From assembly GCF_008923205.2 (NCBI RefSeq), contig NZ_WBMS02000004.1, forward strand, positions 124,001 through 188,000: a stretch of 64,000 bases of DNA, given 5' to 3'. Numbering within the stretch: position 1 is the first letter of the stretch; the number at the start of each line of letters is the position of its first letter. The translations under genes and the position numbers were made by a program. The notes below the pieces were generated by a model. The model was not told the DNA's origin. It searched no databases and saw only the letters and a program-made list of their open reading frames with translations. Source of the DNA: Actinomadura physcomitrii. GTDB lineage: Bacteria > Actinomycetota > Actinomycetes > Streptosporangiales > Streptosporangiaceae. Positions 1 to 64,000 of this stretch are shown here, piece after piece.

Positions 1-3000
1 CGCCGCGCAGCCCGTCGGCGGTGCCGAGCAGCACGGCCGCCCGCTCCGGGTCGCCGAGCAGGCGGGCCCGTTCGGCGACGCCCGCCAGCACGTAGGACAG
101 GATCGGGTGGTCGCGGGCGCGGGCGGCGCCGCGGACCGCCTCGTCGAGCCGCGCGGACGCCTCGTCCAGCGCGCCCGTCGCCAGGTCGAGCTGGGCGCGC
201 GAGCACAGGACCATCGCGCGGAACTGCGGCGGGCCGGGGATGTCCCTGGTCAGCTCGTCGGCGCGGGCGAGCCGGCGCCGCGCCTCCGCCGCGTCGCCGG
301 AGCGGCGGGCGAACTCGCCGAGCTGGTAGTGCACCGCGGCGACCTCCTCGGGCCGCCGGGACGCCTCGACGCCCTCCACCGCCGCGAGCAGCAGCGCCTC
401 GCCGCGCTCGCGCTCGCCGATCAGGTCGAGCGCGTTGGCGAGCTTCATGTGGACGTGGACGAGGGCCGCGGTCCCGCCGCCGAGTTCGGCGTTCAGCCGC
501 AGCGACTCCTCGAACAGGGCGACGGAGCGGTGGTGGTCGCCGTCCCGGCCGGCGATCTCCGCCTGCGCGGCGAGCGTGAACGACAGCCCCCACCGGTCGC
601 CGGCCTCGCGGAACGCGGCGAGCGCCCGGTCGCAGTCCTCCTGCACCCTGCCCGACCAGCCGAAGTTGTGGGCGATCTGGCCGCGGATGAAGTACGCCAG
701 CCCGCGCACCCACGGGTCCGGGTCGTCCAGCAGCCCGTCGACGCCGGGCGCGGTCGTGTCGTCCCAGCCGACGGTGTACATGTCGAAGCTGGTGAGCATC
801 AGGCGCAGCACCGGGTGCAGGGCGGCGGGGTCGCGGCCGGCGCACAGCCGCCTGGCGCGGTTCAGCCAGCCGAGCACGCGGTCGCCGTCGAGCTGGTTGT
901 CCAGCGAGGCCATGGCCCCGAGCGCGAGGGCGCGGGCGGTGGTCTCGTCGTCGGGGACGCCCGGCAGCGGGAGGACGTCCTCCAGGTGGTCGGCGCCGTC
1001 GCGCAGTTCGCCGTGCAGGAACCAGTACCAGCCGAGGGCCGCGCAGAACCGGACGGCGGTCGCCGCGTCCCCGGCGGAGATCGTCCAGCGCAGCGCGGCC
1101 GAGATGTTGTCGTGCTCGGCGGTCAGCCGGCGCAGCCACTCGAGCTGCTCGGCCCGGTACAGGTGCGGCTCCGCCTCCTCGGCCAGCCGGACGAAGCAGC
1201 GGGCGTGCGCGCGCCGGACGTCGTGCTCCTCGCCGGCCTCGGCGAGCCGTTCGGCCCCGTAGGCGCGGATCGTCTCCAGCATCCGGTAGCGGGGCTCGTC
1301 GTCCGTGCCCGTCACGATCACGAGGGACTTGTCGACGAGCGCGGCGAGCGCGTCCATGACGGCTGCGCGGTCGAGGCCCGCGCCGGCGCAGACCTGCTCG
1401 GCGGTCTCGAGCGTGGCGCCGCCGGGGAAGGCGGCCAGCCGCCGGCACAGCGCGCGTTCGGGCTCGTCCAGCAGGTCCCAGCTCCACTCGACGACGGCGC
1501 GCAGCGTCCGGTGCCGGGGCAGGGCGGTGCGGCTGCCCGCGCTGAGCAGCCGGAACCGGTCGTCCAGCCGGGTCGCGACCTGCGCGGGCGTCAGCGCCCG
1601 CAGCCGCGCGGCGGCGAGTTCGATGGCCAGCGGGATGCCGTCGAGCGCGCGGCAGATCCGCACGACCGGGGCGACGTTGGCGGCGGTGACGGCGAACCCG
1701 GGCGCGACGGCGGCGGCGCGGTCGGCGAACAGCCGGACGGCGGGCCGGGCGAGCGCCTCGTGCGGCGTGGCGGCCGGCGGCGGCGCCTCCAGCGGCCCGA
1801 CGGGCCAGAGCGTCTCGCCGGTGATGCCGAGCGGTTCCCGGCTGGTCGCCATGACCCGGACGCCGGGGCAGCCGGCGAGGACCCGGTCGGCGAGCCGGGC
1901 GGCGGCGTCGAGCAGGTGCTCGCAGTTGTCGAGGACGAGCAGCATCCGCCGCCCCGACAGGGCGGTGACGACGCGGTCCAGGGGGTCGGACGGCGCGGCG
2001 CGCTGGCCGGGCATCGGCTGCGGCGCCTCGCGCAGCCCGAGGGCGGTGAGGACGGCGGCGGGCACTTCCCCGGGGTCGGTGACCGGCGCCAGCTCGACGA
2101 GCCAGGCGGGGGCCTGGGCGTGGTAGCGGCGGGCGGCCTCGACCGACAGGCGGGTCTTGCCGGCGCCGCCGGGGCCGGTGAGGGTGACCAGGCGGGCGCC
2201 CGCCAGCAGCGAGCCGACCCGCTCCAGGTCGGCGTCGCGGCCGATGAAGCTGGTCAGCGGCGCGCTCAGGTTGCCCTTCGGCGGCTCCGCACGGGACGCG
2301 GCGGGCGCGGGCGCCGCCGGGCGGGCCGCGAGGGACGGGTCGCGGCGCAGCACCGCCAGGTGGACGGCCGCCAGCTCGGGCGACGGGTCGACGCCGAGTC
2401 CGTCGGCGAGGGCGCGCTTGGCGTCCTCGTAGCGGGTGAGGGCCTCGGCGTGGTGCCCGGCGGCGTACAGGGCGCGCATGAGCAGCGCGGTGACGGGTTC
2501 GCGGAGCGGGTCGCCGGCGGCGAGGGCGCGCAGCTCGGGGATCACCTCGTCGTGCCGGCCGAGGGCGAGGTCGGCGTCGATGCGCTCCTCGAGGGCGGCG
2601 CGGCGCAGCGCGTCCAGCCGGGCCGCGGGCGCGTCGGCGAACCGCAGCCCGGCCGCGTCGGCGAGGGCGGGCCCGCGCCACAGCGCGAGCGCCTCGCGCA
2701 GCCCCGCGGCCCGCGCGGCTGGGTCGCCGGCCCGCCGCGCGTCCGCGACCCGTGCCTCGAACGCGTGCGCGTCGACGCTCTCGCGCGGCACGGCGAGCCG
2801 GTACGCGCCGGACCGCGACTCGACCGCCGCGCGGCCGATCGCGGCGCGCAGCCGGGAGACCAGGGACTGCAGCGCGTTCGGGGCGCCGCGCGGCACCCCG
2901 TCCTCCCAGAGCGCGTCGATGATCCGCTCGGCGGGCAGCAGGGCGCCGGGGTCCAGGGCGAGCAGGGTCAGCAGCGCCCGCAGCCGCGCTCCCCCGACCT

Positions 3001-3055
3001 CGACGGGGGCGCCGTCCGCGTGCACCTCCAGGGGCCCCAGGATCCCGATCCGCAC
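1..3055 (-). CDS. AfsR/SARP-family regulator with NB-ARC and TPR regions (3' end beyond window)
   Basis: Reads as a Streptomyces antibiotic regulatory protein of the large AfsR type. The first ~95 residues form the OmpR-like winged-helix domain (begins VRIGILGPLEV), followed by a bacterial transcriptional activation domain to ~residue 245. An NTPase module has its P-loop GPGGAGKT near residue 295 and a Walker-B-like LLVLDNCEH. From ~620 onward come TPR-like helical repeats. At least 1018 residues are visible and the gene continues off the left edge. The GTG start follows a GGGGGAG Shine-Dalgarno. Such proteins activate secondary metabolism or development, with the NTPase/TPR part as sensor. 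No target is evident here; it is separated from ndh by a strong hairpin, so it probably has its own promoter. A long opposite-strand reading frame is only its shadow. Confidence 0.93.
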   Translation of the reverse strand, partial: MRIGILGPLEVHADGAPVEVGGARLRALLTLLALDPGALLPAERIIDALWEDGVPRGAPNALQSLVSRLRAAIGRAAVESRSGAYRLAVPRESVDAHAFEARVADARRAGDPAARAAGLREALALWRGPALADAAGLRFADAPAARLDALRRAALEERIDADLALGRHDEVIPELRALAAGDPLREPVTALLMRALYAAGHHAEALTRYEDAKRALADGLGVDPSPELAAVHLAVLRRDPSLAARPAAPAPAASRAEPPKGNLSAPLTSFIGRDADLERVGSLLAGARLVTLTGPGGAGKTRLSVEAARRYHAQAPAWLVELAPVTDPGEVPAAVLTALGLREAPQPMPGQRAAPSDPLDRVVTALSGRRMLLVLDNCEHLLDAAARLADRVLAGCPGVRVMATSREPLGITGETLWPVGPLEAPPPAATPHEALARPAVRLFADRAAAVAPGFAVTAANVAPVVRICRALDGIPLAIELAAARLRALTPAQVATRLDDRFRLLSAGSRTALPRHRTLRAVVEWSWDLLDEPERALCRRLAAFPGGATLETAEQVCAGAGLDRAAVMDALAALVDKSLVIVTGTDDEPRYRMLETIRAYGAERLAEAGEEHDVRRAHARCFVRLAEEAEPHLYRAEQLEWLRRLTAEHDNISAALRWTISAGDAATAVRFCAALGWYWFLHGELRDGADHLEDVLPLPGVPDDETTARALALGAMASLDNQLDGDRVLGWLNRARRLCAGRDPAALHPVLRLMLTSFDMYTVGWDDTTAPGVDGLLDDPDPWVRGLAYFIRGQIAHNFGWSGRVQEDCDRALAAFREAGDRWGLSFTLAAQAEIAGRDGDHHRSVALFEESLRLNAELGGGTAALVHVHMKLANALDLIGERERGEALLLAAVEGVEASRRPEEVAAVHYQLGEFARRSGDAAEARRRLARADELTRDIPGPPQFRAMVLCSRAQLDLATGALDEASARLDEAVRGAARARDHPILSYVLAGVAERARLLGDPERAAVLLGTADGLRG

Positions 3056-3085
3056 ACCGGCGATTCTCCCCCACCGCCGGACGTG

Positions 3086-3124
3086 CCGGAGCCCCGGCGG
3101 TCACGGGGACCGCCGGGGCTCCGG
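3086..3124 (-). terminator. Perfect 16-bp hairpin after ndh
   Basis: A perfect 16-bp inverted repeat (arms 3086-3101 and 3109-3124, 7-nt loop) lies between the stop of the NADH dehydrogenase gene and the start of the AfsR-like gene, both on the minus strand. There is no clear T-run, as is common for actinomycete terminators. It most likely ends the ndh transcript. Confidence 0.7.
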
Positions 3125-3144
3125 GTGCCGGCGAGGGCCGCGGG

Positions 3145-4518
3145 TCAGGCCGCGGTCCCGCTCGACTTCGCCTTCGGCTTGATGTCGTCCAGGGCCGCGA
3201 GCTGGAAGTCGGCGCGCGGCTGCTCGACGCTCGCGAGCGAGACGGTCTCGCGCTTGAGGAACAGCGCGAGCGTCCAGTCCGCGATGACGCGGATCTTGCG
3301 GTTGAACGTCGGGACCATCGCGCCGTGGTAGCTGCGGTGGAAGATCCACGCGGGCCAGCCCTTGAGCTTGAAGCCCATCGGGTTCGCGACGCCCTTGTGC
3401 AGGCCGAGCCCGGCGACGGCGCCGAGGTTGCCGTGCACGTACGGCTTGAGCGACTTGCCGCGCAGCGACCGGACGATGTTGTCGGCCAGCACCTTCGACT
3501 GCCGGACGGCGTGCTGGGCGTTCGGCGGGCAGAACATCCCGTCCTGGGTGAGGTCGGGGATGGCGGCGTTGTCGCCGGCGGTGAACGCGCGCACCAGGCC
3601 CTCGATGGTGAGGTACTCGGTGCCCTTGACGCGGCCCCGCTCGTCGACCGGCAGGTCGCCGTGCCGGACCACCGGGGACGGCTTGACGCCCGCGTTCCAC
3701 ACCAGCGTGCCGGCCTGGAAGCTGCTGCCGTCCGACAGCTCGATCTGGCCGTCCACGGCGGACTGCAGGAAGGTCTTCATCTTCACGTCGATGCCGCGGC
3801 CGCGCAGCTGCTCGGCGGTCCACTTGCCCATGTCGGGGCCGACCTCCGGCAGGATGCGGTCGGCGGCCTCGACGAGCATGAACCGCAGGTCCTGCGGGGT
3901 GACCTTGCGCATGTACTTGGTGGCGTCGCGGGTCATGTCCTCGAGCTCGGCGATCGCCTCGACGCCGGCGAACCCGCCGCCGACGAACACGAAGGTCAGC
4001 GCCTTGCGGCGGAGGTCGACGTCGTCGGTGGACTCGGCGATCTCCAGCTGCTCCAGCACGTGGTTGCGCAGGTGGATCGCCTCGCCGACGGTCTTGAGGC
4101 TGATGCCGTTCTCGGCCAGGCCCGGGATGGGCAGCAGCCGCGGCACCGCGCCGGCGGCCATGACCAGGTAGTCGTAGGAGATCCGCTCCGGCGGTCCGGC
4201 CAGCGGCTGGACGATCGCCCACCCCTCGTCGTGGTTCAGCTCGGTGACGCGCGCCTTGCGCACGGTGCAGCGGGGCAGCACGCGGCGGAGCGGGACGACG
4301 ACGTGCCGCGGGGAGATGTTCCCGGCGGCGGCCTCGGGGAGGAACGGCTGGTACGTCATGTACGAGTTGGGGTCAACGACGGTGACCTTGACCTCGCCCC
4401 GCTTGAGCTCCTTCTTGAGCTTCTTCTGCAGGCGCAGGGCGGTGTACATGCCCACATAGCCGCCACCCACGATGAGGATGTGGGGAGCGCCAGGGGTCTC
4501 CTCGGCGGTCCTGGCCAT
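3145..4518 (-). CDS. ndh: Type II NADH dehydrogenase (NDH-2)
   Basis: A 457-aa non-proton-pumping NADH:quinone oxidoreductase, a monotopic FAD enzyme feeding electrons from NADH to menaquinone at the cytoplasmic membrane. The FAD dinucleotide fold is at the N-terminus (LIVGGGYVGM), the NADH-binding fold at ~residue 180 (FVGGGFAGVE), and the FAD-contacting TAGDNAAIPD and quinone-side AQHAVRQ segments are in the expected places. Length is normal for the family. The ATG is preceded by AGGAGG at good spacing. It is transcribed alone and ends at a strong hairpin. A Rex-type palindrome lies just upstream, so control by the NADH/NAD+ ratio is likely, as described for ndh in Streptomyces coelicolor. 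Confidence 0.95.
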   Translation of the reverse strand: MARTAEETPGAPHILIVGGGYVGMYTALRLQKKLKKELKRGEVKVTVVDPNSYMTYQPFLPEAAAGNISPRHVVVPLRRVLPRCTVRKARVTELNHDEGWAIVQPLAGPPERISYDYLVMAAGAVPRLLPIPGLAENGISLKTVGEAIHLRNHVLEQLEIAESTDDVDLRRKALTFVFVGGGFAGVEAIAELEDMTRDATKYMRKVTPQDLRFMLVEAADRILPEVGPDMGKWTAEQLRGRGIDVKMKTFLQSAVDGQIELSDGSSFQAGTLVWNAGVKPSPVVRHGDLPVDERGRVKGTEYLTIEGLVRAFTAGDNAAIPDLTQDGMFCPPNAQHAVRQSKVLADNIVRSLRGKSLKPYVHGNLGAVAGLGLHKGVANPMGFKLKGWPAWIFHRSYHGAMVPTFNRKIRVIADWTLALFLKRETVSLASVEQPRADFQLAALDDIKPKAKSSGTAA

Positions 4519-4899
4519 TGCGGCCTCCTATGTCACGGTCGGCTTGTGAAGACATTCACAAACTAGCCGATGGAACGTGCCCGACACCAACCGGAAACCA
4601 CGAAAGAACACGAAAACTTTCCGATCCGGCAAAGTAGAGCGTTGCCAAGCGTGTGAAACTCGCCACTCCTTCCCAAAAATCGCCTAGACCGGGACGAAGC
4701 ACGCATGACGCAACTCACACCGGCGTCTCACGAGGGGTGGCACGGCCGCGCGCGGCCGAAAGGCCCGTTCCACTCCCGGGGAAGCCCTAAGGTTGGGCCG
4801 GACGAGAAAGGGGGCGCCACCGGGCGCGGTGCGCGCGGGATCCGGCAGGACGGCGGTCCGGCGGCGCGCAGCGTACGATCTCGCCCGGGAGCGTAACGA
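4519..4899. other. Divergent intergenic region between ndh and the PEBP lipoprotein
   Basis: Holds the ndh ribosome binding site, the Rex-type palindrome and a locally AT-richer stretch (about 4580-4680), as expected for divergent promoters. No conserved small gene or RNA was recognised. Confidence 0.6.
4544..4561. promoter_or_regulatory. Rex-type operator upstream of ndh
   Basis: TTGTGAA-GACA-TTCACAA: two perfect 7-bp inverted arms around a 4-bp spacer, matching the 18-bp consensus bound by the redox sensor Rex in actinobacteria. It lies 26 bp upstream of the ndh start codon, overlapping the likely promoter or leader, a position suited to repression that is relieved at high NADH. Rex itself is not encoded in this window. 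Confidence 0.85.
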
Positions 4900-5484
4900 A
4901 TGAAGACCAGAGACCGGCGTCCGATCCCGGCCGCGGCGGGCGCCCTCGCGCTCACCGCGGTGCTGGGCGGCTGCGGGCTGATCGGCCAGCCCCAGAACAA
5001 GAGCGCCGAGCTGTCGGAGTGGTTCACCGTGACCAGCCCGGTCTTCCGCGATGGGCGCGACTTGCCCACGCGGTACGGCTGCGCGAAGTACCCTGGCGGC
5101 GAGGGAAAGACCCCGCCGCTGCACTGGTCGGCGCCGGCCGGGACCAGGTCGTTCGCGATCGTCATGGACGACCCGGACGGCTCGGAGGGCGCCTACGTGC
5201 ACTGGGTCATCGCGGGGATCGACGGCACGACCAACGAGCTCGTCGAGGGCGCCGAGATCCAGGGCGCCGTCGAGGGGCTCACCACAGGCAAGAAGACGGG
5301 ATACACGCCCCCGTGCCCGCCCAAGGGAGAGCGGCATCGGTACCGGTTCACCATCTACGCGCTGGACGGTCCGGCGCCGTTCCGCCAGGGCGCCAAGCTC
5401 CGGGACTCGCTCGGCGCCATCGCCGAGCACACGGTGGGCCGCGGCCGGATCACCGGGAACTTCGGCGGCAATCAGGCGCGTTGA
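4900..5484 (+). CDS. PEBP-family (YbhB/YbcL) lipoprotein
   Basis: A 194-aa exported protein with a lipoprotein signal peptide ending in the lipobox LGGC (Cys25), followed by a single phosphatidylethanolamine-binding-protein domain. Family hallmarks are visible: the DDPDG segment and the VHWVI strand that line the ligand pocket, and the C-terminal GRGRITGNF strand. Bacterial members (YbhB/YbcL) are small periplasmic or surface proteins of uncertain ligand, distantly related to Raf kinase inhibitor protein. The start has a GGGAG ribosome site. It is transcribed divergently from ndh and does not look operonic with the next gene. Confidence 0.9.
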   Translation: MKTRDRRPIPAAAGALALTAVLGGCGLIGQPQNKSAELSEWFTVTSPVFRDGRDLPTRYGCAKYPGGEGKTPPLHWSAPAGTRSFAIVMDDPDGSEGAYVHWVIAGIDGTTNELVEGAEIQGAVEGLTTGKKTGYTPPCPPKGERHRYRFTIYALDGPAPFRQGAKLRDSLGAIAEHTVGRGRITGNFGGNQAR

Positions 5485-5739
5485 CCGTGGAGCCTCCGGG
5501 CGCCGGGGTCGGCGCGGACCCCTTCGGGGGGCTGGAGCCAACAGGGGTGTGCGGGTGGCCCGAACGGGCCGGCCGGCACGCGTCGGGTGAGGGTAAATGT
5601 GCGCGAAGGGTGTGACAACGGTCATAGCGGTCGGACAGAATCGGACTAGCTCCGAGGACAACCGACCGCCGGCGACGAACGGGCCCGACCCGCGGACCGC
5701 GCCGACGACTCTCGCCGGGCCAAGGCATTGGGTGGTGGC

Positions 5740-7659
5740 ATGACTTCTTACATCGTGGTCTTCGGCCTCATTGTGGTCGTGGTCCTGGTGGTCGTCCTCG
5801 TGGCGCTCGGGCTGCGGGCCAGCAGGGCCGGCCGCGACGACGACGACTGGATGGACGACGAGCCGCAGCAGCCCCGCGGCCGCCGTGGCGCCCCGCCGCC
5901 GCCCGACGACATGGGCGTGCAGGACGACGGCTACGGCCCCGGGTACGACCAGGGCTACGGCAGCGCCGCCCCCGACCCCGGCTTCGACCGGCGCGTCGCC
6001 GGCGGGCCGCTCGCCGCCCCGGCCCCCGCCGCTCCCCAGTCCCCGCCGCCGCCCGCTCCCGGCGGCCAGGCGTCGGACGAGATGGAGGACGACGACTACT
6101 GGGCCACCATCACCTTCGACAAGCCCAAGTTCCCCTGGCAGCACGGCCAGGAGGCGGGCGAGCCGGACCCGGCGGCCGACCCGCTGAACGGCCGGCACGC
6201 CCCCCAGCAGGCGCAGGCGACCCAGCACGTCGCGCCGCCCGAGCAGCCCGCCGTCGAGCAGCCCAACCTCACCCAGCCTGTCGCCCTCGGCGCGGACGGC
6301 ACGATCCTCAACGGGCTCGGCGGCCCCTCCGGCACCGGGCCGCAGCAGGCCCCCGGCGGCGGCTTCCAGGGCTCCGCGCCCTTCGCCGCCGACCCCGGCT
6401 CCACCTCGCTCGACCCGCTCCCGGCGGACCTCGGCGCGCTCGGCGGCCCGTCCGGCACCGGGCCGCAGGGGCCCTACGGCGCCCCCGACCAGCAGGTGTA
6501 CGGCGGGCAGGAGCCGCAGCCGGCGTACGGGGCGGCCGACCAGTACGACCCGTCCTACGGCGGCGGCGACCAGTTCGGCGGGCACGCCGACCAGCCGCAC
6601 TACGGCGCGCAGGACCAGTCCGGCTACGGCGACCAGCCGCAGTACGGTGTCCCGGACCAGCCGCAGTACGGGGCCCCGCACGAGCCGTCCTACGGCGACT
6701 TCGGGGGCGACCCGCTCGGCTCCCGTCCGGCGGGCGGCCCGCCCGGCGGCCGTCCGGACGCCTACGACCTGCCGCTCGGCTCGTCCGCGTCGCCGCCGGC
6801 GCAGCACCAGGCGCCGGCCCCGTCCGACCCGCTGGGCCTGCCGCTCGGCCGCCCCGAGGAGCCCGCCCGCGGGTTCGGCGAGAGCACCGGCGGGCTGCCC
6901 GGCCCGGCCGAGGCGATGCCGCCCGCGCCGCCGGCTCCGGCCGCTCCCCCGGCCCCGGCCGCCCCGGCGGCGCACGGCGGCCTCGGCGGCGCCCCGTCCG
7001 GCGGATCGGGCTCCGACACCGACAACCACAAGCTGCCGACCGTGGACGAGCTGCTCCAGCGGATCCAGAGCGACCGGCAGCGCTCCGCGGGCGGGCCGTC
7101 CGGCGACTCGTACGGGGCGCTGAACGACCCGCTGAACGACCCGCTCGGCACCGGCTCGTTCGGCACCACGGGGACGGGCGCGGGCGTCGGCTCGGGCGGC
7201 GGCTCCGGCACGGGCCCGTGGCCCCCGCCGGCGTCCGGCGGCGCGACCGGCTCCGGCTCCGGCCTCGGCTCCGGCGGCGCGTTCGACGGCGGGTACGGCG
7301 CGACCGGCACGGGATCCGGCGCCGGGTACGGCCAGGGCTCGCACACCGACGGGTACCCGACCGCGCCGGCCTACGGCGAGTCGCCCCGCTACGACGACCC
7401 GCTGGGCGGGCCCCGGGAACCGTACGGCTCCGGCGGGCAGGGCGGCGGCACCGGCGCCTACGGCGACTTCAGCGGCAGCAGCTACAACGGCGGCGACCCG
7501 CTGGCCGCGCCGCACGACCCCAACGCCACCCAGGCGTACGGCTCGGGCTACCCGGGGTCGCCGCAGCAGGGCGGCTACCAGCAGGGCGGGCAGCCGAACG
7601 ACGGCAACTCCTACGGGTCGCGGCAGCCGAACGACGACTGGGAGAACTACCGCCGCTGA
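5740..7659 (+). CDS. Membrane-anchored, largely disordered Gly/Pro/Gln/Tyr-rich protein
   Basis: Of 639 residues, the first ~26 form one hydrophobic helix (YIVVFGLIVVVVLVVVLVAL) followed by a positively charged and then acidic segment. The rest is low-complexity sequence: runs of Pro/Ala, Gly/Ser, and short recurring blocks such as QPQYGAP and DPLG. One more ordinary stretch near residue 435 (HKLPTVDELLQRIQSDRQ) could be a short helix or peptide motif. No enzymatic domain is recognisable. The topology suggests a single-pass anchor with a long cytoplasmic or surface tail, perhaps a scaffold. The ATG behind GGTGG was chosen over a TTG four codons earlier. A strong hairpin follows. Confidence 0.75.
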   Translation: MTSYIVVFGLIVVVVLVVVLVALGLRASRAGRDDDDWMDDEPQQPRGRRGAPPPPDDMGVQDDGYGPGYDQGYGSAAPDPGFDRRVAGGPLAAPAPAAPQSPPPPAPGGQASDEMEDDDYWATITFDKPKFPWQHGQEAGEPDPAADPLNGRHAPQQAQATQHVAPPEQPAVEQPNLTQPVALGADGTILNGLGGPSGTGPQQAPGGGFQGSAPFAADPGSTSLDPLPADLGALGGPSGTGPQGPYGAPDQQVYGGQEPQPAYGAADQYDPSYGGGDQFGGHADQPHYGAQDQSGYGDQPQYGVPDQPQYGAPHEPSYGDFGGDPLGSRPAGGPPGGRPDAYDLPLGSSASPPAQHQAPAPSDPLGLPLGRPEEPARGFGESTGGLPGPAEAMPPAPPAPAAPPAPAAPAAHGGLGGAPSGGSGSDTDNHKLPTVDELLQRIQSDRQRSAGGPSGDSYGALNDPLNDPLGTGSFGTTGTGAGVGSGGGSGTGPWPPPASGGATGSGSGLGSGGAFDGGYGATGTGSGAGYGQGSHTDGYPTAPAYGESPRYDDPLGGPREPYGSGGQGGGTGAYGDFSGSSYNGGDPLAAPHDPNATQAYGSGYPGSPQQGGYQQGGQPNDGNSYGSRQPNDDWENYRR

Positions 7660-7683
7660 CGCGGCACCGCGCAAGGATCGGGA

Positions 7684-7713
7684 CGAGGACCGCCGGTTTT
7701 CCGGCGGTCCTCG
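7684..7713 (+). terminator. Hairpin terminator after the disordered membrane protein
   Basis: A perfect 13-bp stem with a TTTT loop (arms 7684-7696 and 7701-7713) lies just downstream of the stop codon and is followed by a short pyrimidine-rich stretch. Confidence 0.75.
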
Positions 7714-7783
7714 CTCGTTTCTCCGGCACACGGGCTGCGCCGCGTCTGGGCGCGATACCGGACATTGTGATTGGATACGGAGA

Positions 7784-10048
7784 GTGACTTCAAAGCCACT
7801 CAATGCATCCGCACTGCGCAGGGACGCGCTCGCGTCCTTCGTCGTGTTCCTCGTCGCGATCCCGCTGTCGCTGGGCATCGCCGTCGCCTCGGGCGCGCCG
7901 GTCGCCGCCGGGCTCGTCGCCGCCGTCGCCGGCGGCGTCGTCGCCGGGCTGGCCGGCGGGTCGCCGCTGCAGGTCAGCGGCCCGGCCGCCGGGCTGACCG
8001 TGCTGGTCGCCGACCTCATCGCCGGCTACGGCTGGCGGGCCACCTGCACGATCACCCTGCTCGCCGGGCTGCTGCAGGTCGTGCTCGGGCTGAGCCGGGT
8101 GGCACGGGTCGTGCTGGCCGTCTCGCCCGCCGTCGTGCACGGCATGCTCGCCGGCGTCGGGGCGGTGATCGTGCTCAGCCAGGTGCACGTCGTGCTGGGC
8201 GGCGGCCCGCAGGAGTCCGCCGTGGCCAACCTGCGGGAGCTGCCGGGGCAGCTGCTGCATCCGGCGCCGCACTCGGCGCTCATCGCCGCGCTGACCGTGC
8301 TGGTGCTGCTCGGCTGGTCCCGGCTGCCGCGCGGAAGCCGGCTGCGCGCGGTCCCCGGCCCGCTGCCCGCCATCGCCGTCGCCACCGCCACCACCTGGGC
8401 GTTCGGGTGGCGAGCCGACCGGGTGGACCTGCCGGAGACCCTCCTGCACGACTGGGGGCTTCCGGAGCTGCCGCACGGGTCGCCGCACGGCGTCGCGGGC
8501 GCCGTCGTCTCGCTCGCGATCGTGGCGGCCGTCGCGTCGCTGCTGTGCAGCGTGGCGGTCGACCGCGTCCGGCCCGCGGGCGTCGCGCCCACCGACCTGG
8601 ACCGCGAACTGGCCGCGCAGGGCGCCGCGAACGCGGTGTCGGGGCTGCTCGGCGGCCTGCCGGTCGCGGGCGTGATCGTTCGCAGCACCGCCAACCAGGA
8701 GGCCGGCGCCCGGACCCGGATGTCCACCGTGCTGCACGGGGTGTGGGTGCTGGTGCTCGCGGTGACCTGCGGGCCCGTCATCGAACGCGTCCCGCTGTCG
8801 GCGCTGTCGGCGCTGCTGGTGGTGCTCGGCGTCCGGCTGGTGGACCCCGCGCCGCTCCGGGACCTGCGCAACTACCGGGAGGCGCCCGCCTATGCCGCCA
8901 CGTTCGGCGGTGTGGTCGTCCTCGGCCTCGGCGAGGGCGTGCTGCTGGGGATCGCCGTCACGGCGGTGCTGGCGCTGCGGCGGCTGACCCGGCTCACCGT
9001 CCGGACGGAGCGGTTCATGCCCGCGCCGGGCGACGCGGACGTCCCGCCCCGCTGGCACGTGGTCGTCGAGGGGACGCTGACGTTCCTCGGGGTGCCGAAG
9101 GTGACGCGCGCGCTGCGGTCCGTCCCGGCGGGGGCGGGCGTGGACCTCGACCTCAACGTCGACTTCATGGATCATGCCGCCTTCGACGCCGTCCACCAGT
9201 GGCGGCTGGCGCACGAGCGCCAGGGAGGCAGGGTCGACATCGACGAGGTTCACGAGGGTTGGTATGAAAGGGGGGTGACAGGTGATTTGTCTTCGCCGCG
9301 TAAGTCGTCCCCTCCAGCCCGCTGGTGGGCCCCTTGGGCGAATCGGCAGCGGCGCTCCGCGAGCGCCGCCGGGGCCTCGACCCCGACCTCCGTCCTGCTC
9401 AACGGCGTCCGCGAGTACCACGACAGCACCGCCGGGCTGGTCCGGCCGATCATGGCCGAGCTGGCGATGGAGCAGAAGCCGGAGCTGCTGTTCATCACCT
9501 GCGTCGACTCGCGCGTCGTGCCCAACATCATCACCGCCAGCGGTCCCGGCGACCTGTTCATCAACCGGAACGTCGGCAACTTCGTCCCGCCGCACGACAC
9601 GGCCGTCCCGGACGACTCGGTCATGGCGACGGTGGAGTACGCGACCAACGTGCTGGACATCCGCACCATCGCGGTCTGCGGGCACTCCAACTGCGGCGCG
9701 ATGGCCGCGGTCATGGGGGGCTCCGCCGAGGTCGCGCACCTGCCGGGGCTGGCCCGCTGGCTCGAGCTCGGCGCGCCGACCCTGGAACGCTTCCACGCCG
9801 AGCCGGACCAGGGCGACGACCCGCTGGCCCGGCTCAGCCAGGTCAACGTGATCCAGCAGCTCGACAACCTGCTCACCTACCCCTGGCTCCGCGAGCGCGC
9901 CGAGGCCGGCGAGCTGGAGCTCGTGGGGCTCTACTTCGACCTGAAGTCCGCCACGGTCAAGGTCCTGGACGCCGAGGGGGAGTTCGCCACGATCCCGAAC
10001 CACGTCCCCGACTCGGCCTACCGGAACCCCGGCGAGCGCCGCCCCTGA
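7784..10048 (+). CDS. SulP-family transporter fused to a beta-carbonic anhydrase
   Basis: A 754-aa two-part protein. Residues ~10-400 are a SulP (SLC26-like) membrane domain with about 10-12 hydrophobic helices and the family's PLQVSGPAAG segment. Residues ~415-490 resemble a shortened STAS domain. From ~535 a beta-carbonic anhydrase begins: zinc ligands and the catalytic dyad are present (Cys573 in CVDSR with Asp575 and Arg577; His634 and Cys637 in HSNCG). SulP-carbonic anhydrase fusions are known in several bacteria and are thought to couple bicarbonate (or sulfate) transport to CO2/HCO3- interconversion. The GTG start follows GGAG. RuBisCO genes ~50 kb away make an inorganic-carbon role attractive, but the transported anion cannot be read from sequence. 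Confidence 0.92.
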   Translation: MTSKPLNASALRRDALASFVVFLVAIPLSLGIAVASGAPVAAGLVAAVAGGVVAGLAGGSPLQVSGPAAGLTVLVADLIAGYGWRATCTITLLAGLLQVVLGLSRVARVVLAVSPAVVHGMLAGVGAVIVLSQVHVVLGGGPQESAVANLRELPGQLLHPAPHSALIAALTVLVLLGWSRLPRGSRLRAVPGPLPAIAVATATTWAFGWRADRVDLPETLLHDWGLPELPHGSPHGVAGAVVSLAIVAAVASLLCSVAVDRVRPAGVAPTDLDRELAAQGAANAVSGLLGGLPVAGVIVRSTANQEAGARTRMSTVLHGVWVLVLAVTCGPVIERVPLSALSALLVVLGVRLVDPAPLRDLRNYREAPAYAATFGGVVVLGLGEGVLLGIAVTAVLALRRLTRLTVRTERFMPAPGDADVPPRWHVVVEGTLTFLGVPKVTRALRSVPAGAGVDLDLNVDFMDHAAFDAVHQWRLAHERQGGRVDIDEVHEGWYERGVTGDLSSPRKSSPPARWWAPWANRQRRSASAAGASTPTSVLLNGVREYHDSTAGLVRPIMAELAMEQKPELLFITCVDSRVVPNIITASGPGDLFINRNVGNFVPPHDTAVPDDSVMATVEYATNVLDIRTIAVCGHSNCGAMAAVMGGSAEVAHLPGLARWLELGAPTLERFHAEPDQGDDPLARLSQVNVIQQLDNLLTYPWLRERAEAGELELVGLYFDLKSATVKVLDAEGEFATIPNHVPDSAYRNPGERRP

Positions 10049-10055
10049 CGCGGAA

Positions 10056-10084
10056 GGGTCTCCGGGGCACGGCCCCGGAGACCC
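10056..10084. terminator. Bidirectional hairpin between convergent genes
   Basis: A perfect 13-bp stem (10056-10068 with 10072-10084) and 3-nt loop in the 43-bp gap between the transporter gene and the convergent small membrane protein gene. Confidence 0.75.
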
Positions 10085-10091
10085 CTCTCCC

Positions 10092-10379
10092 TCACCGTCC
10101 GACCAGCTGCTCCCCGTGCATGCGGCCGCCGTCCGGTGCCCCGCCGTCGTCGATCATGGGGCGGATGTTGCGCGGGGATCCGCGGTGGTACAGGGCACCC
10201 TCCTGGCGAGGGTCGCGCACGTACATTCCGGTCACCCGCCGCGCCGCGCGCGCACCGCGGCCCGCCGGGGGCGTGAACAGCATGTCGCTGCGGCTGGCCC
10301 GCGCGAAGACCGCGAGGTAGATCAGGGCCCCCAGCGCCCCGGTGAGCACAAGGGCCACGAACACGATGATGATGGACAT
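10092..10379 (-). CDS. Small single-pass membrane protein
   Basis: A 95-aa protein with one N-terminal transmembrane helix (MSIIIVFVALVLTGALGALI) and a basic, Arg/Gly-rich cytoplasmic tail. The start was placed at the ATG following AAAGGAG rather than an in-frame ATG nine codons upstream. No domain is recognised. It converges on the SulP-carbonic anhydrase gene and shares its terminator. Confidence 0.65.
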   Translation of the reverse strand: MSIIIVFVALVLTGALGALIYLAVFARASRSDMLFTPPAGRGARAARRVTGMYVRDPRQEGALYHRGSPRNIRPMIDDGGAPDGGRMHGEQLVGR

Positions 10380-10678
10380 CAGCGCTCCTTTCCACGGGGC
10401 GGCCACCGCGCCCCGCCGCTTCCCGCCGACCCGGCGATCAGCTCTACAGATGACGGTATGCGCGCTCTTTCAGGCCGTTTGTGTCGTGTGACCCGAAGCC
10501 ACCGAGATCCATCCCACTCGACTCGCCTGCGAAGTTCTCTGTAAATCTGCGGTCTCCCGCCTCTTCACCCGCCACCCATGACCACGCCGTTCGACCTCCG
10601 GGCGAACCGCCGTTGACCTGGGCTTTCGGCAACACCTGCGCGGTTTCGGCCGAGGCGCCCCCGGGGAGCCCGGCAATT
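10380..10678. other. Divergent intergenic region
   Basis: About 300 bp between the small membrane protein and the cupredoxin-like gene. It contains the two ribosome binding sites and presumably divergent promoters. No palindrome or RNA was identified. Confidence 0.4.
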
Positions 10679-11542
10679 ATGAACAAAACCACCATTTCGA
10701 CCGCAGCGGGCGCCGTCGTCCTGACGGCGGGCGCCCTGCTCCCCATCGGCACCGTCCACGCGGACACGGCCCCGGAGCCCGGCGCCCCGGCCACCACCGA
10801 CCCGGGCGGCGGCAACCCCGGCGACCCGGGCGGCGGCGGAACCGACGACCCGGGCGGCGAGACCCCGGGCGGCGGTGGCACCGACGCCCCGGACACGGGA
10901 GCCCCCGGCACCGAAAGCCCCACCGACACAGGCAGCCCCACCGACACAGGCAGTCCCACCGACACAGGCAGCCCCACCGACACAGGCAGCCCCACGACCC
11001 CGGGCAGCGGGAGCCCGACCTCCCCGGGCACCACGGCGCCGGCCCCGGGCGGCACGGCGCCCGGCCCGGGTGGCGCACCTGCCAACCCCAAGGCCACGAC
11101 CGTCACCGTCACGGAGCGGGAGTACTCGCTGAAACTCTCCCAGACCACCTTCAAGGCGGGCCCGTACACCTTCGTCGCCAAGAACTCCGGCACCATGCAG
11201 CACGCCCTGGCAATCTCCGGTCCGGGCATCACCAACGCGAAGGTGACCCCGGGGATCTCGCCCGGTAAGCAGGCCACACTGAGCCTCCGCCTGCAGCCGG
11301 GCACGTACCAGCTCTGGTGCCCGATCGACAACCACCGCGCGCTCGGCATGGAGACCAAGATCACCGTGCCCGGCTCCGGCGGCGTCGTCCCGCCGGGCGG
11401 CTCGCCAAGCAGCCCGTCCCAGGCACCCACGGGCAGCCCCACGGGCAGTCCGCCCGCGAGCCCACCGGCAAGCCCGCCGGAGAGCCCGACCGGCGCCCCC
11501 ACGGGCACCCCGACCGGCTCCGGCGCCCCCGGCGGCTACTGA
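10679..11542 (+). CDS. Secreted cupredoxin-like protein with Pro/Gly/Thr-rich flanks
   Basis: A 287-aa exported protein. An N-terminal signal peptide (cleavage likely after VHA) leads into a low-complexity Gly/Pro/Asp/Thr region containing SPTDTG repeats. A plastocyanin-like domain spans ~residues 140-235, then a second Pro/Gly/Ser/Thr tail with no anchor. The copper ligand pattern is complete: His175, Cys214, His219 and Met224 (WCPIDNHRALGM), so a type-1 copper site is plausible. The domain may act as an extracellular electron carrier or copper-binding protein. The ATG has GGGGAG about 13 nt upstream. It is transcribed alone and followed by a long hairpin. Confidence 0.85.
   Translation: MNKTTISTAAGAVVLTAGALLPIGTVHADTAPEPGAPATTDPGGGNPGDPGGGGTDDPGGETPGGGGTDAPDTGAPGTESPTDTGSPTDTGSPTDTGSPTDTGSPTTPGSGSPTSPGTTAPAPGGTAPGPGGAPANPKATTVTVTEREYSLKLSQTTFKAGPYTFVAKNSGTMQHALAISGPGITNAKVTPGISPGKQATLSLRLQPGTYQLWCPIDNHRALGMETKITVPGSGGVVPPGGSPSSPSQAPTGSPTGSPPASPPASPPESPTGAPTGTPTGSGAPGGY
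10921..10992 (+). repeat. Four 18-bp tandem repeats encoding SPTDTG
   Basis: Four consecutive copies of CACCGACACAGGCAGCCC, one with a single C-to-T change, inside the linker of the cupredoxin-like gene. The near identity suggests recent expansion or contraction by slippage. Confidence 0.9.
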
Positions 11543-11559
11543 GACCGCCCGGCGTTCAC

Positions 11560-11609
11560 TTGTGGCGTGTCGTGCTTATCCGACCGTCCAAAAGCACGAC
11601 ACGCCACAA
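11560..11609. terminator. Long perfect hairpin between convergent genes
   Basis: A perfect 18-bp inverted repeat (11560-11577 with 11592-11609, 14-nt loop) in the gap between the cupredoxin-like gene and the convergent GntR gene. Each arm ends in AAGC/GCTT at the loop. The position fits a bidirectional terminator. Confidence 0.75.
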
Positions 11610-11618
11610 CTCAACGCC

Positions 11619-11888
11619 TCACTCCGCGACGGTCCCCGGGGGAGGGCCGTCCGGGCCCATGACGTAACTGCCGCGCTGCGGGACGGTGTAGATCAACCCC
11701 TGCTCGCGGAGGTACTTCACGGCGCGGCGGACGGTCGTTCGAGCGACGCCCTCGAACTCCTGCATGAGCGTCTTCTCGCTCGGGATCGGCCGATCGGGCG
11801 CCAGCGCACCGGACGCGATCTGGTCGGCGACCCATGCGGCGATCTGCCGGTACGGCGGCAGCGGCGACTCATGATCGATCTCAGCCAT
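11619..11888 (-). CDS. Short GntR-family regulator (DNA-binding domain only)
   Basis: An 89-aa protein that is essentially just the GntR winged-helix domain: PPYRQIAAWVADQIASG, PSEKTLMQEF and the recognition helix ARTTVRRAVKYLREQGL. There is no UTRA or FCD effector domain, so it either responds to nothing small or forms a minimal repressor. It is divergent from a small unknown gene, and an inverted repeat lies between the two starts, so autoregulation and control of the neighbour are likely. Such stand-alone GntR proteins are frequent in actinomycetes. Confidence 0.88.
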   Translation of the reverse strand: MAEIDHESPLPPYRQIAAWVADQIASGALAPDRPIPSEKTLMQEFEGVARTTVRRAVKYLREQGLIYTVPQRGSYVMGPDGPPPGTVAE

Positions 11889-11924
11889 GGGCGAACGGTA
11901 TCCGTCTGCAAACGTCTCTCCCTC

Positions 11925-11952
11925 TAGCGCTACGTATCGACACGTAGCGCTA
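11925..11952. promoter_or_regulatory. Candidate GntR operator
   Basis: A perfect inverted repeat, TAGCGCTACG - 8 bp - CGTAGCGCTA, in the 84-bp gap between the divergent GntR and small-protein genes. A second weaker pair (GTATCG at 11934-11939, CGATAC at 11958-11963) overlaps it. Binding by the neighbouring GntR protein is inferred from position. Confidence 0.6.
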
Positions 11953-11972
11953 CGGAGCGATACGCTTTCGCC

Positions 11973-12338
11973 ATGCACACTCCCCTGGCACGGGCGCAGG
12001 CGGGGCTCGGCGCGCTGCTGCACCGTCTCGATCTCTACGACCTGGACGTCCGCCTCAAGATCGACGGCCTCCTGGTCTCCGCTCCCTTCGCGGACGGGTG
12101 CTGCGACGGCAACCCGGAACCGTCCGACACCATCACCTGCCGTCCCCGCCCGGACGACGGCGACCGCTTCTGGTTCGCGCACTCATGGGGTGAATGGATC
12201 GCCGAGGTCGATCAGGTGGCCGACGCGGCCCTGCTCATCGCCACCCGGCTCCGCGCCCGCGGGGCCGATCACTCGGCCGGGCCGAGCAGGTCCCAACGGT
12301 TGCCCGAGACGTCCAGGAACACGGCGACCCGGCCGTAG
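11973..12338 (+). CDS. Small unknown protein paired with GntR regulator
   Basis: A 121-aa cytoplasmic protein with no recognised domain. It has an N-terminal helix, a DVRLKIDGLLVSAP strand pair, a CxxRPxxDG segment followed by an aromatic strand (RFWFAHSWGEW), and a C-terminal helix (VADAALLIATRL). The same order of elements is seen in the small protein at 52.9 kb, also next to a GntR-type regulator. The last ~25 residues run antisense through the 3' end of the convergent VOC gene, which suggests the original stop has been lost. It is divergent from the GntR gene across a palindrome. Confidence 0.65.
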   Translation: MHTPLARAQAGLGALLHRLDLYDLDVRLKIDGLLVSAPFADGCCDGNPEPSDTITCRPRPDDGDRFWFAHSWGEWIAEVDQVADAALLIATRLRARGADHSAGPSRSQRLPETSRNTATRP

Positions 12339-12664
12339 GGCTCGGCGCGGGGGCCGGTGACGAATTCGACGCCGGCGGCCGACATGCGCGCGTAGGCGGC
12401 GTCGAAGTCGTCCACGCGCAGGAAGAACCCCACGCGTCCGGCGACCTGGTCCCCGACGGACGCGGCCTGGCGATCGCCGTCCGCGCGGGCGAGGAGGATC
12501 CCCGTCTCGGCACCCGGCGGCCGGACGACGACCCACCGCTTGGGACGGCCGTCGTTGGTGCGCGAGGGCGAGTCCTCGACCAGATCGAACCCGAGGGCCT
12601 CGGTGAAGTACCGGATGGCCCGGTCGTAGTCGTCCACAACGATGGTGATCAGCTCGAGCCGCAT
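12269..12664 (-). CDS. VOC-family (glyoxalase/bleomycin-resistance fold) protein
   Basis: A 131-aa protein with the paired beta-alpha-beta-beta-beta modules of the vicinal-oxygen-chelate fold: it opens LELITIVVDDYDRAIRYFTEALGF and the second module is VGFFLRVDDFDAAYARM, closing with a VFLDVSGNRWDLLG strand. Members are metal-dependent lyases, dioxygenases or drug-binding proteins; the substrate is not inferable. It follows the cupin gene on the same strand by ~20 bp and may be cotranscribed with it. Confidence 0.88.
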   Translation of the reverse strand: MRLELITIVVDDYDRAIRYFTEALGFDLVEDSPSRTNDGRPKRWVVVRPPGAETGILLARADGDRQAASVGDQVAGRVGFFLRVDDFDAAYARMSAAGVEFVTGPRAEPYGRVAVFLDVSGNRWDLLGPAE

Positions 12665-12685
12665 CCTCGGGAGCCTAGAACGCGC

Positions 12686-13009
12686 CTAACCCTCCGGATA
12701 GAAGAGGAACAGGGTGCAGCCCGTGGTCGTCTGCGGGACGTGCGACGAACCCGCCGGGGCGTGGATGAACGACCCCGCCGGATAGTCGCGCTCACCATCG
12801 TTGAAGACGCCCGACACCACGAAGACCTCCTCGGGCCCGGGCTCGTGGACGTCCACGCCCTCCCAGCCCGTGTTCGCGTCCATCTCCAGCACGAACGCCT
12901 TCGCGCCCCCGTCCCCGCGCCACAGCGGCCGCAGCCGTATCCCGGGGAACACCTCGCGCACCGGAGCGTCCTGGACGGTAGACCACACATAACCCGGTTC
13001 TGTCGTCAT
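12686..13009 (-). CDS. Single-domain cupin protein
   Basis: A 107-aa cupin. The two cupin motifs are visible: GVDVHEPGPEEVFVVSG (His and Glu ligands) and the later APAGSSHVPQT with its His, so a metal site is likely. Resembles ChrR-like and ectoine-synthase-like small cupins that bind Zn or Fe; substrate unknown. It probably forms a transcription unit with the VOC gene downstream. The ATG was taken with a GGTGG upstream; a longer frame exists but lacks family sequence. Confidence 0.85.
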   Translation of the reverse strand: MTTEPGYVWSTVQDAPVREVFPGIRLRPLWRGDGGAKAFVLEMDANTGWEGVDVHEPGPEEVFVVSGVFNDGERDYPAGSFIHAPAGSSHVPQTTTGCTLFLFYPEG

Positions 13010-13079
13010 GGCACCACCCTGGCCGCACACCACGATCCCGCCGAGTGTCTGGATAGACGTCATGCGGTACTTTCGCGCC

Positions 13080-13557
13080 ATGCACCGTGTGGTCGCCCTC
13101 GTCCGTCCGCCGCAGTCGACCTTCGAGCTCGGCTGCGCGGCACAGGTCTTCGGGATCGAGCGTGCGGGGCTGCCGACCGTGTACGCCTTCTCCGTCTGCA
13201 CCGAGCGCCCCGGCCCCGTCGCCACCCTCGCCGGCTACGACATGCTCGTCACCGACGACCTGCGCGCCCTCGACGAAGCGGAGACCGTGATCGTCCCCGG
13301 CTGGCTGCCCACCTCGGAGCCGCCCTCGCCCGCCGTCGTCGGAGCCCTCCGCCGCGCGCACTCGCGCGGCGCAGGACCTTCTGGAATCCACCGCCCTCCC
13401 CCTCGACGCGATCGCCCGCCGCGTCGGCCTCTCCTCCGCCACCAACCTCCGCCGCCGCTTCCTCAACGCCCTGGCCACCACCCCAGGCGCCTACCGCCGC
13501 GCCTTCCAAACCCCCGCGCCGGTCACCGAAAAGGAGGGCGGACGAGTCGGCCTGTAA
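13080..13557 (+). pseudogene. GlxA-like (DJ-1/PfpI + AraC HTH) regulator remnant
   Basis: The first ~95 codons encode the start of a DJ-1/PfpI domain as in GlxA-family AraC regulators (MHRVVALVRPPQSTFELG, VFGIERAG, VIVPGWL). At LRRAHSRGA the sequence jumps, one base out of frame, into the last part of an AraC helix-turn-helix (DAIARRVGLSSATNLRRRF, TPGAYRRAF), ending at TAA. The rest of the DJ-1 domain and the first helix-turn-helix are missing, so an internal deletion of several hundred bases and not a multiple of three has inactivated the gene. The 3' end abuts or overlaps the end of the RNase P RNA gene. Confidence 0.8.
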
Positions 13558-13928
13558 GCCGGGTTCTGTGCCCGCCCCGGGGGGCGGGTGACGGCCATCC
13601 ATCTCGGACCGCCGTTGCCGGCGGCCTCCAGCGGTCTACCCGCAGGCTCGGGCGGGCCGCCCTCAGGCACCTGCGCGGGGCCTCTTGCGGGGCCCCTTCT
13701 TGACCTTGCTCCGGGTGGGGTTTACCGAGCCGCCCACGTCACCGTGGGCGCTGGTGAGCTCTTACCTCACCGTTTCACCCTTACCACCGGCGAACCGGTG
13801 GCGGTCTGCTTTCTGTGGCACTGTCCCGCGGGTCACCCCGGGTCGGCGTTACCGACCACCCTGCCCTGTGGAGCCCGGACTTTCCTCGACGGGGATCGGG
13901 TCCCCGACGCGGCCGTCCGGCCGGCTCG
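13544..13928 (-). ncRNA. rnpB: RNase P RNA (class A)
   Basis: On the minus strand the conserved 5' region reads GAGGAAAGTCCGGGCTCC followed by ACAGGGC, and the 3' end carries the complementary ACAGAACCCGGCTTACAGG, the signature termini of bacterial type-A RNase P RNA. The ~385-nt span and internal GC-rich hairpins fit actinobacterial homologues. It is the catalytic RNA that removes tRNA 5' leaders. Ends are approximate. The zinc-ribbon/RNase H operon lies upstream on the same strand. Confidence 0.93.
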
Positions 13929-13958
13929 TCCGCCGTACACAGAACTCTAGCGGGTCGG

Positions 13959-15050
13959 TCAGTGTTCCAGGTGATGGGCGTCGTTGAAGGAGCGCAGGCT
14001 CGCCGGGCCGTCGGCGTACCAGTCGATCGTGGTGAGGGACGCGACGTCCAAGTGCATCCGGTACAGCGCCTTCATCGGGGCCCCGAGGGCGTCCTTGACC
14101 AGCAGCTTGATCGGCGTGACGTGCGAGACGACCAGGACCGTCCGCTGCCGCTCGCGGACTTTCAGCTTGTCCAGGGCGGTGCGGACGCGGCGGGACACCT
14201 GCGCGAAGCTCTCCCCGCCGGGCGGCGCGGCCTCCGGGTCGGCGAGCCACGCCTTCATCTCGGCGGGCCAGCCCTTGCCGGCCTCGGCGAAGGTGAGGCC
14301 CTCCCAGTCGCCGAAGGCGGTCTCGCGGAAGCCGTCCTCGACGCGGACGTCCAGGCCCGTGACGGCGGCGACCTCGGCGGCGGTGTCGCGGCAGCGCGCC
14401 AGCGGCGAGGCGACGATCGCCTCGAGACCCCGGTCCTTGAGGGCGAGGGCGGCGGCGCGGGCCTGGGCGAGGCCGGTCGTGGTCAGCGGGACGTCGTTCG
14501 TCCCGGCGAAGCGCTTCTCGGCGGAGAGGGGGGTCTCGCCGTGGCGGAGGAGGACCGTCCGCGTGGGGGTCGAGGAGACGGGCGGCGGGCCCGGCGCCTC
14601 CTCGCGCGGGGGCTCCTCGGTCGTGCGCGACCACTGCTCGCCGCGGGCGGCGGCGTCCATCGCCTCGTTGGCGAGCCGGTCGGCGTGCGCGTTGCGGTTG
14701 CGCGGGATCCACCCGTACGACACCGAGCCGAGGCCCTCGGCGACCTCCCGGGCCCGCAGGGCGAGCGGGATCATGTCCGGGTGCTTGATCTTCCAGCGGC
14801 CGGACATCTGCTCCACGACGAGCTTGGAGTCCATCCGCACCTCGACCCGCGCGGACGGGTCGATCCCGGCGGCGGCCGTCAGCCCGGCGATCAGGCCCCG
14901 GTACTCGGCGACGTTGTTGGTGGCCATCCCGATCGACTCGGCGACCTCCGCCAGCACCTCGCCGGTCAGCGCGTCGCGGACGAGGGCCCCGTACCCCGCC
15001 GGGCCCGGGTTGCCCCGGGACCCGCCGTCCGCCTCGACGATCAGCTTCAC
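13959..15050 (-). CDS. Bifunctional RNase H / acid phosphatase-type protein
   Basis: A 363-aa fusion like Mycobacterium tuberculosis Rv2228c. Residues ~1-135 are an RNase HI-like domain (VEADGGSRGNPGPAGYGA with the first catalytic Asp, NNVAEYRGL with the Glu, VRMDSKLVVEQM with the second Asp). Residues ~165-363 are a histidine phosphatase domain (LLRHGETPLS, and the second catalytic His in VVVSHVTPIK). The N-terminal half cleaves RNA in RNA/DNA hybrids; the C-terminal half is related to alpha-ribazole phosphatase (CobC). The GTG start overlaps the stop of the preceding zinc-ribbon gene (GTGA), so translation is coupled. Last protein gene of a three-gene operon. Confidence 0.93.
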   Translation of the reverse strand: MKLIVEADGGSRGNPGPAGYGALVRDALTGEVLAEVAESIGMATNNVAEYRGLIAGLTAAAGIDPSARVEVRMDSKLVVEQMSGRWKIKHPDMIPLALRAREVAEGLGSVSYGWIPRNRNAHADRLANEAMDAAARGEQWSRTTEEPPREEAPGPPPVSSTPTRTVLLRHGETPLSAEKRFAGTNDVPLTTTGLAQARAAALALKDRGLEAIVASPLARCRDTAAEVAAVTGLDVRVEDGFRETAFGDWEGLTFAEAGKGWPAEMKAWLADPEAAPPGGESFAQVSRRVRTALDKLKVRERQRTVLVVSHVTPIKLLVKDALGAPMKALYRMHLDVASLTTIDWYADGPASLRSFNDAHHLEH

Positions 15051-15790
15051 AGGCCCGACTCGGGGGTGCGGACGAGGATGCGCCGGCACTCCTCGCAGCG
15101 GATCACCTCGTCCTCGGCCGCGGCCCGGATCCGGTTCAGGTCGACGGTGTTGAGCGCCAGGTGGCAGCCCTGGCAGGCGCCGCGGAACAGCTTCGCCGCG
15201 CCGACCCCGCCGAACTGGCCGCGCAGCTTCTCGTAGAGGCCGAGCAGGTCGTCCGGGACGTCCTTGGCGACCGCGGTGCGGGCGGCGCCGGTCGTGCCGT
15301 TCTCCTCGTCGATCTCCTTCAGCGCGGCGTCGCGGCGCGCGACGACCGCGGCGAGCTCCTCCTGCGCCGCGGCCTGGTCGGCGCGCAGCGCGGCGACGCG
15401 GCCGTCGGCCTCCTCGATCCGCTCCATGATCTCCAGCACGACCTCCTCGAGGTCGGACTGGCGGCGGTGCAGCGACTCGATCTCCGCCTGCAGGCCGCTG
15501 AGGTCCCTGGCGGAGGTGACCTGCCCGGAGTCCAGGCGCTTCTGGTCCCGCTCGGCGCGGCTGCGGACCTGGTCGACGTCCTGCTCGGCCTTCTTCTGCT
15601 CCCGCGCCAGGTCGCCGGCGTCGGTCTCGGCCGCCACGATCGCGTCGCGCAGCTCGGCGAGCCGGCCCTCCAGCCGCTCGATCTCGGCCAGTTCCGGCAG
15701 CGTCCGGCGGCGGTGCGAGAGGCGGTCCAGCGAGCTGTCCAGGTCCTGCAGGTCGATCAGGCGAAGCTGGGCTTGCGGTGCGGCTTTCAC
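15047..15790 (-). CDS. Coiled-coil protein with C4 zinc ribbon
   Basis: A 247-aa protein: ~190 residues of heptad-rich coiled coil (LEGRLAELRDAIVAAETDAG and so on) followed by a C-terminal zinc ribbon with CQGCH and CEEC pairs. This is the conserved actinobacterial family represented by Rv2229c, of unknown function; structural relatives bind nucleic acid or act as scaffolds. The GTG start has AGGAGAAC and overlaps the stop of the nif3-like gene by 4 nt; its own stop overlaps the RNase H gene. Conserved linkage with both neighbours suggests a common nucleic-acid housekeeping role. Confidence 0.92.
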   Translation of the reverse strand: MKAAPQAQLRLIDLQDLDSSLDRLSHRRRTLPELAEIERLEGRLAELRDAIVAAETDAGDLAREQKKAEQDVDQVRSRAERDQKRLDSGQVTSARDLSGLQAEIESLHRRQSDLEEVVLEIMERIEEADGRVAALRADQAAAQEELAAVVARRDAALKEIDEENGTTGAARTAVAKDVPDDLLGLYEKLRGQFGGVGAAKLFRGACQGCHLALNTVDLNRIRAAAEDEVIRCEECRRILVRTPESGL

Positions 15791-16608
15791 TGTTCTCCTT
15801 CTGCGTGAAGGCTCCACGCGTCGGTGACGATCGTGGACACCCGTGTCTCCAACTTGCCCGCTTCGGGTACGGCGGCGGTCAGGCGGCGCGCCGCGTCGGC
15901 CAGCCAGGGCCACTCCGTCGCCCAGTGCGCGGCGTCCACCAGCGCCGGGCCGCCGTGCTCGGCGAACTCCGACGCGGGATGGTGCCGCAGGTCGGCGGTG
16001 AGGTACACGTCGACGCCCGCCGCGCGGACGGTGTCGAGGAGGGAGTCGCCTGCGCCGCCGCAGACCGCGACGGTCCGGACGGCACGGTCCGGGTCGCCCG
16101 CGGCCCGCAGCCCCCAGGTGGTGGACGGCAGCCCCACCGCGGCCCGCCGGGCGAACTCCCGCAGCGTGACCGGTCCGTCCAGCTCCCCGATCCGGCCGAG
16201 ACCGCGGCGCGGGTCGTCGGCGGCGGGGACGATCGGACGCAGCTCGCCGGTGAGCCCGACGGCCCGCGCGAGCGCGTCCGAGACCCCCGGACCGGCGACG
16301 TCGGCGTTGGTGTGCGCGGTGTGCAGCGCGACCCCGTTCGCGATCATCCGGTGGATCAGCCGGCCCTTCGGGGTCGTCGCGGCCACCGAGTGCACCCCGC
16401 GCAGCAGCAGCGGATGGTGGCACACCACCAGGTCGGCGCCCCACTCCAGCGCCTCGTCGACCACCGCGGCGACCGGGTCGACCGCCAGCAGCACCCGCCC
16501 GACCTCCTGGTCGGGGTCGCCGCAGACCAGGCCGACCGCGTCCCAGGACTCCGCCCACGACGGCGGGTAGAGCTCGTCGAGAGCCGCGATGACATGGGAT
16601 AGGCGCAC
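15787..16608 (-). CDS. Nif3-like dinuclear metal-centre protein
   Basis: A 273-aa member of the Nif3/YbgI (DUF34) family. Metal-binding segments are in place: VVCHHPLLLRG, ALHTAHTNAD, and near the C-terminus LTADLRHHPASEF and DAAHWATE. These proteins form toroidal hexamers with two metals per subunit and have been linked to GTP cyclohydrolase-like activity and to metal homeostasis; the true reaction is unsettled. The GTG start (VRLSHVIAAL) was preferred over a longer frame whose N-terminus lacks family sequence. First gene of the operon; divergent from the PPOX-type gene. Confidence 0.92.
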   Translation of the reverse strand: MRLSHVIAALDELYPPSWAESWDAVGLVCGDPDQEVGRVLLAVDPVAAVVDEALEWGADLVVCHHPLLLRGVHSVAATTPKGRLIHRMIANGVALHTAHTNADVAGPGVSDALARAVGLTGELRPIVPAADDPRRGLGRIGELDGPVTLREFARRAAVGLPSTTWGLRAAGDPDRAVRTVAVCGGAGDSLLDTVRAAGVDVYLTADLRHHPASEFAEHGGPALVDAAHWATEWPWLADAARRLTAAVPEAGKLETRVSTIVTDAWSLHAEGEQ

Positions 16609-16718
16609 GTCCCGCAGGCTACCGCGCCGAGCCGCTCCCAACGAGCCACCGAGCGTCACCGGGAGGCTCCGCGGTCTGAAACGATGGGCCGGGGAACGTC
16701 CGCAGAAGGGAGAGCGCC

Positions 16719-17303
16719 ATGTCGGCTTCCGGGTTCGCCTCGGCACCGGAGCCCGCGTCCGGATTCGCCCTGGCATCGGAGCCCCGCCCCGGGTTCGCTC
16801 CGGCGCCGGAGCCCGCCGCAGACCGTCCGCACATGCCCGGTTACGGGATCCGCGGACCCGCCGAGGGAAGCGGCCTGCTCCCCTGGTCGTGGGCCGTGGA
16901 GCGGCTCCGCGCCGCCCGCAACTTCTGGCTGTGCACCGTCCGGCCGGACGGCCGCCCGCACGCGATGCCGGTGTGGGGCGCCTGGTCCGGTGAGGCGCTG
17001 CTGTTCAGCAGCAGCGTCCCGTCCCGCAAGATGGTCAACCTGCGGGCGAACCCGCAGGTCGTCGTGGCCACCGAGGAGGCCGAGGACCCGGTCGTCCTGG
17101 AGGGCCGCGCGGAGGTCCTCACCGAGCCGCGGGAGCTGCAGCGCTTCATCGACCTGGTCAACTCCAAGTACGCGACCCGCTATCGTGTCGACTTCCTGGA
17201 CCCGGAGGTGAACGCGACCGTCGCGGTGCGGCCACAGAAGGCGTTCGGGCTGCGTCAGGGAGATTTCACCGGTTCTCCCACCCGGTGGACGTTCGAAGGC
17301 TGA
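16719..17303 (+). CDS. Pyridoxamine-5'-phosphate-oxidase-fold protein (flavin/F420-binding type)
   Basis: A 194-aa split-barrel protein. After a Pro/Ala-rich 50-residue extension with two near-repeats (EPASGFAL, EPRPGFAP), the fold begins at AARNFWLCTVRPDGRPHAMPVWGAW and continues through SRKMVNLRANPQVVV and VLEGRAEVL. This subgroup in actinomycetes includes F420- or FMN-dependent reductases; the exact cofactor cannot be told. The ATG has AAGGGAG at good spacing, supporting the extended N-terminus. An ATG near 16833 is a fallback start. Confidence 0.87.
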   Translation: MSASGFASAPEPASGFALASEPRPGFAPAPEPAADRPHMPGYGIRGPAEGSGLLPWSWAVERLRAARNFWLCTVRPDGRPHAMPVWGAWSGEALLFSSSVPSRKMVNLRANPQVVVATEEAEDPVVLEGRAEVLTEPRELQRFIDLVNSKYATRYRVDFLDPEVNATVAVRPQKAFGLRQGDFTGSPTRWTFEG

Positions 17304-17347
17304 ACGCCGCCGGGATCAATCTGGAGCCGTATGGCGTTGGAGTATGC

Positions 17348-17710
17348 GTGAAGTCACCGTTTCGCCGCCGCAAGCGCGTCAAGGGGCGCCCGATGGGCAA
17401 CCGCCCCGAACAGGCCGGGCACGAGCCCGTCGACTGGCCCACCGAGGGCACCGGCCGGTCGACGCTGATGGGCGCCATCCGCGGCGACGGCGAGACCGGC
17501 GCCGGCTTCGGCGGCGGCATGTTCGAGGACCTCGCCTCGGCGTTCGAGGGCTCCAAGAAGGTCAAGCAGGAGGAGCAGCAGCGGCAGAAGGTGCTGCGCC
17601 AGGACGACCACGAGCAGGCCGGGGACGGCTCGGCCCGCGACGACCTGGACTCCGGCAAGATCCGGATCCGCCGCAACGGCCCGGTCACCCCGCCGCCCGC
17701 GACCGACTGA
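17348..17710 (+). CDS. Conserved actinomycete protein of unknown function
   Basis: A 120-aa soluble protein: a very basic N-terminus (KSPFRRRKRVKGR), a Gly-rich middle, a charged helix (MFEDLASAFEGSKKVKQEEQQRQK) and a C-terminal DLDSGKIRIRR segment. The helix plus DSGKIxIR ending resembles the small DUF6191-type proteins of actinomycetes, but this is tentative. The GTG start follows TTGGAG and lies 44 bp after the PPOX-type gene, so the two may be cotranscribed. Confidence 0.65.
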   Translation: MKSPFRRRKRVKGRPMGNRPEQAGHEPVDWPTEGTGRSTLMGAIRGDGETGAGFGGGMFEDLASAFEGSKKVKQEEQQRQKVLRQDDHEQAGDGSARDDLDSGKIRIRRNGPVTPPPATD

Positions 17711-17761
17711 ATGTCCGGTTCGGGTCGAACATAGGTTCGAATCTCGGGTTATCGTGGACGC

Positions 17762-18160
17762 GTGAGCACCTACGTTCCGCCCGGCTGGCCCTCGCAGGTG
17801 CACCCACCGGGCACCGACCGCTTCGAGGACACGGCTCTGAGCTGGCTGCTGGAGCTCGTCCCGCCGGAGTACCGGCGCTACGGCGTCCTGCGCCGGTACC
17901 CGATCGCGCTCGCCCGGATGGCGCGCCACCACGTCAACGCGTCCGTCGAGGCCGCCCGCGAGGGCTTCCGCTCCGCCCGCGTCGACCTCGCGACCCTCGT
18001 CCCGCCGCACGGCGTCGAGGCCGTCCTCGAGGCCTACCGCCGCGAGGGCGCCCGCCTCGTCTCGCTCCTCCAGGCCATCGAGCTGGTCGAGACCGCCCTG
18101 CGCGCCCAGGCCGAACCCGACGACCCGGCCCACCGCCGCCCCTTCACCCCCAAACTCTGA
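17762..18160 (+). CDS. Unknown mostly helical protein
   Basis: A 132-aa soluble protein with no recognised domain. Predicted mostly alpha-helical after a Pro-rich start: WLLELVPPEYRRYGVLRRYPIALARMARHHV, then a helix with Arg/Ala-rich repeats. The compositional bias is typical of the genome and codon use agrees with a real gene. The GTG start is 51 bp after the previous gene. Confidence 0.7.
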   Translation: MSTYVPPGWPSQVHPPGTDRFEDTALSWLLELVPPEYRRYGVLRRYPIALARMARHHVNASVEAAREGFRSARVDLATLVPPHGVEAVLEAYRREGARLVSLLQAIELVETALRAQAEPDDPAHRRPFTPKL

Positions 18161-18369
18161 CCCACCCGCGCCCGGCACGCGATCGCACCCTGCCACCGCG
18201 AACCCGGCCACGCCGAAGCGGCGCGGCCACGCAGCGCTTCACACCCGCCCCGTCACCAAATGGGCATAACGCATAAACAGAATGGCGTCGGTGAGCGCCT
18301 TTGCGCCATCCTGACTTACCACTACACTCTGCTGACAACATCTCGTTCCCCCAACTACGAGACGAGTCA

Positions 18370-18660
18370 ATGCCCGCACCCCCTGAACTGCAGGAACTGC
18401 ACGCCGAGCTGTCTCGGGCACGGTTGACGGCCGTGAAAGCCAACGGCCTGGTCACGGCAGAGATCGACGGCAACGGCCGGCTCCTTGACTTGAGCATCGA
18501 CACGACCCGCCTGGACGCGGCGCGGCTCCGCCTCATCGAGGCGGGCATCGTGGAGGCCGTCAACGAGGCCGAAGACCGCTCTGCCGCCCTGGAGAGCCGC
18601 TTGTACGCCCGAGCCTTCGGCGCCCAGGAACCGGGTCCGCCTTCGGGAGAGCGGTCCTGA
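18370..18660 (+). CDS. YbaB/EbfC-like small protein 1 of ESX-like operon
   Basis: A 96-aa protein with the YbaB-type layout: N-terminal helix (ELQELHAELSRARLTAV), a two-strand hairpin (GLVTAEIDGNGRLLDLSID) and a C-terminal helix (RLRLIEAGIVEAVNEAEDR). Classic YbaB binds nucleoid DNA, but in actinomycetes divergent members sit in ESX/type VII-like loci where their role is unknown. First gene of a five-gene operon; its stop overlaps the next start (TGATG). Confidence 0.8.
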   Translation: MPAPPELQELHAELSRARLTAVKANGLVTAEIDGNGRLLDLSIDTTRLDAARLRLIEAGIVEAVNEAEDRSAALESRLYARAFGAQEPGPPSGERS

Positions 18661-19025
18661 TGCCGCCTCCCGATGCCAGAGCGCGGGCCCGCGCCGATCA
18701 GAACCTGGCCCGGCTCGCCGAAGCGGAACGGCGAATGCTGGAGACCGAGCGGGCCGTGAGCGACCACGTCGAACAGCTGTCCGAACTGAGCGACCAGCAG
18801 CGCTATGTACGGATCACTCATAAGATCCGGCCGGGTCTCGGCACTATCGAAGTGGACGGCGACGGCCGCCTCCTGCATGTGTCACTCCTGCACAGCGAGC
18901 TGGTCACCTCGGATAGGAGTCTGCTGGGCCGCCGCATTCTCGAGGCGCTTGCAGCCGCCCGCGCCGAAGCGAGCGCCCAATACAAGAAGGAAGCGGCCCG
19001 CATCGCCCGCCGCAACCGCGTCTGA
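18660..19025 (+). CDS. YbaB/EbfC-like small protein 2 of ESX-like operon
   Basis: A 121-aa protein with a longer N-terminal helix (Ala/Arg/Glu-rich) followed by the same hairpin-helix core as its neighbour (GLGTIEVDGDGRLLHVSLL, then LGRRILEALAAARAEA). Together the two genes look like a duplicated, diverged pair that could heterodimerise, as YbaB proteins are dimers. The ATG overlaps the preceding stop. Confidence 0.8.
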   Translation: MPPPDARARARADQNLARLAEAERRMLETERAVSDHVEQLSELSDQQRYVRITHKIRPGLGTIEVDGDGRLLHVSLLHSELVTSDRSLLGRRILEALAAARAEASAQYKKEAARIARRNRV

Positions 19026-19044
19026 CGGAAAGAGGCCGGCCTCC

Positions 19045-19785
19045 ATGACCGCACCCAGACCACGCCCCAGGCCCGGCCGTCGCGGCGGCGGCTCGACAGG
19101 CGACTCCCGCCCGGGCGCGAGCGGCACGGGAAACGACGCCGAGGAGCCCCAAGGCGGCCCGACCGCGGCGACCATGCTGATCGACATCGCCGCTTCGGTC
19201 ATGCTCGCCACCGAAGTGGCGAAGGCGTACCGGACCCTCCAGAAGATGAAGCCGAATCCCAATGCGGTGCGAGCGGCGGCCAGGAAATGGTATGAGGCGT
19301 CGGCGGCCTATCACTCTTCCTTCGATCCGCTCAAGATCACGAGTATCGAGCTCGGCGGCTACTGGAAGGGGCCGGCGTACGAGGCTTTCGACAAATACAT
19401 GGAAAAAATCGTGCTCGACGCCGCGACCAACATCTCTGACACCTTAACCGCGATCGGTGACACGTTGATCGACCTGCACAATCAAATCGTCGATCAGTAC
19501 AACGACGGCATGAGATCCTATCAGGAGACCCTAACCAAGGCCATCGATTACCACCTTGACCTGAAGACGATGGAGGGCGACGCACGGGATTCCGCATGGG
19601 GGGCGTTGCACAGCCTCCTGAAAATGTGGATCGACGGCATCTACGTCAAGAAGCAGGCGATCTACGGCATCACCCAGAGAGGCGCCAGCGCGATGGAATC
19701 CCTCAATGGAAAGATTCTGCAGCTGGATCCTCCCGCAAAGGCCCCGGCCATCGTCGCGGACAAGGGGAGGTGGACGTATGGATGA
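19045..19785 (+). CDS. WXG100-like helical protein (246 aa)
   Basis: After a disordered ~45-residue Pro/Gly/Arg-rich N-terminus the protein is wholly helical. A W-x-G turn (GGYWKGPAYEAFDKYM) sits between two long helices in the manner of WXG100/ESX proteins, and a further helical region with weakly hydrophobic patches follows. At 246 residues it is longer than canonical EsxA/B (~100 aa) and closer to the N-terminal targeting regions of LXG or EspC/PE-type substrates. The codon use is less GC-biased than neighbours in places (for example around 19370-19520). Likely a type VII substrate or partner. Confidence 0.75.
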   Translation: MTAPRPRPRPGRRGGGSTGDSRPGASGTGNDAEEPQGGPTAATMLIDIAASVMLATEVAKAYRTLQKMKPNPNAVRAAARKWYEASAAYHSSFDPLKITSIELGGYWKGPAYEAFDKYMEKIVLDAATNISDTLTAIGDTLIDLHNQIVDQYNDGMRSYQETLTKAIDYHLDLKTMEGDARDSAWGALHSLLKMWIDGIYVKKQAIYGITQRGASAMESLNGKILQLDPPAKAPAIVADKGRWTYG

Positions 19786-20386
19786 GCGGGACGGCGCGCG
19801 CCGCGCCGAGCTCGGCAGGTCTTCGCGTGCCGCGCTGCCCTCAGCCCTCGCCTTGTCGCTGCTCTTGGTCACAGGCTGCTCGGGGGAAAAGGGCCCGGAT
19901 CATTACACACCCCCCATGTTCGACACCGGAGCCAGGCTCCCCGACCCGTGCCGCGTGGTCGGCGGCAAGACGCTCGGCCGGCTCGTCGGGCCATCCACGA
20001 TGGTCCGAGAGAAGAACGGCAAGGAGGATGCGGAGTGCCGCTGGGAGTCCAGCGATCCCTCACCCAACGGCGAGCAGCCAAGCGGGCTGCTTCAGGTCGC
20101 TGCCTTCACGCAGGCGAAGCAGGTGAAGAGCGCTGAGCTGTACGGCGACGCGAAGATCGCCTACAAGGCCGCTCAGCGGGAGAAGACCTGCACACCGCTC
20201 AGGACATCCGCCGACGAGGCATGCTGGCAGTACGACGATCTGGGGCTGCACCTCGCGATACGCAAGGGATACACGACTATTACGGTCCACTATGGCGCGG
20301 CACATTCTCCGGCTCTGGGCGAGCACAAGAGGGAGCAGACGGCCACCGAACTGGCCGCCGAAGTGCTGACAAACCTTTCCGCGTGA
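19778..20386 (+). CDS. DUF3558-like lipoprotein
   Basis: A 202-aa lipoprotein with lipobox LLVTGC after a hydrophobic signal, then a domain with CRVVGG, AECRWES, TCTPL and EACWQ: four cysteines likely in two disulfides. It resembles the DUF3558 lipoproteins that accompany type VII/ESX loci in actinomycetes. The start lies within the end of the preceding gene (8-nt overlap) behind AGGTGG. It probably sits on the outer face of the membrane; function is unknown. Confidence 0.8.
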   Translation: MDERDGARRAELGRSSRAALPSALALSLLLVTGCSGEKGPDHYTPPMFDTGARLPDPCRVVGGKTLGRLVGPSTMVREKNGKEDAECRWESSDPSPNGEQPSGLLQVAAFTQAKQVKSAELYGDAKIAYKAAQREKTCTPLRTSADEACWQYDDLGLHLAIRKGYTTITVHYGAAHSPALGEHKREQTATELAAEVLTNLSA

Positions 20387-20402
20387 TCAGCAAGGAGGAC
20401 CG

Positions 20403-20759
20403 ATGGGCGGCTACAGCCTCCAGGGGAAGAAGTACCTCATCGAGGCCGGGGACAAGATCAACGAGGCGGTGAACCTCTGGATCGACGCCTCCGTCGACGT
20501 CAATGACGCCTGGCTGGCGAGCGGCGCTCTGAGCAAGTACGGAAGGGCGGCGGAGAGGCGTTACAAGGAGCTCCAGCAGGAGGCGCTGCGGAGGTTGCAG
20601 GCGTCGCAGAATTCGTTGATCGAGACTCGGGAGACGATGTACCAGGTCGCCGGGGTCTACTCGGCCGCCGAGGAGGAGGCGGCGCGGAAGGCGGCGGAGA
20701 AGGCGCGGGAGGCGGGGTTGCGGCATCGGCCTGAGCTGGACGATCCGCGGTACGGGTGA
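20403..20759 (+). CDS. EsxA-like small helical protein with YxxxE signal
   Basis: A 118-aa all-helical hairpin protein. A W-containing turn (NDAWLASGALSKYG) is followed by a second helix that ends in VYSAAEEEAARKA; Y-x-x-x-E matches the C-terminal type VII export signal YxxxD/E. Size and layout fit a WXG100-type secretion substrate, though the W-x-G tripeptide is relaxed to W-x3-G. Strong ribosome site AAGGAGG. Last gene of the operon; it converges on the lipid cluster only 12 bp away. Confidence 0.75.
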   Translation: MGGYSLQGKKYLIEAGDKINEAVNLWIDASVDVNDAWLASGALSKYGRAAERRYKELQQEALRRLQASQNSLIETRETMYQVAGVYSAAEEEAARKAAEKAREAGLRHRPELDDPRYG

Positions 20760-20771
20760 CGGGGCCGCAGG

Positions 20772-21617
20772 TCAAAGGCCCGCGGCGGCGGTCGGGAGGG
20801 CTGTCAGGAGGCGGGGCGGGCGCGGGAGGTCGGGGGTCAGGCGGGTGGTGAGGGCCCGGCGGATGACCGGGACGGCCGTGGTGGGGGCCAGCGCGACGAC
20901 GCAGGCGCCGATCTTGCGGCCGCCGAGGGCGCCGGCGCTCAAGGCGGTGCGGAGGGCTCGGTCGGGAAGCGGGTCGCCGAAGGTGTGGGCGTCGGTGAGG
21001 AGCGGGCCGAGGGCGGACGGGCCGGACGCGCGCAGGGCGGCGGCGGCGCGGGCCGCGGCGCCCGGCGGGGTGGGCAGGGCGGACGAGTGCCGGGCGCCGA
21101 GGTCGACGATCAGGACGCGCAGGTCCGCGGCGGCGAGGTCGAAGGGGATGTGTTCGAGGGTGCGCGGTGTGGTCAGGACGGCGTGGGCGGCGCGGGCGTG
21201 CAGGGCCGTCCGGTAGGCGGGGTGGCCGGTGAGGGGGTGCGGTCCGGCGGGCGGGCCGTGCAGGGCCCGGAGTGCGAGGAAGGTGGCGGCGGCGGTCTCG
21301 GCTCCGGTGAGGAGGCCGGTCTCGGCGGGGAGCTCGCGGTTGATCACCAGGTGGGTGCCGGGGGCGGGGTCGGCGTGGGAGTTCAGCACGGCTGCGGGCT
21401 CCCGGGCCCAGTGCGGGACGGGCCCGGTGAGGGACGCGGCGCCGTCGGTGTGGTGGTTCACCGAGTAGAGCGAGTGGCCCGAGGACGGGCCCGCGGCGAC
21501 GATGGCGCCCCAGGGGACGGCGATGGTGAGGCCGTCCAGGAGCGGCAGGCCGATGAGGGCGCGGTGGATCGCGGTGGGCGGGGAGCCGTGGACGCGTTCG
21601 AAGACGTACGCGGTCAT
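20772..21617 (-). CDS. Degenerate GHMP-kinase (galactokinase)-like protein
   Basis: A 281-aa protein whose layout follows galactokinase/GHMP kinases but with eroded motifs. SVNHHTDGAASLTG stands where galactokinase has the GEHTDYNGG loop, ELPAETGLLTGAETAAATFLAL replaces the phosphate-binding GLSSSA motif, and GALGGRKIGACVVAL replaces the C-terminal GxGGGFGG strand. Key glycines and serines are missing, so catalysis as a normal kinase is doubtful. The ATG follows GGAGA. Last gene of the lipid/polyketide operon; a role in sugar supply for the glycosyltransferase, or a non-catalytic role, is inference. Confidence 0.6.
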   Translation of the reverse strand: MTAYVFERVHGSPPTAIHRALIGLPLLDGLTIAVPWGAIVAAGPSSGHSLYSVNHHTDGAASLTGPVPHWAREPAAVLNSHADPAPGTHLVINRELPAETGLLTGAETAAATFLALRALHGPPAGPHPLTGHPAYRTALHARAAHAVLTTPRTLEHIPFDLAAADLRVLIVDLGARHSSALPTPPGAAARAAAALRASGPSALGPLLTDAHTFGDPLPDRALRTALSAGALGGRKIGACVVALAPTTAVPVIRRALTTRLTPDLPRPPRLLTALPTAAAGL

Positions 21618-21646
21618 GCGGATCTCCGGGGACGTGGTGGGGCCGA

Positions 21647-22408
21647 TCAAGGCTCGTCCTTCCGCGGGCGGCGCGGCAGGGGGCGCGGCCAGGGCGGGAG
21701 GTCCTCGACGAGGGTCCGCCACCACGTGTACGGGGTGAGGGCTGGCCGCAGCAGCGCCGTCCGGTGCAGGTCGCGGGGTGACAGCGGGGTGCCGGCGAAG
21801 ACGAGGTAGGGGACGGCGCAGTAGGCGATGAGGGCGACGGGGCCCCATTGCGGGTCGGCCGCGAGGGCGGCCAGGACGAGCGCCATGGCGAGGATCGAGG
21901 GCACGACGGCCTGCGCGAGGGGGACGCCGAGGCCGTGCAGCCAGGCGGCGCGTCCCTTGTAGGCGGGGGAGCGTGGGGTGAGGTGGCAGGGGACGACGAC
22001 GTGGTCGGTGTCGGCGTCGTGGTGGCGGAGGCGCGCCATGGTGCTCGTGTAGTCGCCCGTGTAGGCGTCGTCCAGGAGTTCGGTGTGGACGACGGCCGCG
22101 AACCCCGCGTCGCGGGTGTGGCGGAGCATGTCGAGGGCGCGGGTGACGGGGAGGTCGGCGGGGATGAGCCCGAGGACGTCCAGGCCGGTGTCGCGGGCGT
22201 GGGCGATGGCGGCGTGCCGGACGTTGGCGGAGATGACGGCGCCGTCGGCGCCGATCACGTCATAGCCGGCGGACTCGCGCAGGCCCTCCCAGCTGAGCGG
22301 GGCGGCGCGGCGGGGCTGCGGGAGCCGGTGGAACCGCGCCAGGCGGCGGCGGAGCCGCATCGCGTCCGCGACGAGGCCCGCCGCCACCAGCGCGGGTACC
22401 GCGATCAC
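21647..22408 (-). CDS. Membrane protein of unknown function in lipid cluster
   Basis: A 253-aa protein. There is a short N-terminal hydrophobic helix, a soluble alpha/beta middle (GADGAVISANVRHAAIAHAR, LGLIPADLPVTRALDMLR, DTDHVVVPCHLTP), and two hydrophobic helices near residues 175-215 (AVVPSILAMALVLAALAA, GPVALIAYCAVPYLVFAG). No family was recognised; the middle vaguely recalls a nucleotide- or lipid-binding fold. The GTG start overlaps the glycosyltransferase stop (GTGA), so it is translationally coupled and probably acts in the same pathway, perhaps at the membrane step. Confidence 0.7.
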   Translation of the reverse strand: MIAVPALVAAGLVADAMRLRRRLARFHRLPQPRRAAPLSWEGLRESAGYDVIGADGAVISANVRHAAIAHARDTGLDVLGLIPADLPVTRALDMLRHTRDAGFAAVVHTELLDDAYTGDYTSTMARLRHHDADTDHVVVPCHLTPRSPAYKGRAAWLHGLGVPLAQAVVPSILAMALVLAALAADPQWGPVALIAYCAVPYLVFAGTPLSPRDLHRTALLRPALTPYTWWRTLVEDLPPWPRPLPRRPRKDEP

Positions 22409-23628
22409 GCCAGCTTCTCCAGGCGGTCGGCGGCCTCGGCGGCGCCGCCGGCGGCGGCGAAGGAGTCCCGGACGGCCTCGGCGGCGGCGCGGTGGGCGGT
22501 GCCGGTGAGGACGGTGGTCAGCGCGTCGCGCAGTTCGGCGGCGCGGACCCGGCCGAACCGGACCTGGACGCCGGCGCCGGCGGCCTCGACCTGCCGGGCG
22601 ATGACCGGCTGGTCGTCCCGGATGGGGGCGACGACCAGCGGCAGGCCCTGCGCGAGGCTCTCGCAGACGGTGTTGTGGCCGCCGTGGCAGATGACGGCGG
22701 ACATCCGCTGCAGCAGCCGCAGCTGCGGGACGTACTCGCGGACGAGGACGTTGGGCGGCGGGTCGTCGAGGGTGCCGGGCGGGGCGACGAAGACGGCCTG
22801 GACGTCCAGGTCGCGGACGGCGTCGGCGGCGACCCGGTAGAACCGTTCGCCGGCGGGCCCGTTGAGGGTGCCGAGGGACAGCAGGACGGCGGGCCGCCCG
22901 TCCAGCCACTCCCACGGGAACGCGGCGCCGGCCGGGCGGTCGAGGGCGGGGCCGACGAACGCGAAGTGGCCGGGGAAGAACGAGGTGTCGCCGACGAGCG
23001 CGCCGGTGGAGAAGATCAGCACGAGGTGGTCGGAGAACCGCAGGTCGAGCAGGTCGTCGATGCCGTGGTCGAGCTGGAAGCCGCCGATCTGGTCGCGGAC
23101 CCAGCGCTCGACGAGCGGCATCCCGGCGAGCGGCCGGGTGAACTCGGCGGAGGTGGTCGCGGAGGTGGCCCACGGGATCTCGCGGTGCCGGGCGGCGACG
23201 GGCGCGGCGAGCACGATCTGGTCGCTGACCACCACGTCCGGGCGGAACCGGTCGAGGGCGGTCTCGACGCCGGGCATCATCGCGTGGCCGAGCGGGACGA
23301 TGAACTCCTCCCACAGGAACCGCAGGGCGGCGGGGCCACGCAGGCGCAGCCACTCCGCGCGGGCGGCGGCGAGCCGCGCGGCGAACGCGTCGTCCTCGGC
23401 GGAGAAGATCCGGGCGCCGGCGCGCAGCAGCGGTTCGAGGGTGGCGCGGTGGCCGGTCCAGGCGACGGTGTGGCCGCGGCGGACGAGTTCGGCGCCGACC
23501 GCGACGGTCGGGTTGATGTGCCCGGCGAGCGGCGGGACGGCGAACAGGAACCGGCGCTTCGGCGTCTCGGCGCGGGGGATGCCGGGCGCGCCGAGCAGGG
23601 ACGGGACCTGGACGCGGCGACCCTTCAC
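22405..23628 (-). CDS. MGT-family (GT1) glycosyltransferase
   Basis: A 407-aa GT-B enzyme. The N-terminal acceptor half starts RFLFAVPPLAGHINPTVAVG, with the His-Ile-Asn motif of macrolide/UDP-glycosyltransferases; the C-terminal donor half has VLLSLGTLNG, the VPQLRLLQRMSAVICHGGHNTVCESL signature and PIRDDQP. It should move a sugar from a nucleotide donor to a hydrophobic acceptor. The GTG start is preceded by GGAGG and overlaps the hydrolase stop. In this operon the acceptor is plausibly the polyketide/lipid product, giving a glycolipid. Confidence 0.9.
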   Translation of the reverse strand: MKGRRVQVPSLLGAPGIPRAETPKRRFLFAVPPLAGHINPTVAVGAELVRRGHTVAWTGHRATLEPLLRAGARIFSAEDDAFAARLAAARAEWLRLRGPAALRFLWEEFIVPLGHAMMPGVETALDRFRPDVVVSDQIVLAAPVAARHREIPWATSATTSAEFTRPLAGMPLVERWVRDQIGGFQLDHGIDDLLDLRFSDHLVLIFSTGALVGDTSFFPGHFAFVGPALDRPAGAAFPWEWLDGRPAVLLSLGTLNGPAGERFYRVAADAVRDLDVQAVFVAPPGTLDDPPPNVLVREYVPQLRLLQRMSAVICHGGHNTVCESLAQGLPLVVAPIRDDQPVIARQVEAAGAGVQVRFGRVRAAELRDALTTVLTGTAHRAAAEAVRDSFAAAGGAAEAADRLEKLA

Positions 23629-24446
23629 CGGGCACCTCCGGCGGCGGCGGCGGGGACGCGGGTGCCCGCGTGGTCGGCCAGCCAGGGCAACATGACCTCC
23701 AGGAGTTCGGCGGTCCCTTCGCGCAGCACGGCGTGGGCGTGGCCGGCCATGACGTGCAGGGTGCAGCCGGGGACGGTGCGCAGCAGCAGCCGCCCCGCGG
23801 CAGCGACGTCGGAGTGCTGCCCGTACACGGCGAGGACGGGGCAGCGGACGGCGGCGAGGTCGGCGGGGCGGACGGGTCCGGTGCGGGCCAGGTCGTCGAG
23901 CAGGGTGGTCCGGTTGACGAGGGCGTCGGCGGCGGCGATCTGCCGGCCGGTCTTGCGCCATCCGGCGGCGAGCAGCTGGTCGGCGAGCCGGTCGTACTCC
24001 AGGCCGAGCGCCCCCGCGGTGAGGGTGTTGAGCAGGCCCTCGGCCCATCCGTCGTGCTCGGCGGGCCCGTACGCCTCGATGAGCACGAGCCCGGCGATCC
24101 GGTCGGGCCGGGCGAGCGCGGCCTTCAGTGCGATGACGCCGCCGAAGCTGTTGGCGACGAGGTGGACGCGGTCGTGGCCGAGCGCGTCGAGGATCCCGAA
24201 CAGGTCGGCGACGGCGTCGTCGGCGCCGTAGCCGTCCGGGGTCAGTTCGGAGCGGCCGTGCCCGCGCAGGTCGTACAGGACGGCGTGCGCGCCGGCGTCG
24301 GCGACGGGCCCGGCGATCGTGTAGTAGAAGCTCGACAGGTTGTCGAGGAGGAGCCCGTGCAGGAACACGGCGACGGGCGCGCCGGGCGCGGGCGGGCCGA
24401 TGGTCTGGACGTGGAAGCGGACGCCGCGGACGGTGACGTCAGGCAT
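23625..24446 (-). CDS. Alpha/beta hydrolase in lipid cluster
   Basis: A 273-aa alpha/beta hydrolase: oxyanion segment VFLHGLLLDN, nucleophile elbow ANSFGG (Ser100), acid in GQHSDVAAAG and catalytic His in MAGHAHAVL. DLRGHGRSE is the usual strand-turn after the oxyanion loop. It overlaps the ACP gene by 8 nt. Likely a thioesterase-like release enzyme or hydrolase that offloads or trims the acyl chain; specificity cannot be deduced. Confidence 0.9.
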   Translation of the reverse strand: MPDVTVRGVRFHVQTIGPPAPGAPVAVFLHGLLLDNLSSFYYTIAGPVADAGAHAVLYDLRGHGRSELTPDGYGADDAVADLFGILDALGHDRVHLVANSFGGVIALKAALARPDRIAGLVLIEAYGPAEHDGWAEGLLNTLTAGALGLEYDRLADQLLAAGWRKTGRQIAAADALVNRTTLLDDLARTGPVRPADLAAVRCPVLAVYGQHSDVAAAGRLLLRTVPGCTLHVMAGHAHAVLREGTAELLEVMLPWLADHAGTRVPAAAAGGAR

Positions 24447-24720
24447 GGGCGGCCTCCGTGGCGGCGATGTGGTCCACCAGGTCGCCGACCGTCAGGCCCA
24501 TGATCTCGTCGATGTCCATGCCGGCGATGAACGCGGCGAGGTCGACGCCGTCGCCGTAGTGGTCGCGCAGCTTGTCGGCGAGGGCGACGAACTCGATGCT
24601 CTCCAGCCCGAGGTCCTCGTTGAACGAGGTGTCGCGGCCGATCTCCACGTCGAGGAGGAAGTCCTCCCCGACGACCTCGGCCAGCATCCGGACGACCTGC
24701 GTCAGGGCGTCGTCGCTCAT
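24439..24720 (-). CDS. Discrete acyl carrier protein
   Basis: A 93-aa ACP: helix I VVRMLAEVVGEDFL, then the phosphopantetheine site LGLESIEF (Ser41) and helix III region LAAFIAGMDIDEIMGLTVGD. It is acidic, as expected. The ATG overlaps the stop of the upstream synthase gene (ATGA), so it is coupled. It could supply starter or extender acyl groups to the two synthases or carry the product to the hydrolase and glycosyltransferase. The phosphopantetheinyl transferase is probably the C-terminal domain of the preceding protein. Confidence 0.93.
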   Translation of the reverse strand: MSDDALTQVVRMLAEVVGEDFLLDVEIGRDTSFNEDLGLESIEFVALADKLRDHYGDGVDLAAFIAGMDIDEIMGLTVGDLVDHIAATEAAHA

Positions 24721-27700
24721 GTTCGGGTCTCCTCCGTGTCGGTTCCGCCCGCCGTGACCGTCCAGGCCACGACGTGTCCGTCCAGCTCGCGCGTCCCGAC
24801 CTCGGTGACCGCGCCGCCGCCGGTGACCAGCAGGTGCTCGGCGTCGGACACGGTGAAGGCGGGTTCGGGGTGGCCGGCGGGAAGGGCCTGCAGGACGGCC
24901 TGCGCGGCGGCGCGGACGCGGGCGTCCGCGCCGCCGGACGCGAGGCCGACGCCCGCGGGCTCGCCGGCGGGCCGTGCCAGCGCGACGCCGAGGTCGGCGT
25001 CGGAGGCGATGGACACGGCCAGGTCCTGGTCGAAGGGTCCGGTGACGGCGTGGTGGGGCCCGGTGCCGTCGCGGACGGTCAGCTCGGCGGGGAACAGGGG
25101 GCCGTGGCCGTTGCGCCACAGCCAGTCCCGGACGGCGTCCTTCGCGGCGATGCGGCCGAGCAGCCACGGGCCCTGCGCGGAGCCGGGGAGCCGCTCGTAG
25201 TCGGCGCGTTCGGCGGCGCACAGGTACTGGCGCATCAGGAGGTCGCGGGAGGCGGCGCCGTCCCAGCGCTTGCGGGCGAGGCACCAGCCGCCGTCCTGCG
25301 GTTCCCCCATGCCGGACACTTCGGGAGTGAACTTCATCCGCCACACGGCCTCATCGGTGTAGAAGCGGTGGGTGGTCCATCCGTCTATGCGCGCCCACAG
25401 GTTCCCGTCTTCGCGGACCATCTCGACGGAGCAGCGCAGCGTGGTGTCCGTGAGGGAGTCTGCCCAGACGGTGGTCTCGAGGCGTTCGCCCGCCGACGGC
25501 GGCGGGCCGTACAGGGCGACTCGTTCGATCCCGACGGGGAAGACGGTCTGGTCCTTCTCCCCGTACACCTGGATCCAGTGGCCGCACAGCTGCCCGGCGC
25601 TGTCGATGAGCGCACCGGGCGTGGGCAGGGACGTCAGGACGCCGCGCACGCCGTCCTCCGCGACCGCGACGATCTCGGTGACGCCGCGGAACAGCGGGCC
25701 GTGGAACATCCACCGCTCCTCGTAGAGCCGCTCGGCCGTGACGACGGGCGGGCCCTCGCCGGTCAGCGGGGTGCGGTCGGGTGGGGACGGGGGGAGGTGG
25801 CGGTCGGCGAGCAGGACCGTCCCGTCGGTGTGGCCCGGGATGACGACCTTGACCCGGCGCGGGCCCTCGGCACCGGTCCCGTCGACGATGTGGGCGCGGA
25901 TGTCGGCGCTGGTCGGCGGGGCCGCCACGACCCACCGGACGGCGCGGACGGCCTCGAACCCGACGACGACCGCGTCCGGCAGCAACTCCCGCGCGGTCGC
26001 GGCCATCACCTCCAGCAGCGTGGCCAGCGGCACGATCGGGAACCGGTCCGACATGTCGGGCCAGCCGGGGGGCTGCGGGAACACGCAGTGGTCCGCGAGG
26101 TAGGGCATCGCCTCCAGCGAGAACACCCGGGTGATCACCAGTTCGTCCGCCGGTCCGCCCGCCGCTTGCCCGGTCGCGGGCGCCGCCCCGCCGCCGCCGA
26201 GCGCCTCCAGGACGGTCTGCGCGCCGGTCGCCGCGTCGTTCAGCAGCGCCTCCAGCTCGGCGAGCACCGGATCGTCCGCGGGCAGCGACGGCACCGGCGC
26301 GCCGCCCGTCCGGATCGGCGGCACGGCCCCGTCCAGCCTGACCAGCGGGGTGCTCAGGTCGAGCCGCATGCCCGCCGACGCGGGCGGCGCCGGGGACGCC
26401 CCGTACCCCTCCGCCCACAGCGCCGCGACGACCCGCCGCAGCTGCGCCATCCCGTCGCGCTTCGGGACGTTCACCGCCATCGCCAGGTGCTCGCGGGCGC
26501 CGAGCCGGTCGCCGACGAACCCCGTCAGGCTCCCCGGCCCGACCTGCACGAACGCCCGCACATGCGCCGTCCCGTACAGCTCCTCGACCAGCTCGCTGAA
26601 CCGCACCGGCTCCAGCAGGTGCCGCGCGACCAGCTCCCGCACCGCGTCCTCGCCGGACGGGAACGGCGCGGCCGTCGTCCCCGACCACACCGGGAAGCGC
26701 GGCGCGCGGACCTCCAGCGCCTCGAACGACGCCTGCACCTGCTTCTCGTACGCCGCCGCCAGCGGCGTGTGGAACCCGCTGCGGAAGGGCAGCTCCCGGC
26801 CGAGGACGCCCTCGGCCGCCAGCCGCTCCAGCACGTCCCGGACGTCGCCCGGCGGTCCGCAGATCACCGACTGGTGCGGACAGTTGTCGTGGCTGACGTA
26901 CAGGCCGGACCGCCCGGCGATCGCCTCCTGCGCCCGGTCCGCGCCGCAGCCGAGCGCCCCGTACAGCACGTCGGGGGCGTCCAGCCCGTCGCGGCCGAGC
27001 GCCCGCACGAACGCGTCCACGGCGGCCGTGTCGTACATCCCCGCGACGATCATCGCGGTCCACTCGCCGAGGCTGTGGCCGGCCGCGACGTCCGGTTCGA
27101 CGCCCAGCTCGGCGAGCGCCGCGGCGAGCAGCCGGCCCACCGCGATGACGTCCGCCGCGTGGCCGAGCAGGTCGGTGCGCCCCGTCGGCTCCGGCTTCGG
27201 CATCCCGAAGTGCTCGGCGACGTCGTCCACGCGCGGCTCGAACGCCGGCTCGAACCCGGGGAACAGGAACGCCAGCCGCCCGCCCTCGGCGAGCAGGGGC
27301 CGCGGGGCGAACCACACGTCGCTGCGCCCCCGCCACGGCGTCCCCCGCTGGACGACCGCCCGCGCCAGGTCCAGCCTGCGCGCGGTCGGCCCCACGACCG
27401 CCACGCGGACCGGCAGGTCCGGCGGGGTCTCCCCCGCGCGCGCGAGCAGCTCCTCGTCGGGCACCGCCAGCAGCGCCGCCAGCTCCTCGGCGGTGCGCGC
27501 CGCCAGCCTCAGCACGCCCTCCTCCGCGGGCGGCGCCTCCAATCTCCGGCGCCTGCGCGCCCGGCCCGCCGGAGGCTCCTCCAGGATCACGTGCGCGTTC
27601 GCGCCCCCGAACCCGAACGCGTTCACCACCGCCCGGCGCGGGCCCTCCGCCGGCCGCGTCCACTCCGCCGCCTCCCGGACGACCCGCAGCCGCCCCCCGT

Positions 27701-28970
27701 CCAGCGCCGGATGCGGATCGTCCACGTGCAGCGTCGGCGGCAGCACCCCGTCGCGCAGCGCGCACGCCGCCTTGATCAGCCCCGCCATCCCCGCCGCCGG
27801 CATCGCGTGCCCGATCATCGACTTCACCGTGCCGAGCCCGACCGGCGCGCCGCCGGTGCCGAACACCCGGCGCATCGTCGCCAGCTCCGCCTCGTCCCCC
27901 GCCGGCGTCGCCGTCCCGTGCGCCTCCACCAGGCCCAGCGCGCCCGGCGCCCGCGGATCCAGGCCCGCGTCCCGCCACGCCCGCTCCACCGCCAGGACCT
28001 GCCCGTCCACCAGCGGGCTCATGATCCCGGCCGCGCGGCCGTCGCTGGACGACCCGGTCCCGACGATCACCGCGTGGATCCGGTCGCCCGCCCGCACCGC
28101 GTCGCGCAGCCGCTTCAGCAGCACCACCCCGGTGCCCTCCGCCAGCAGCGTCCCGTCCGCCGCCCGGTCGAACGGCCGGATCGTCTCGCTCGGGCTCAGC
28201 GCCCGCAGCTGGCTGAACACGCTCCACACCGTCACGTGGTGCGCGTGATGCACCGCCCCCGCCAGCATCGCGTCCGCCTCGCCGCCGCGCAGCGCCCGCA
28301 CCGCGTGCTCCACCGCCAGCAGCGACGACGCGCACGCCGCGTCCACCGTGTACGCCGGGCCCCGCAGATCGAACCGGTTCGCGATCCGCGCCGCCGCGAA
28401 ACTCGGCACCAGCCCGACCGACGCGTCCGGGCCGTCCGGCCCGACCCGCGCGCAGAACGCCCGCCGGATCTCCTCCAGCCGGTCCGCGCCGAGCTCCGGC
28501 AGCAGCTCCGCCAGCACCCCCGCCAGCTGGTGCGACGTCCGCACCCGCTGGTCGAACCGCGCCGCCCCCGGGGTGATGTAGCCGCCCCGGCCGATCACAA
28601 CGCCGACCCGCGTCCGGTCCGGCAGCCGCTCGTCGCCGCCCGCGTCCTCGACCGCCTCCGCCGCCGCCCGCAGCGCCATCAGCTGGTCCGGCTCCATCCC
28701 CGGCACCGACGCCGGCATGATCCCGAACCGGGCCGGATCGAACGTCGCCAGCTCGTCCACGAACCCGCCGCGCCGGCAGTAGAACCGGTCGCACTCCGGC
28801 GCCCGCCCGTAGGCGTCCGGGTCGTAGTACAGCGCCGGATCCCAGCGGCCCGGCGGCACCTCGGAGATCGCGTCGATGCCCGCCAGGACGTTGCGCCACA
28901 GCTCCGCCGCCGAACCGGCGCCGGGGAACACCGCCCCGGCGCCCACGATCGCGATCGGCTCCCCCGTCAC
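24717..28970 (-). CDS. PUFA/PKS-type synthase: KS-AT-DH-PPTase
   Basis: A 1417-aa multidomain enzyme. The ketosynthase (~1-440) has Cys213 in VDAACASS and the two His in VEAHGTAT and IGHAMPAAG. The acyltransferase (~550-850) has FLFPGFEP and Ser633 in AAGHSLGEW. The hot-dog dehydratase (~925-1200) has His961 in LADHCVFP and an Asp in ALIDSAGQL. A C-terminal 4'-phosphopantetheinyl-transferase-like domain (~1225-1370) carries LGRIAAKDAVR and VSIASDAD, close to the PPTase tail of enediyne PKSs. It resembles PfaC-type subunits and the S. coelicolor SCO0126 type. The GTG start overlaps the stop of the larger synthase (GTGA). It should condense, dehydrate and self-activate the carriers. A full-length opposite-strand frame is an artefact of GC bias. 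Confidence 0.92.
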   Translation of the reverse strand: MTGEPIAIVGAGAVFPGAGSAAELWRNVLAGIDAISEVPPGRWDPALYYDPDAYGRAPECDRFYCRRGGFVDELATFDPARFGIMPASVPGMEPDQLMALRAAAEAVEDAGGDERLPDRTRVGVVIGRGGYITPGAARFDQRVRTSHQLAGVLAELLPELGADRLEEIRRAFCARVGPDGPDASVGLVPSFAAARIANRFDLRGPAYTVDAACASSLLAVEHAVRALRGGEADAMLAGAVHHAHHVTVWSVFSQLRALSPSETIRPFDRAADGTLLAEGTGVVLLKRLRDAVRAGDRIHAVIVGTGSSSDGRAAGIMSPLVDGQVLAVERAWRDAGLDPRAPGALGLVEAHGTATPAGDEAELATMRRVFGTGGAPVGLGTVKSMIGHAMPAAGMAGLIKAACALRDGVLPPTLHVDDPHPALDGGRLRVVREAAEWTRPAEGPRRAVVNAFGFGGANAHVILEEPPAGRARRRRRLEAPPAEEGVLRLAARTAEELAALLAVPDEELLARAGETPPDLPVRVAVVGPTARRLDLARAVVQRGTPWRGRSDVWFAPRPLLAEGGRLAFLFPGFEPAFEPRVDDVAEHFGMPKPEPTGRTDLLGHAADVIAVGRLLAAALAELGVEPDVAAGHSLGEWTAMIVAGMYDTAAVDAFVRALGRDGLDAPDVLYGALGCGADRAQEAIAGRSGLYVSHDNCPHQSVICGPPGDVRDVLERLAAEGVLGRELPFRSGFHTPLAAAYEKQVQASFEALEVRAPRFPVWSGTTAAPFPSGEDAVRELVARHLLEPVRFSELVEELYGTAHVRAFVQVGPGSLTGFVGDRLGAREHLAMAVNVPKRDGMAQLRRVVAALWAEGYGASPAPPASAGMRLDLSTPLVRLDGAVPPIRTGGAPVPSLPADDPVLAELEALLNDAATGAQTVLEALGGGGAAPATGQAAGGPADELVITRVFSLEAMPYLADHCVFPQPPGWPDMSDRFPIVPLATLLEVMAATARELLPDAVVVGFEAVRAVRWVVAAPPTSADIRAHIVDGTGAEGPRRVKVVIPGHTDGTVLLADRHLPPSPPDRTPLTGEGPPVVTAERLYEERWMFHGPLFRGVTEIVAVAEDGVRGVLTSLPTPGALIDSAGQLCGHWIQVYGEKDQTVFPVGIERVALYGPPPSAGERLETTVWADSLTDTTLRCSVEMVREDGNLWARIDGWTTHRFYTDEAVWRMKFTPEVSGMGEPQDGGWCLARKRWDGAASRDLLMRQYLCAAERADYERLPGSAQGPWLLGRIAAKDAVRDWLWRNGHGPLFPAELTVRDGTGPHHAVTGPFDQDLAVSIASDADLGVALARPAGEPAGVGLASGGADARVRAAAQAVLQALPAGHPEPAFTVSDAEHLLVTGGGAVTEVGTRELDGHVVAWTVTAGGTDTEETRT

Positions 28971-31900
28971 CGGACCGTCCCGGTGAACACGACCTGCGTC
29001 TCGTCCCCGTGCGCGATCTCCCGCAGCAGCGCCGCGACCCCCGCGTCCGGATCGATCAGCCCTATCCCGCGCCGCGCGTACTCGCGGGCCAGCTCCGGCG
29101 ACACCATCCCGCCGCCCGCCCACGGACCCCAGTCCGCCACCAGCACCCGGCCGCGCAGCCGCGTCCGCCACACGTGCGCGAGCGTGTCGCACGCCTCGTT
29201 CGCCGCCGCGTAGTCCGCCTGCCCCCGGTTCCCGTGGACGCCCGCGACGCTGCCGAACACGACGAAGAACCCCACATCGGGGCGCACCGCCGCCGCCAGC
29301 GCCGACGCGCCGTCCACCTTGGTCCGGTACACCCGCTCGAACGACTGCGGCTCCTTGTCCCGGACGAGCCGGTCCTCCACGATCCCCGCGCCGTGTATCA
29401 CCCCGTCCAGCCGGCCGTGCCGCGCGTACACCCGCTCCACCGCGTCCCGGACCACCCGCGGCTCCCGCACGTCCCCCGCGTGGTAGCGGACCGACGCCGC
29501 GTGCTCCCTCAGCGCGTCCAGATTCGCGCGGATCTCCCGCTCGGCGAGGATCCGCCGCACCGTCGCCTCGATCTCCGCCGGACGCCGTCCGCCCTGCGCG
29601 ACCAGCGCCCGCCGCAGGCCCGCCTCGTCCGGGACGTCGGGGAACGACGCCGGGCCCACCGGCTCCAGCGTCCGCCCCATCACCTCGATGTGGCAGCCCG
29701 TCGTCCGCGCCAGCTCCAGCGCCGCCCGCGCGGTGACGCCCCGCGCGCCCCCGGTCAGCAGGACGACGCCGTCCCGCTCCAGCGGCACCCGCGCCTCGCC
29801 CCGCAGCTCCGCCGGCACCAGCCGGATCGTGTGCCGCAGCTCCCCCTCATGCCCGACCACCACGGGGCCCCGGGCGTCCAGCAGCTCGGCCAGGATCCGC
29901 AGCGCGATCGCGCGCGGCGTGTCCTTGGTGTCCACGTCCACCGCCCTGACCAGGGTGTCCGGATACTCCTGCGCGACCGTCCGGGCCAGCCCGCGCAGCC
30001 CCGCGCCCGGCCCCGGGTCGCCGACCCCGCCGCCGTCGAACGCCCGCCCGAACGTCCCTCCGGCCCCGCTCGCCACGACCAGCCACCGCAGCCCGCCCGC
30101 CAGCGCCCGGCGGATGCCGGTGTAGGCGTCCGGCAGCACCGCCGTGGCGCCCGGCCGCAGCGCCGCCAGATGCACCAGGCCGTCGCACTTCCCGTCGACG
30201 TCCATCGGCGTCCGCACCCGGGCCCCGTGCCGTTCCAGCAGGTCCGCGAGCTCCAGCGCGACCCCGCACCCGTCGTCCACCACCACGATCGTCCGGCCGT
30301 CGAACGCCGTCCCGGTGTCGTCCGGGACCGGCAGCGCCTCCAGCTCCGCCGTCCGCACCACCTGCCGGACGACCCGCCGGGCCCGCTCGCCCGACGGCCG
30401 GACCCGTCCGGCCAGCACCCTGCGCGCCCCGCCCGCCTGGTCGGACGGCACGGGCGGCGCGGGCGTCCCGCCGCGCGCGAACGGCTCCGCCTGGGCGTCC
30501 TCCCCGCCGAGCGCGGCGACCCCGTCCCCGGCGAGCCGCACGATCTCCACGGCCGCATCCCCCACCGACCGCCGCCCGGCGGCAGCGGCACCGGCCGATG
30601 TCTGCGCCGGGGTGCCCGCACGTGTGTCGCCATCGCCTTCCGCCACGCGGGACGACGTCGCGTGCGTGGTCTCTTCGGCGGTGCTCGCCGCGCTCTGCGG
30701 TGGCCCGCTCGGCGGCTCTTCACGCCGCGCATCGGGCGGCGTCTGCGCAGGTGGGTCCGCGCCTGCGTCGTCCTTGTCCTCGGTCGTGTCCGGCGACGTC
30801 GCGGGCTGTTCGACCGTCGTCGTCGCCGCGGTCGGCGGGTGCTCTGCTGTGCCGGCCGTCTCGGCCGATGGTCCTTGCGCGAGGAGCGGGGTCGCCTGGG
30901 GCGGGACGGCGGGGCGCTGCGGGCCGGTGGCCGACGGGAGGCGGGCACTGAGCCAGTCGACGATCTCGCCGATCGTGGTGATGCGGGTGAGCTGCTCGAT
31001 GGCGGCGTCCGGGGCGGTGAGGCCGGTGCGCTCGGTGACCTCGCCGATGATGACGGTGCGCTTGATGGAGTCGATCGACAGGTCGGCCTCGAGGTCGAGG
31101 TCGCCGTCCAGCATGGACTCGGGGTAGCCGGTGCGGGCGCTGATGACCGCCAGGACGGTGGCGCGGACGTCGCGGGGCGGTTCCGGCGCGGCGGGCAGGG
31201 CGGGAAGGGTCTCGCCGGGCAGGACGGGACGCGGCGCGGGGACGGGCGCCGGGGCGGGCAGGGCGGCGGGCGCGGCGCCGAGATGGCGCAGGATGACCTC
31301 GCGCTGCGCGGCGATCAGGTCGCGGCCGGCGCGCAGGTACTCCAGGACGGCGGCGTCGGAGCCGGCGGGCCGGTCGGGCCCCGCGCCGGCGGCGGGCACG
31401 CGCTCGGCGGGGCGGAGGCCGCCGGGCGGGTAGCCGCCGTCGGCGGTGCGGACGAGGTGGCCGTTGACGATCCAGCCGGGCGCGGCCGGATCGGACGCGG
31501 GGTCGAGGACGCGGGCGTCGCGGCCCGCGAACAGCGGCAGCGGGTCGACGGGGACACCGGCGGCGGCGAGTTCGGCGAGGGCGTGCAGGAGGCGCTCGAC
31601 AGAGCCGCCGACGGAGCCGCCCTCCGCGGCGTCGCAGGCGACGGCGGTGTGCGGCCGGTCGCCGAGGATGCGGCGGGTGAGGCCGGTGAGGACGCGTCCC
31701 GGCCCGGCTTCGACGAAGGTGCGGGCGCCCGCCTCGTACATCGCCTCGACCTGCTCGACGAACCGGACGGGCGCGGCGAGCTGCCCGGCGAGGGTCGCGG
31801 CGAGGTCGGCGGGGTCGCTGTCGTAGGGCGCGGCGGTGGTGTTGGACCAGACGGGGAACGCGGGCGAGCGCAGGTCGCGGCCGGTGAGGGCGGTGCGGAG

Positions 31901-34900
31901 GGCGCCGGAGGCGGCGGCGACGAGGGGGCTGTGGAAGGCGCAGGCGACCGGGATGCGCTCTGCGGCGAGGCCGCGTTCGGCGAGGACGGCGAGCGCGCGG
32001 GCGACGCCGGCGGTGGTGCCGGACACGACGACCTGGTCGGGCGCGTTGTGGTTGGCGACGACGATTTCGGAGAGGCCGGCGACGGCGTCCTTGACCCGCC
32101 CGAGCGGCGCGGCGACCGCGGCCATGGTGCCGGGGTCGGTGCCGGCGGCGGCGAGGATCGCCTCGGCGCGGGCGGCGCTGAGCTCGATCATGTCGGTGTC
32201 GTCGAAGACGCCGGCGGCGCACAGCGCGACGAGCTCGCCGTAGCTGTGCCCGGCGGCGAGGTCGGGATGCACGCCGACGGCGGTGAGCAGGCGGTGGACG
32301 GCGAGGCCGGCGATGCCGAGGGCGGGCTGCGCGACGCGGGTGTCGGTGAGCGCCTCGCGCTGCCGGCGGGCGTCGTCGGGGCCGAACGCGGCGGGCGGGA
32401 ACATCGCGGGCGCGTAGCGTCCGCCGGCGAGACGCAGCAGGCGCTGCAGGCGGGGGAAGGCGACGAAGAGGCCGGCGAGCATGCCGGGCCGCTGGCTGCC
32501 CTGGCCGGGGAACAGGAACGCGACCTGCCCGGGATCGCCCGGGGCGCGGACGCGGACGCCGGGTTCCGCACGGAACTCGGCGGCGGCGGCGAGCTTGCCG
32601 CGCAGGTCGTCGAGGCTCGTGGCGACGACGGCGGCCTGGACGCGTCCTTCGGCGGACGCGCAGGTCCGCGCGAGGTCGCGCAGCCGGACGGAACCCGCGT
32701 CCAGCAGCCGCCGGAGCCGGGCGATCTCGGCGCGCGCGGCGGTGCGGTCGGCGCCGCGGATCAGGAACAGCTCGGCGGGCCATTCGGCGAGGCCGGACAC
32801 CGGTTCGGGGCCGCCGTCGTAGCCGGCGAGGACGGCGTGGAAGTTGGCGCCGCCGAAGCCGAAGCCGCTGACGCCGGCGTACCGGTCGCCGGGGCGGGCG
32901 GCCCAGGGCCGCGCGGACGTCCCGAACGCGAACGGCCCGTCCGCCTTCCATCCGGCGTTCGGGCTGGTGAGGTGCAGGGTGCCGGGGAGGACGCCGGTGT
33001 GCAGCGCGTACGCGGTCTTGATCAGGCCGGCCAGCCCGGCGGCGCACTTGGTGTGCCCGATCTGCGACTTGACCGAGCCGAGGGCGACCGAGCCGGGCGC
33101 GGCGGCGGCGAACGCGACGGTGAGGGTGGCGAGCTCGGTGCGGTCGCCGACCTCGGTGCCGGTGCCGTGCGCCTCGACGAGCCCGACGTCGGACGGGCGG
33201 ACGCCGGCGCGCTCGTAGGCGCGGTCGAGGGCGAGCCGCTGCCCTTCGGCGCGGGGCGCGGTGAGGCCGAGGGAGCGGCCGTCGCTGGATCCGGCGACGG
33301 ACTTGACGACGGCGTAGACGCGGTCGCCGTCGCGTTCGGCGTCGGCGAGGCGCTTGAGCACGACGCAGGCGACGCCCTCGCCGAGCGCGATGCCGTCGGC
33401 GGCGGCGTCGAACGGGGCGCAGCGGCCGGACGGCGACAGCGCGCGGACGGCGGAGAACATCAGGTAGTCCTGGATGCCGTTGTGGACGTCGGCGCCGCCG
33501 CACAGGACCATGTCGCTGCTCCCGGCGGCGAGTTCCTTGCAGGCGGTGTCGAGCGCGGCGAGGGACGAGGCGCAGGCGGCGTCGACGGTGCAGTTGGCGC
33601 CGCCGAGGTCGAGCCGGTTGGCGATGCGTCCGGCGATGACGTTGGTGAGGACGCCGGGGAAGGAGTCCTCGGTGGGCTCGGGGAGCTGCTCGTCCAGGCC
33701 GGGCGGGACCTCGCCGTAGTAGGACGGCAGGGCGGCGCGCAGCCCGTAGGCGGTGGCGAGCTCGTTGCCGCCTCCGGCGCCGAAGAACACCGACGTGCGG
33801 GACCGGTCGAACGGGCGGTCGGCGTATCCGGCGTCCTTCAGCGCGCGCGCCGCGACCTCCAAGGCGAGGAGCTGGACGGGCTCGATGCTGCCGAGCGCGC
33901 TCGGCGGGATGCCGTAGGCGAGCGCGTCGAACGGGACGTCCGGCAGGAACCCGCCCCATTTCGACGGGGTCTTGCCGGGGTCGGACGGGTCGTAGTGGAC
34001 GGCCGGGTCCCACCGCCCGGCGGGCACCTCGGTGACGGAGTCGACGCCGCCGACGATGTTCGCCCAGTAGGCGTCGGCGTCGCGGGCGCCGGGGAACACG
34101 CAGCCGACACCGACGATCGCGATGTCGGCAGGACGGGCGGCGCCGGACGCGGCGCCGGACGCGGCGCTGGACGCGGCGCTGGACACGGCGCCGGACGCGG
34201 CGCTGGACACGGCGCCGGACGCGGCACCGGACGCGGCACCGGACGCGGCGCCGGACGCGGCGCTGGACGCGGCGGCCCGGTCCCCGGCGATGCCAAGATC
34301 GGCGGCGCGCGCGGCGAGCAGTGCGGTGGCACCGTCGGTGACCTGTCCGTGCAGGTCGGCGAGCGTGGTCGTGGAGGTGCGCAGCGCCGCGACGTCCCCG
34401 ATCATGTAGAGGCCCTCGGCGTGCTGCTCGTCCGGCCCGACGGGGGTGGAGCGGCGCAGGCCCTTGCTGGCGATGCGCAGCCGGCCGAGGTTGAGGCGTT
34501 CGAGCTGCCGCCACATGTCCTGCCGGGCCGTCCCGGCGTCCTCCAGTTCGCGGCGCGCCTCGGTGAACCTCTCGACGTAGGGGGTGCGGGCGCAGCGGGT
34601 CGCGTGGCCGGGCGAGGTCTCCAGCAGCGCCGTCCCGTCGCACTCGAGGGCGGCCTTCTGGAAGCCGGGCAGGATCGCGCCCGCCGCGACGGCCTCGGCG
34701 GTGAACAGGTAGGCGGTGCCCATCAGGACGCGGACGCCGGCGCCGCGTTCGGCCAGCGGGCCGGCGAGCGCGGCGACCATCGCGGCGGACCGCGCGTCGT
34801 GGATCCCGCCGGCGAACATCACCGACAGCTCGGCGGGGTCGCCGCCGAACGCCTCGAGCCGCTCGATCTGCGCCTCCCACAGCGGGAAGCTCGCGCGCGG

Positions 34901-36325
34901 CCCGACGTGCCCGCCGCACTCCCGCCCCTCGAAGACGAACTTGCGGGCGCCCTCGGCGAGGAACCGCTCCAGCAGGTCCGGCGACGGGACGTGCAGGTAC
35001 GCGCTGACGCCCGCGTCCTCCAGCGCCGCCGCCTGCGCGGGCCGCCCGCCGGACACGATCGCGTACGGGGGCGCGGCCTCGCGGACCGCGGCGAGCTGCG
35101 CCTCGCGGACCTCCGGCGGCGCGAACCCGAGCACACCGACGCCCCAGGCGCGGCCCGCGAGCCGGTCCGCGGTCTCGCGCAGCAGCGCCCGCACCCGGTC
35201 GCCGTCCATCAGCGCGAGCGCCAGGAACGGCAGCCCGCCCTCCTGCGCGACGGCCGCGGCGAACGTCGAACGGTCGCTGACCTGCGTCATCGGCCCCTGG
35301 ACGACCGGGAACTCGGGGCCGTCCGGGGTCTGCCGGGACGCCAGCGGCGCGGCCCGCACGGCGGCCCGCAGATGCTCGGCGATCCCGTCCCGGACCGCCT
35401 GGACGACGCCGCCGGCGGTGCGGTGCCGGGCGGCGAGCGCGGCGGCGAGCGGCGCGTCCTGCCCGGCGGGCAGCAGCCGCGACCGCAGCCCGGTCGCGCC
35501 GATCCGCGCGCCGACCTCGGCCGGGGTGAGGCCGGCGAGGGCGATGTCGGGCAGGCCGGGGCGGGCGTAGACGCGGTGGCCGTGCACGACGCGGGTCTCC
35601 GAGCCGTCCATCGCGGTGAGCGCCGCGGCGACGTCGGCGGGCAGGTCCATCTCGCGGACGAGCGCGAGCTGCACGTCCAGCACGACGCCCGCCGCTCCCC
35701 CGGCGACGGCCGCGGCGGCGGTGCGCGGGCCGATGCCGCCGGCGGCGAGCACCGGGACGTCCACGGCGCCGTCCGCGAGCAGCCGCTGCAGCAGCACGAA
35801 CGTGGTGAGGTCACCGACCCGGCCGCCCGCCTCGCAGCCGCGGGCGATGAGCGCGGTCCCGCGCGTGCCGGGGAACCCGCCGGCGACGGGCAGCACCGCG
35901 GCGGCCTCGGCGGCGTCCACGACCTCGACCAGCAGCCGGCGGCCGCGCGCGAACCCGGCGATGTCCAGCGAGTCGTCGGCGAGCAGCGCCGGGGCGTCGA
36001 ACACGACGGTGCCGGCGGCGTCCGGCAGCTCCTGCGGGCGGACCCGGCAGCCCGCCGGGACCCGCACCCCGAACGGGCCCGCCCACCAGCGGCGCACGTC
36101 GGCGAGCGCGGCGAGCGCCGGCTCCCGGTCGGTGCCGAGGTCGAGCACGCCGAGCCCGCCGGCCCGCGCGACGGCCACCGCGAGGTGCGGCGCGGGGCGG
36201 CCGAACGGCGTGACGCCGACGATCTCGGTCCCCCGCCCGGCCCCCGGCGCCCGCCGGTCCGGGCCGTCCTGGACGGCGGCCCTCGTCTCGTCCCCGTCCG
36301 CCGCCGTGCCCCTGTCCGCGGCCAT
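28967..36325 (-). CDS. PUFA/PKS-type synthase: NPD-NPD-KS-AT-ACP-KR
   Basis: A 2452-aa enzyme. Two nitropropane-dioxygenase/PfaD-like flavin domains come first (~20-300 and ~330-650; the second keeps VVQGPMTQVSD and GRECGGHVGP), normally the trans enoyl reductase of PUFA synthases. After a repetitive Ala/Ser/Gly linker comes a ketosynthase (~733-1170: Cys918, His1053, His1091), then an acyltransferase (~1265-1560: FLFPGQGSQRPG, Ser1361 in GHSYGE). One ACP follows (Ser1753 in LSIDSIKR, the PUFA-type signature), a long disordered linker, and a ketoreductase (LLTGGARGVTA near 2185, Tyr2372 in ADYAAANEACD). It matches PfaA with PfaD fused to its front, as in the SCO0127-type orphan cluster. First gene of the operon; GGGGGG precedes the ATG. 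Confidence 0.93.
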   Translation of the reverse strand: MAADRGTAADGDETRAAVQDGPDRRAPGAGRGTEIVGVTPFGRPAPHLAVAVARAGGLGVLDLGTDREPALAALADVRRWWAGPFGVRVPAGCRVRPQELPDAAGTVVFDAPALLADDSLDIAGFARGRRLLVEVVDAAEAAAVLPVAGGFPGTRGTALIARGCEAGGRVGDLTTFVLLQRLLADGAVDVPVLAAGGIGPRTAAAAVAGGAAGVVLDVQLALVREMDLPADVAAALTAMDGSETRVVHGHRVYARPGLPDIALAGLTPAEVGARIGATGLRSRLLPAGQDAPLAAALAARHRTAGGVVQAVRDGIAEHLRAAVRAAPLASRQTPDGPEFPVVQGPMTQVSDRSTFAAAVAQEGGLPFLALALMDGDRVRALLRETADRLAGRAWGVGVLGFAPPEVREAQLAAVREAAPPYAIVSGGRPAQAAALEDAGVSAYLHVPSPDLLERFLAEGARKFVFEGRECGGHVGPRASFPLWEAQIERLEAFGGDPAELSVMFAGGIHDARSAAMVAALAGPLAERGAGVRVLMGTAYLFTAEAVAAGAILPGFQKAALECDGTALLETSPGHATRCARTPYVERFTEARRELEDAGTARQDMWRQLERLNLGRLRIASKGLRRSTPVGPDEQHAEGLYMIGDVAALRTSTTTLADLHGQVTDGATALLAARAADLGIAGDRAAASSAASGAASGAASGAASGAVSSAASGAVSSAASSAASGAASGAARPADIAIVGVGCVFPGARDADAYWANIVGGVDSVTEVPAGRWDPAVHYDPSDPGKTPSKWGGFLPDVPFDALAYGIPPSALGSIEPVQLLALEVAARALKDAGYADRPFDRSRTSVFFGAGGGNELATAYGLRAALPSYYGEVPPGLDEQLPEPTEDSFPGVLTNVIAGRIANRLDLGGANCTVDAACASSLAALDTACKELAAGSSDMVLCGGADVHNGIQDYLMFSAVRALSPSGRCAPFDAAADGIALGEGVACVVLKRLADAERDGDRVYAVVKSVAGSSDGRSLGLTAPRAEGQRLALDRAYERAGVRPSDVGLVEAHGTGTEVGDRTELATLTVAFAAAAPGSVALGSVKSQIGHTKCAAGLAGLIKTAYALHTGVLPGTLHLTSPNAGWKADGPFAFGTSARPWAARPGDRYAGVSGFGFGGANFHAVLAGYDGGPEPVSGLAEWPAELFLIRGADRTAARAEIARLRRLLDAGSVRLRDLARTCASAEGRVQAAVVATSLDDLRGKLAAAAEFRAEPGVRVRAPGDPGQVAFLFPGQGSQRPGMLAGLFVAFPRLQRLLRLAGGRYAPAMFPPAAFGPDDARRQREALTDTRVAQPALGIAGLAVHRLLTAVGVHPDLAAGHSYGELVALCAAGVFDDTDMIELSAARAEAILAAAGTDPGTMAAVAAPLGRVKDAVAGLSEIVVANHNAPDQVVVSGTTAGVARALAVLAERGLAAERIPVACAFHSPLVAAASGALRTALTGRDLRSPAFPVWSNTTAAPYDSDPADLAATLAGQLAAPVRFVEQVEAMYEAGARTFVEAGPGRVLTGLTRRILGDRPHTAVACDAAEGGSVGGSVERLLHALAELAAAGVPVDPLPLFAGRDARVLDPASDPAAPGWIVNGHLVRTADGGYPPGGLRPAERVPAAGAGPDRPAGSDAAVLEYLRAGRDLIAAQREVILRHLGAAPAALPAPAPVPAPRPVLPGETLPALPAAPEPPRDVRATVLAVISARTGYPESMLDGDLDLEADLSIDSIKRTVIIGEVTERTGLTAPDAAIEQLTRITTIGEIVDWLSARLPSATGPQRPAVPPQATPLLAQGPSAETAGTAEHPPTAATTTVEQPATSPDTTEDKDDAGADPPAQTPPDARREEPPSGPPQSAASTAEETTHATSSRVAEGDGDTRAGTPAQTSAGAAAAGRRSVGDAAVEIVRLAGDGVAALGGEDAQAEPFARGGTPAPPVPSDQAGGARRVLAGRVRPSGERARRVVRQVVRTAELEALPVPDDTGTAFDGRTIVVVDDGCGVALELADLLERHGARVRTPMDVDGKCDGLVHLAALRPGATAVLPDAYTGIRRALAGGLRWLVVASGAGGTFGRAFDGGGVGDPGPGAGLRGLARTVAQEYPDTLVRAVDVDTKDTPRAIALRILAELLDARGPVVVGHEGELRHTIRLVPAELRGEARVPLERDGVVLLTGGARGVTARAALELARTTGCHIEVMGRTLEPVGPASFPDVPDEAGLRRALVAQGGRRPAEIEATVRRILAEREIRANLDALREHAASVRYHAGDVREPRVVRDAVERVYARHGRLDGVIHGAGIVEDRLVRDKEPQSFERVYRTKVDGASALAAAVRPDVGFFVVFGSVAGVHGNRGQADYAAANEACDTLAHVWRTRLRGRVLVADWGPWAGGGMVSPELAREYARRGIGLIDPDAGVAALLREIAHGDETQVVFTGTVR
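34141..34272. repeat. Eleven 12-bp tandem repeats in the NPD-KS linker
   Basis: Eleven consecutive 12-bp units of consensus CGCCGGACGCGG (variants CGCTGG and CACCGG at the front, ACACGG at the end) encode alternating SGAA/SSAA/SGAV blocks of the inter-domain linker. It is a hypervariable-looking minisatellite in coding sequence. Confidence 0.92.
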
Positions 36326-36550
36326 GCACTGCCCCCCGACGCGTCCCGCGCGGCCCGACCCGGCGACCGCGCGGCTGGTGACCCTCGCTCACAACAACGG
36401 TCGGCAGACTACGGTCCGTGAGCGGTCGAGCACGGGGACGACACACCCGGGGGGTGCGCTGATGGCGGCACCGCAAAGGACTTTGGACGCTTCCTTGGCC
36501 TGCGCAAGACCCGCCGCCGGTGCGACCGGGCGGTCAGCGGGCGGGGGCGG

Positions 36551-37678
36551 TCACACCGTGACGGCGGGCCCGCGGCGCTGCCGGCGGATCCCGTGCCGGA
36601 CCGTTCCCTCGTCCAGCCAGCGGTCCAGGTACGCCCATGTGGTCGCGCGCGCGGACCGTCCGGTCAGCACGTCGAGGTGGCCCCCCGACGCGACCTCGAA
36701 CCGCACCTTCGGCGCGCCGGGCAGCAGCCGGATCAGCGGCAGGACGGACCGGACCGGCGCGACGGCGTCGCCGCGCCCGGCGATGGCCAGAACCGGCACG
36801 CCGATCCGGCGCAGCTCGACCCGCCGGCCGTCGATCTCGAGGCCGCCCGCGGCGAGCGCGTTGTCCTGGAAAATGGCGCGCTGAATGCGTCGCGCGGCGT
36901 TCCCCGTGAATCCGGTGACGGTGCCGGTGAATTGTTCGACGGCTTCGATCTGGGCGAGGAAATCGGCATTGTCGAGATGGGTCAGCGTCCGATAGGGCCG
37001 GAGCAGGACGCGATCGATTCCGGTCGCCCGGCGGAGGCGTTCCAGCACCGCGCCGGGACGGGGCGCGGGCAGCCGCACGGGCAGCCGCACGGGCGACCGC
37101 GGCGGGCGGACGTCGACAGGCGCGGCGATCGCGGCGACCGACGCGATCGGCAAGGCCGGGTCGTCGGCGGCGGCGAGCAGCGCCACCACCCCGCCGAGGG
37201 ACCAGCCGACGAGCTGCACGGGCTGCCCGCCCGCGTCCCGGCTGACCGCGCGGATCGCGCCGGGCAGCAGGTCGCGGACCCATTCGCGCAGGCCGCCGTC
37301 CCGCCCGCCGCGGCCAGCGGAGCGCGCGGAATCGGCGGGGTCGCGGTCGAGCAGGTAGCTGCGCCGGCCCGCGCGCACGACGTGCTCGGCGAGGCTGCAC
37401 CCGCGGCGCAGGTCGTAGCAGCGGGCCGGCGCGGCGGGCGGCGGCACGAACAGCACCGGCGGGCCGGCCGGGACCACGCCCTCCGGCGGCCGGTAGCGGC
37501 GCACCCCGCACCTGTCTCCGCCGCCCTCCACCGGATCGGCGGGCATCGGCCGCAGATCGGCGATCCGGCCGTGCCGGGCGAGCTGGACGGCATTGGCGGC
37601 GGCATCGCGCGCGCCTCGCGGGGAGAGGATCAATGCGCCATTATCCAACCGTCCTGACAGAGCACGGCGCGGGCCCAT
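36551..37678 (-). CDS. PHA-synthase-like alpha/beta hydrolase
   Basis: A 375-aa protein with the layout of class III PhaC-like proteins: PVLFVPPPAAPARCYDLRRG, SLAEHVVRAGRRSYLLDRDP, nucleophile elbow VGWSLGGV (Ser160 where true PHA synthases use Cys), Asp in GRGDAVAP, and His in SGGHLDVLTG. The Ser nucleophile argues for a lipase, esterase or acyltransferase rather than a polymerase. It lies 225 bp upstream of the synthase operon on the same strand and may belong to the same lipid pathway. Confidence 0.85.
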   Translation of the reverse strand: MGPRRALSGRLDNGALILSPRGARDAAANAVQLARHGRIADLRPMPADPVEGGGDRCGVRRYRPPEGVVPAGPPVLFVPPPAAPARCYDLRRGCSLAEHVVRAGRRSYLLDRDPADSARSAGRGGRDGGLREWVRDLLPGAIRAVSRDAGGQPVQLVGWSLGGVVALLAAADDPALPIASVAAIAAPVDVRPPRSPVRLPVRLPAPRPGAVLERLRRATGIDRVLLRPYRTLTHLDNADFLAQIEAVEQFTGTVTGFTGNAARRIQRAIFQDNALAAGGLEIDGRRVELRRIGVPVLAIAGRGDAVAPVRSVLPLIRLLPGAPKVRFEVASGGHLDVLTGRSARATTWAYLDRWLDEGTVRHGIRRQRRGPAVTV

Positions 37679-37772
37679 TGACCAAAGGCGGCCCGTCGCC
37701 CCTTCACCGCATTAATACACTGGTCAGCACGGCCGGGAAATCTCGACCGCGTGAAGCGCGTGTTAAATCGTC

Positions 37773-37803
37773 TTGACAGCGCGGCCCGGCGGGTCCGTAA
37801 TGG
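37773..37803 (+). promoter_or_regulatory. Possible promoter for relA-like gene
   Basis: TTGACA followed after 19 bp by TAATGG, upstream of the SpoT-like gene in the 283-bp divergent gap. The -35 hexamer is perfect but the spacing is long and the -10 is weak, so this is only a candidate. Confidence 0.3.
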
Positions 37804-37961
37804 GCGTGCGGGCCGGCCCGGCGGTGGCACGCTCCAGCGGCCGTCCGGCGGCGCCGGCGCGACGCGACCGCCCCGCTCTCGCGCCACCGCCGCGACGTCG
37901 CACATAATGTCGGTTACACCCAGTAGCAGGGGCGCTACCGGGGCGGGCGGCAGGTGGGCGC

Positions 37962-39842
37962 GTGATGACGACCCTCGATCCGGCGAACTCCACAGGCACG
38001 GCCTCCACCGCCGGCGCACCGGAGGGCGGGGCCGCGCTTCCCGGCGCGCCCGTCCCGGCGCGCGAGCGGTTCGGGTTCCCTCCGGCGCGGCGGGCGCCCG
38101 GCGCCGCGTCGCGGGTGCCGCGCGGCCCGGCACGGCTGCCGCGCGGTCCGGCCCGGCTGCCGGTGCGCCGCCTCCGGTCCGCCGCCGCGGACGGCCCGGT
38201 CGGCCCCGCCATCGCCCCGCTCCTCGCCGTCCACCGGTCCGCCTGCCCCGGCGGCGACGAGGCGGAGCTGCTGCGCGGCTACGAGGTCGCCGAACGGCTG
38301 CACCGCGGGCAGCTCCGCAAGTCGGGCGCGCCCTACATCACCCATCCGCTGGCCGTCGCGATGATCCTCGCCGGGATGGGGATGGACACCACCACCCTCG
38401 TCGCCGCGCTGCTGCACGACACCGTCGAGGACACCCCCTACACGCTCGGCGAGCTGCGCGCCGACTTCGGCGAGGAGATCGCCGTCCTCGTCGACGGCGT
38501 GACGAAGCTGGACGGCAGCCGCTGGGGCGAGCGCGCCGAGGCCGAGACGTTCCGCAAGATCGTGCTCGCGGCGGCGGCCGACCTGCGCGTCCTGGTCATC
38601 AAGCTGTCGGACCGGCTGCACAACCTGCGGACGCTGCGCTACCGGCCGGCGCACAAGCGCGCCCCCTACGCCAAGGCGTCCCAGGAGCTGCTCGTCCCGT
38701 TCGCCGAGCGGCTCGGCATCCATGTGCTGAAGCGGGAGATGGACGACCTGGCGTTCGCCGCGCGCGCCCCCGAGGCGCACGCCGCGACCGACCGCGCCGT
38801 CCGGGCCGCGCTGCGGGGCGCCGACGCGGTGTTCGCCCCTGCCATCGCGCGGATCCGCGACGCGCTCGCCGAGCACGGCGTGCGCGCGCGCGTGCAGATC
38901 CGTCCGTCGCACCTGTACGCGGTGCACGTGTCGTACGGCGGCGACCTCGCCGGGCTGCGGCCCTGCGAGGCGGCGCGGCTCCTGCTGCTGGTCGACGGCG
39001 AGGAACGCGACTGCTACATCGCCCTCGGCGCGGTGCACGCCGCGCTGCACCCCGTCGCCGGGCAGGTCCGCGACCACATCGCGATGCCGAAGGACAACAT
39101 GTACCGGTCGCTGCACACCCGCGTCATCAGCCCGGACGGCGACCCGTTCGACGTGATCGTGCGCAGCGAGGCGATGCACCCGGTCGCCGAGTACGGCATC
39201 GTCGCGCACATCCGGCGGGCCCGCGACGACGACGCCGCCACCGCCGACGCCGTGGCGGGCCGCCGCGACCTGGCGTGGCTGAGCCGGCTGCTGGCCTGGC
39301 AGTCCAACGCGCCGTCCGCCGACTTCCTCGACGGCCTGCGCGCCGACCTCGCCGCCGGGCACCTCGCCGCGTTCACCCCGGACGGCCGCGCCGTGCCGCT
39401 GCCCGAGGGCGCGACCGCGCTCGACTTCGCCTACGCGCTGGACCCCGGCACCGGCGACCGCTGCATCGGCGCCGTCGTCAACGGCCGGCTCGCGCCGATG
39501 TCCGTGCAGGTCCGTACCGGCAACGTGGTGGAGGTGCTCACCGACCCGGCCGGCTCCCCGTCCGAGGACTGGCTCGACTTCGCCGTGACGGTCCCGGCGC
39601 GCATGCACATCCGGCGGAGCCTCGCGCTGCGCCGCGCGGAGGAGGCCGCGGACGCCGGCCGCCGCACCCTCGTGCGGGCCCTCGCGCAGCGGCGGCTCGA
39701 CCTGCTCGCCGCGGAGGCGCGCGGCGACTCGCTGGCCGTCGCCCGCGACCTCGGCTACGGCGAGATCGACCAGATGTACGGCGCGCTCGCGGCCGGCGCG
39801 CTCGGCCTCGACGACCTGGTGGCCCGGTTCACCCGACTCTGA
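37962..39842 (+). CDS. RelA/SpoT homologue, hydrolase intact, synthetase altered, no ACT domain
   Basis: A 626-aa RSH protein. The HD (p)ppGpp hydrolase is complete: YITHPL, LLHDTVEDT (His152, Asp153, Glu156, Asp157) and KLSDRLHNLRT. The synthetase is present (CYIALGAVH, DHIAMPKDNMYRSLHT, AEYGIVAH), but the RxKD loop of bifunctional enzymes reads QVRD (368-371) and the upstream GRxKxxYSIxxKM region is not recognisable (VQIRPSHLYAVHV). A TGS domain follows (TPDGRAVPLPEGATALDFAYAL); the C-terminal zinc-finger and ACT domains of full RSH enzymes are missing. Likely a second, hydrolase-biased RSH. Starts at GTG or the adjacent ATG. A universal stress protein gene follows by 34 bp. Confidence 0.9.
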   Translation: MMTTLDPANSTGTASTAGAPEGGAALPGAPVPARERFGFPPARRAPGAASRVPRGPARLPRGPARLPVRRLRSAAADGPVGPAIAPLLAVHRSACPGGDEAELLRGYEVAERLHRGQLRKSGAPYITHPLAVAMILAGMGMDTTTLVAALLHDTVEDTPYTLGELRADFGEEIAVLVDGVTKLDGSRWGERAEAETFRKIVLAAAADLRVLVIKLSDRLHNLRTLRYRPAHKRAPYAKASQELLVPFAERLGIHVLKREMDDLAFAARAPEAHAATDRAVRAALRGADAVFAPAIARIRDALAEHGVRARVQIRPSHLYAVHVSYGGDLAGLRPCEAARLLLLVDGEERDCYIALGAVHAALHPVAGQVRDHIAMPKDNMYRSLHTRVISPDGDPFDVIVRSEAMHPVAEYGIVAHIRRARDDDAATADAVAGRRDLAWLSRLLAWQSNAPSADFLDGLRADLAAGHLAAFTPDGRAVPLPEGATALDFAYALDPGTGDRCIGAVVNGRLAPMSVQVRTGNVVEVLTDPAGSPSEDWLDFAVTVPARMHIRRSLALRRAEEAADAGRRTLVRALAQRRLDLLAAEARGDSLAVARDLGYGEIDQMYGALAAGALGLDDLVARFTRL

Positions 39843-39876
39843 CATTCCGCACTACCCTGGTCGGCGTGATGATCGC

Positions 39877-40329
39877 ATGACCGGTGAGGGGCCGTTCGAG
39901 TACGGCATGGACGGGCCGAAGGTGATCGTGGCCGGGGTCGACGGGTCGGAGACCTCGCTGCACGCCGGCGCGTACGCGTGGGGCCTGGCCCGCCGCGGCG
40001 CGGCACGGCTGATCCTCGTGCACGTCGAGCGGATCCCCGCGCTGTCCACCCTCACCGCCGGCGGCGCCGCGGTGATGCGCGAGGCCGGCGAAGCCGTCGC
40101 CGACGACCTGCGCCGCGAACTGGAACGCGCCGCCGAGCGCGCCGACGTCCGCTACGAGTTCGTCACCGAGCAGGGCGACCCGTTCACCGTCATCTCGCGC
40201 ATCGCCGACGAGAACCGCGCCGACGCGGTGATCGTCGGCGCGTCCGCGCAGGCCGGGCACCGGCTGATCGGGTCCGTCGCGGTCAAGCTCGTCCGCACCG
40301 GCCGCTGGCCGGTGACCGTCGTCCCGTGA
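39877..40329 (+). CDS. Universal stress protein
   Basis: A 150-aa single UspA domain: VIVAGVDGSETSLHAGAYA at the start and the ATP-binding-type signature GASAQAGHRLIGSVAVKLV near the end, followed by the VTVVP strand. Such proteins bind ATP or act as stress-linked regulators. It follows the SpoT-like gene closely and is probably in the same transcript. Confidence 0.9.
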   Translation: MTGEGPFEYGMDGPKVIVAGVDGSETSLHAGAYAWGLARRGAARLILVHVERIPALSTLTAGGAAVMREAGEAVADDLRRELERAAERADVRYEFVTEQGDPFTVISRIADENRADAVIVGASAQAGHRLIGSVAVKLVRTGRWPVTVVP

Positions 40330-40387
40330 CCCGTGCGCGCTCGGCCGCGCGGCCAGGTTGGACGGCGGCGGCGGGGGAACGGGTCCG

Positions 40388-41257
40388 GTGAACCGTGCGG
40401 AGGACGAGGCGGGGGCGGCGATGCCGGAGCCATACCTGACCGAGGTCGGCTGGGCGGGGTCCGCGCTCCGCGTCGCCGGCGCGATCAGGCGCGACGACGA
40501 CCTGCCCGCCGTCCCGGAACTGGAACTGCTGCTGCGCGAGCGCGACGGCGACGGGCTGCTGCGGCTCCCCGCGTCCGCCGCCGACGAGAGCGGCCTCATC
40601 ACCTTCGAGGCGCTGGTGGACGTCGCGTCCGTCGGGAGCGGCGGGCCGCTGCCCGGCGGGCTCTGGGACGTCGGCCTCGCGATCGGCCCGCCGCCCGCCG
40701 GCCGCGTCGTCGACCTCGGGCCCGAACGCGCGCCCGGCCTCGACACCTCCCCGCGGCGGCGGTTCCTGCCGGGCGCGGTCACCGTCGCCGCCTACTTCGG
40801 CGACCGCGGGGCGCTGTCCATCGACGTCGGCGGCCACTCGCACGTCGCCGGCACGACGCGCGCCGACGGGGTCGCCTGGGACGGGCGCCGCGCCGAGATC
40901 GTCATCACCGGGCACATCGACCGGAGCTGGCTCAGCATGCCCGTCTCCGGCACGCTGACCCTCACCGAGCGGAGCACCCGCCGCGCGTTCGAGGTCATCG
41001 CCGCGCTCGACGAGACCGGCGACCGGCTCGGCTACCGCGCCGCGCTGCCCGTCAGCCGGGCGTTCGTCGACGACCCGCTGCCGCGCGGCACCTGGGACGT
41101 CTCGCTCTGCCTCGCCTTCTCCGGCATGCACCGCGAGCTCGGCGTCCTCGCCCCCGAGGCCGCGGTGGACGTCCAGGTGTGGAGGCGGCTCCGGCACGTG
41201 CGCGTGTCGTCGTCGTCCGCGCCGGACCCGCTCGCCATCACGGTCGGCCGCGCCTGA
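40388..41257 (+). CDS. Unknown beta-rich protein with an internal duplication
   Basis: A 289-aa protein without recognised domain. It contains two similar halves: ALRVAGAIRRD ... ITFEALVDV ... GGLWDVGLAIG and EIVITGHIDRS ... AFEVIAALD ... RGTWDVSLCLAF. Each half is strand-rich, as in immunoglobulin-like or jelly-roll modules. The GTG start follows GGGGGAAC; an ATG 11 codons later is an alternative. Its 3' end overlaps the convergent membrane protein gene by 20 bp. Confidence 0.75.
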   Translation: MNRAEDEAGAAMPEPYLTEVGWAGSALRVAGAIRRDDDLPAVPELELLLRERDGDGLLRLPASAADESGLITFEALVDVASVGSGGPLPGGLWDVGLAIGPPPAGRVVDLGPERAPGLDTSPRRRFLPGAVTVAAYFGDRGALSIDVGGHSHVAGTTRADGVAWDGRRAEIVITGHIDRSWLSMPVSGTLTLTERSTRRAFEVIAALDETGDRLGYRAALPVSRAFVDDPLPRGTWDVSLCLAFSGMHRELGVLAPEAAVDVQVWRRLRHVRVSSSSAPDPLAITVGRA

Positions 41258-41888
41258 ACGGGCGGTCCGGCCAGAACGGGCGGTCGGGCCAGAACGACCG
41301 CGAGCCCGCGGCCGCCACCCCCGCGAGCAGCACCACCACCGACGTCCCGCCGACGAGGTTGACGCACGCGGTCGCCACCGCCGCGTCGGGCGGCCCGTTC
41401 AGCAGCAGCGGCAGGATCGTCAGCAGCACCACCGCGAACCCGCCGATCCACGCGAACGCGCGGACGGGCCGTGCCGCCGTCGCCAGCAGCAGGTGCATCA
41501 GCGCGGTCGCCTGGATCGTCCCGGCCGCCGCGACCAGCGCGTAGCTCGTCGCCGCCGGTCCCGCCGCGGTGTGCCCGCCCGCGAACACCGGAACGTCCAG
41601 CCCGAACAGGCCGCGCAGCCCCAGCACGGCCGCGAACGCCATGCCGCCGGCGGCCAGCGCCGCCGACGTCCCCGCCCACCACAGCGGGCGGAGCGGGAGC
41701 GCCGGGCCCCCCGAGATCTCCTCGTGCAGGGCGACGAACTCGTGGTACCGCCTCGCCGGAGCCTCCGCCCGGCGCCGCCGCGCCGTGGAGGGACACCGGA
41801 ACGACCGCTCGTACGGCCGTGGCGCAGGACGGCCGGCGTGCCTGCCCGGCAGGCCGCCGGGGTACCGCCCGAATGGCGTATCGGGCAT
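41238..41888 (-). CDS. Four-helix membrane protein (DUF6069-like)
   Basis: A 216-aa protein: ~60 residues of Arg/Pro-rich cytoplasmic N-terminus, then four hydrophobic helices (WWAGTSAALAAGGMAFAAVL; SYALVAAAGTIQATALMHLLL; FAWIGGFAVVLLTILPLLL; TACVNLVGGTSVVVLLAGVA). The pattern recalls the DUF6069 family of actinomycete membrane proteins. The C-terminus has a repeated FWPDRP motif from an 18-bp direct repeat in DNA that also forms the end of the convergent gene. Confidence 0.75.
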   Translation of the reverse strand: MPDTPFGRYPGGLPGRHAGRPAPRPYERSFRCPSTARRRRAEAPARRYHEFVALHEEISGGPALPLRPLWWAGTSAALAAGGMAFAAVLGLRGLFGLDVPVFAGGHTAAGPAATSYALVAAAGTIQATALMHLLLATAARPVRAFAWIGGFAVVLLTILPLLLNGPPDAAVATACVNLVGGTSVVVLLAGVAAAGSRSFWPDRPFWPDRPFRRGRP

Positions 41889-42016
41889 GTTCCCTCCCCC
41901 CGGTGCGAACGATGTAGGTGCTACCCGGCCGCGATAGGGGGAACTCTCCCAAGCACAACAATTTGCAGATGTTTGGGTCCGTCACCGGTCATAGCGGCGT
42001 TCTTCGCGGAACGCGA

Positions 42017-42050
42017 AGGGCCCCGGGGAACACGCCTCCCGGGGCCCTTT
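42017..42050 (-). terminator. Hairpin terminator after glutamine synthetase
   Basis: A perfect 12-bp stem (42017-42028 with 42039-42050) and 10-nt loop immediately beyond the glutamine synthetase stop codon. Confidence 0.75.
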
Positions 42051-42065
42051 CCGTCGTGCGCGAGG

Positions 42066-43079
42066 TCAGACCTGGCCGGCCTTCTCCAGCGCCGCGCAGC
42101 AGGTGCCGGTGATCAGCCGGGCCACCACGTACGGGTCGACGTTGGCGTTCGGGCGGCGGTCCTCGATGTAGCCCTTCTTCTCCACCTCGACCTGCCACGG
42201 GATCCGCACCGACGCGCCGCGGTTCGACACGCCGTAGCTGAACTCGCTCCACGGGGCCGTCTCGTGCATTCCGGTCAGGCGGCGCTCGATGTCGGCGCCG
42301 TAGCCCTGGACGTGCTCCTGCGCGCGCTCGGCGAGCGCCTCGCAGGCGGTGATGATGGCGTCGTAGCTCTCGCGCATCGCCTTGGTCGAGAAGTTGGTGT
42401 GCGCGCCGGCGCCGTTCCAGTCGCCCTCGACCGGCTTCGGGTCGAGCGTCGCGGACACGTCGAACTCCTCGGCGATGCGGTAGAGCAGCCACCGCGCGAC
42501 CCACATGTGGTCGCCGACCTCCAGCGGCCCCGCCGGGCCGATCTGGAACTCCCACTGCCCGGGCATGACCTCGGCGTTGATGCCGGAGATCTTCAGGCCG
42601 GCGTCGAGGCAGGCGTCCAGGTGCCGCTCGACGATCTCGCGGCCGAACACCTCGTCCGCACCGACACCGCAGTAGTAGAAGCCCTGGGGCGCCGGGAAGC
42701 CGCGCTCGGGGAAGCCGAGCGGCCGGCCGTCCTTGAAGAACGTGTACTCCTGCTCGATGCCGTACCAGGCGTCCTGGTCGGCGTACTGCTCCGCGATCGG
42801 ACGCAGCTCGGCGCGGGTGTTGGTCTTGTGCGGCGTCCCGTCGACGAGGAACACCTCGCACAGGACGAGCTTGTGGTCGCCGCCGCGCAGCGGGTCGGGG
42901 CAGGAGAACACCGGCTTGAGCACGCAGTCCGAGTGGTCCCCGGGGGCCTGGTTCGTGCTGGAGCCGTCGAAGCCCCAGTCCGGCAGGTCGGCGCCGTCGG
43001 GGAGGATCCTGGTCTTGGACCGCAGCCGCGCGGTGGGCTCGGTGCCGTCGATCCAGATGTACTCGGCCTTGTAGCTCAA
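42066..43079 (-). CDS. glnII: Glutamine synthetase type II
   Basis: A 337-aa eukaryotic-type glutamine synthetase, which makes glutamine from glutamate, ammonia and ATP. The start LSYKAEYIWIDGTEPTARLRS, the WGFDGSSTNQA loop, YGIEQEYTFF metal ligands, the ATP/metal segment AGAHTNFSTKAMR and SNRGASVRIP are all family hallmarks. It is not the adenylylated GlnA type, so control is mainly transcriptional and feedback-based. The start is TTG, placed by alignment to the family. A GlnR-like box lies 68-105 bp upstream and a hairpin follows the stop. Confidence 0.96.
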   Translation of the reverse strand: MSYKAEYIWIDGTEPTARLRSKTRILPDGADLPDWGFDGSSTNQAPGDHSDCVLKPVFSCPDPLRGGDHKLVLCEVFLVDGTPHKTNTRAELRPIAEQYADQDAWYGIEQEYTFFKDGRPLGFPERGFPAPQGFYYCGVGADEVFGREIVERHLDACLDAGLKISGINAEVMPGQWEFQIGPAGPLEVGDHMWVARWLLYRIAEEFDVSATLDPKPVEGDWNGAGAHTNFSTKAMRESYDAIITACEALAERAQEHVQGYGADIERRLTGMHETAPWSEFSYGVSNRGASVRIPWQVEVEKKGYIEDRRPNANVDPYVVARLITGTCCAALEKAGQV

Positions 43080-43146
43080 CGTCGATCCCTTCGCTCACTG
43101 CCGGGCCATGTGGGTTCCGCGGCGACGACCACGCTCCCAACCAGCC

Positions 43147-43184
43147 ATTTCGCACCTGTTGCCCATATGTGAACGCCATGTAAC
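43147..43184 (-). promoter_or_regulatory. Candidate GlnR box upstream of glnII
   Basis: On the minus strand: GTTAC - 6 - TTCAC - 6 - GCAAC - 6 - GAAAT. The spacing matches the GlnR consensus gTnAC-n6-GaAAC repeated twice exactly. Three of the four 5-mers match well (5/5, 4/5, 4/5) and the second is poor. glnII is an established GlnR target in Streptomyces. Confidence 0.55.
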
Positions 43185-43245
43185 ACGCCCGCCTGGCCCG
43201 CGAGACCCTCCTCACACCCCGCCGGGCCGTCCGGTCCGGCGCCCG

Positions 43246-44247
43246 CTAACGCCCGCCCGGGATCCGGGCGGCGAGGTCGCCGGCGGTCATGGAGCCGGGC
43301 TCGCGGCCGGTGCGGGCGAACTCGTTCGCGGCTCGCAGGAGCGTCTCGTTCACCGGGGTCGCGACGCCGTGGAGCCGTCCGAGGAGCACGATCTCGCCGT
43401 TGAGGTAGTCCGCCTCGACCGACGTGCTGCCGCGCCGCAGGCTCTGCCAGGTCGAACCGCCGGCGGGGCCGCCGCCCTCGACGGGGCGCACCTCGACGCG
43501 CCCGGACCGCAGGGCGCGCTGCTCCTCGCCGGTCGCCCGGTCGATGCCCGCCGCGTCCAGGACCTCGGCCCCCTCCTCGCGTGCCCGCGCGACCAGCGCC
43601 TTGGCGTCGTCGCCGGCCAGCGTGCCGCACACCGCCTCGACCGCGTTCGCGAGGTTGCCGAGCAGCTTCGCGTACTTCCAGCGCATCACCTCGGGCGTGA
43701 CCGGCACGAGGAAGTTCGCCTTCTCCAGGCCTTCGGCGATCCGGCGGGCGGTCTCGTCGGCGCCGGAGGGGTAGCGCCCGAGGTTGAGCGCACCGGTGTA
43801 CGGCGCGCAGCGGACGGTGACGGCGCCCGGTTCCAGGTAGCTCGCCGGAAGGAACACGCACATCCCGTAGACGTCGCGGAAGCGGCGCAACGCCAGCCGT
43901 TCCGCCTCGACGCCGTTCTGGGCGCACACCAGCGGCAGGCGGTCCCCCGCCGTCCCGCCGCCGGCGACCGGGCGCGGCGCCCACGCGTCCAGGGCGGCGA
44001 TGGCGTCCTGCGTCTTCACGGCGAGGACGAGCACGTCGTCCGGGGTCGGTTCGAGCGCGTCGGGCCCGTCGACGACCGGGACGGGCAGGTCGATGACGCC
44101 GTCCGGGCCGGTGAGCCGCAGCCCCCGCTCGCGCAGCGCCGCGTACTGCGCGCCGCGCGCGACCAGCACCACGTCCTGGCCCGCCTGCTGCAGCCGGCCG
44201 CCGATCGCGCCGCCGATCGCCCCCGCGCCGATGATGACGTAACGCAT
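43246..44247 (-). CDS. panE: Ketopantoate reductase family protein (PanE/ApbA)
   Basis: A 333-aa NADPH-dependent reductase with the N-terminal Rossmann motif YVIIGAGAIGGAIGGRL, the LVCAQNGVEAE loop, and the C-terminal domain with KYAKLLGNLANAVEA (the family's catalytic Lys) and STWQSLRRGSTSVEADYLNGEIV. PanE reduces 2-dehydropantoate to pantoate in coenzyme A synthesis. Paralogues with other 2-oxo-acid substrates exist, so the symbol is provisional. The ATG following GGGG was chosen over an upstream in-frame Met. Confidence 0.88.
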   Translation of the reverse strand: MRYVIIGAGAIGGAIGGRLQQAGQDVVLVARGAQYAALRERGLRLTGPDGVIDLPVPVVDGPDALEPTPDDVLVLAVKTQDAIAALDAWAPRPVAGGGTAGDRLPLVCAQNGVEAERLALRRFRDVYGMCVFLPASYLEPGAVTVRCAPYTGALNLGRYPSGADETARRIAEGLEKANFLVPVTPEVMRWKYAKLLGNLANAVEAVCGTLAGDDAKALVARAREEGAEVLDAAGIDRATGEEQRALRSGRVEVRPVEGGGPAGGSTWQSLRRGSTSVEADYLNGEIVLLGRLHGVATPVNETLLRAANEFARTGREPGSMTAGDLAARIPGGR

Positions 44248-44335
44248 GTAAGCCCCGTTCGACCCGGACGCCCGTGACCACCCCACCCTAAGCGTCGCGA
44301 TCACCGGCCACGCGGGCGGCCATGGGGTACGGGCG

Positions 44336-44785
44336 TCACGAGGTCCCGGCGGGCCAGTCCCAGTGCGGCACCTCGCGCAGCGGGTGGAGTTCGTCGTCGG
44401 TCGCGGCGTGCGAGTTCTGCTTGGCGACCTGGGAACCGAACTCGACGTGCTCGAGCAGCGCCTGCCGGAACGGCGCGTCGTCGGGCAGGCCCGCGGCGTC
44501 GGCCGCCGCCATGTACAGCTCGACGAACCTGCACCGCTGCTCTTCGGTGATCTTCAGGTGCCGGTGCACGTCGATGAGGTGCGCGAAGCCGCCCATCTCC
44601 CGCGAGAACGTGTCGGGTCCGCCGAACGTCTCGGCGGTGAAGGCCGTCAGGTGGTCGACGTGCGTGGGCCGTCCCTCGCCGAACAGCGGCTGCAGGAGCG
44701 GGTCCGCCAGCAGCGACGCATAGAAGATGTCAATGAACCGGCGCAGGCCTTCGTGGCCGCCCGCGTGCTCGTACAGCGTGCGCAT
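44336..44785 (-). CDS. Truncated haemoglobin-like globin
   Basis: A 149-aa 2/2 globin: LYEHAGGHEGLRRFIDIFYASLLADPLLQPLF (A-B-C region, Tyr near B10), THVDHLTAFTAETFGGP, then LIDVHRHLKITEEQ with the likely proximal His. The conserved Trp at G8 of classical group II proteins is absent, so this is a divergent group I/II member. Such proteins bind O2 or NO and are linked to nitrosative stress or electron-transfer partners. GGGGGCAGGG precedes the ATG. It is divergent from the PucR-type regulator. Confidence 0.87.
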   Translation of the reverse strand: MRTLYEHAGGHEGLRRFIDIFYASLLADPLLQPLFGEGRPTHVDHLTAFTAETFGGPDTFSREMGGFAHLIDVHRHLKITEEQRCRFVELYMAAADAAGLPDDAPFRQALLEHVEFGSQVAKQNSHAATDDELHPLREVPHWDWPAGTS

Positions 44786-45151
44786 GACCCTGCCCCCTGG
44801 GCTCGCCGTGTCACGTACAAGCCGTTTATCGCAGCCGCGGGAACCCTTGTCCACCCCATGGCCGCCACCTCCCGCCACCGCCGCCCCCGGTCGTGCGGGG
44901 CGGCCCAGGTGAGCGCGTTGTTGGATGGAACGAAGTAAGTGAGCGTTCGCTAGAGGTATCCTGATTCGGGTGCGCCGGTACAGGAATGGAGGGCCAGAAG
45001 ACCATGCGCGGCTTGTGGCTCGCTGAGGCGGCCCCTGGATTCCGGATCGCGCCATCGGGGAGCCGCCGCCGGGGAGAACCCGGCGGTGGCGGTTCAGCCG
45101 CACGCTCCACAAGCCTTGACGCAGCACCGAGGCTACGAGATCGGATCTTCC
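44786..45151. other. Divergent intergenic region between globin and PucR-type gene
   Basis: 366 bp holding the leaders and presumably promoters of both genes. A small imperfect palindrome, GAGCGTTCGCTAG near 44941, lies in an AT-richer part and could be an operator. A GTG at 45086 behind GGGGAG is a possible upstream start of the regulator. Confidence 0.4.
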
Positions 45152-46417
45152 ATGACTCCCACCCCCGCGGAAGCCGAGAAAGTCTCCCTCCCCCAGACCA
45201 TCGACCCACCGATACCCGCTCGGATCCTGGAACGTCTCCGCGAAGAACTCCCCCTGTTCGCCGCGGAGAGCGTCGAGAAGGCCCAGCAGAGCCTGCCGCA
45301 GATCGCGCACGCCCTGAGAGGACAGGGGGAGGACGCCCACATCCGGGCCAGCGACCTGGCACGGCAGGTCCTGGTGCAACTCGCCGACCCGCACACCCCC
45401 AAGGCGCAGTGGGCCGACCTCTGCCGGTCCCTCGGACGTGAGGCGTTCCGGCTGGGCCTCAGCCTCGAAGCGCTCGAAGGGGCGTTCCGGGTGGGCACCC
45501 GGGACGGCTGGGTCCGCCTGACGCGAGTCGGCCGCCAGGCCGGCGCGTCGGGCGAGCAGCTGTGCCAGCTCGCCGAGCTGCTCTTCGCGTCCATCGAGCA
45601 GGTCTGCGCCTACTCCGTGGGCGCCTATCGCGAACTGGCCGCGCAGAGCTCCGCCTCCCTGCAGGCCGCGAGGAAGCGGCTGCTGGACGTCCTGCTGTCC
45701 GATCCGGACGCCGGCGGCATCGAGGAACTCGCCCGGCAGGCCGAATGGCGGCTGCCGCAGACCGTCGCGGCAGTGGCGCTGGGCGAGTCGTGGCATGCCA
45801 AGCACCAGATGCTGCCGGCCCTGGAGCCCGACGTCCTCATGGACCTCCACCGCCCGGACCCCTTGCTGCTGCTGCCCGATCCGCAGGGACCGGGCCGTGT
45901 GGAGATGCTGCAGCGAGGCCTGCGCGAGGTTCGCTTCGCCATCGGGACCAGCGTCCCGCTCGCAGACGCCGCGAGCTCCCTGCACATGGCGCGCCATGCC
46001 CTGTCCCTCATGCGGCGCGGCCTGTTGCGGCAGGGGAACCACATCCAGTGCACCGACCACCTTGCGAGCCTGCTCATCCTCAGCGATGAGGAGATAGCGC
46101 GGCAGGTGGCCAGGCATCAGCTCGGGACCTTCACGGAACTGAGGAGTGTGGAGCGGTCTCGGCTGCGGGAGACGTTGCTGGTCTGGCTGTCCTCGGGAGG
46201 AACGTATCCGGAGGTGGCCGATCAGCTGCACGTGCACCCGCAGACGGTCCGGTACCGCATGCGCAAGCTCACGCAGATGTTCGGGGAGCGCCTTCGTGAT
46301 CCGCAGTGGAGATTCGAGATGCTGCTCGCCCTCCATGTCGACCAGATGATCGACAGGTCCGGTGAGGACGCGGCGCGACCGGCACTGTCAGGGCAGGCCG
46401 CCGGCGCCACGCGGTGA
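45152..46417 (+). CDS. PucR/CdaR-type transcriptional regulator
   Basis: A 421-aa regulator. Residues ~25-165 form an all-helical domain (ERLREELPLFAAESVEKAQQ; QLAELLFASIEQVCAYSVGAYREL), the middle is a GGDEF-like relic, and the C-terminus is the PucR helix-turn-helix: LLVWLSSGGTYPEVADQLHV then HPQTVRYRMRKLTQMFG and DPQWRFEMLLALH. Family members control purine, amino-acid or lipid catabolism. Neighbours (globin, diiron oxygenase, cholesterol oxidase) are the likeliest targets. Start at ATG; a GTG 22 codons upstream has a better ribosome site and may be the true start. Confidence 0.88.
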   Translation: MTPTPAEAEKVSLPQTIDPPIPARILERLREELPLFAAESVEKAQQSLPQIAHALRGQGEDAHIRASDLARQVLVQLADPHTPKAQWADLCRSLGREAFRLGLSLEALEGAFRVGTRDGWVRLTRVGRQAGASGEQLCQLAELLFASIEQVCAYSVGAYRELAAQSSASLQAARKRLLDVLLSDPDAGGIEELARQAEWRLPQTVAAVALGESWHAKHQMLPALEPDVLMDLHRPDPLLLLPDPQGPGRVEMLQRGLREVRFAIGTSVPLADAASSLHMARHALSLMRRGLLRQGNHIQCTDHLASLLILSDEEIARQVARHQLGTFTELRSVERSRLRETLLVWLSSGGTYPEVADQLHVHPQTVRYRMRKLTQMFGERLRDPQWRFEMLLALHVDQMIDRSGEDAARPALSGQAAGATR

Positions 46418-46424
46418 GCCGCAC

Positions 46425-46450
46425 GGGGCCGGGTCCGAGAGGTCGGCCCC
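46425..46450. terminator. Weak hairpin between convergent genes
   Basis: A 7-bp GC-only stem (GGGGCCG 46425-46431 with CGGCCCC 46444-46450) in the 83-bp gap between the PucR-type and AurF-like genes. Position fits a terminator; the structure is modest. Confidence 0.4.
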
Positions 46451-46500
46451 GGGCATCCGCCGGGCACCACCGCCGGCGCTCGGACGAGCCGTGCTCGACG

Positions 46501-47400
46501 TCATCGGATGAGCCCGCTGTGACGCCACAGGGCGGTGCCCGGACCGGCGACGATCCCGGTCTCGGCGAGGAACGGCATGATCTTCTCGCCGAGCCAGTGC
46601 CGGGTCTCCAGGAAATGCGGATTGGCCGCGGCCGCCTTGCGTCCGGCGTCCGGGGAGAGACCGACGCAGCGGTACACCTTGGGATCGATCATGAATTCGA
46701 CGATCGCCGTGCCGATGACGGCGGCCAGCAGCCGGTGCCGGGCCATGGCCGCACGCCCGAGCCCGCGCATGCTGCGGACGAGCTCCTCCCGGGCGTAGCG
46801 GACATGCCGCGACTCTTCGACGACGTGGATCCTGTTCACGGCCCGGACCAGGGGCTGGACGCGCTCGTCGTCCATGCTCGCCCGTTGCACCCGATCGAAG
46901 ACCTCTTCGCCTATCAGGAAGATCGCCCACATCGACGGGCCGCCGCCCACCGCCTTGAAGACCCGGCCACCGTGGTGCACGATCGGCGGGATGCCGTACT
47001 GCGGCGTGCCCATCTTGCCCAGCAGCCGGGCGAACATGACCGAGTGGCGCGTCTCGTCCCCGACCTCGGTGAGCGCGAACCGGGCGTGCGCCGTGCGCGG
47101 ATCCTGATGGTAGATCTTCCTGAGAAAGAGGTGCATCAGGCTCAGCTCGAGCCAGATGCCCACCGCGGTCTGGCTGGCGAACTCGTGCTTGGACAACTCG
47201 ATCCGCTGGTCCTCGGTCATCCGCTCCCACAGGGCCGTGCCATAAAGGGAGACGCGTTCCGGCGGCAGGAAGGGCGCCTTCTCCTCGAAGGCGGCCTCCC
47301 AGTCGATTTCCTGGTCCGGATCGTAGGAGGCACGCGCCGCGGAGCGTATCAGCCGGGTCGCGGTGCGTTCGCGATCACCGACCCGTAGAGCACCGTTCAT
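46501..47400 (-). CDS. AurF-like diiron N-oxygenase family protein
   Basis: A 299-aa all-helical protein of the AurF/CmlI-like diiron family (p-aminobenzoate N-oxygenase type). Metal-ligand motifs are GIWLELSLMHLF, EVGDETRHSVMF, IGEEVFDR and HVVEESRHVRYAREEL. Known members oxidise arylamines to nitro compounds with O2; many actinomycete homologues of this subtype are uncharacterised. It stands alone, divergent from the cholesterol oxidase across a ~500-bp gap. The ATG at MNGALRVGDRER was taken; upstream residues do not look coding. Confidence 0.87.
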   Translation of the reverse strand: MNGALRVGDRERTATRLIRSAARASYDPDQEIDWEAAFEEKAPFLPPERVSLYGTALWERMTEDQRIELSKHEFASQTAVGIWLELSLMHLFLRKIYHQDPRTAHARFALTEVGDETRHSVMFARLLGKMGTPQYGIPPIVHHGGRVFKAVGGGPSMWAIFLIGEEVFDRVQRASMDDERVQPLVRAVNRIHVVEESRHVRYAREELVRSMRGLGRAAMARHRLLAAVIGTAIVEFMIDPKVYRCVGLSPDAGRKAAAANPHFLETRHWLGEKIMPFLAETGIVAGPGTALWRHSGLIR

Positions 47401-47904
47401 TGGAGCAGACCACTCCGTCCTTGGGAAGCACCGTGCGGTGGCGGTCGCGTCGCACGCGGCGGCCGGGCCATGGATTATGCAGGCGCCGGCCCGACCGGAC
47501 TTAGTCACGAACATGACTATTACTCGACTTTGTTTTGTTCGATCGACGACAATCCAGCCCGGCCGTCAGGCGCATCCGGCATGCCGCCGGCGGTGTCTGG
47601 TGAGTTTTTAGAACGTGAGTGTGATCCAGCACAATTCGGCAGACCGACCACTGTGCGGCAGCACAGGCCGGCCGGTTCTAGTGCTGAACGTTATAGTTCC
47701 GCCCGGACGAATATGCCCGTGCGCCATCTGGGCCACGGCATCTGCGCCGGCCTACGGTAAGCCCGCGTTGAACACGTTGGGTTTCGCCATCAGGCGCAGT
47801 CGCGGCATGTCCCTCGCGGGCGTGCCCCATGAGATCTGCCAGATCACGGTCTTCCCCACTCGTACGACTGCTGCCCGCCCGCATCCTTACTGATTGGAGT
47901 CGTC
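47401..47904. other. Long divergent intergenic region upstream of cholesterol oxidase
   Basis: 504 bp with clearly lower GC than its surroundings, especially 47500-47640 (for example ACTTTGTTTTGTT). It presumably holds promoters for the AurF-like and cholesterol oxidase genes. A loose inverted pair CGAACA/TGTTCG flanks part of it. No small gene or structured RNA was recognised. Confidence 0.5.
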
Positions 47905-49494
47905 ATGTCCGAGATCAGCCGCCGTTCCCTGCTCGCGGGCGCCGCGGCCACCGCGGGGCTGGCCGCCGTCGGAGCAGCGCGGACGCCGGCGCGGGCCGCC
48001 GCGAAGGCGCGGGTCCCGGTCACGCGGTCGCAGGAGCGCGTCGTCATCATCGGATCCGGGTTCGGCGGCGGCGTGACCGCGCTGCGGTTCGCGCAGGCGG
48101 GCGTCCCCTGCCTGGTCCTGGAACGCGGCATCTGGTGGCGCACCGGACCCAACGCCGAGACCTTCCCGCACGCCGCCTCCCCCGACAAGCGGATGTTCTG
48201 GCTCGGCTCCACACCGCAGATCTTCGGGATCTCCGCCGACCCCTTCGAGCACTACACCGGGCTGCTGGAACAGGTCGCCGGCAACGGCATGGACATGATC
48301 GTCGCGGCCGGCGTCGGCGGCGGATCGCTGGTCTACCAGGGCATGACGCTCCAGCCCACCCGCGATGCCTTCAACGCCAACCTCCCCGAGCAGCTCGACT
48401 ACACCAGGATGGACCAGGTCTACTACCCGCGCGTCGCCCAGATGCTGCAGATCGAGACCGCCCCCGACGAGCTGATCAACAGCCCCACCTACCAGCCCGC
48501 CCGCGTCTTCGCCAAGGACGTCCAGCGCGCCGGCCACCCCCTGTCGAAGATCCCGATGCCGATCGACTGGGACTACGCGCTGCGCGAGCTCAAAGGGGAG
48601 ATGAAGCCGTCCTACACCAACGGCGACTGCGCCCTGGGCGTCAACAACGGCGGCAAGCACTCGGTCGACGTCACCTACATCGCCGCCGCCCAGGCCACCG
48701 GCCTGGTCACCGTCGCGACCCAGCACAACGTCACCGACGTGGCAATGACCTCCGACGGCCGCTGGGAGATCCACGTCGACCGCATCGGCACCGACGGCAC
48801 CGTCCTGGAGAAGAAGATCATCACCGCGAAGGCGCTGGTCATGGCCGCCGGAACCGCCGGCACCACCAGGCTGCTCATGCGCGCCGCCGCCAAGGGCCAG
48901 ATCCCGGACATGCCCGACGGGCTGGGCACCGGCTGGGGCTCCAACGGAGACCGCATCTACGTCTGGACCGACCTGGAGGACGACTTCGGCGACCCCCAGG
49001 GCGGCCCCGTCGTGTACGGCAGCCTGGAATGGGACGACCCGAACACGGCCAACACCGTCATCCAGGCCTCGCTGCCGCCCACCGGCGGCGACATCCGGTC
49101 CACCATGATCGTCGGGTACGGGGTCAGCAAGGGCCGCGGCCGGTTCGTCTACGACTCCGGCAAGGACGACGCCGTGCTGCAGTGGCCCAAGGGCGCCGAC
49201 GACACCATCTACAAGCGGATCAACGAGCGGATCACCAAGATCGCCGGCTCGCTGTCGGTGCTCACCGACACCACCGGCGCCTACCCCTCCACCTGGCACC
49301 CGCTCGGCGGAGCCCCGATGGGGACGGTCTGCGACCTCTCCGGCCGCGTCCAGGGCCACCGCGGCCTGTACGTGCTCGACGGCGCGCTGATCCCCGGCAC
49401 CACCGCCGCCTGCAACCCCTCCATGACCATCGCCGCCATCGCCGAACGCGCCACCGACGACATCGTCGCCCACGACGCCGGCACCGTCTTCTGA
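47905..49494 (+). CDS. Tat-exported cholesterol oxidase (GMC family)
   Basis: A 529-aa secreted flavoenzyme. The twin-arginine signal SRRSLLAGAAATAGLAAVGA is followed by the FAD motif VVIIGSGFGGGVTALRFA. AAGVGGGSLVYQGM is typical of class I cholesterol oxidases, and the C-terminal catalytic region has STWHPLGGAPMG (His465) and AACNPSMTIAAIAER (Asn). It oxidises cholesterol to cholest-5-en-3-one and isomerises it to cholest-4-en-3-one, making H2O2. GGAG precedes the ATG. The DUF3068 remnant follows by 27 bp and may be cotranscribed. Confidence 0.94.
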   Translation: MSEISRRSLLAGAAATAGLAAVGAARTPARAAAKARVPVTRSQERVVIIGSGFGGGVTALRFAQAGVPCLVLERGIWWRTGPNAETFPHAASPDKRMFWLGSTPQIFGISADPFEHYTGLLEQVAGNGMDMIVAAGVGGGSLVYQGMTLQPTRDAFNANLPEQLDYTRMDQVYYPRVAQMLQIETAPDELINSPTYQPARVFAKDVQRAGHPLSKIPMPIDWDYALRELKGEMKPSYTNGDCALGVNNGGKHSVDVTYIAAAQATGLVTVATQHNVTDVAMTSDGRWEIHVDRIGTDGTVLEKKIITAKALVMAAGTAGTTRLLMRAAAKGQIPDMPDGLGTGWGSNGDRIYVWTDLEDDFGDPQGGPVVYGSLEWDDPNTANTVIQASLPPTGGDIRSTMIVGYGVSKGRGRFVYDSGKDDAVLQWPKGADDTIYKRINERITKIAGSLSVLTDTTGAYPSTWHPLGGAPMGTVCDLSGRVQGHRGLYVLDGALIPGTTAACNPSMTIAAIAERATDDIVAHDAGTVF

Positions 49495-49521
49495 CGATTC
49501 GGCGACCGATAAGGAGAGAAT

Positions 49522-49968
49522 GTGCGATACACGGCCGCCTACGCGATGGCCGGACTCGGGGCCTTTCTGGTGGCCGCCGCGCTCCTTCTGCATCTCTATG
49601 TGGGACCGAGTCTGATGCGGGCGCCATCGAACGTGTACAAGGTCGTCACGCTCCAAGCGAACAATGCGACATACTTCGATGCGGCGTCGCCGCGCCGGCG
49701 TACGGGTGCCACGGTCACCGCGACCACGACCGTCCGCGGAGACACGGCCGCGAGTGCCGGGCACATCGTGACCTGGGACTCCTTCACCATGATGCAGGAC
49801 CTGCCGGGCAAGACCACCGTGGGGTACCCGAAGATCCGGCTCGCCTTCGACCGGCGCACCGGACGACTCGTCAACTGCTGCGGCGCGAACATCGACGGAG
49901 GCGGCCGGCGCCCGGCCGCCACGCCCCCGCGTCTCTGGCAGGGCAAGAGCATCGGGATCTCGAGGTGA
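49522..49968 (+). CDS. C-terminally truncated DUF3068 (PorA-like) protein
   Basis: A 148-aa protein matching the first part of DUF3068 proteins: N-terminal transmembrane helix (LGAFLVAAALLLHLYVGPSLM), ATYFDAASPRRRTGATVTATTTVRGD, TWDSFTMMQD and the LAFDRRTGRLVNCCGANID signature. Full members are ~330-380 aa with a second transmembrane helix at the end; here the sequence breaks off after the NCCG motif into a short unrelated tail. It may be a decayed gene or a shortened form. AAGGAG precedes the GTG start. Confidence 0.8.
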   Translation: MRYTAAYAMAGLGAFLVAAALLLHLYVGPSLMRAPSNVYKVVTLQANNATYFDAASPRRRTGATVTATTTVRGDTAASAGHIVTWDSFTMMQDLPGKTTVGYPKIRLAFDRRTGRLVNCCGANIDGGGRRPAATPPRLWQGKSIGISR

Positions 49969-50151
49969 GAGCCCCTGGCGGGTGACATACGACAAGACGG
50001 CTCGCGCCGCCTAAGGGCGCGGAGGACATCTTCCCCAAAGCGATCGCAACGTCAAGGCCCTCGAAGTTACGCCGCCTCCCCAGGGACCGATGATTCCGGC
50101 GGCCGGGCACGGTCTGTACTACCGACGTCGATCGCAACTCGGAGGAAGACC

Positions 50152-50838
50152 ATGACCAGCAAAGCACTGCCGCCCGTCGTCGACGCGGAGACCTGGCGAC
50201 GCCACCTCGACGAGCTGCGGGCGCGGGAGAAGGCCGCGACCCGGGAACTCGACGCGATCGCCGCGCAGCGCCGCCGGATGCCGATGGTCGAGATGCCCGA
50301 CTACACCCTCGAGGGCGAGGAGGGCCCGGTCCGGCTGGCCGACGTCTTCGCCGGCCTGTCCCAACTGATCGTCTACAACCACATGTGGTTCCCCGGCGAG
50401 ACCTGGCAGTGCCCGGGCTGCACGGGATTCACATCGCAGTTCACGCGGCTGGAGTTCCTGGGCGCCTACGACGCCCGCTTCGCCATCGTCACCCAGGGCC
50501 CGATCGACGAGGCCCTCGCCTACAAACGGCGGGTCGGCAACAAGATGACCTGGTACTCCACGGCGAACAGCCCCTTCGGCACGGACGTGGGCGCCCCTCC
50601 CGGCGGCGGCTTCGCGGTCAACGTCTTCCTGCGCGACGGCGACACCGTCTACCGCACCTGGCACACCGACGGCCGCGGCACCGAGCAGCTCAGCCACACC
50701 TTCCCCCTCATCGACCTGCTGCCGTACGGGCGCCAGGAGGAGTGGCAGGACGTGCCCGAGGGCTGGCCCCAGTCCCCGACCTACAGCCGCTGGCCCGGCA
50801 GCAAGGACATAGCCGCCCTCTACGGCGAGGACGGCTGA
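50152..50838 (+). CDS. DUF899-family thioredoxin-like protein
   Basis: A 228-aa protein of the DUF899 family. The N-terminal helix WRRHLDELRAREKAATRELDAI leads into a thioredoxin-fold core: RLADVFAGLSQLIVYNHMW, then CPGC at Cys87-Cys90 within WQCPGCTGF, AYKRRVGNKMTWYST, and the C-terminal YGRQEEWQDVPEGWPQSP. The family is widespread and its redox substrate is unknown. GGAGGAAG precedes the ATG. It converges on the small secreted protein gene across a strong hairpin. Confidence 0.9.
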   Translation: MTSKALPPVVDAETWRRHLDELRAREKAATRELDAIAAQRRRMPMVEMPDYTLEGEEGPVRLADVFAGLSQLIVYNHMWFPGETWQCPGCTGFTSQFTRLEFLGAYDARFAIVTQGPIDEALAYKRRVGNKMTWYSTANSPFGTDVGAPPGGGFAVNVFLRDGDTVYRTWHTDGRGTEQLSHTFPLIDLLPYGRQEEWQDVPEGWPQSPTYSRWPGSKDIAALYGEDG

Positions 50839-50845
50839 AACAGGA

Positions 50846-50877
50846 CCGGTCCCGGCCGCGCAGGCGACCGGGACCGG
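50846..50877. terminator. Hairpin between convergent genes
   Basis: A perfect 10-bp stem, CCGGTCCCGG (50846-50855) with CCGGGACCGG (50868-50877) and a 12-nt loop, in the 45-bp gap between the DUF899 and secreted-protein genes. Confidence 0.7.
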
Positions 50878-50883
50878 CGACGG

Positions 50884-51249
50884 TCAGTCGGCGCAGATCG
50901 CGTACACGCTGATGCCGACGTCGTTGTAGCCGATCTGGCGGCCGAGCGCGATCCAGCCGCGCCCGTCCTGCGTCGGGAACGACCCGACGAGGATGGCGCC
51001 GTTGCCCTGGGCCTCGGCGCCGCCCCCGAGAACGTGCTTGGATCCGGGGCAGTAGAGGGTCCGTCGCTGGAAGTTGGGGACGTTGGCGTTCGGGAGGGTG
51101 ACGATCTGGTAGCCCGCCGGGAGCTGGGCGGCCCGCTCCGGGGACCGGCGGCCCTCCGTGCTCTGAGCGCTGGCGACGCCGGCGGACGCCAGGCAGGTCG
51201 CCGCCGCGGCCACGGCCAGTGCCACGGAGGTGGTCTTGAGGGACGGCAT
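50884..51249 (-). CDS. Small secreted protein
   Basis: A 121-aa protein with a clear Sec signal peptide (LALAVAAAATCLASAGVASA, cleavage before QST) and a ~92-residue mature domain that is strand-rich with two cysteines (LYCPGSKHVLGGG and VYAICAD), likely one disulfide. Similar short secreted proteins with a C-terminal VYAIC ending occur in Streptomyces; function unknown. Good ribosome site GAAGGAG. Repeats in its upstream region may control it. Confidence 0.8.
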   Translation of the reverse strand: MPSLKTTSVALAVAAAATCLASAGVASAQSTEGRRSPERAAQLPAGYQIVTLPNANVPNFQRRTLYCPGSKHVLGGGAEAQGNGAILVGSFPTQDGRGWIALGRQIGYNDVGISVYAICAD

Positions 51250-51314
51250 GTGCTCTCCTTCTATGTTGATCTCCCGCACCCGCAACACGAGAAGGCGGGG
51301 AGCCGAAGAATCCG

Positions 51315-51346
51315 AACACACAGAGTGTCGCCGCAAACACACAGAG
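51315..51346. promoter_or_regulatory. Two direct repeats upstream of the secreted protein gene
   Basis: AACACACAGAG occurs twice with 21-bp periodicity (51315-51325 and 51336-51346), two helical turns apart, in an AT-richer 298-bp gap. An inverted CTCTGT half-site lies at 51358-51363. It looks like an operator or activator site for the secreted protein gene; the cognate factor is unknown. Confidence 0.45.
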
Positions 51347-51547
51347 CTTCAATAGCTCTCTGTACACAAGAGATAACGGATAGCATCCAAAATCGATTAC
51401 GGAGGGTGTTTATCGGCGCCGTAACCCCGCCACCTGCCGCAATGGCCCGCCCCCAGAAAGCCGGCTGGCCTCGTCCGGCCACCCCCTTGCCCCCATACCA
51501 CTTAGTCCGAGTCTCATCTGCAAAATAGGGGCTGCGACCGGCATCCT

Positions 51548-51976
51548 TCAGCCGAAGATATGGATGCCGTCGTGTTGGCGGATGGGGACCGTGGGACGGG
51601 CGGCCAGGGCGTCTTGGACTCGGATGGCGAAGGCTTCGTTTGCCAGCTCGACCACCTCGTCGGCGGTCACCCAGCGGAAGGCGGAGGTCTCGTCGGATTC
51701 TCGGAGGGAGCCGGCCTCGGCCTTGCAGCGGAAGACCAGGGCCACGATGCCGCGGGCCATGTTCTTGTAGACGCCGGTAAGGGCGACCGGCGTCACGTCC
51801 AGGCCGGTCTCTTCCCGGACCTCGCGGCGAAGGCCCGTGATGATGTCCTCATCCTGCTCCAGGACGCCGCCGGGCGCCTCCCAGTGGCCGTTGTCACGGC
51901 GCTGGATCAGGAGGGCTCGCCCCTGGTCGTCGACGACGACCCCCGCCACGCTAACGGAGTGACGGTTGTCGGGCAT
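51548..51976 (-). CDS. Nudix hydrolase
   Basis: A 142-aa Nudix protein. It starts VSVAGVVVDDQGRALLIQRRDNGHWEAPGG, and the Nudix box GGVLEQDEDIITGLRREVREETGL has the catalytic REVREETG glutamates. It would cleave a nucleoside diphosphate linked to another moiety; substrate unknown. It is divergent from a GntR/UTRA regulator with only 80 bp between the starts, a layout also seen for the korSA/pif pair of pSAM2-type integrative elements. Confidence 0.92.
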   Translation of the reverse strand: MPDNRHSVSVAGVVVDDQGRALLIQRRDNGHWEAPGGVLEQDEDIITGLRREVREETGLDVTPVALTGVYKNMARGIVALVFRCKAEAGSLRESDETSAFRWVTADEVVELANEAFAIRVQDALAARPTVPIRQHDGIHIFG

Positions 51977-52011
51977 TTCGCATGCTCCTCGTGCCAGGTC
52001 CGGCTACTAGA

Positions 52012-52043
52012 CTCAACGCTAGTACACGTACGTACGAGTTGAG
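52012..52043. promoter_or_regulatory. Candidate operator between Nudix and GntR genes
   Basis: Inverted arms CTCAAC (52012-52017) and GTTGAG (52038-52043) flank a centre containing the perfect palindrome CGTACGTACG (52027-52036). It lies between the divergent starts, overlapping the probable promoter of the GntR gene, so autoregulation is likely. Confidence 0.5.
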
Positions 52044-52056
52044 GAGTTGGCGGCGC

Positions 52057-52842
52057 GTGGGCGAGCTGGGGCTGCCAGACCTGGATCCGACGAGCGACCG
52101 GCCGGTCTTCAAGCAGATCGCTGATCATCTGCGGGCGGCAATCGACGGCAAGCAGCTCGCGCCCGGCGAGAAACTCCCTTCGGAGAGCCAGCTGATCGGG
52201 CACTACGACGTGGCCCGGATGACGGTACGGCATGCTCTCCAGATTCTGCAGAGCGAGGGGCTGACCGTCGCCGAGCACGGCAAGGGTGTTTTCGTTCGAT
52301 CGCGGCCGCCAGTACGGAGGCTGGCCTCCGATCGATTTGCTCGGCATCATCGCGAAGAAGGCAAGGCGGCCTTCATCGCCGAAGCCGAAGAGGCCGGCGT
52401 CAAACCATCGGTCGACTCCATCAGCGTCACGGAAGGCACGCCGACGCCAGATGTTGCGTCGAAGCTGGATCTCGCGAGTGGTGAGCTGGTCATCGTCCGG
52501 GCGCGTCGGTATCTGCTCAACGGGCACCCCGTGGAAACGGCGACCTCATACATTCCAGCCTCGATCGCTCGCAACTCGCAGATCGCGCAGTCCGACAGCG
52601 GCCCCGGCGGAATCTACGCCCGCCTTGAGGAGCTCGGTCATCGCCTCGACCGCTTCACCGAGGAGATCAGAGCCCGGATGCCGTTGCGCAATGAGGCCCG
52701 GGCGCTGAAGCTCGCGCCCGGCGTACCGGTGTTCCATCTGGTGCGCACGGCCTATGACCAGGACGGACGACCGGTCGAGGTCTGCGACACGGTCATGTCG
52801 AGCGACGCGTACGTCCTCTCGTACGAGCTTCCAGCCCGGTAG
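52057..52842 (+). CDS. GntR/HutC-family regulator with UTRA domain
   Basis: A 261-aa regulator: N-terminal GntR winged helix (VFKQIADHLRAAIDGKQL, PSESQLIGHYDVARMTVRHALQIL, HGKGVFVRS) followed by a UTRA ligand-binding domain (VRARRYLLNGHPVETATSYIP; IRARMPLRNEARALKLAPGVPVFHLVRTAYDQDGRPVEV). HutC/DasR-type proteins release DNA upon binding a small metabolite. The GTG start was chosen with GAGGAG upstream. Divergent from a Nudix gene; followed by a small two-gene operon with two TCTAGA-centred palindromes that could be its targets. Confidence 0.9.
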   Translation: MGELGLPDLDPTSDRPVFKQIADHLRAAIDGKQLAPGEKLPSESQLIGHYDVARMTVRHALQILQSEGLTVAEHGKGVFVRSRPPVRRLASDRFARHHREEGKAAFIAEAEEAGVKPSVDSISVTEGTPTPDVASKLDLASGELVIVRARRYLLNGHPVETATSYIPASIARNSQIAQSDSGPGGIYARLEELGHRLDRFTEEIRARMPLRNEARALKLAPGVPVFHLVRTAYDQDGRPVEVCDTVMSSDAYVLSYELPAR

Positions 52843-52848
52843 CACTGG

Positions 52849-52864
52849 ACTCGTCTAGACGAGT
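52849..52864. promoter_or_regulatory. DasR-box-like palindrome 1
   Basis: ACTCGTCTAGACGAGT is a perfect 16-bp palindrome closely resembling the HutC/DasR-type dre element (ACTGGTCTAGACCACT). It sits 6 bp after the GntR/UTRA stop codon and ~80 bp before the next gene. Confidence 0.7.
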
Positions 52865-52884
52865 TGTGTCAGAGTCAACGCACT

Positions 52885-52902
52885 CATCTAGACGTCTAGA
52901 TG
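52885..52902. promoter_or_regulatory. TCTAGA-type palindrome 2
   Basis: CATCTAGACGTCTAGATG is a perfect 18-bp palindrome containing two TCTAGA cores, 20 bp beyond the first palindrome and 39 bp upstream of the start codon of the small protein gene. Together they look like a tandem operator for a HutC/GntR-type repressor. Confidence 0.7.
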
Positions 52903-52941
52903 TCATTGGCGCTCGCCGCCAGCCTTCAGGAGGACTTGGTC

Positions 52942-53316
52942 ATGAACGATCTCGACACGCGACACGAGCCGGACGGTTCCTGGCGTATCGCGGCTCTGGC
53001 GCTGGTGGAGGCGCTGGGGCGACGCGGACTGGATGCTCGGCTGTGCGGCCACGGTGTGGTGCGGGCGAGCAACCCGGCAGGTGAGCCCGACCCCGATGAC
53101 CCATTTGGAGCGTTGATGCATCCGGGGTTGCGGCAAGAGGTGCTGTGCCACCGCCGCGATGGCGCGTTGTGGTGGTTGTGGGTGTGGACGGGCCCCACCC
53201 GTCAGTCCCCGCCGGAGCTGGAGCCATTGTGCCCGGCAGCAGAGACGGACAAGGCGGCGGAACGAATCGCGCGGGTCCTGGCGGTGCCGTTTACGGATTC
53301 CTCAGGCGGCTCGTGA
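52942..53316 (+). CDS. Small Trp-rich unknown protein behind GntR-type palindromes
   Basis: A 124-aa soluble protein. Helix (IAALALVEALGRRGL), strand pair (DARLCGHGVVRASN), a segment LRQEVLCHRRDGALWWLWVW with four tryptophans, and a C-terminal helix (TDKAAERIARVLAV). No known domain. Its element order matches the small protein at 12.0 kb, also next to a GntR gene. Strong AGGAGG ribosome site. The stop overlaps the start of a downstream 53-codon gene (TGATG). Confidence 0.72.
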   Translation: MNDLDTRHEPDGSWRIAALALVEALGRRGLDARLCGHGVVRASNPAGEPDPDDPFGALMHPGLRQEVLCHRRDGALWWLWVWTGPTRQSPPELEPLCPAAETDKAAERIARVLAVPFTDSSGGS

Positions 53317-53477
53317 TGGGCACTGTTCGAGTCGTCCTGCCGGCCGGGTTGAGCGGGCGACCGGTCGCGCAGCAGATCGAGCGCGAATTCCGGGCGTCTG
53401 CGCCTGGTACGGGCAAGCCACCGGATCAGGGTGGGCGATGGGGGTTCGGGGTGCTCCTCGGCTTGTCGAAGCACTGA
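53316..53477 (+). CDS. Very small protein coupled to the preceding gene
   Basis: A 53-aa basic protein (GTVRVVLPAGLSGRPVAQQI then a Gly/Pro-rich tail). The ATG lies inside the preceding stop (TGATG), the arrangement used for translational coupling, and codon positions keep the genome's G/C bias. No family recognised. Confidence 0.5.
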   Translation: MGTVRVVLPAGLSGRPVAQQIEREFRASAPGTGKPPDQGGRWGFGVLLGLSKH

Positions 53478-53590
53478 GCCCTCAGCAGTTGAGGGACGCG
53501 ATCGTCAGCGCACAGCATCGACGCCCGAGCGCCGCCCGGTGAGGGCAGGGGGCTCTGCTTCGCGGCTAATGGCATGGCAGTGGCACGAAA

Positions 53591-53616
53591 CCCCGTTCCC
53601 TCGCTGTGGAACGGGG
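53591..53616. terminator. Bidirectional terminator between small operon and tRNA
   Basis: CCCCGTTCC (53591-53599) pairs with GGAACGGGG (53608-53616) around an 8-nt loop. It is followed by CCTTTT on the plus strand and by TTT on the minus strand, so it can serve both the small operon and the tRNA transcript. Confidence 0.8.
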
Positions 53617-53628
53617 CCTTTTCGCTGG

Positions 53629-53700
53629 TGGGCGCGGACGGTTTCGAACCGCCGACTCCTCGCTTGTAAGGCGAGTGCTCTACCCCTGAGCTACGCGCCC
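53629..53700 (-). tRNA. tRNA-Val (anticodon UAC)
   Basis: A 72-nt cloverleaf: acceptor GGGCGCG with CGCGCCC plus discriminator A, D arm GCTC...GAGC, anticodon stem CTCGC/GCGAG with loop CTTACAA (anticodon TAC, reading GUA), and T-arm with GGTTCGAAACC. CCA is not encoded. A terminator lies just downstream. Confidence 0.96.
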
Positions 53701-53754
53701 GCGTGCTCGTGACCGGGAAAGCGTACCTGGTTCGGTGGGGCGATCGCGAAACGG

Positions 53755-54936
53755 TCAGGAGGCGGGGGCGAGGCGGGTGAGGGCGGCGGCGAGGTGGTCG
53801 GCGGACGGGTCGGTGAGGTTGCCGAGGAGTGTGAGGGCGAAGCGCATCAGGGGCGGGTTGGCGAGGCCGGCGCGGGTGGCGGCGCGCATGACCAGGGGGT
53901 TCTCGATGGCGCGGGCGAAGGTGCGGCCGAGGGTGAAGGGGCGGCCGTTGGCCTGGCGGATCGCGGACGGGTAGGTGTAGAGGGCGCGTTCGCGGGCGCC
54001 GGGGGTGGGGGCGGCGAGGGCCGCTCGGACGGTCTCGGCGGCGATGCGGGCGGCTTCGAGGGCGTAGCCGATGCCCTCACCGGTGGACGGGTTGATCATG
54101 CCTCCGGAGTCGCCGGTGAGCAGGAGGCCGGGGAGGTAGTGGGGGCGGCGCGTGTAGCCCATGGGGAGGGCGGCGCCGCGGAGGGGGGACACGGCGTTGT
54201 CCTCGGTGAAGCCCCAGTCCGGTGGTGTGCGGGCCAGCCAGCCGTCCAGGAGACGGCGGGTGTCGGCGTGCGCGGTGCGCAGGAGGGCGACGCCGACGTT
54301 GCAGGTGCCGTCGCCCATGCCGAACACCCAGCCGTATCCGGCGGGGACGAGGTCGAGCCAGGCTTCGAGGTAGGGGTCGTCGTGGCGGGGGCTGCGGTAG
54401 TAGCGGCGGGCGGCGGTGCCGATCGGGCGGTCGCGGCGGGGATGCAGGCCGAGGGCGACGGAGAGCCGGGAGGACGCGCCGTCGGCGGCGATGACGATCG
54501 GGGCGCGGTGCTCGCCGGCGTCGGTGCGGACGCCGGTGACGCGGCCCGTGCGGTCCCGGAGGGGGGCGGTGACCTTGGTGTTCTGGGAGAGGACGGCGCC
54601 GGCGGCGACGGCGTGGCGGGCGAGGATGTCGTCGAGGTCGTGGCGGGTGCGGGTGAGGCCGAAGGGCGGGTACCCGGTGTCGGGCCAGGGCAGTTCGAGG
54701 CGGCGGTCGCCGGCGATCAGGCGGAGGCCGCGGTTGCGGAACCAGCCGGGGGCGTCGATGTCGACGCCGAGGTCGAGGAGTTCCCGGACGGCCCGCGGCG
54801 TCAGGCCGTCGCCGCAGACCTTCTCGCGGGGGAACGCGGACTTCTCCAGCACGTGGACGTCGAGGCCGGAGCGGGCGAGGTGGCAGGCGGCGGCGGAGCC
54901 GGCCGGTCCGGCTCCGACCACGATGACGTCGGGCAT
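53755..54936 (-). CDS. Geranylgeranyl-reductase family flavoprotein
   Basis: A 393-aa FAD-dependent reductase. It starts VIVVGAGPAGSAAACHLARSG, then has EKSAFPREKVCGDGLTPRAVREL, the hallmark PxxKxCGDGLxP loop of geranylgeranyl reductases, and LLLTGDSGGMINPSTGEGIGYALEAARIAA as the second FAD motif. In actinobacteria this family includes menaquinone reductase MenJ, which saturates an isoprene unit of menaquinone. Whether this is MenJ or another prenyl-lipid reductase is open. Stands alone; ends near the tRNA gene. Confidence 0.93.
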   Translation of the reverse strand: MPDVIVVGAGPAGSAAACHLARSGLDVHVLEKSAFPREKVCGDGLTPRAVRELLDLGVDIDAPGWFRNRGLRLIAGDRRLELPWPDTGYPPFGLTRTRHDLDDILARHAVAAGAVLSQNTKVTAPLRDRTGRVTGVRTDAGEHRAPIVIAADGASSRLSVALGLHPRRDRPIGTAARRYYRSPRHDDPYLEAWLDLVPAGYGWVFGMGDGTCNVGVALLRTAHADTRRLLDGWLARTPPDWGFTEDNAVSPLRGAALPMGYTRRPHYLPGLLLTGDSGGMINPSTGEGIGYALEAARIAAETVRAALAAPTPGARERALYTYPSAIRQANGRPFTLGRTFARAIENPLVMRAATRAGLANPPLMRFALTLLGNLTDPSADHLAAALTRLAPAS

Positions 54937-54968
54937 GCCGACATCGTGCCCCGGCCGCCGGTTGCGAA

Positions 54969-55616
54969 TCAGGTTCCGTGGTCGAGGTGCCGGTTGAACC
55001 AGTCGGCGGCCTGCGTGGTGACCTCCTCGAGGGCGCCCGGTTCCTCGAACAGGTGGGTGGCGCCGGAGACGACGTGCAGTTCGGCGGCCTCGAGATGCCG
55101 TTCGGCCTGCTCGTTGAGGCGGAGCACCTCGGGGTCGGCGCCGCCGACGATCAGCAGGACGGGCACGCGGACGCGGGGCAGCGACGGACCCGCGAGGTCG
55201 GGGCGGCCGCCTCGCGAGACGACGGCGCCGACCCCCGGACGGGCCGCGGCGGCGGCGAGCGCGGCGGCGGCGCCGGTGCTGGCGCCGAACAGGCCGATCC
55301 GCAGGCCCGCGGTGTGCGGCGCGGCCTCCAGTCCTTCGGCGAGCGCGTCGACGGTGCCGACCAGCCGCATGGTCAGCAGTTCGATGTCGAAGCGGAGGGC
55401 GGCGGTGACCCGGTCGACCTGGTCCTCCTGCTCGGTGAGCAGGTCCAGGAGGAGGGTGCCGATGCCGGCGGCGTTCAGGCCCTGCGCGACGGCCCGGTTG
55501 CGGGGGCTGTGCCGGGAGCTGCCGCTACCGTGCGCGAACACCACCATGCCCGCCGGGTCGTCCGGGATGGCGAGGTCGCCGGCCAGCTCGGCGTCCGGCA
55601 GCTTCAGCGTGATCAT
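54969..55616 (-). CDS. Dienelactone-hydrolase-like alpha/beta hydrolase
   Basis: A 215-aa compact alpha/beta hydrolase: MVVFAHGSGSSRHSPRNRAVAQ (oxyanion region), nucleophile elbow LFGASTGAAAAL (Ser), Asp in IVGGADPEV and His in VSGATHLFEEPG. The family is common in actinomycetes, often next to phosphoribosyltransferase or stress genes. Its ATG overlaps the stop of the CBS-domain gene (ATGA), so the two are coupled, suggesting a stress-response pair. Confidence 0.9.
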   Translation of the reverse strand: MITLKLPDAELAGDLAIPDDPAGMVVFAHGSGSSRHSPRNRAVAQGLNAAGIGTLLLDLLTEQEDQVDRVTAALRFDIELLTMRLVGTVDALAEGLEAAPHTAGLRIGLFGASTGAAAALAAAAARPGVGAVVSRGGRPDLAGPSLPRVRVPVLLIVGGADPEVLRLNEQAERHLEAAELHVVSGATHLFEEPGALEEVTTQAADWFNRHLDHGT

Positions 55617-56032
55617 GTGTTGGGGGGTTCCGCGCTGATGTCGGCCAGCGCCGAGCGCTCGTCGCGCTGCACCGCGAGGTCGCCGATCGACACCATCCCG
55701 ATCGGGCGGTCGCCGTCCACGACGGGGAGCCGCCGGACGGCGTGCCGGCGCATCAGCCGGACGGCCTCGTCGGCGTCCTGCTCCGGCGCCACCGTCACCA
55801 TGTTGGTGCTGCAGATGTCGCCGACGGTGGTGTTCCCGACGTCCTTCTGGACGGCGACGGCGCGGACGACGATGTCGCGGTCGGTGACCAGCCCACGCAG
55901 GCGCCCCTCGTGCACCACCAGGACGTCGCCGATGCCGTGCCGGCGCATCAGGTCGCTCACCGTGACCAGCGTGGTGTCCGGGGACACCGCCACCGGCACC
56001 GGCGTCATCACTTCGTTCACTCTCTGGGCCAT
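55613..56032 (-). CDS. Tandem CBS-domain protein
   Basis: A 139-aa protein of two CBS motifs: VNEVMTPVPVAVSPDTTLVTVSDLMRRHGIGDVLVV...GLVTDRDIVVRAV and VGDICSTNMVTVAPEQDADEAVRLMRRHAVRRLPVVDG...GMVSIGDLAVQ. Such stand-alone Bateman modules bind adenine nucleotides and act as energy sensors. Translationally coupled to the hydrolase downstream. Confidence 0.93.
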   Translation of the reverse strand: MAQRVNEVMTPVPVAVSPDTTLVTVSDLMRRHGIGDVLVVHEGRLRGLVTDRDIVVRAVAVQKDVGNTTVGDICSTNMVTVAPEQDADEAVRLMRRHAVRRLPVVDGDRPIGMVSIGDLAVQRDERSALADISAEPPNT

Positions 56033-56101
56033 GGGCGAGCCTCCCCCCTCCGGGGCTCGCCTACCCAGCGCCCGGCCGGATATGTCAGGGCGCCCGCCGG
56101 G

Positions 56102-57010
56102 TCACGGCGCGGAGTCGGGGCCCTCCTGCTCGGCCAGGAACCGCTCGAACTGCGCGCCGAGCTCGTCCGCGGTCGGCATGTCCTGCGACTCGGCGAGCAG
56201 GCTGTCGCGCTCGGCGGCGCCGGCGAACGCGTCGTACTGCTGCTCCAGCGCCCGGACGACCTTCTCGACCTCGGCATTGCCGTCGACCTGCTCGGCGATG
56301 TCGGCGTCGGTGGCGGCGGCGGCCTCGCGGAGCCGCTCGTTCGGCAGCACCAGCCCGGTCGCGGCGACGATCTGGTCGAGGGCGGCGACCGCGGCGGCCG
56401 GGTAGGCCGACTGGGCCAGGTAGTGCGGGACGTGCACGGCCAGGCCGAGGGCGTCGTGGCCCGCCTCGCCGAGCCGCAGCTCGAGCAGCCCGGCGGCGCT
56501 GCCCGGCACCTGGACCTTGTCGAACCAGGTGTTGCGGGTGATCAGCTCGGGCCGGGTGGCGTGCGAGGTGACGCCGACCGGGCGGGTGTGCGGCACGCCC
56601 ATCGGGATGCCGTGGAACCCGACGACGAGCCCGACGTCCAGCTTCTTCACCAGGTGCACGACGGACCGGGTGAAGCCCTCCCAGAGCCGGTCGGGCTCGG
56701 GCCCGGACAGCATCAGGAACGGGCTTCCGACGTCGTCCCGGAGCAGCCGCACCACCAGCTCGGGCGCGTCGTAGGACGCCCAGTGGTCGCGGTCGAAGGT
56801 CATCGCCGGGCGGCGCGCCCGGTAGTCGATCAGGGAGTCGACGTCGAAGCGGGCGATGACGCGGTGCTCCAAGGCCTCCAGCAGGTGCTCGCGCACGAGC
56901 TGCCCGGTGGATCCGGCGTCCACGAAGCCGTCGAGGCTGTGCAGCAGCACCGGACCGGTCATCTCCGGCAGGTCGGTGTCCAGCTCGTACAGATCCTCAG
57001 GGTTCAGCAA
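56102..57010 (-). CDS. PAC2-family protein
   Basis: A 302-aa member of the PAC2 (proteasome-assembly-chaperone-like) family conserved in actinobacteria: LNPEDLYELDTDLP at the start, PVLLHSLDGFVDAGSTGQLV, DYRARRPAMTFDRDHW, LVVGFHGIPMGVPHTRPVGVTSHAT and VQVPGSAAGLLELRLGEAGHDALGLAVHVPHYLAQSAYPAAA. Function in bacteria is not established. The TTG start is preferred because GGGGGAG lies just upstream; a GTG four codons earlier is the alternative. A long inverted repeat covers the leader. Confidence 0.88.
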   Translation of the reverse strand: MLNPEDLYELDTDLPEMTGPVLLHSLDGFVDAGSTGQLVREHLLEALEHRVIARFDVDSLIDYRARRPAMTFDRDHWASYDAPELVVRLLRDDVGSPFLMLSGPEPDRLWEGFTRSVVHLVKKLDVGLVVGFHGIPMGVPHTRPVGVTSHATRPELITRNTWFDKVQVPGSAAGLLELRLGEAGHDALGLAVHVPHYLAQSAYPAAAVAALDQIVAATGLVLPNERLREAAAATDADIAEQVDGNAEVEKVVRALEQQYDAFAGAAERDSLLAESQDMPTADELGAQFERFLAEQEGPDSAP

Positions 57011-57019
57011 CTTCTCCCC

Positions 57020-57062
57020 CACCTCTTCATGTCTGGTCTTAACACTAGGACATGAAGAGGTG
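57020..57062. promoter_or_regulatory. Long inverted repeat in PAC2 leader
   Basis: CACCTCTTCATGTC (57020-57033) is exactly inverted as GACATGAAGAGGTG (57049-57062) with a 15-bp AT-rich spacer. One arm overlaps the alternative GTG start and abuts the ribosome site of the PAC2 gene. It could be a transcription-factor operator (promoter elements may lie in the spacer) or an mRNA hairpin controlling translation. Confidence 0.65.
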
Positions 57063-57118
57063 AATCCCTTTCCCGACTGTGATCGCCGCCTCATTCGGAG
57101 TGCCGCGGATCACACCGG

Positions 57119-58075
57119 TCACGTGAATACCCGGCTGGTGAGGAAGTCGTCCGGTTCGAGGGTGGTGAGGGCGGCGCGGTCGACCTCACCGGCGGCGGCC
57201 AGGAGGCGGTTGGCGTGGCGCAGGCGCGCGCGCTCGATCGCGTTGCGGACGGAGCGGGCGTTGGCGAAGCGCGGCTGGACGCGACGCCGGTCGAGGTAGT
57301 CGCGGAAGACCGGTTCGGTCTCCGGGGCCAGGACGTACCCTTCGCGCCGCATCATCAGGTGCCCGATGGCCTCCAGCTCGTCCGGCTCGTAGTCGGGGAA
57401 GTCGATGTGGTGGGCGATGCGGGAGCTCATGCCGGGGTTGGACGCGAAGAAGGAGTCCATGCGGTCCTTGTAGCCCGCCAGGACGACGACGAGGTCGTCC
57501 CGCTGGTTCTCCATGACCTGCAGCAGGATCTCGATGGCCTCCTGCCCGTAGTCGCGCTCGTTCTCGGCCCGGTACAGGTAGTACGCCTCGTCGATGAACA
57601 GGACTCCGCCCATGGCGCGCTTGAGGACCTCCTTGGTCTTCGGGGCGGTGTGGCCGACGTACTGGCCGACGAGGTCGTCGCGGGTGACGGAGACGAGGTG
57701 GCCCTTGCGGATGTAGCCGAGCCGGTGGAGCAGCTCGGCGAGCCGGACTGCGACGGTCGTCTTCCCCGTTCCGGGGCTGCCGGTGAAGCACATGTGCAGG
57801 TTGGGGCGTCCGGAGTCGATGCCGAAGCGCGCGCGGACGCGGTCGACCAGCAGCAGCGCGGCGATCTCCCGGATGCGGGTCTTCACCGGTGCGAGGCCGA
57901 CGAGTTCGGTGTCGAGGGCGTCCAGGACGTCGTCGGCGTGCGACTCGGCGCGCTCCTTGGCGAGGTCGACGCGGGCGTCGGGCGGCAGCGGGGGCGGTGC
58001 GCCCGGCGGGGCCGGCTCCCCGGCGGCGGGAGCGTGGGGTGGGGCCGCCGGGGAGCCGTTTTCGGAGGGTCGCAT
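57119..58075 (-). CDS. cbbX: CbbX, red-type RuBisCO activase
   Basis: A 318-aa AAA+ ATPase: Walker [12 protein letters not shown] near residue 100, pore loop [14 protein letters not shown], Walker [15 protein letters not shown], sensor region [25 protein letters not shown] and the C-terminal [19 protein letters not shown]. CbbX hexamers pull the C-terminus of red-type large subunits to remove inhibitory sugar phosphates. The N-terminal ~45 residues are Pro/Ala-rich. A TTG overlapping the cbbS stop is an alternative start. Third gene of cbbL-cbbS-cbbX. Confidence 0.95.
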
Positions 58076-58095
58076 GCCGAACCCGGGACGGTCGC

Positions 58096-58524
58096 TCAAC
58101 CCGTGTCCCCGTAGCGCTCGCCTTCGGGACGGTCCGTCGCGTACGAGTGCAGCGTGTACCGGATGCGCCGGTCGGAGGTCTCCTCGCGGTCGAGGCGGAA
58201 CCCGGGCTCCGCGGGCGGGCGCTGCACGATGAACGACAGCGCGGTGGTCTGGCGCCCGTAGTGCGCGTCGTAGGCGTTCAGCCGGATGTAGTGGTTCGGG
58301 TACGCCTTGCGGCATTCCTTCACCTCGTACAGGACGCCGGCTGGGTCGGCGAGGTCGAACATGGGCAGTCCCCACATCTCCCAGTAGGAGTTGCGCGGGT
58401 GCGGGTCGTCGGTGAACTCGACCGAGCAGGGCCAGCCCCGGTCCAGCGCGTACGCGATCTGCTTGGCGATCTCGTCGTCGGTCAGGTCGGGCAGGTAGGA
58501 GAAGGTGCCTTGGGTGATCCGCAT
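58096..58524 (-). CDS. cbbS: RuBisCO small subunit (red type)
   Basis: A 142-aa small subunit: [48 protein letters not shown], and a C-terminal extension ([20 protein letters not shown]...) that forms the beta-hairpin typical of form IC/ID enzymes. It starts 1 bp after the large-subunit stop and is followed directly by cbbX. Confidence 0.95.
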
Positions 58525-58525
58525 G

Positions 58526-60143
<1,618 letters not shown>

Positions 60144-60158
60144 ATGAGGAGGCCGGAC

Positions 60159-61034
60159 GTGACAGAGGCACGGCTGCGGACGTTGGTCGCGCTGTCCGAC
60201 ACCGGGTCCGTGCGGGCGGCGGCGCTCCGGCTGTACGTGACGGAGTCGGCGGTGTCGGCGGCGGTGTCCGCGCTCACCCGCGACCTCGGCGTCCCGCTCG
60301 TCCGGCGGGTGGGGCGCGGCGTCCGGCTGACCCCGGCCGGGACCGTCTACGCCGGGTACGCGCGGCAGGTGCTCGGCCTGCTGGAGGAGGGACGGGCGGC
60401 GGCGCGCGGCGCGGCGGATCCGGGCCACGGCACGCTGCGGCTGGCGGCGGTGACGACGGCCGCCGACCAGATCCTGCCCGAGCTGCTCGCCTCGTTCCGG
60501 ACGCGCTGGCCCGACGTGGAGCTGACCCTCGAGGTGGGCCCGCGGCGGCAGGTGTGGAGCAGCCTCGCCGCCCACGAGGCCGACCTCGTGCTGGCGGGCC
60601 GTCCGCCCTCCGACGCCGCCGCGACCGTGCTGGCGACGCGTCCGAACGAGCTGGTCGTGGTCGGCGCACCGGACGTCGCGGACGGCTTCTCCCCCGCCCG
60701 GACGCCGTGGGTGATGCGCGAGCCGGGGTCGGGGACGCGGGCGTCCGCGGACGCCTACCTGGCCGAACGGGAGGTCGCGCCGCCCCGGCTCGTCCTCGGC
60801 TCGAACGGCGCGGTGATCGCGGGCGCGGCGGCGGGGCTCGGGGTGGCGCTGGTGTCGCGGGACGCGGTCGGCGCCGAGCTCGCGGCGGGACGCCTCGTGG
60901 TGATCGACATGCCGGGGATGCCGCTCGACCGCCCCTGGCACGCCGTCGCGGGCGCCGCGCCGACCCCGACGACGCTGCTGTTCGTCCGGCACCTGCTGAA
61001 CGCGCCCGCCTGGACCGCGCCCGGCTCCCGCTAG
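60159..61034 (+). CDS. cbbR: LysR-type regulator of the RuBisCO operon
   Basis: A 291-aa LysR protein: helix-turn-helix RLRTLVALSDTGSVRAAALRL, VTESAVSAAVSALTRDLGVPL, RVGRGVRLTPAG, then the two-lobed effector domain (LRLAAVTTAADQILPELLASFR, WVMREPGSGTRASADAYL, AAAGLGVALVSRDAVGAEL). Position opposite cbbL identifies it as CbbR. The GTG start with AGGAGG 8 nt upstream was preferred over an ATG five codons earlier. Confidence 0.9.
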   Translation: MTEARLRTLVALSDTGSVRAAALRLYVTESAVSAAVSALTRDLGVPLVRRVGRGVRLTPAGTVYAGYARQVLGLLEEGRAAARGAADPGHGTLRLAAVTTAADQILPELLASFRTRWPDVELTLEVGPRRQVWSSLAAHEADLVLAGRPPSDAAATVLATRPNELVVVGAPDVADGFSPARTPWVMREPGSGTRASADAYLAEREVAPPRLVLGSNGAVIAGAAAGLGVALVSRDAVGAELAAGRLVVIDMPGMPLDRPWHAVAGAAPTPTTLLFVRHLLNAPAWTAPGSR

Positions 61035-61210
61035 GGAAGGCTCCACAGGGGTACCGACAGCAGGATGAGGCTCACGCCGATGAGCGCGACCGCGACGGAC
61101 CGTCCGCCGTCGCCGCCGCCCGGCACCGCCGCGGGCCGCAGGACGCCGAGGAGGGACCAGCAGAGGCAGAGCACGGCGACCACGTCCATCGCCACGGCGA
61201 GCCCGATCAC
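61031..61210 (-). CDS. Small two-helix membrane protein
   Basis: A 59-aa protein with two hydrophobic helices (VIGLAVAMDVVAVLCLCWSL and VALIGVSLILLSVPLW) joined by a short Gly-rich loop. GAGGGGGA precedes the GTG start. It converges on cbbR with a 4-nt overlap. No family recognised. Confidence 0.55.
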   Translation of the reverse strand: MIGLAVAMDVVAVLCLCWSLLGVLRPAAVPGGGDGGRSVAVALIGVSLILLSVPLWSLP

Positions 61211-61391
61211 ACCACCATCCCCCTCGTAGTAGAGGCCAACAGTAGGGCATACGCAGGCATGGGCCGGGCGCGCGCGACGATCCGAGTGGAGTCGCTCACA
61301 TCGGCGGCCCAGGGCGCTCGCGATGGTTCCACGACGGGACAGAATCTGGTTCGGTACAGGGTTACCACTGGTACCGGGGAGAGGCGCGGCC

Positions 61392-62570
61392 ATGACCACC
61401 GACCGTCCGTACGACATCGTGCTGTTCGGCGCCACCGGCTTCACCGGCGCCCTGACCGCCGAGTACCTGGCCGGGCACGCCGACCCGGGCACGCGCTGGG
61501 CGCTGGCCGGCCGCAACCAGGCCAAGCTCGCCGCCGTCCGCGACCGGGCCGCCGCGATCGACCCCGCCTGCGCGGAGCTCCCGCTGCTGCACGCCGACAC
61601 CAACGACCCGTCCTCCATCGAGGAGATCGCGCGGTCGGCCAAGGTCGTCATCACGACGGTCGGACCGTACGTGCAGTACGGCGAGCCCCTGGTCGCGGCC
61701 TGCGCGCGCGCCGGGACCGACTACGTCGACCTCACCGGCGAGCCCACCTTCGTCGACCGGATGTACGTGAAGTACCACGACGAGGCGGTCCGCACCGGCG
61801 CCCGCATCGTCCACGCCTGCGGCTTCGACTCGATCCCGCACGACCTCGGCGCCTACTTCACCGTGAAGCAGCTGCCCGAGGGCGTCCCGCTGCACGTCGA
61901 GGGGTTCCTGCGCGTGCACGGCGACGCGTCGGGCGGCACCATCGCCTCCGCGGTCGGCATCTTCGCCGACGTGACCGGCATGATGCGCGCCGAGCGCGAG
62001 CGGCGCCGCGCCGAGGGGCGGCCGGAAGGCCGGACGGTCCGGATCTCGCGGCGGCCCGCGCCGCGGGCGCGCGTCGGCGGCGGCTGGACGCTCCCGCTGC
62101 CGACCATCGACCCGCAGATCGTCGCCCGGTCCGCCGCCGCGCTCGACCGGTACGGCCCGGACTTCTCCTACGGCCACTACCTGGCGGTCAAGCGGCTGCC
62201 CGTCGCCGCCGGGATGGCGGTGGGCTCCGGTGCCCTGCTCGCACTCGCGCAGCTCCCGCCCGCCCGGTCGCTGCTGCTGCGGCTCCGCGCGCCGGGCGAG
62301 GGGCCGTCCCCGGAGCGGCGCGCCCGCAACTGGTTCAGCGTGAAGTTCGTCGGCGAGGGCGGCGGGAAGCGCGTCGTCACCGAGGTCGCCGGCGGCGACC
62401 CCGGCTACGGCGAGACCGCGAAGATGCTCGCGCAGTCCGCGCTGTGCCTGGCCCACGACGACCTGCCGAAGACGTCCGGTCAGGTCACCACGGCCACCGC
62501 GATGGGCGACGCGCTGATCGCCCGGCTCATCGCCGCCGGCATCGCCTTCCGCACCCTCACCCGCACCTGA
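61392..62570 (+). CDS. Saccharopine-dehydrogenase-like reductase (trans-acting enoyl reductase family)
   Basis: A 392-aa protein with an N-terminal Rossmann domain (YDIVLFGATGFTGALTAEYLA, ALAGRNQAKLAAV, VITTVGPYVQYGEPLVAACA, YVDLTGEPTFVDRM, HACGFDSIPHDLGAY). This is the family of mycobacterial Rv2953/Rv2449c; Rv2953 is a trans-acting enoyl reductase in phenolphthiocerol lipid synthesis. A role in reducing an acyl or polyketide lipid is possible, but no partner synthase is adjacent; the PUFA-like cluster is ~25 kb away. GGGGAG precedes the ATG. Confidence 0.9.
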   Translation: MTTDRPYDIVLFGATGFTGALTAEYLAGHADPGTRWALAGRNQAKLAAVRDRAAAIDPACAELPLLHADTNDPSSIEEIARSAKVVITTVGPYVQYGEPLVAACARAGTDYVDLTGEPTFVDRMYVKYHDEAVRTGARIVHACGFDSIPHDLGAYFTVKQLPEGVPLHVEGFLRVHGDASGGTIASAVGIFADVTGMMRAERERRRAEGRPEGRTVRISRRPAPRARVGGGWTLPLPTIDPQIVARSAAALDRYGPDFSYGHYLAVKRLPVAAGMAVGSGALLALAQLPPARSLLLRLRAPGEGPSPERRARNWFSVKFVGEGGGKRVVTEVAGGDPGYGETAKMLAQSALCLAHDDLPKTSGQVTTATAMGDALIARLIAAGIAFRTLTRT

Positions 62571-63747
62571 CCCGGTTGGGGCGGGCGGGGACGGGGATGA
62601 CGGCTTCGACGGTCGTGCCGACGCCCGGGCGGCTGGTGACGGTGACGCGGCCGCCCAGCAGCTCGGCGCGCTCGCGCATGCCGCGCAGTCCGTAGGAGTC
62701 GGTGCGCCGGGGCCGCTCGGCGCGTGCGCCCTGCGCGAACACGTCCCGTACGGAGAACCCCCTGCCGTCGTCGGTGACCTTCAGCCGGACCCGGCCGCTC
62801 GCGTGCTCCAGCAGCAGGTCCACGCACGTCGCCGACGCGTGCCGCAGGCTGTTGCCGACGGCCTCCTGCGCGATCCGGTACAGCGCGGTCTGCACATGGT
62901 CGGGAAGCTCCTCCTCCAGCTCGCCCTCCACGGTGACGCTGACGTCGAGGACACCGGACGGCCCCGGACCGTCGCCCGCCTCGCGGGCGAGCGTCGCCAG
63001 CGCCGCCGACAGGCCGAGGTCGTCCAGCACGGGCGGGCGCAGCCCGCCGATCGCGGCCCGCGTCTCCGCCGCCGCCAGCTCGCACAGCTTCCGCGCGATC
63101 ATGATCTGCGCGAGGCCCTCCGGATGGTGCTCCGGCAGCGCCCGCTCCGCCGCCGACAGGTGGAAGCCGAGGCTGGCCAGGCGCTGCGCGATGCCGTCGT
63201 GGATCTCCCGGCTGAGCCGGGACCGCTCGGCCTCCTGCGCCTCCACGGCCCGCTCGGCGAACCGCTCGGCGGCGTGCTCGCGCTCGCGGGCCGTCCGCAG
63301 CCGCCGGCACGAGCACAGCACCGGCGCGAACAGCTCCGCCAGCGCGGTGACGAGCGCGACGTCGTCGTCCGGGCACGGACCTGCGGACCGCACGTCGACG
63401 ACGGCGATCGTGGTGATCCCGCTGCGGACGGGAATCGCGACGCCTCGTCCGTCCGTGTGCGCGCGGGCACGGCCATGGGCGGCCACCCAGCCCACATCGC
63501 CCTCCCCTAGCGGGACGGCCGGGCCCGACCATTCGAGAGCCCGTTCCTCGTCGTCCAGTACGTACACGTCGCAGAACGTCAGCGCGCGCGCCGACCGGAC
63601 GACCAGCCCGGCCAGCTCCTCGGCCATCCGCGGCAGCTCCCGGTCCGAGCAGGCCACCGCGACGATCCGGACGAGCAGGTCGTTGCCGCGCCCGGCGAGC
63701 AGCTCCGCCGGCGAAGGCGGCGACGACGAGGAGGGCGACGCCGTCAC
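62557..63747 (-). CDS. NarL-type sensor histidine kinase with GAF domain
   Basis: A 396-aa soluble kinase: GAF-like domain (~45-155), then the HisKA_3 dimerisation helix with [27 protein letters not shown] sequence (phospho-acceptor His183 in REIHDGIAQ) and a HATPase domain ([37 protein letters not shown]). No transmembrane helix, so it senses a cytoplasmic signal. GTG start overlaps the stop of the response-regulator gene (GTGA), forming a two-component operon. Confidence 0.92.
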
Positions 63748-64000
63748 CGGAACAGCCCCTCGCGCAGCGCGACCGCGATCGCCGCGGACCGGTCGGTCAC
63801 CTCGAGCTTGCGGTACAGCGCCCGCAGATGGCTCTTCACCGTCTCCTCGCTCAGCACCAGCCGGGCCGCGATCGCCTTGTTGGACAGCCCGCCCACCAGC
63901 AGCGACAGCACCTCGCTCTCGCGCTGCGTCAGCCCCCGGTTCGCGCCGGGCCAGAACTCGCCGCGGGTCAGCCGGGCCGCCGTCACCGCCATCCGCCCGG
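63744..64000 (-). CDS. NarL/LuxR-type response regulator (5' end beyond window)
   Basis: The visible C-terminal part is a LuxR helix-turn-helix: [43 protein letters not shown] then [15 protein letters not shown]. The receiver domain should lie beyond the right edge; a Met in the visible part is unlikely to be the true start. It is coupled to the histidine kinase and is its probable partner. Confidence 0.9.

What the first reader, a model, noticed from the sequence alone, without database searches (positions are those of the whole stretch)
20772..37678. Self-contained PUFA-synthase-like operon with glycosyltransferase: a candidate glycolipid or polyene pathway
Seven genes on one strand are linked by 4-8 nt overlaps, apart from the last (29-bp gap): NPD-NPD-KS-AT-ACP-KR, KS-AT-DH-PPTase, free ACP, hydrolase, MGT glycosyltransferase, membrane protein and GHMP-like protein. 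The domain set equals a bacterial PUFA synthase rearranged into two proteins, like the orphan SCO0126/SCO0127-type synthases of Streptomyces whose product is, as far as I know, not established. The added glycosyltransferase, membrane protein and PhaC-like hydrolase suggest the acyl product is glycosylated and membrane-bound. That combination is not one I can match to a described pathway.
Basis: partly seen in the sequence, partly recalled or inferred. Interest (0 to 1): 0.8.

Follow-up and report, generated by a model that had tools for sequence, protein, structure and literature searches.

The report
Actinomadura glycolipid-type fatty-chain synthase operon
This Actinomadura genome carries a seven-gene unit, found in 57 of 65 genomes of its genus that were searched and scattered through other actinobacteria, which likely builds a long fatty chain and would attach a sugar to it; in many sister species its first giant enzyme has lost its catalytic residues while the gene stayed open and in frame.

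Summary
In detail: seven overlapping genes (20772-36325, minus strand) encode NPD-NPD-KS-AT-ACP-KR, KS-AT-DH-(degenerate PPTase), ACP, alpha/beta hydrolase, GT1 glycosyltransferase, a membrane protein and a galactokinase-fold protein. The 29-bp gap is a start-codon choice; a TTG start gives a 4-nt overlap. The glycosyltransferase is a core part: in 62 of 62 relatives whose downstream stretch is held, and in 8 of 9 carriers among 396 sampled actinobacterial genomes (the ninth has a sulfotransferase gene there). Best reading: a two-protein, PUFA-synthase-related iterative synthase whose product is probably glycosylated; I found no product in print. It is not a PUFA synthase by domain content (no CLF, no FabA-like DH pair, one ACP) and not the SCO0126/0127 (Type L) layout. 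The GHMP-like protein is a pseudo-galactokinase; the membrane protein is probably a GT-A-like remnant lacking its relatives' methyltransferase half. Unexpected: in 23 of 45 Actinomadura operons with a readable first synthase, its KS cysteine and KR tyrosine are gone, nearly always the AT serine too, yet these 1789-2782-codon genes stay in frame (dN/dS about 0.4), while the second KS keeps its triad. The window copy has intact KS, AT, ACP, KR and DH sites.

The parts
28967..36325 (-). Synthase 1 (2452 aa): NPD1-NPD2-KS1-AT1-ACP-KR, PfaA-like
   Evidence: Pfam NMO, ketoacyl-synt, Acyl_transf_1, PP-binding, KR; TIGR02813 PfaA 895 bits, cut-off 1010; KS1 C-H-H, AT1 S/H, ACP S, KR S/Y/N intact in the window copy
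24717..28970 (-). Synthase 2 (1417 aa): KS2-AT2-DH-degenerate PPTase-like end
   Evidence: Pfam ketoacyl-synt, Acyl_transf_1, PS-DH; KS2 C-H-H, AT2 S/H, DH H/D intact; PPTase H->S, D->G, E->A against relatives
24439..24720 (-). Free acyl carrier protein (93 aa)
   Evidence: PP-binding match (longer frame given); Ser in 67 of 67 sequences aligned, window included
23625..24446 (-). Alpha/beta hydrolase (273 aa), probable chain-release or editing enzyme
   Evidence: Abhydrolase_1/_6; nucleophile Ser in 66 of 68 aligned; present in 21 of 22 genus operons that kept KS1 Cys (window included) and in 2 of 23 that lost it
22405..23628 (-). GT1/MGT-type glycosyltransferase (407 aa)
   Evidence: EryCIII-like_C, UDPGT and TIGR01426 MGT 187 bits, below cut-off 260, both on a longer frame; closest solved chains are GT1-type enzymes such as oleandomycin glycosyltransferase and YjiC
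21647..22408 (-). Membrane protein (253 aa): probable GT-A-like plus TM remnant; many relatives carry a fused zinc-ribbon SAM methyltransferase half (about 600 aa in all) that is missing here
20772..21650 (-). GHMP/galactokinase-fold pseudokinase (292 aa from TTG 21650; 281 aa from ATG 21617)
36551..37678 (-). Accessory upstream alpha/beta hydrolase (PhaC-like, but Ser lipase box GWSLGG); not in all relatives
   Evidence: TIGR01836 63.7 bits against cut-off 365; sequence

Best explanation
The operon encodes a two-protein iterative synthase related to PUFA synthases, which likely builds a long acyl chain that would then be glycosylated by the operon's own GT1 glycosyltransferase to give a glycolipid-type compound. 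Shown by sequence: gene order, overlaps, domain order, intact catalytic residues of KS1, AT1, ACP, KR, KS2, AT2 and DH, and conservation of the glycosyltransferase with both synthases. Inferred: synthase 1 (loading, condensation, ketoreduction, NPD-type enoyl reduction) and synthase 2 (second condensation site, dehydration) work as one complex; because the DH is a PKS-type domain and not the FabA-like pair of PfaC, no trans-to-cis isomerisation is expected, so the chain would be saturated or an all-trans polyene, possibly hydroxylated; the free ACP and the hydrolase handle release; GT1 adds the head group. The pseudo-galactokinase would bind a sugar or nucleotide, or act as a regulator or subunit, rather than phosphorylate; the membrane protein would tether the assembly. 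Another PPTase of the cell would have to prime the ACPs.
For: Domains. Active-site table. GT present in 62 of 62 relatives with 4 kb held after synthase 2 (78 of 80 in all; the two misses have under 200 bases after it) and synthase 1 in 80 of 80. Sample of 396 actinobacterial genomes: 9 carry synthase 2, own genome included; GT in 8 of 9, the ninth with a sulfotransferase gene at that place, which fits a polar-head-group step. 57 of 65 genomes of the genus carry it. Hydrolase and pseudo-galactokinase are mostly lost where synthase 1 lost KS1 Cys: hydrolase present in 21 of 22 against 2 of 23, pseudo-galactokinase in 20 of 22 against 1 of 23 (window counted), so they probably serve the same product. 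One PF01648 PPTase elsewhere in the genome.
Against: I found no reported product, expression or chemistry. MGT-family glycosyltransferases more often act on macrolides and aromatic polyketides (recalled), so a diffusible glycosylated polyketide remains possible. GT1 acceptor and donor are unpredicted. The KS tree did not resolve the nearest clade of known product. The GT-A reading of the membrane protein rests on a Z in the range that unrelated folds can reach, and Foldseek alone had no hit below E 0.001. The co-loss has only 4 phylogenetically independent pairs, too few for significance. The GT itself lacks one or both motif histidines in 14 of 23 operons without KS1 Cys.
Confidence: 0.6

Rival explanations
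1. The operon makes a diffusible glycosylated polyene or reduced polyketide (an antibiotic-like secondary metabolite), not a membrane glycolipid.
For: The GT belongs to the macrolide (MGT) type; PKS-type DH; many relatives add a SAM methyltransferase; patchy distribution, 9 of 396 sampled genomes.
Against: Present in 57 of 65 genus genomes, unlike most antibiotic clusters (recalled); no exporter or regulator among the seven genes by Pfam (two of the seven had no Pfam hit); synthase 1 is closest to PfaA among NCBIfam models.
Confidence: 0.27
2. A PUFA (EPA/DHA-like) synthase for membrane phospholipids, as the SCO0126-0127 type has been annotated.
For: TIGR02813 PfaA is the best NCBIfam model for synthase 1; one study assigns eicosapentaenoic acid to SCO0126-0127-like clusters by similarity (PMC5932044, one passage).
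Against: No CLF, no FabA-like DH pair, one ACP, below the PfaA cut-off; a GT in 62 of 62 testable relatives. [quoted passage not shown] coelicolor (passage).
Confidence: 0.03
3. For the sister species: the synthase 1 genes without catalytic residues are simply decaying, kept open only because stops are rare at about 74% G+C and because they sit ahead of synthase 2 in a coupled operon.
For: Most replacements can be reached by changes towards G+C (Cys or Ser to Gly; Tyr to His, Asp, Cys; own reading, codons not counted); constraint is weaker than in intact copies (dN/dS 0.41 against 0.31); the GT lacks one or both motif histidines in 14 of 23; one genus locus (L172) is in pieces and synthase 2 of L132 is called in two.
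Against: No low-identity (frame-shifted) stretch in 23 of 23 aligned genes although the other two frames hold medians of 24 and 7 stops; 84.7% of the cells at KS1 positions invariant in intact copies are kept; dN/dS 0.21-0.61 in the 236 KS1-AT1 pairs counted.
Confidence: 0.35

Closest known systems
Pfa (PUFA) synthases, Type A/B pfaABCDE
   Same: KS-AT-ACP-KR protein plus a second KS protein with dehydratase, an NPD-type ER and a PPTase-like domain; TIGR02813 is the best NCBIfam model for synthase 1; KS2 aligns over its whole length to the solved KS 6riw 'ORF10' (that this is Moritella PfaC is recalled)
   Different: ER fused as two NPD domains to synthase 1, one ACP there, no CLF, one PS-DH instead of a FabA-like DH pair, AT2 between KS2 and DH, PPTase end degenerate, linked GT
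Type L secondary lipid synthase of S. coelicolor (SCO0126-0127)
   Same: Actinobacterial orphan of the same broad class (PMC3098273, passages)
   Different: Described as fused KS-CLF-DH2-AT with a separate pfaD at the 5' end; here KS-AT-DH with NPDs fused to the PfaA-like protein
Type M secondary lipid synthases (Frankia, Actinosynnema, S. avermitilis, Renibacterium)
   Same: Actinobacterial, product unknown; the PPTase motif hShxH reported for Types M-T fits relatives here whose PPTase end is intact
   Different: Type M domain layout is only in a figure that I could not see; identity not tested
Heterocyst glycolipid (hgl) islands of cyanobacteria
   Same: PUFA-synthase-like genes with a linked glycosyltransferase that adds the glucose head group in the last step (HglT; PMC11804610, passages)
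   Different: Different gene content; no reductase gene of the hgl type is seen among these seven (the HglB reductase is recalled); orthology of the GTs not tested
t1pks-2 of Actinomadura sp. K4S16
   Same: Same operon family: KS/AT/KR plus KS/AT proteins on contig 18, product 'unpredictable' (PMC7256010, passages; locus L018)
   Different: K4S16 carries the form without KS1 Cys, AT1 Ser, internal ACP Ser, free ACP and hydrolase

Membership tests
PUFA (Pfa) synthase | PfaA-type protein KS-MAT-ACP-KR | tested here: met
   Domain order in synthase 1; TIGR02813 895 bits, below its 1010 cut-off
PUFA (Pfa) synthase | Several tandem ACP domains | tested here: not met
   One PP-binding stretch in synthase 1; the distant relative L112 shows three
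PUFA (Pfa) synthase | PfaC with KS-CLF and two FabA-like DH domains | tested here: not met
   Synthase 2: one ketoacyl-synt stretch, one PS-DH, no FabA-type DH
PUFA (Pfa) synthase | PfaD-type enoyl reductase | tested here: met
   NMO/NPD stretches fused to synthase 1; GGH motif in NPD2, GGR in NPD1
PUFA (Pfa) synthase | Product is a PUFA | not testable with these tools
   No chemistry
Type L (SCO0126-0127) | Fused KS-CLF-DH2-AT protein, pfaD as separate 5' gene | tested here: not met
   against the definition read
Type M | Type M domain layout and KS clade | not tested
   Figure not held; no named Type M sequence fetched
Heterocyst glycolipid pathway | Glycosyltransferase linked to a PUFA-like synthase | tested here: met
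   GT in 62 of 62 testable relatives
Heterocyst glycolipid pathway | hgl gene set and orthologous HglT | not tested
   No hgl reference sequence was fetched
Enediyne PKS | KS-AT-ACP-KR-DH-PPTase in one protein with a paired thioesterase | tested here: not met
   Two proteins with two KSs; a separate 1920-aa PKS followed by a short thioesterase-like gene lies elsewhere in the genome (L113; enediyne and thioesterase labels are own reading)
Galactokinase (enzyme) | Galactokinase fold | tested here: met
Galactokinase (enzyme) | Sugar/ATP motifs GEHTDYN, GLSSSA and catalytic Asp segment | tested here: not met
   Missing or replaced in the family alignment; roles of the motifs recalled
PHA synthase (gene 36551-37678) | Cys nucleophile in the lipase box | tested here: not met
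   GWSLGG in the translation; TIGR01836 63.7 of 365 bits; that PhaC uses Cys is recalled

The most novel reading that the evidence does not exclude
A 2,000-residue iterative synthase is turned, independently some nine or more times within one genus, into a non-catalytic scaffold: Actinomadura species erase the KS cysteine, AT serine, ACP serine and KR tyrosine of synthase 1, mostly drop the release hydrolase and the pseudo-galactokinase, but keep the huge protein under purifying selection as the structural, chain-length-factor-like partner of the still active second KS. The window species holds the ancestral, active form, so the genus is a natural series from working megasynthase to pseudo-megasynthase.
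Probability: 0.4. Interest if true: 0.82.

Novelty: new variant of a known kind. Interest (0 to 1): 0.64.

Why it matters
It points to a lipid or lipid-like glycoside encoded in 57 of 65 Actinomadura genomes searched and in scattered other actinobacteria, by a compact seven-gene unit that could be moved whole into a laboratory host. The repeated loss of catalytic residues in synthase 1 with preserved reading frame and intact KS2 offers a natural experiment on which parts of an iterative megasynthase must work and which only need to be present. Dead KS partners are known inside such systems (chain length factors), but serial conversion of a whole multidomain synthase is not something I found described (open-access searches, of which only one search was aimed at pseudoenzymes).

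Tried and rejected
PUFA synthase proper and the SCO0126/0127 type: rejected on domain content. Enediyne PKS: rejected, two proteins and a separate candidate elsewhere. PHA synthesis: rejected, Ser nucleophile. A madurose (3-O-methylgalactose) link between the galactokinase-fold protein, the methyltransferase half and the genus's diagnostic sugar (recalled) was considered and dropped: the family also occurs in Streptomyces and Pseudonocardiales, the kinase motifs are gone, and the window protein lacks the methyltransferase; the one paper listed was not opened.

KS phylogeny: KS1 is one clade (99/99), KS2 one side of a branch with weak support (65/81); their place relative to the solved PfaC-type KS, the enediyne-like KS and modular KSs was unresolved, with very long branches; only 2 of 6 own-genome modular KS loci gave usable rows. 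No HglE, PfaA, SCO0127 or Type M sequence was included. Foldseek alone gave no hit below E 0.001 for the membrane protein. The protein search for the galactokinase-fold family (186 hits, 120 listed) returned many Streptomyces proteins named galactokinase; the Streptomyces members lack the motifs.

Of the two misses, L145 ends 2.2 kb after synthase 2. Hydrolase, ACP and GT counts were unchanged. The independent-pairs test was run before this correction and was not repeated; it had 4 pairs and could not reach 0.05.

Rows dropped: of 57 genus loci (56 fetched plus the window), 12 have no readable KS1 because the contig ends or the gene is in pieces, leaving 45. In one search pairs with dS outside 0.05-0.8 were dropped (236 of 253 kept for KS1-AT1 in the set without KS1 Cys, 190 of 190 in the intact set); dS by Nei-Gojobori is not corrected for codon bias, and pairs are not independent. 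The tree is a quick single-protein tree; 9 of 59 inner branches are weak, so the counts of 9 and 11 loss events are approximate; supported branches force 6 changes of the label. L106 of the phylum sample is the same record as L064 of the 80 loci (100% identity).

Papers: PMC3098273 passages and sections 5 (first of three parts) and 8; PMC5932044, PMC13291983, PMC8396431, PMC11804610, PMC12837462, PMC7256010, PMC9120177 passages only; all others search listings.
Full report
WHAT IS THERE. The window lies in a 9,998,048-base genome of 110 contigs; its nearest named relatives by synthase 2 are Actinomadura species at 91-93% identity. On the minus strand, 36325 down to 20772, seven genes follow one another: synthase 1 (2452 aa), synthase 2 (1417 aa), ACP (93 aa), alpha/beta hydrolase (273 aa), glycosyltransferase (407 aa), membrane protein (253 aa) and a galactokinase-fold protein (281-292 aa). 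Neighbours overlap by 4-8 nt; the apparent 29-bp gap before the last gene disappears with the TTG start at 21650 (TTGA overlap). A PhaC-like hydrolase gene lies 225 bp upstream (36551-37678).

DOMAINS. Pfam and NCBIfam give NPD-NPD-KS-AT-ACP-KR for synthase 1 and KS-AT-DH for synthase 2. TIGR02813 (PfaA) is the best NCBIfam model for synthase 1, 895 bits against a cut-off of 1010. Synthase 2 has one KS, no CLF, one PKS-type DH (PS-DH) and a C-terminal PPTase-like end that Pfam does not recognise; the three motif residues H, D and E are together in part of the relatives (H in 36, D in 34, E in 32 of 77 aligned) but are S, G and A in the window. One PF01648 PPTase was found elsewhere in the genome. 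Against solved chains, KS2 aligns over its full length to 6riw 'ORF10' (216.5 bits for the domain); the label PfaC of Moritella is recalled.

CONSERVATION. A scan of a collection of 84,980 species genomes found 548 stretches encoding relatives of synthase 2; only the best 80 loci were returned and examined. Synthase 1 is next to it in 80 of 80; the GT in 78 of 80 and in 62 of 62 loci with at least 4 kb after synthase 2; free ACP 69 of 80; hydrolase 61 of 80; the membrane protein 35 and the galactokinase-fold protein 26 of 80 by single-sequence tblastn, or 45 and 33 by protein clustering with the window counted. Record titles include Actinomadura, Streptomyces, Kibdelosporangium, Lentzea, Amycolatopsis and Rhodococcus. 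In a sample of 396 Actinomycetota genomes drawn without regard to this gene, 9 including the own genome match the synthase 2 end. The other 8 loci hold both synthases (one fused frame in L107), ACP and hydrolase, and 7 of 8 the GT; the eighth (L112) has a sulfotransferase gene instead. In the genus, 57 of 65 genomes match.

AN UNEXPECTED PATTERN IN THE GENUS. I fetched 56 further Actinomadura loci and aligned the proteins. Of 45 with a readable KS1 (window included), 22 keep the KS1 Cys and 23 do not: 20 Gly, 2 Ala, 1 Arg, in five of them with a small deletion beside the site. In those 23: KR Tyr 0 of 23, AT1 Ser 1 of 22 with a letter, internal ACP Ser 2 of 23 (one of them, L157, in a stretch that hardly aligns; in 15 the position is deleted), NPD2 His 11 of 23, AT2 Ser 7 of 22; but KS2 Cys 22 of 22, KS2 His 22 of 22 and 23 of 23, DH His 22 of 23, DH Asp 19 of 23, free ACP Ser 10 of 10 where the gene exists. 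The missing KS2 row is L132, whose synthase 2 is called in two pieces. The 20 fully intact operons have all these residues (19 of 19 for KR; one lacks the stretch). No low-identity window was found in any of the 23 synthase 1 alignments (poorly aligned linker left out), so the frame is kept. Cells at positions invariant in intact copies are kept at 84.7% in KS1 and 98.5% in KS2. Pairwise dN/dS for KS1-AT1 is 0.41 (median) against 0.31 in intact copies; for KS2 0.27 against 0.23. On a synthase 2 tree these operons form 9 (KS1 Cys) to 11 (any of KS1 Cys, AT1 Ser, KR Tyr) separate groups if residues are never regained. L118, sister to the window, has lost AT1 Ser and hydrolase Ser but keeps KS1 Cys and KR Tyr; L159, sister to an intact operon, keeps KS1 Cys but has lost AT1 Ser, KR Tyr, AT2 Ser and the hydrolase gene. 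Outside Actinomadura 33 of 34 synthase 1 sequences have KS1 Cys, AT1 Ser and KR Tyr; the other lacks the KS stretch. The GT gene is present in 45 of 45, but one or both motif histidines are lost in 14 of the 23 (counted from the table), so GT activity may be gone in part of these.

CO-LOSS. Hydrolase present: 21 of 22 with KS1 Cys, 2 of 23 without. Galactokinase-fold gene: 20 of 22 against 1 of 23 (one search corrects). Free ACP: 22 of 22 against 10 of 23. Membrane protein: 13 of 22 against 1 of 23. Four of the stretches with KS1 Cys, and none without, end less than 5 kb after synthase 2, which works against the contrast. Phylogenetically independent pairs number only 4; the losses never went the other way, but the test cannot reach 0.05 (before the correction).

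MECHANISM. The simplest reading is one iterative complex of two proteins that builds and partly reduces an acyl chain, a release step, and glycosylation by GT1. The PKS-type DH argues against the cis-isomerising chemistry of PUFA synthases. The sulfotransferase in L112 and WS/DGAT acyltransferase genes near the operon in L105 and L110 fit an amphiphilic product. These are inferences; nothing chemical has been measured.

LITERATURE. Shulse and Allen 2011 define Types A-T of such synthases; Types H, L, M and Q, which have actinobacterial members, are listed without characterised product (PMC3098273, passages and two sections). The K4S16 genome paper lists this locus as t1pks-2, two PKSs KS/AT/KR and KS/AT, product not predictable (PMC7256010, passages; matched to L018 by contig number and strain). 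A 2026 survey of hybrid PUFA-like clusters treats other architectures in the passages I saw (PMC13291983). antiSMASH tables name hglE-KS regions in Actinomadura coerulea (4% match to hexacosalactone A; PMC12837462) and Lentzea (PMC9120177); I did not show that these are this operon. I found no description of this gene set or of the pseudo-synthase pattern; the searches are those, in an open-access library only.

VERDICT. A real, conserved, uncharacterised and probably glycoside-forming variant of the secondary lipid synthases, with a repeated history of catalytic erasure in its first synthase within the genus. The window copy has intact KS, AT, ACP, KR and DH sites.

Noticed in passing
window 38163-39842 (+) and 39877-40329 (+): Divergent neighbour is a RelA/SpoT-type protein (HD_4, RelA_SpoT, TGS) followed by a universal stress protein; the RelA-like family has 21 members in the clustering, window included, so a ppGpp link to regulation is conceivable.
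   Followed up: partly
window 29009-36421 (+): A 2470-aa open frame runs antisense to synthase 1; it is probably a shadow of G+C-rich codon structure, as it was not chosen by coding statistics.
   Followed up: partly
L112:12107-13069: In one distant carrier a sulfotransferase gene stands where the GT is elsewhere, and synthase 1 there has three ACP repeats.
   Followed up: partly
L105:2080-3480, L110:3164-6078: WS/DGAT acyltransferase genes lie near the operon in two distant carriers.
   Followed up: partly
L113:9785-15978 (own genome, contig 27): A 1920-aa single-KS PKS followed by a short thioesterase-like gene, looks like an enediyne-type PKS (own reading, not tested).
   Followed up: no
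L118 (sister of the window): AT1 Ser and hydrolase Ser are both Gly while KS1 Cys and KR Tyr remain: perhaps an early stage of the erasure seen elsewhere.
   Followed up: partly
L172; L132: Synthase genes in several pieces in one genus genome, synthase 2 in two pieces in another; decay or assembly error not decided.
   Followed up: no
window 19174-19785, 20403-20759 (+): A WXG100-domain protein and a small unnamed protein stand convergent to the operon end; the small one clusters with 3 further sequences.
   Followed up: no
G029:C3:206723-207610, G465:C8:344455-345375, G452:C38:3228-4040: Three of 65 genus genomes hold a second, divergent copy of the synthase 2 end (47-50% identity).
   Followed up: no
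L072: The record titled Rhodococcus rhodnii carries an operon very like that of Kibdelosporangium records; mislabelling or transfer not tested.
   Followed up: no
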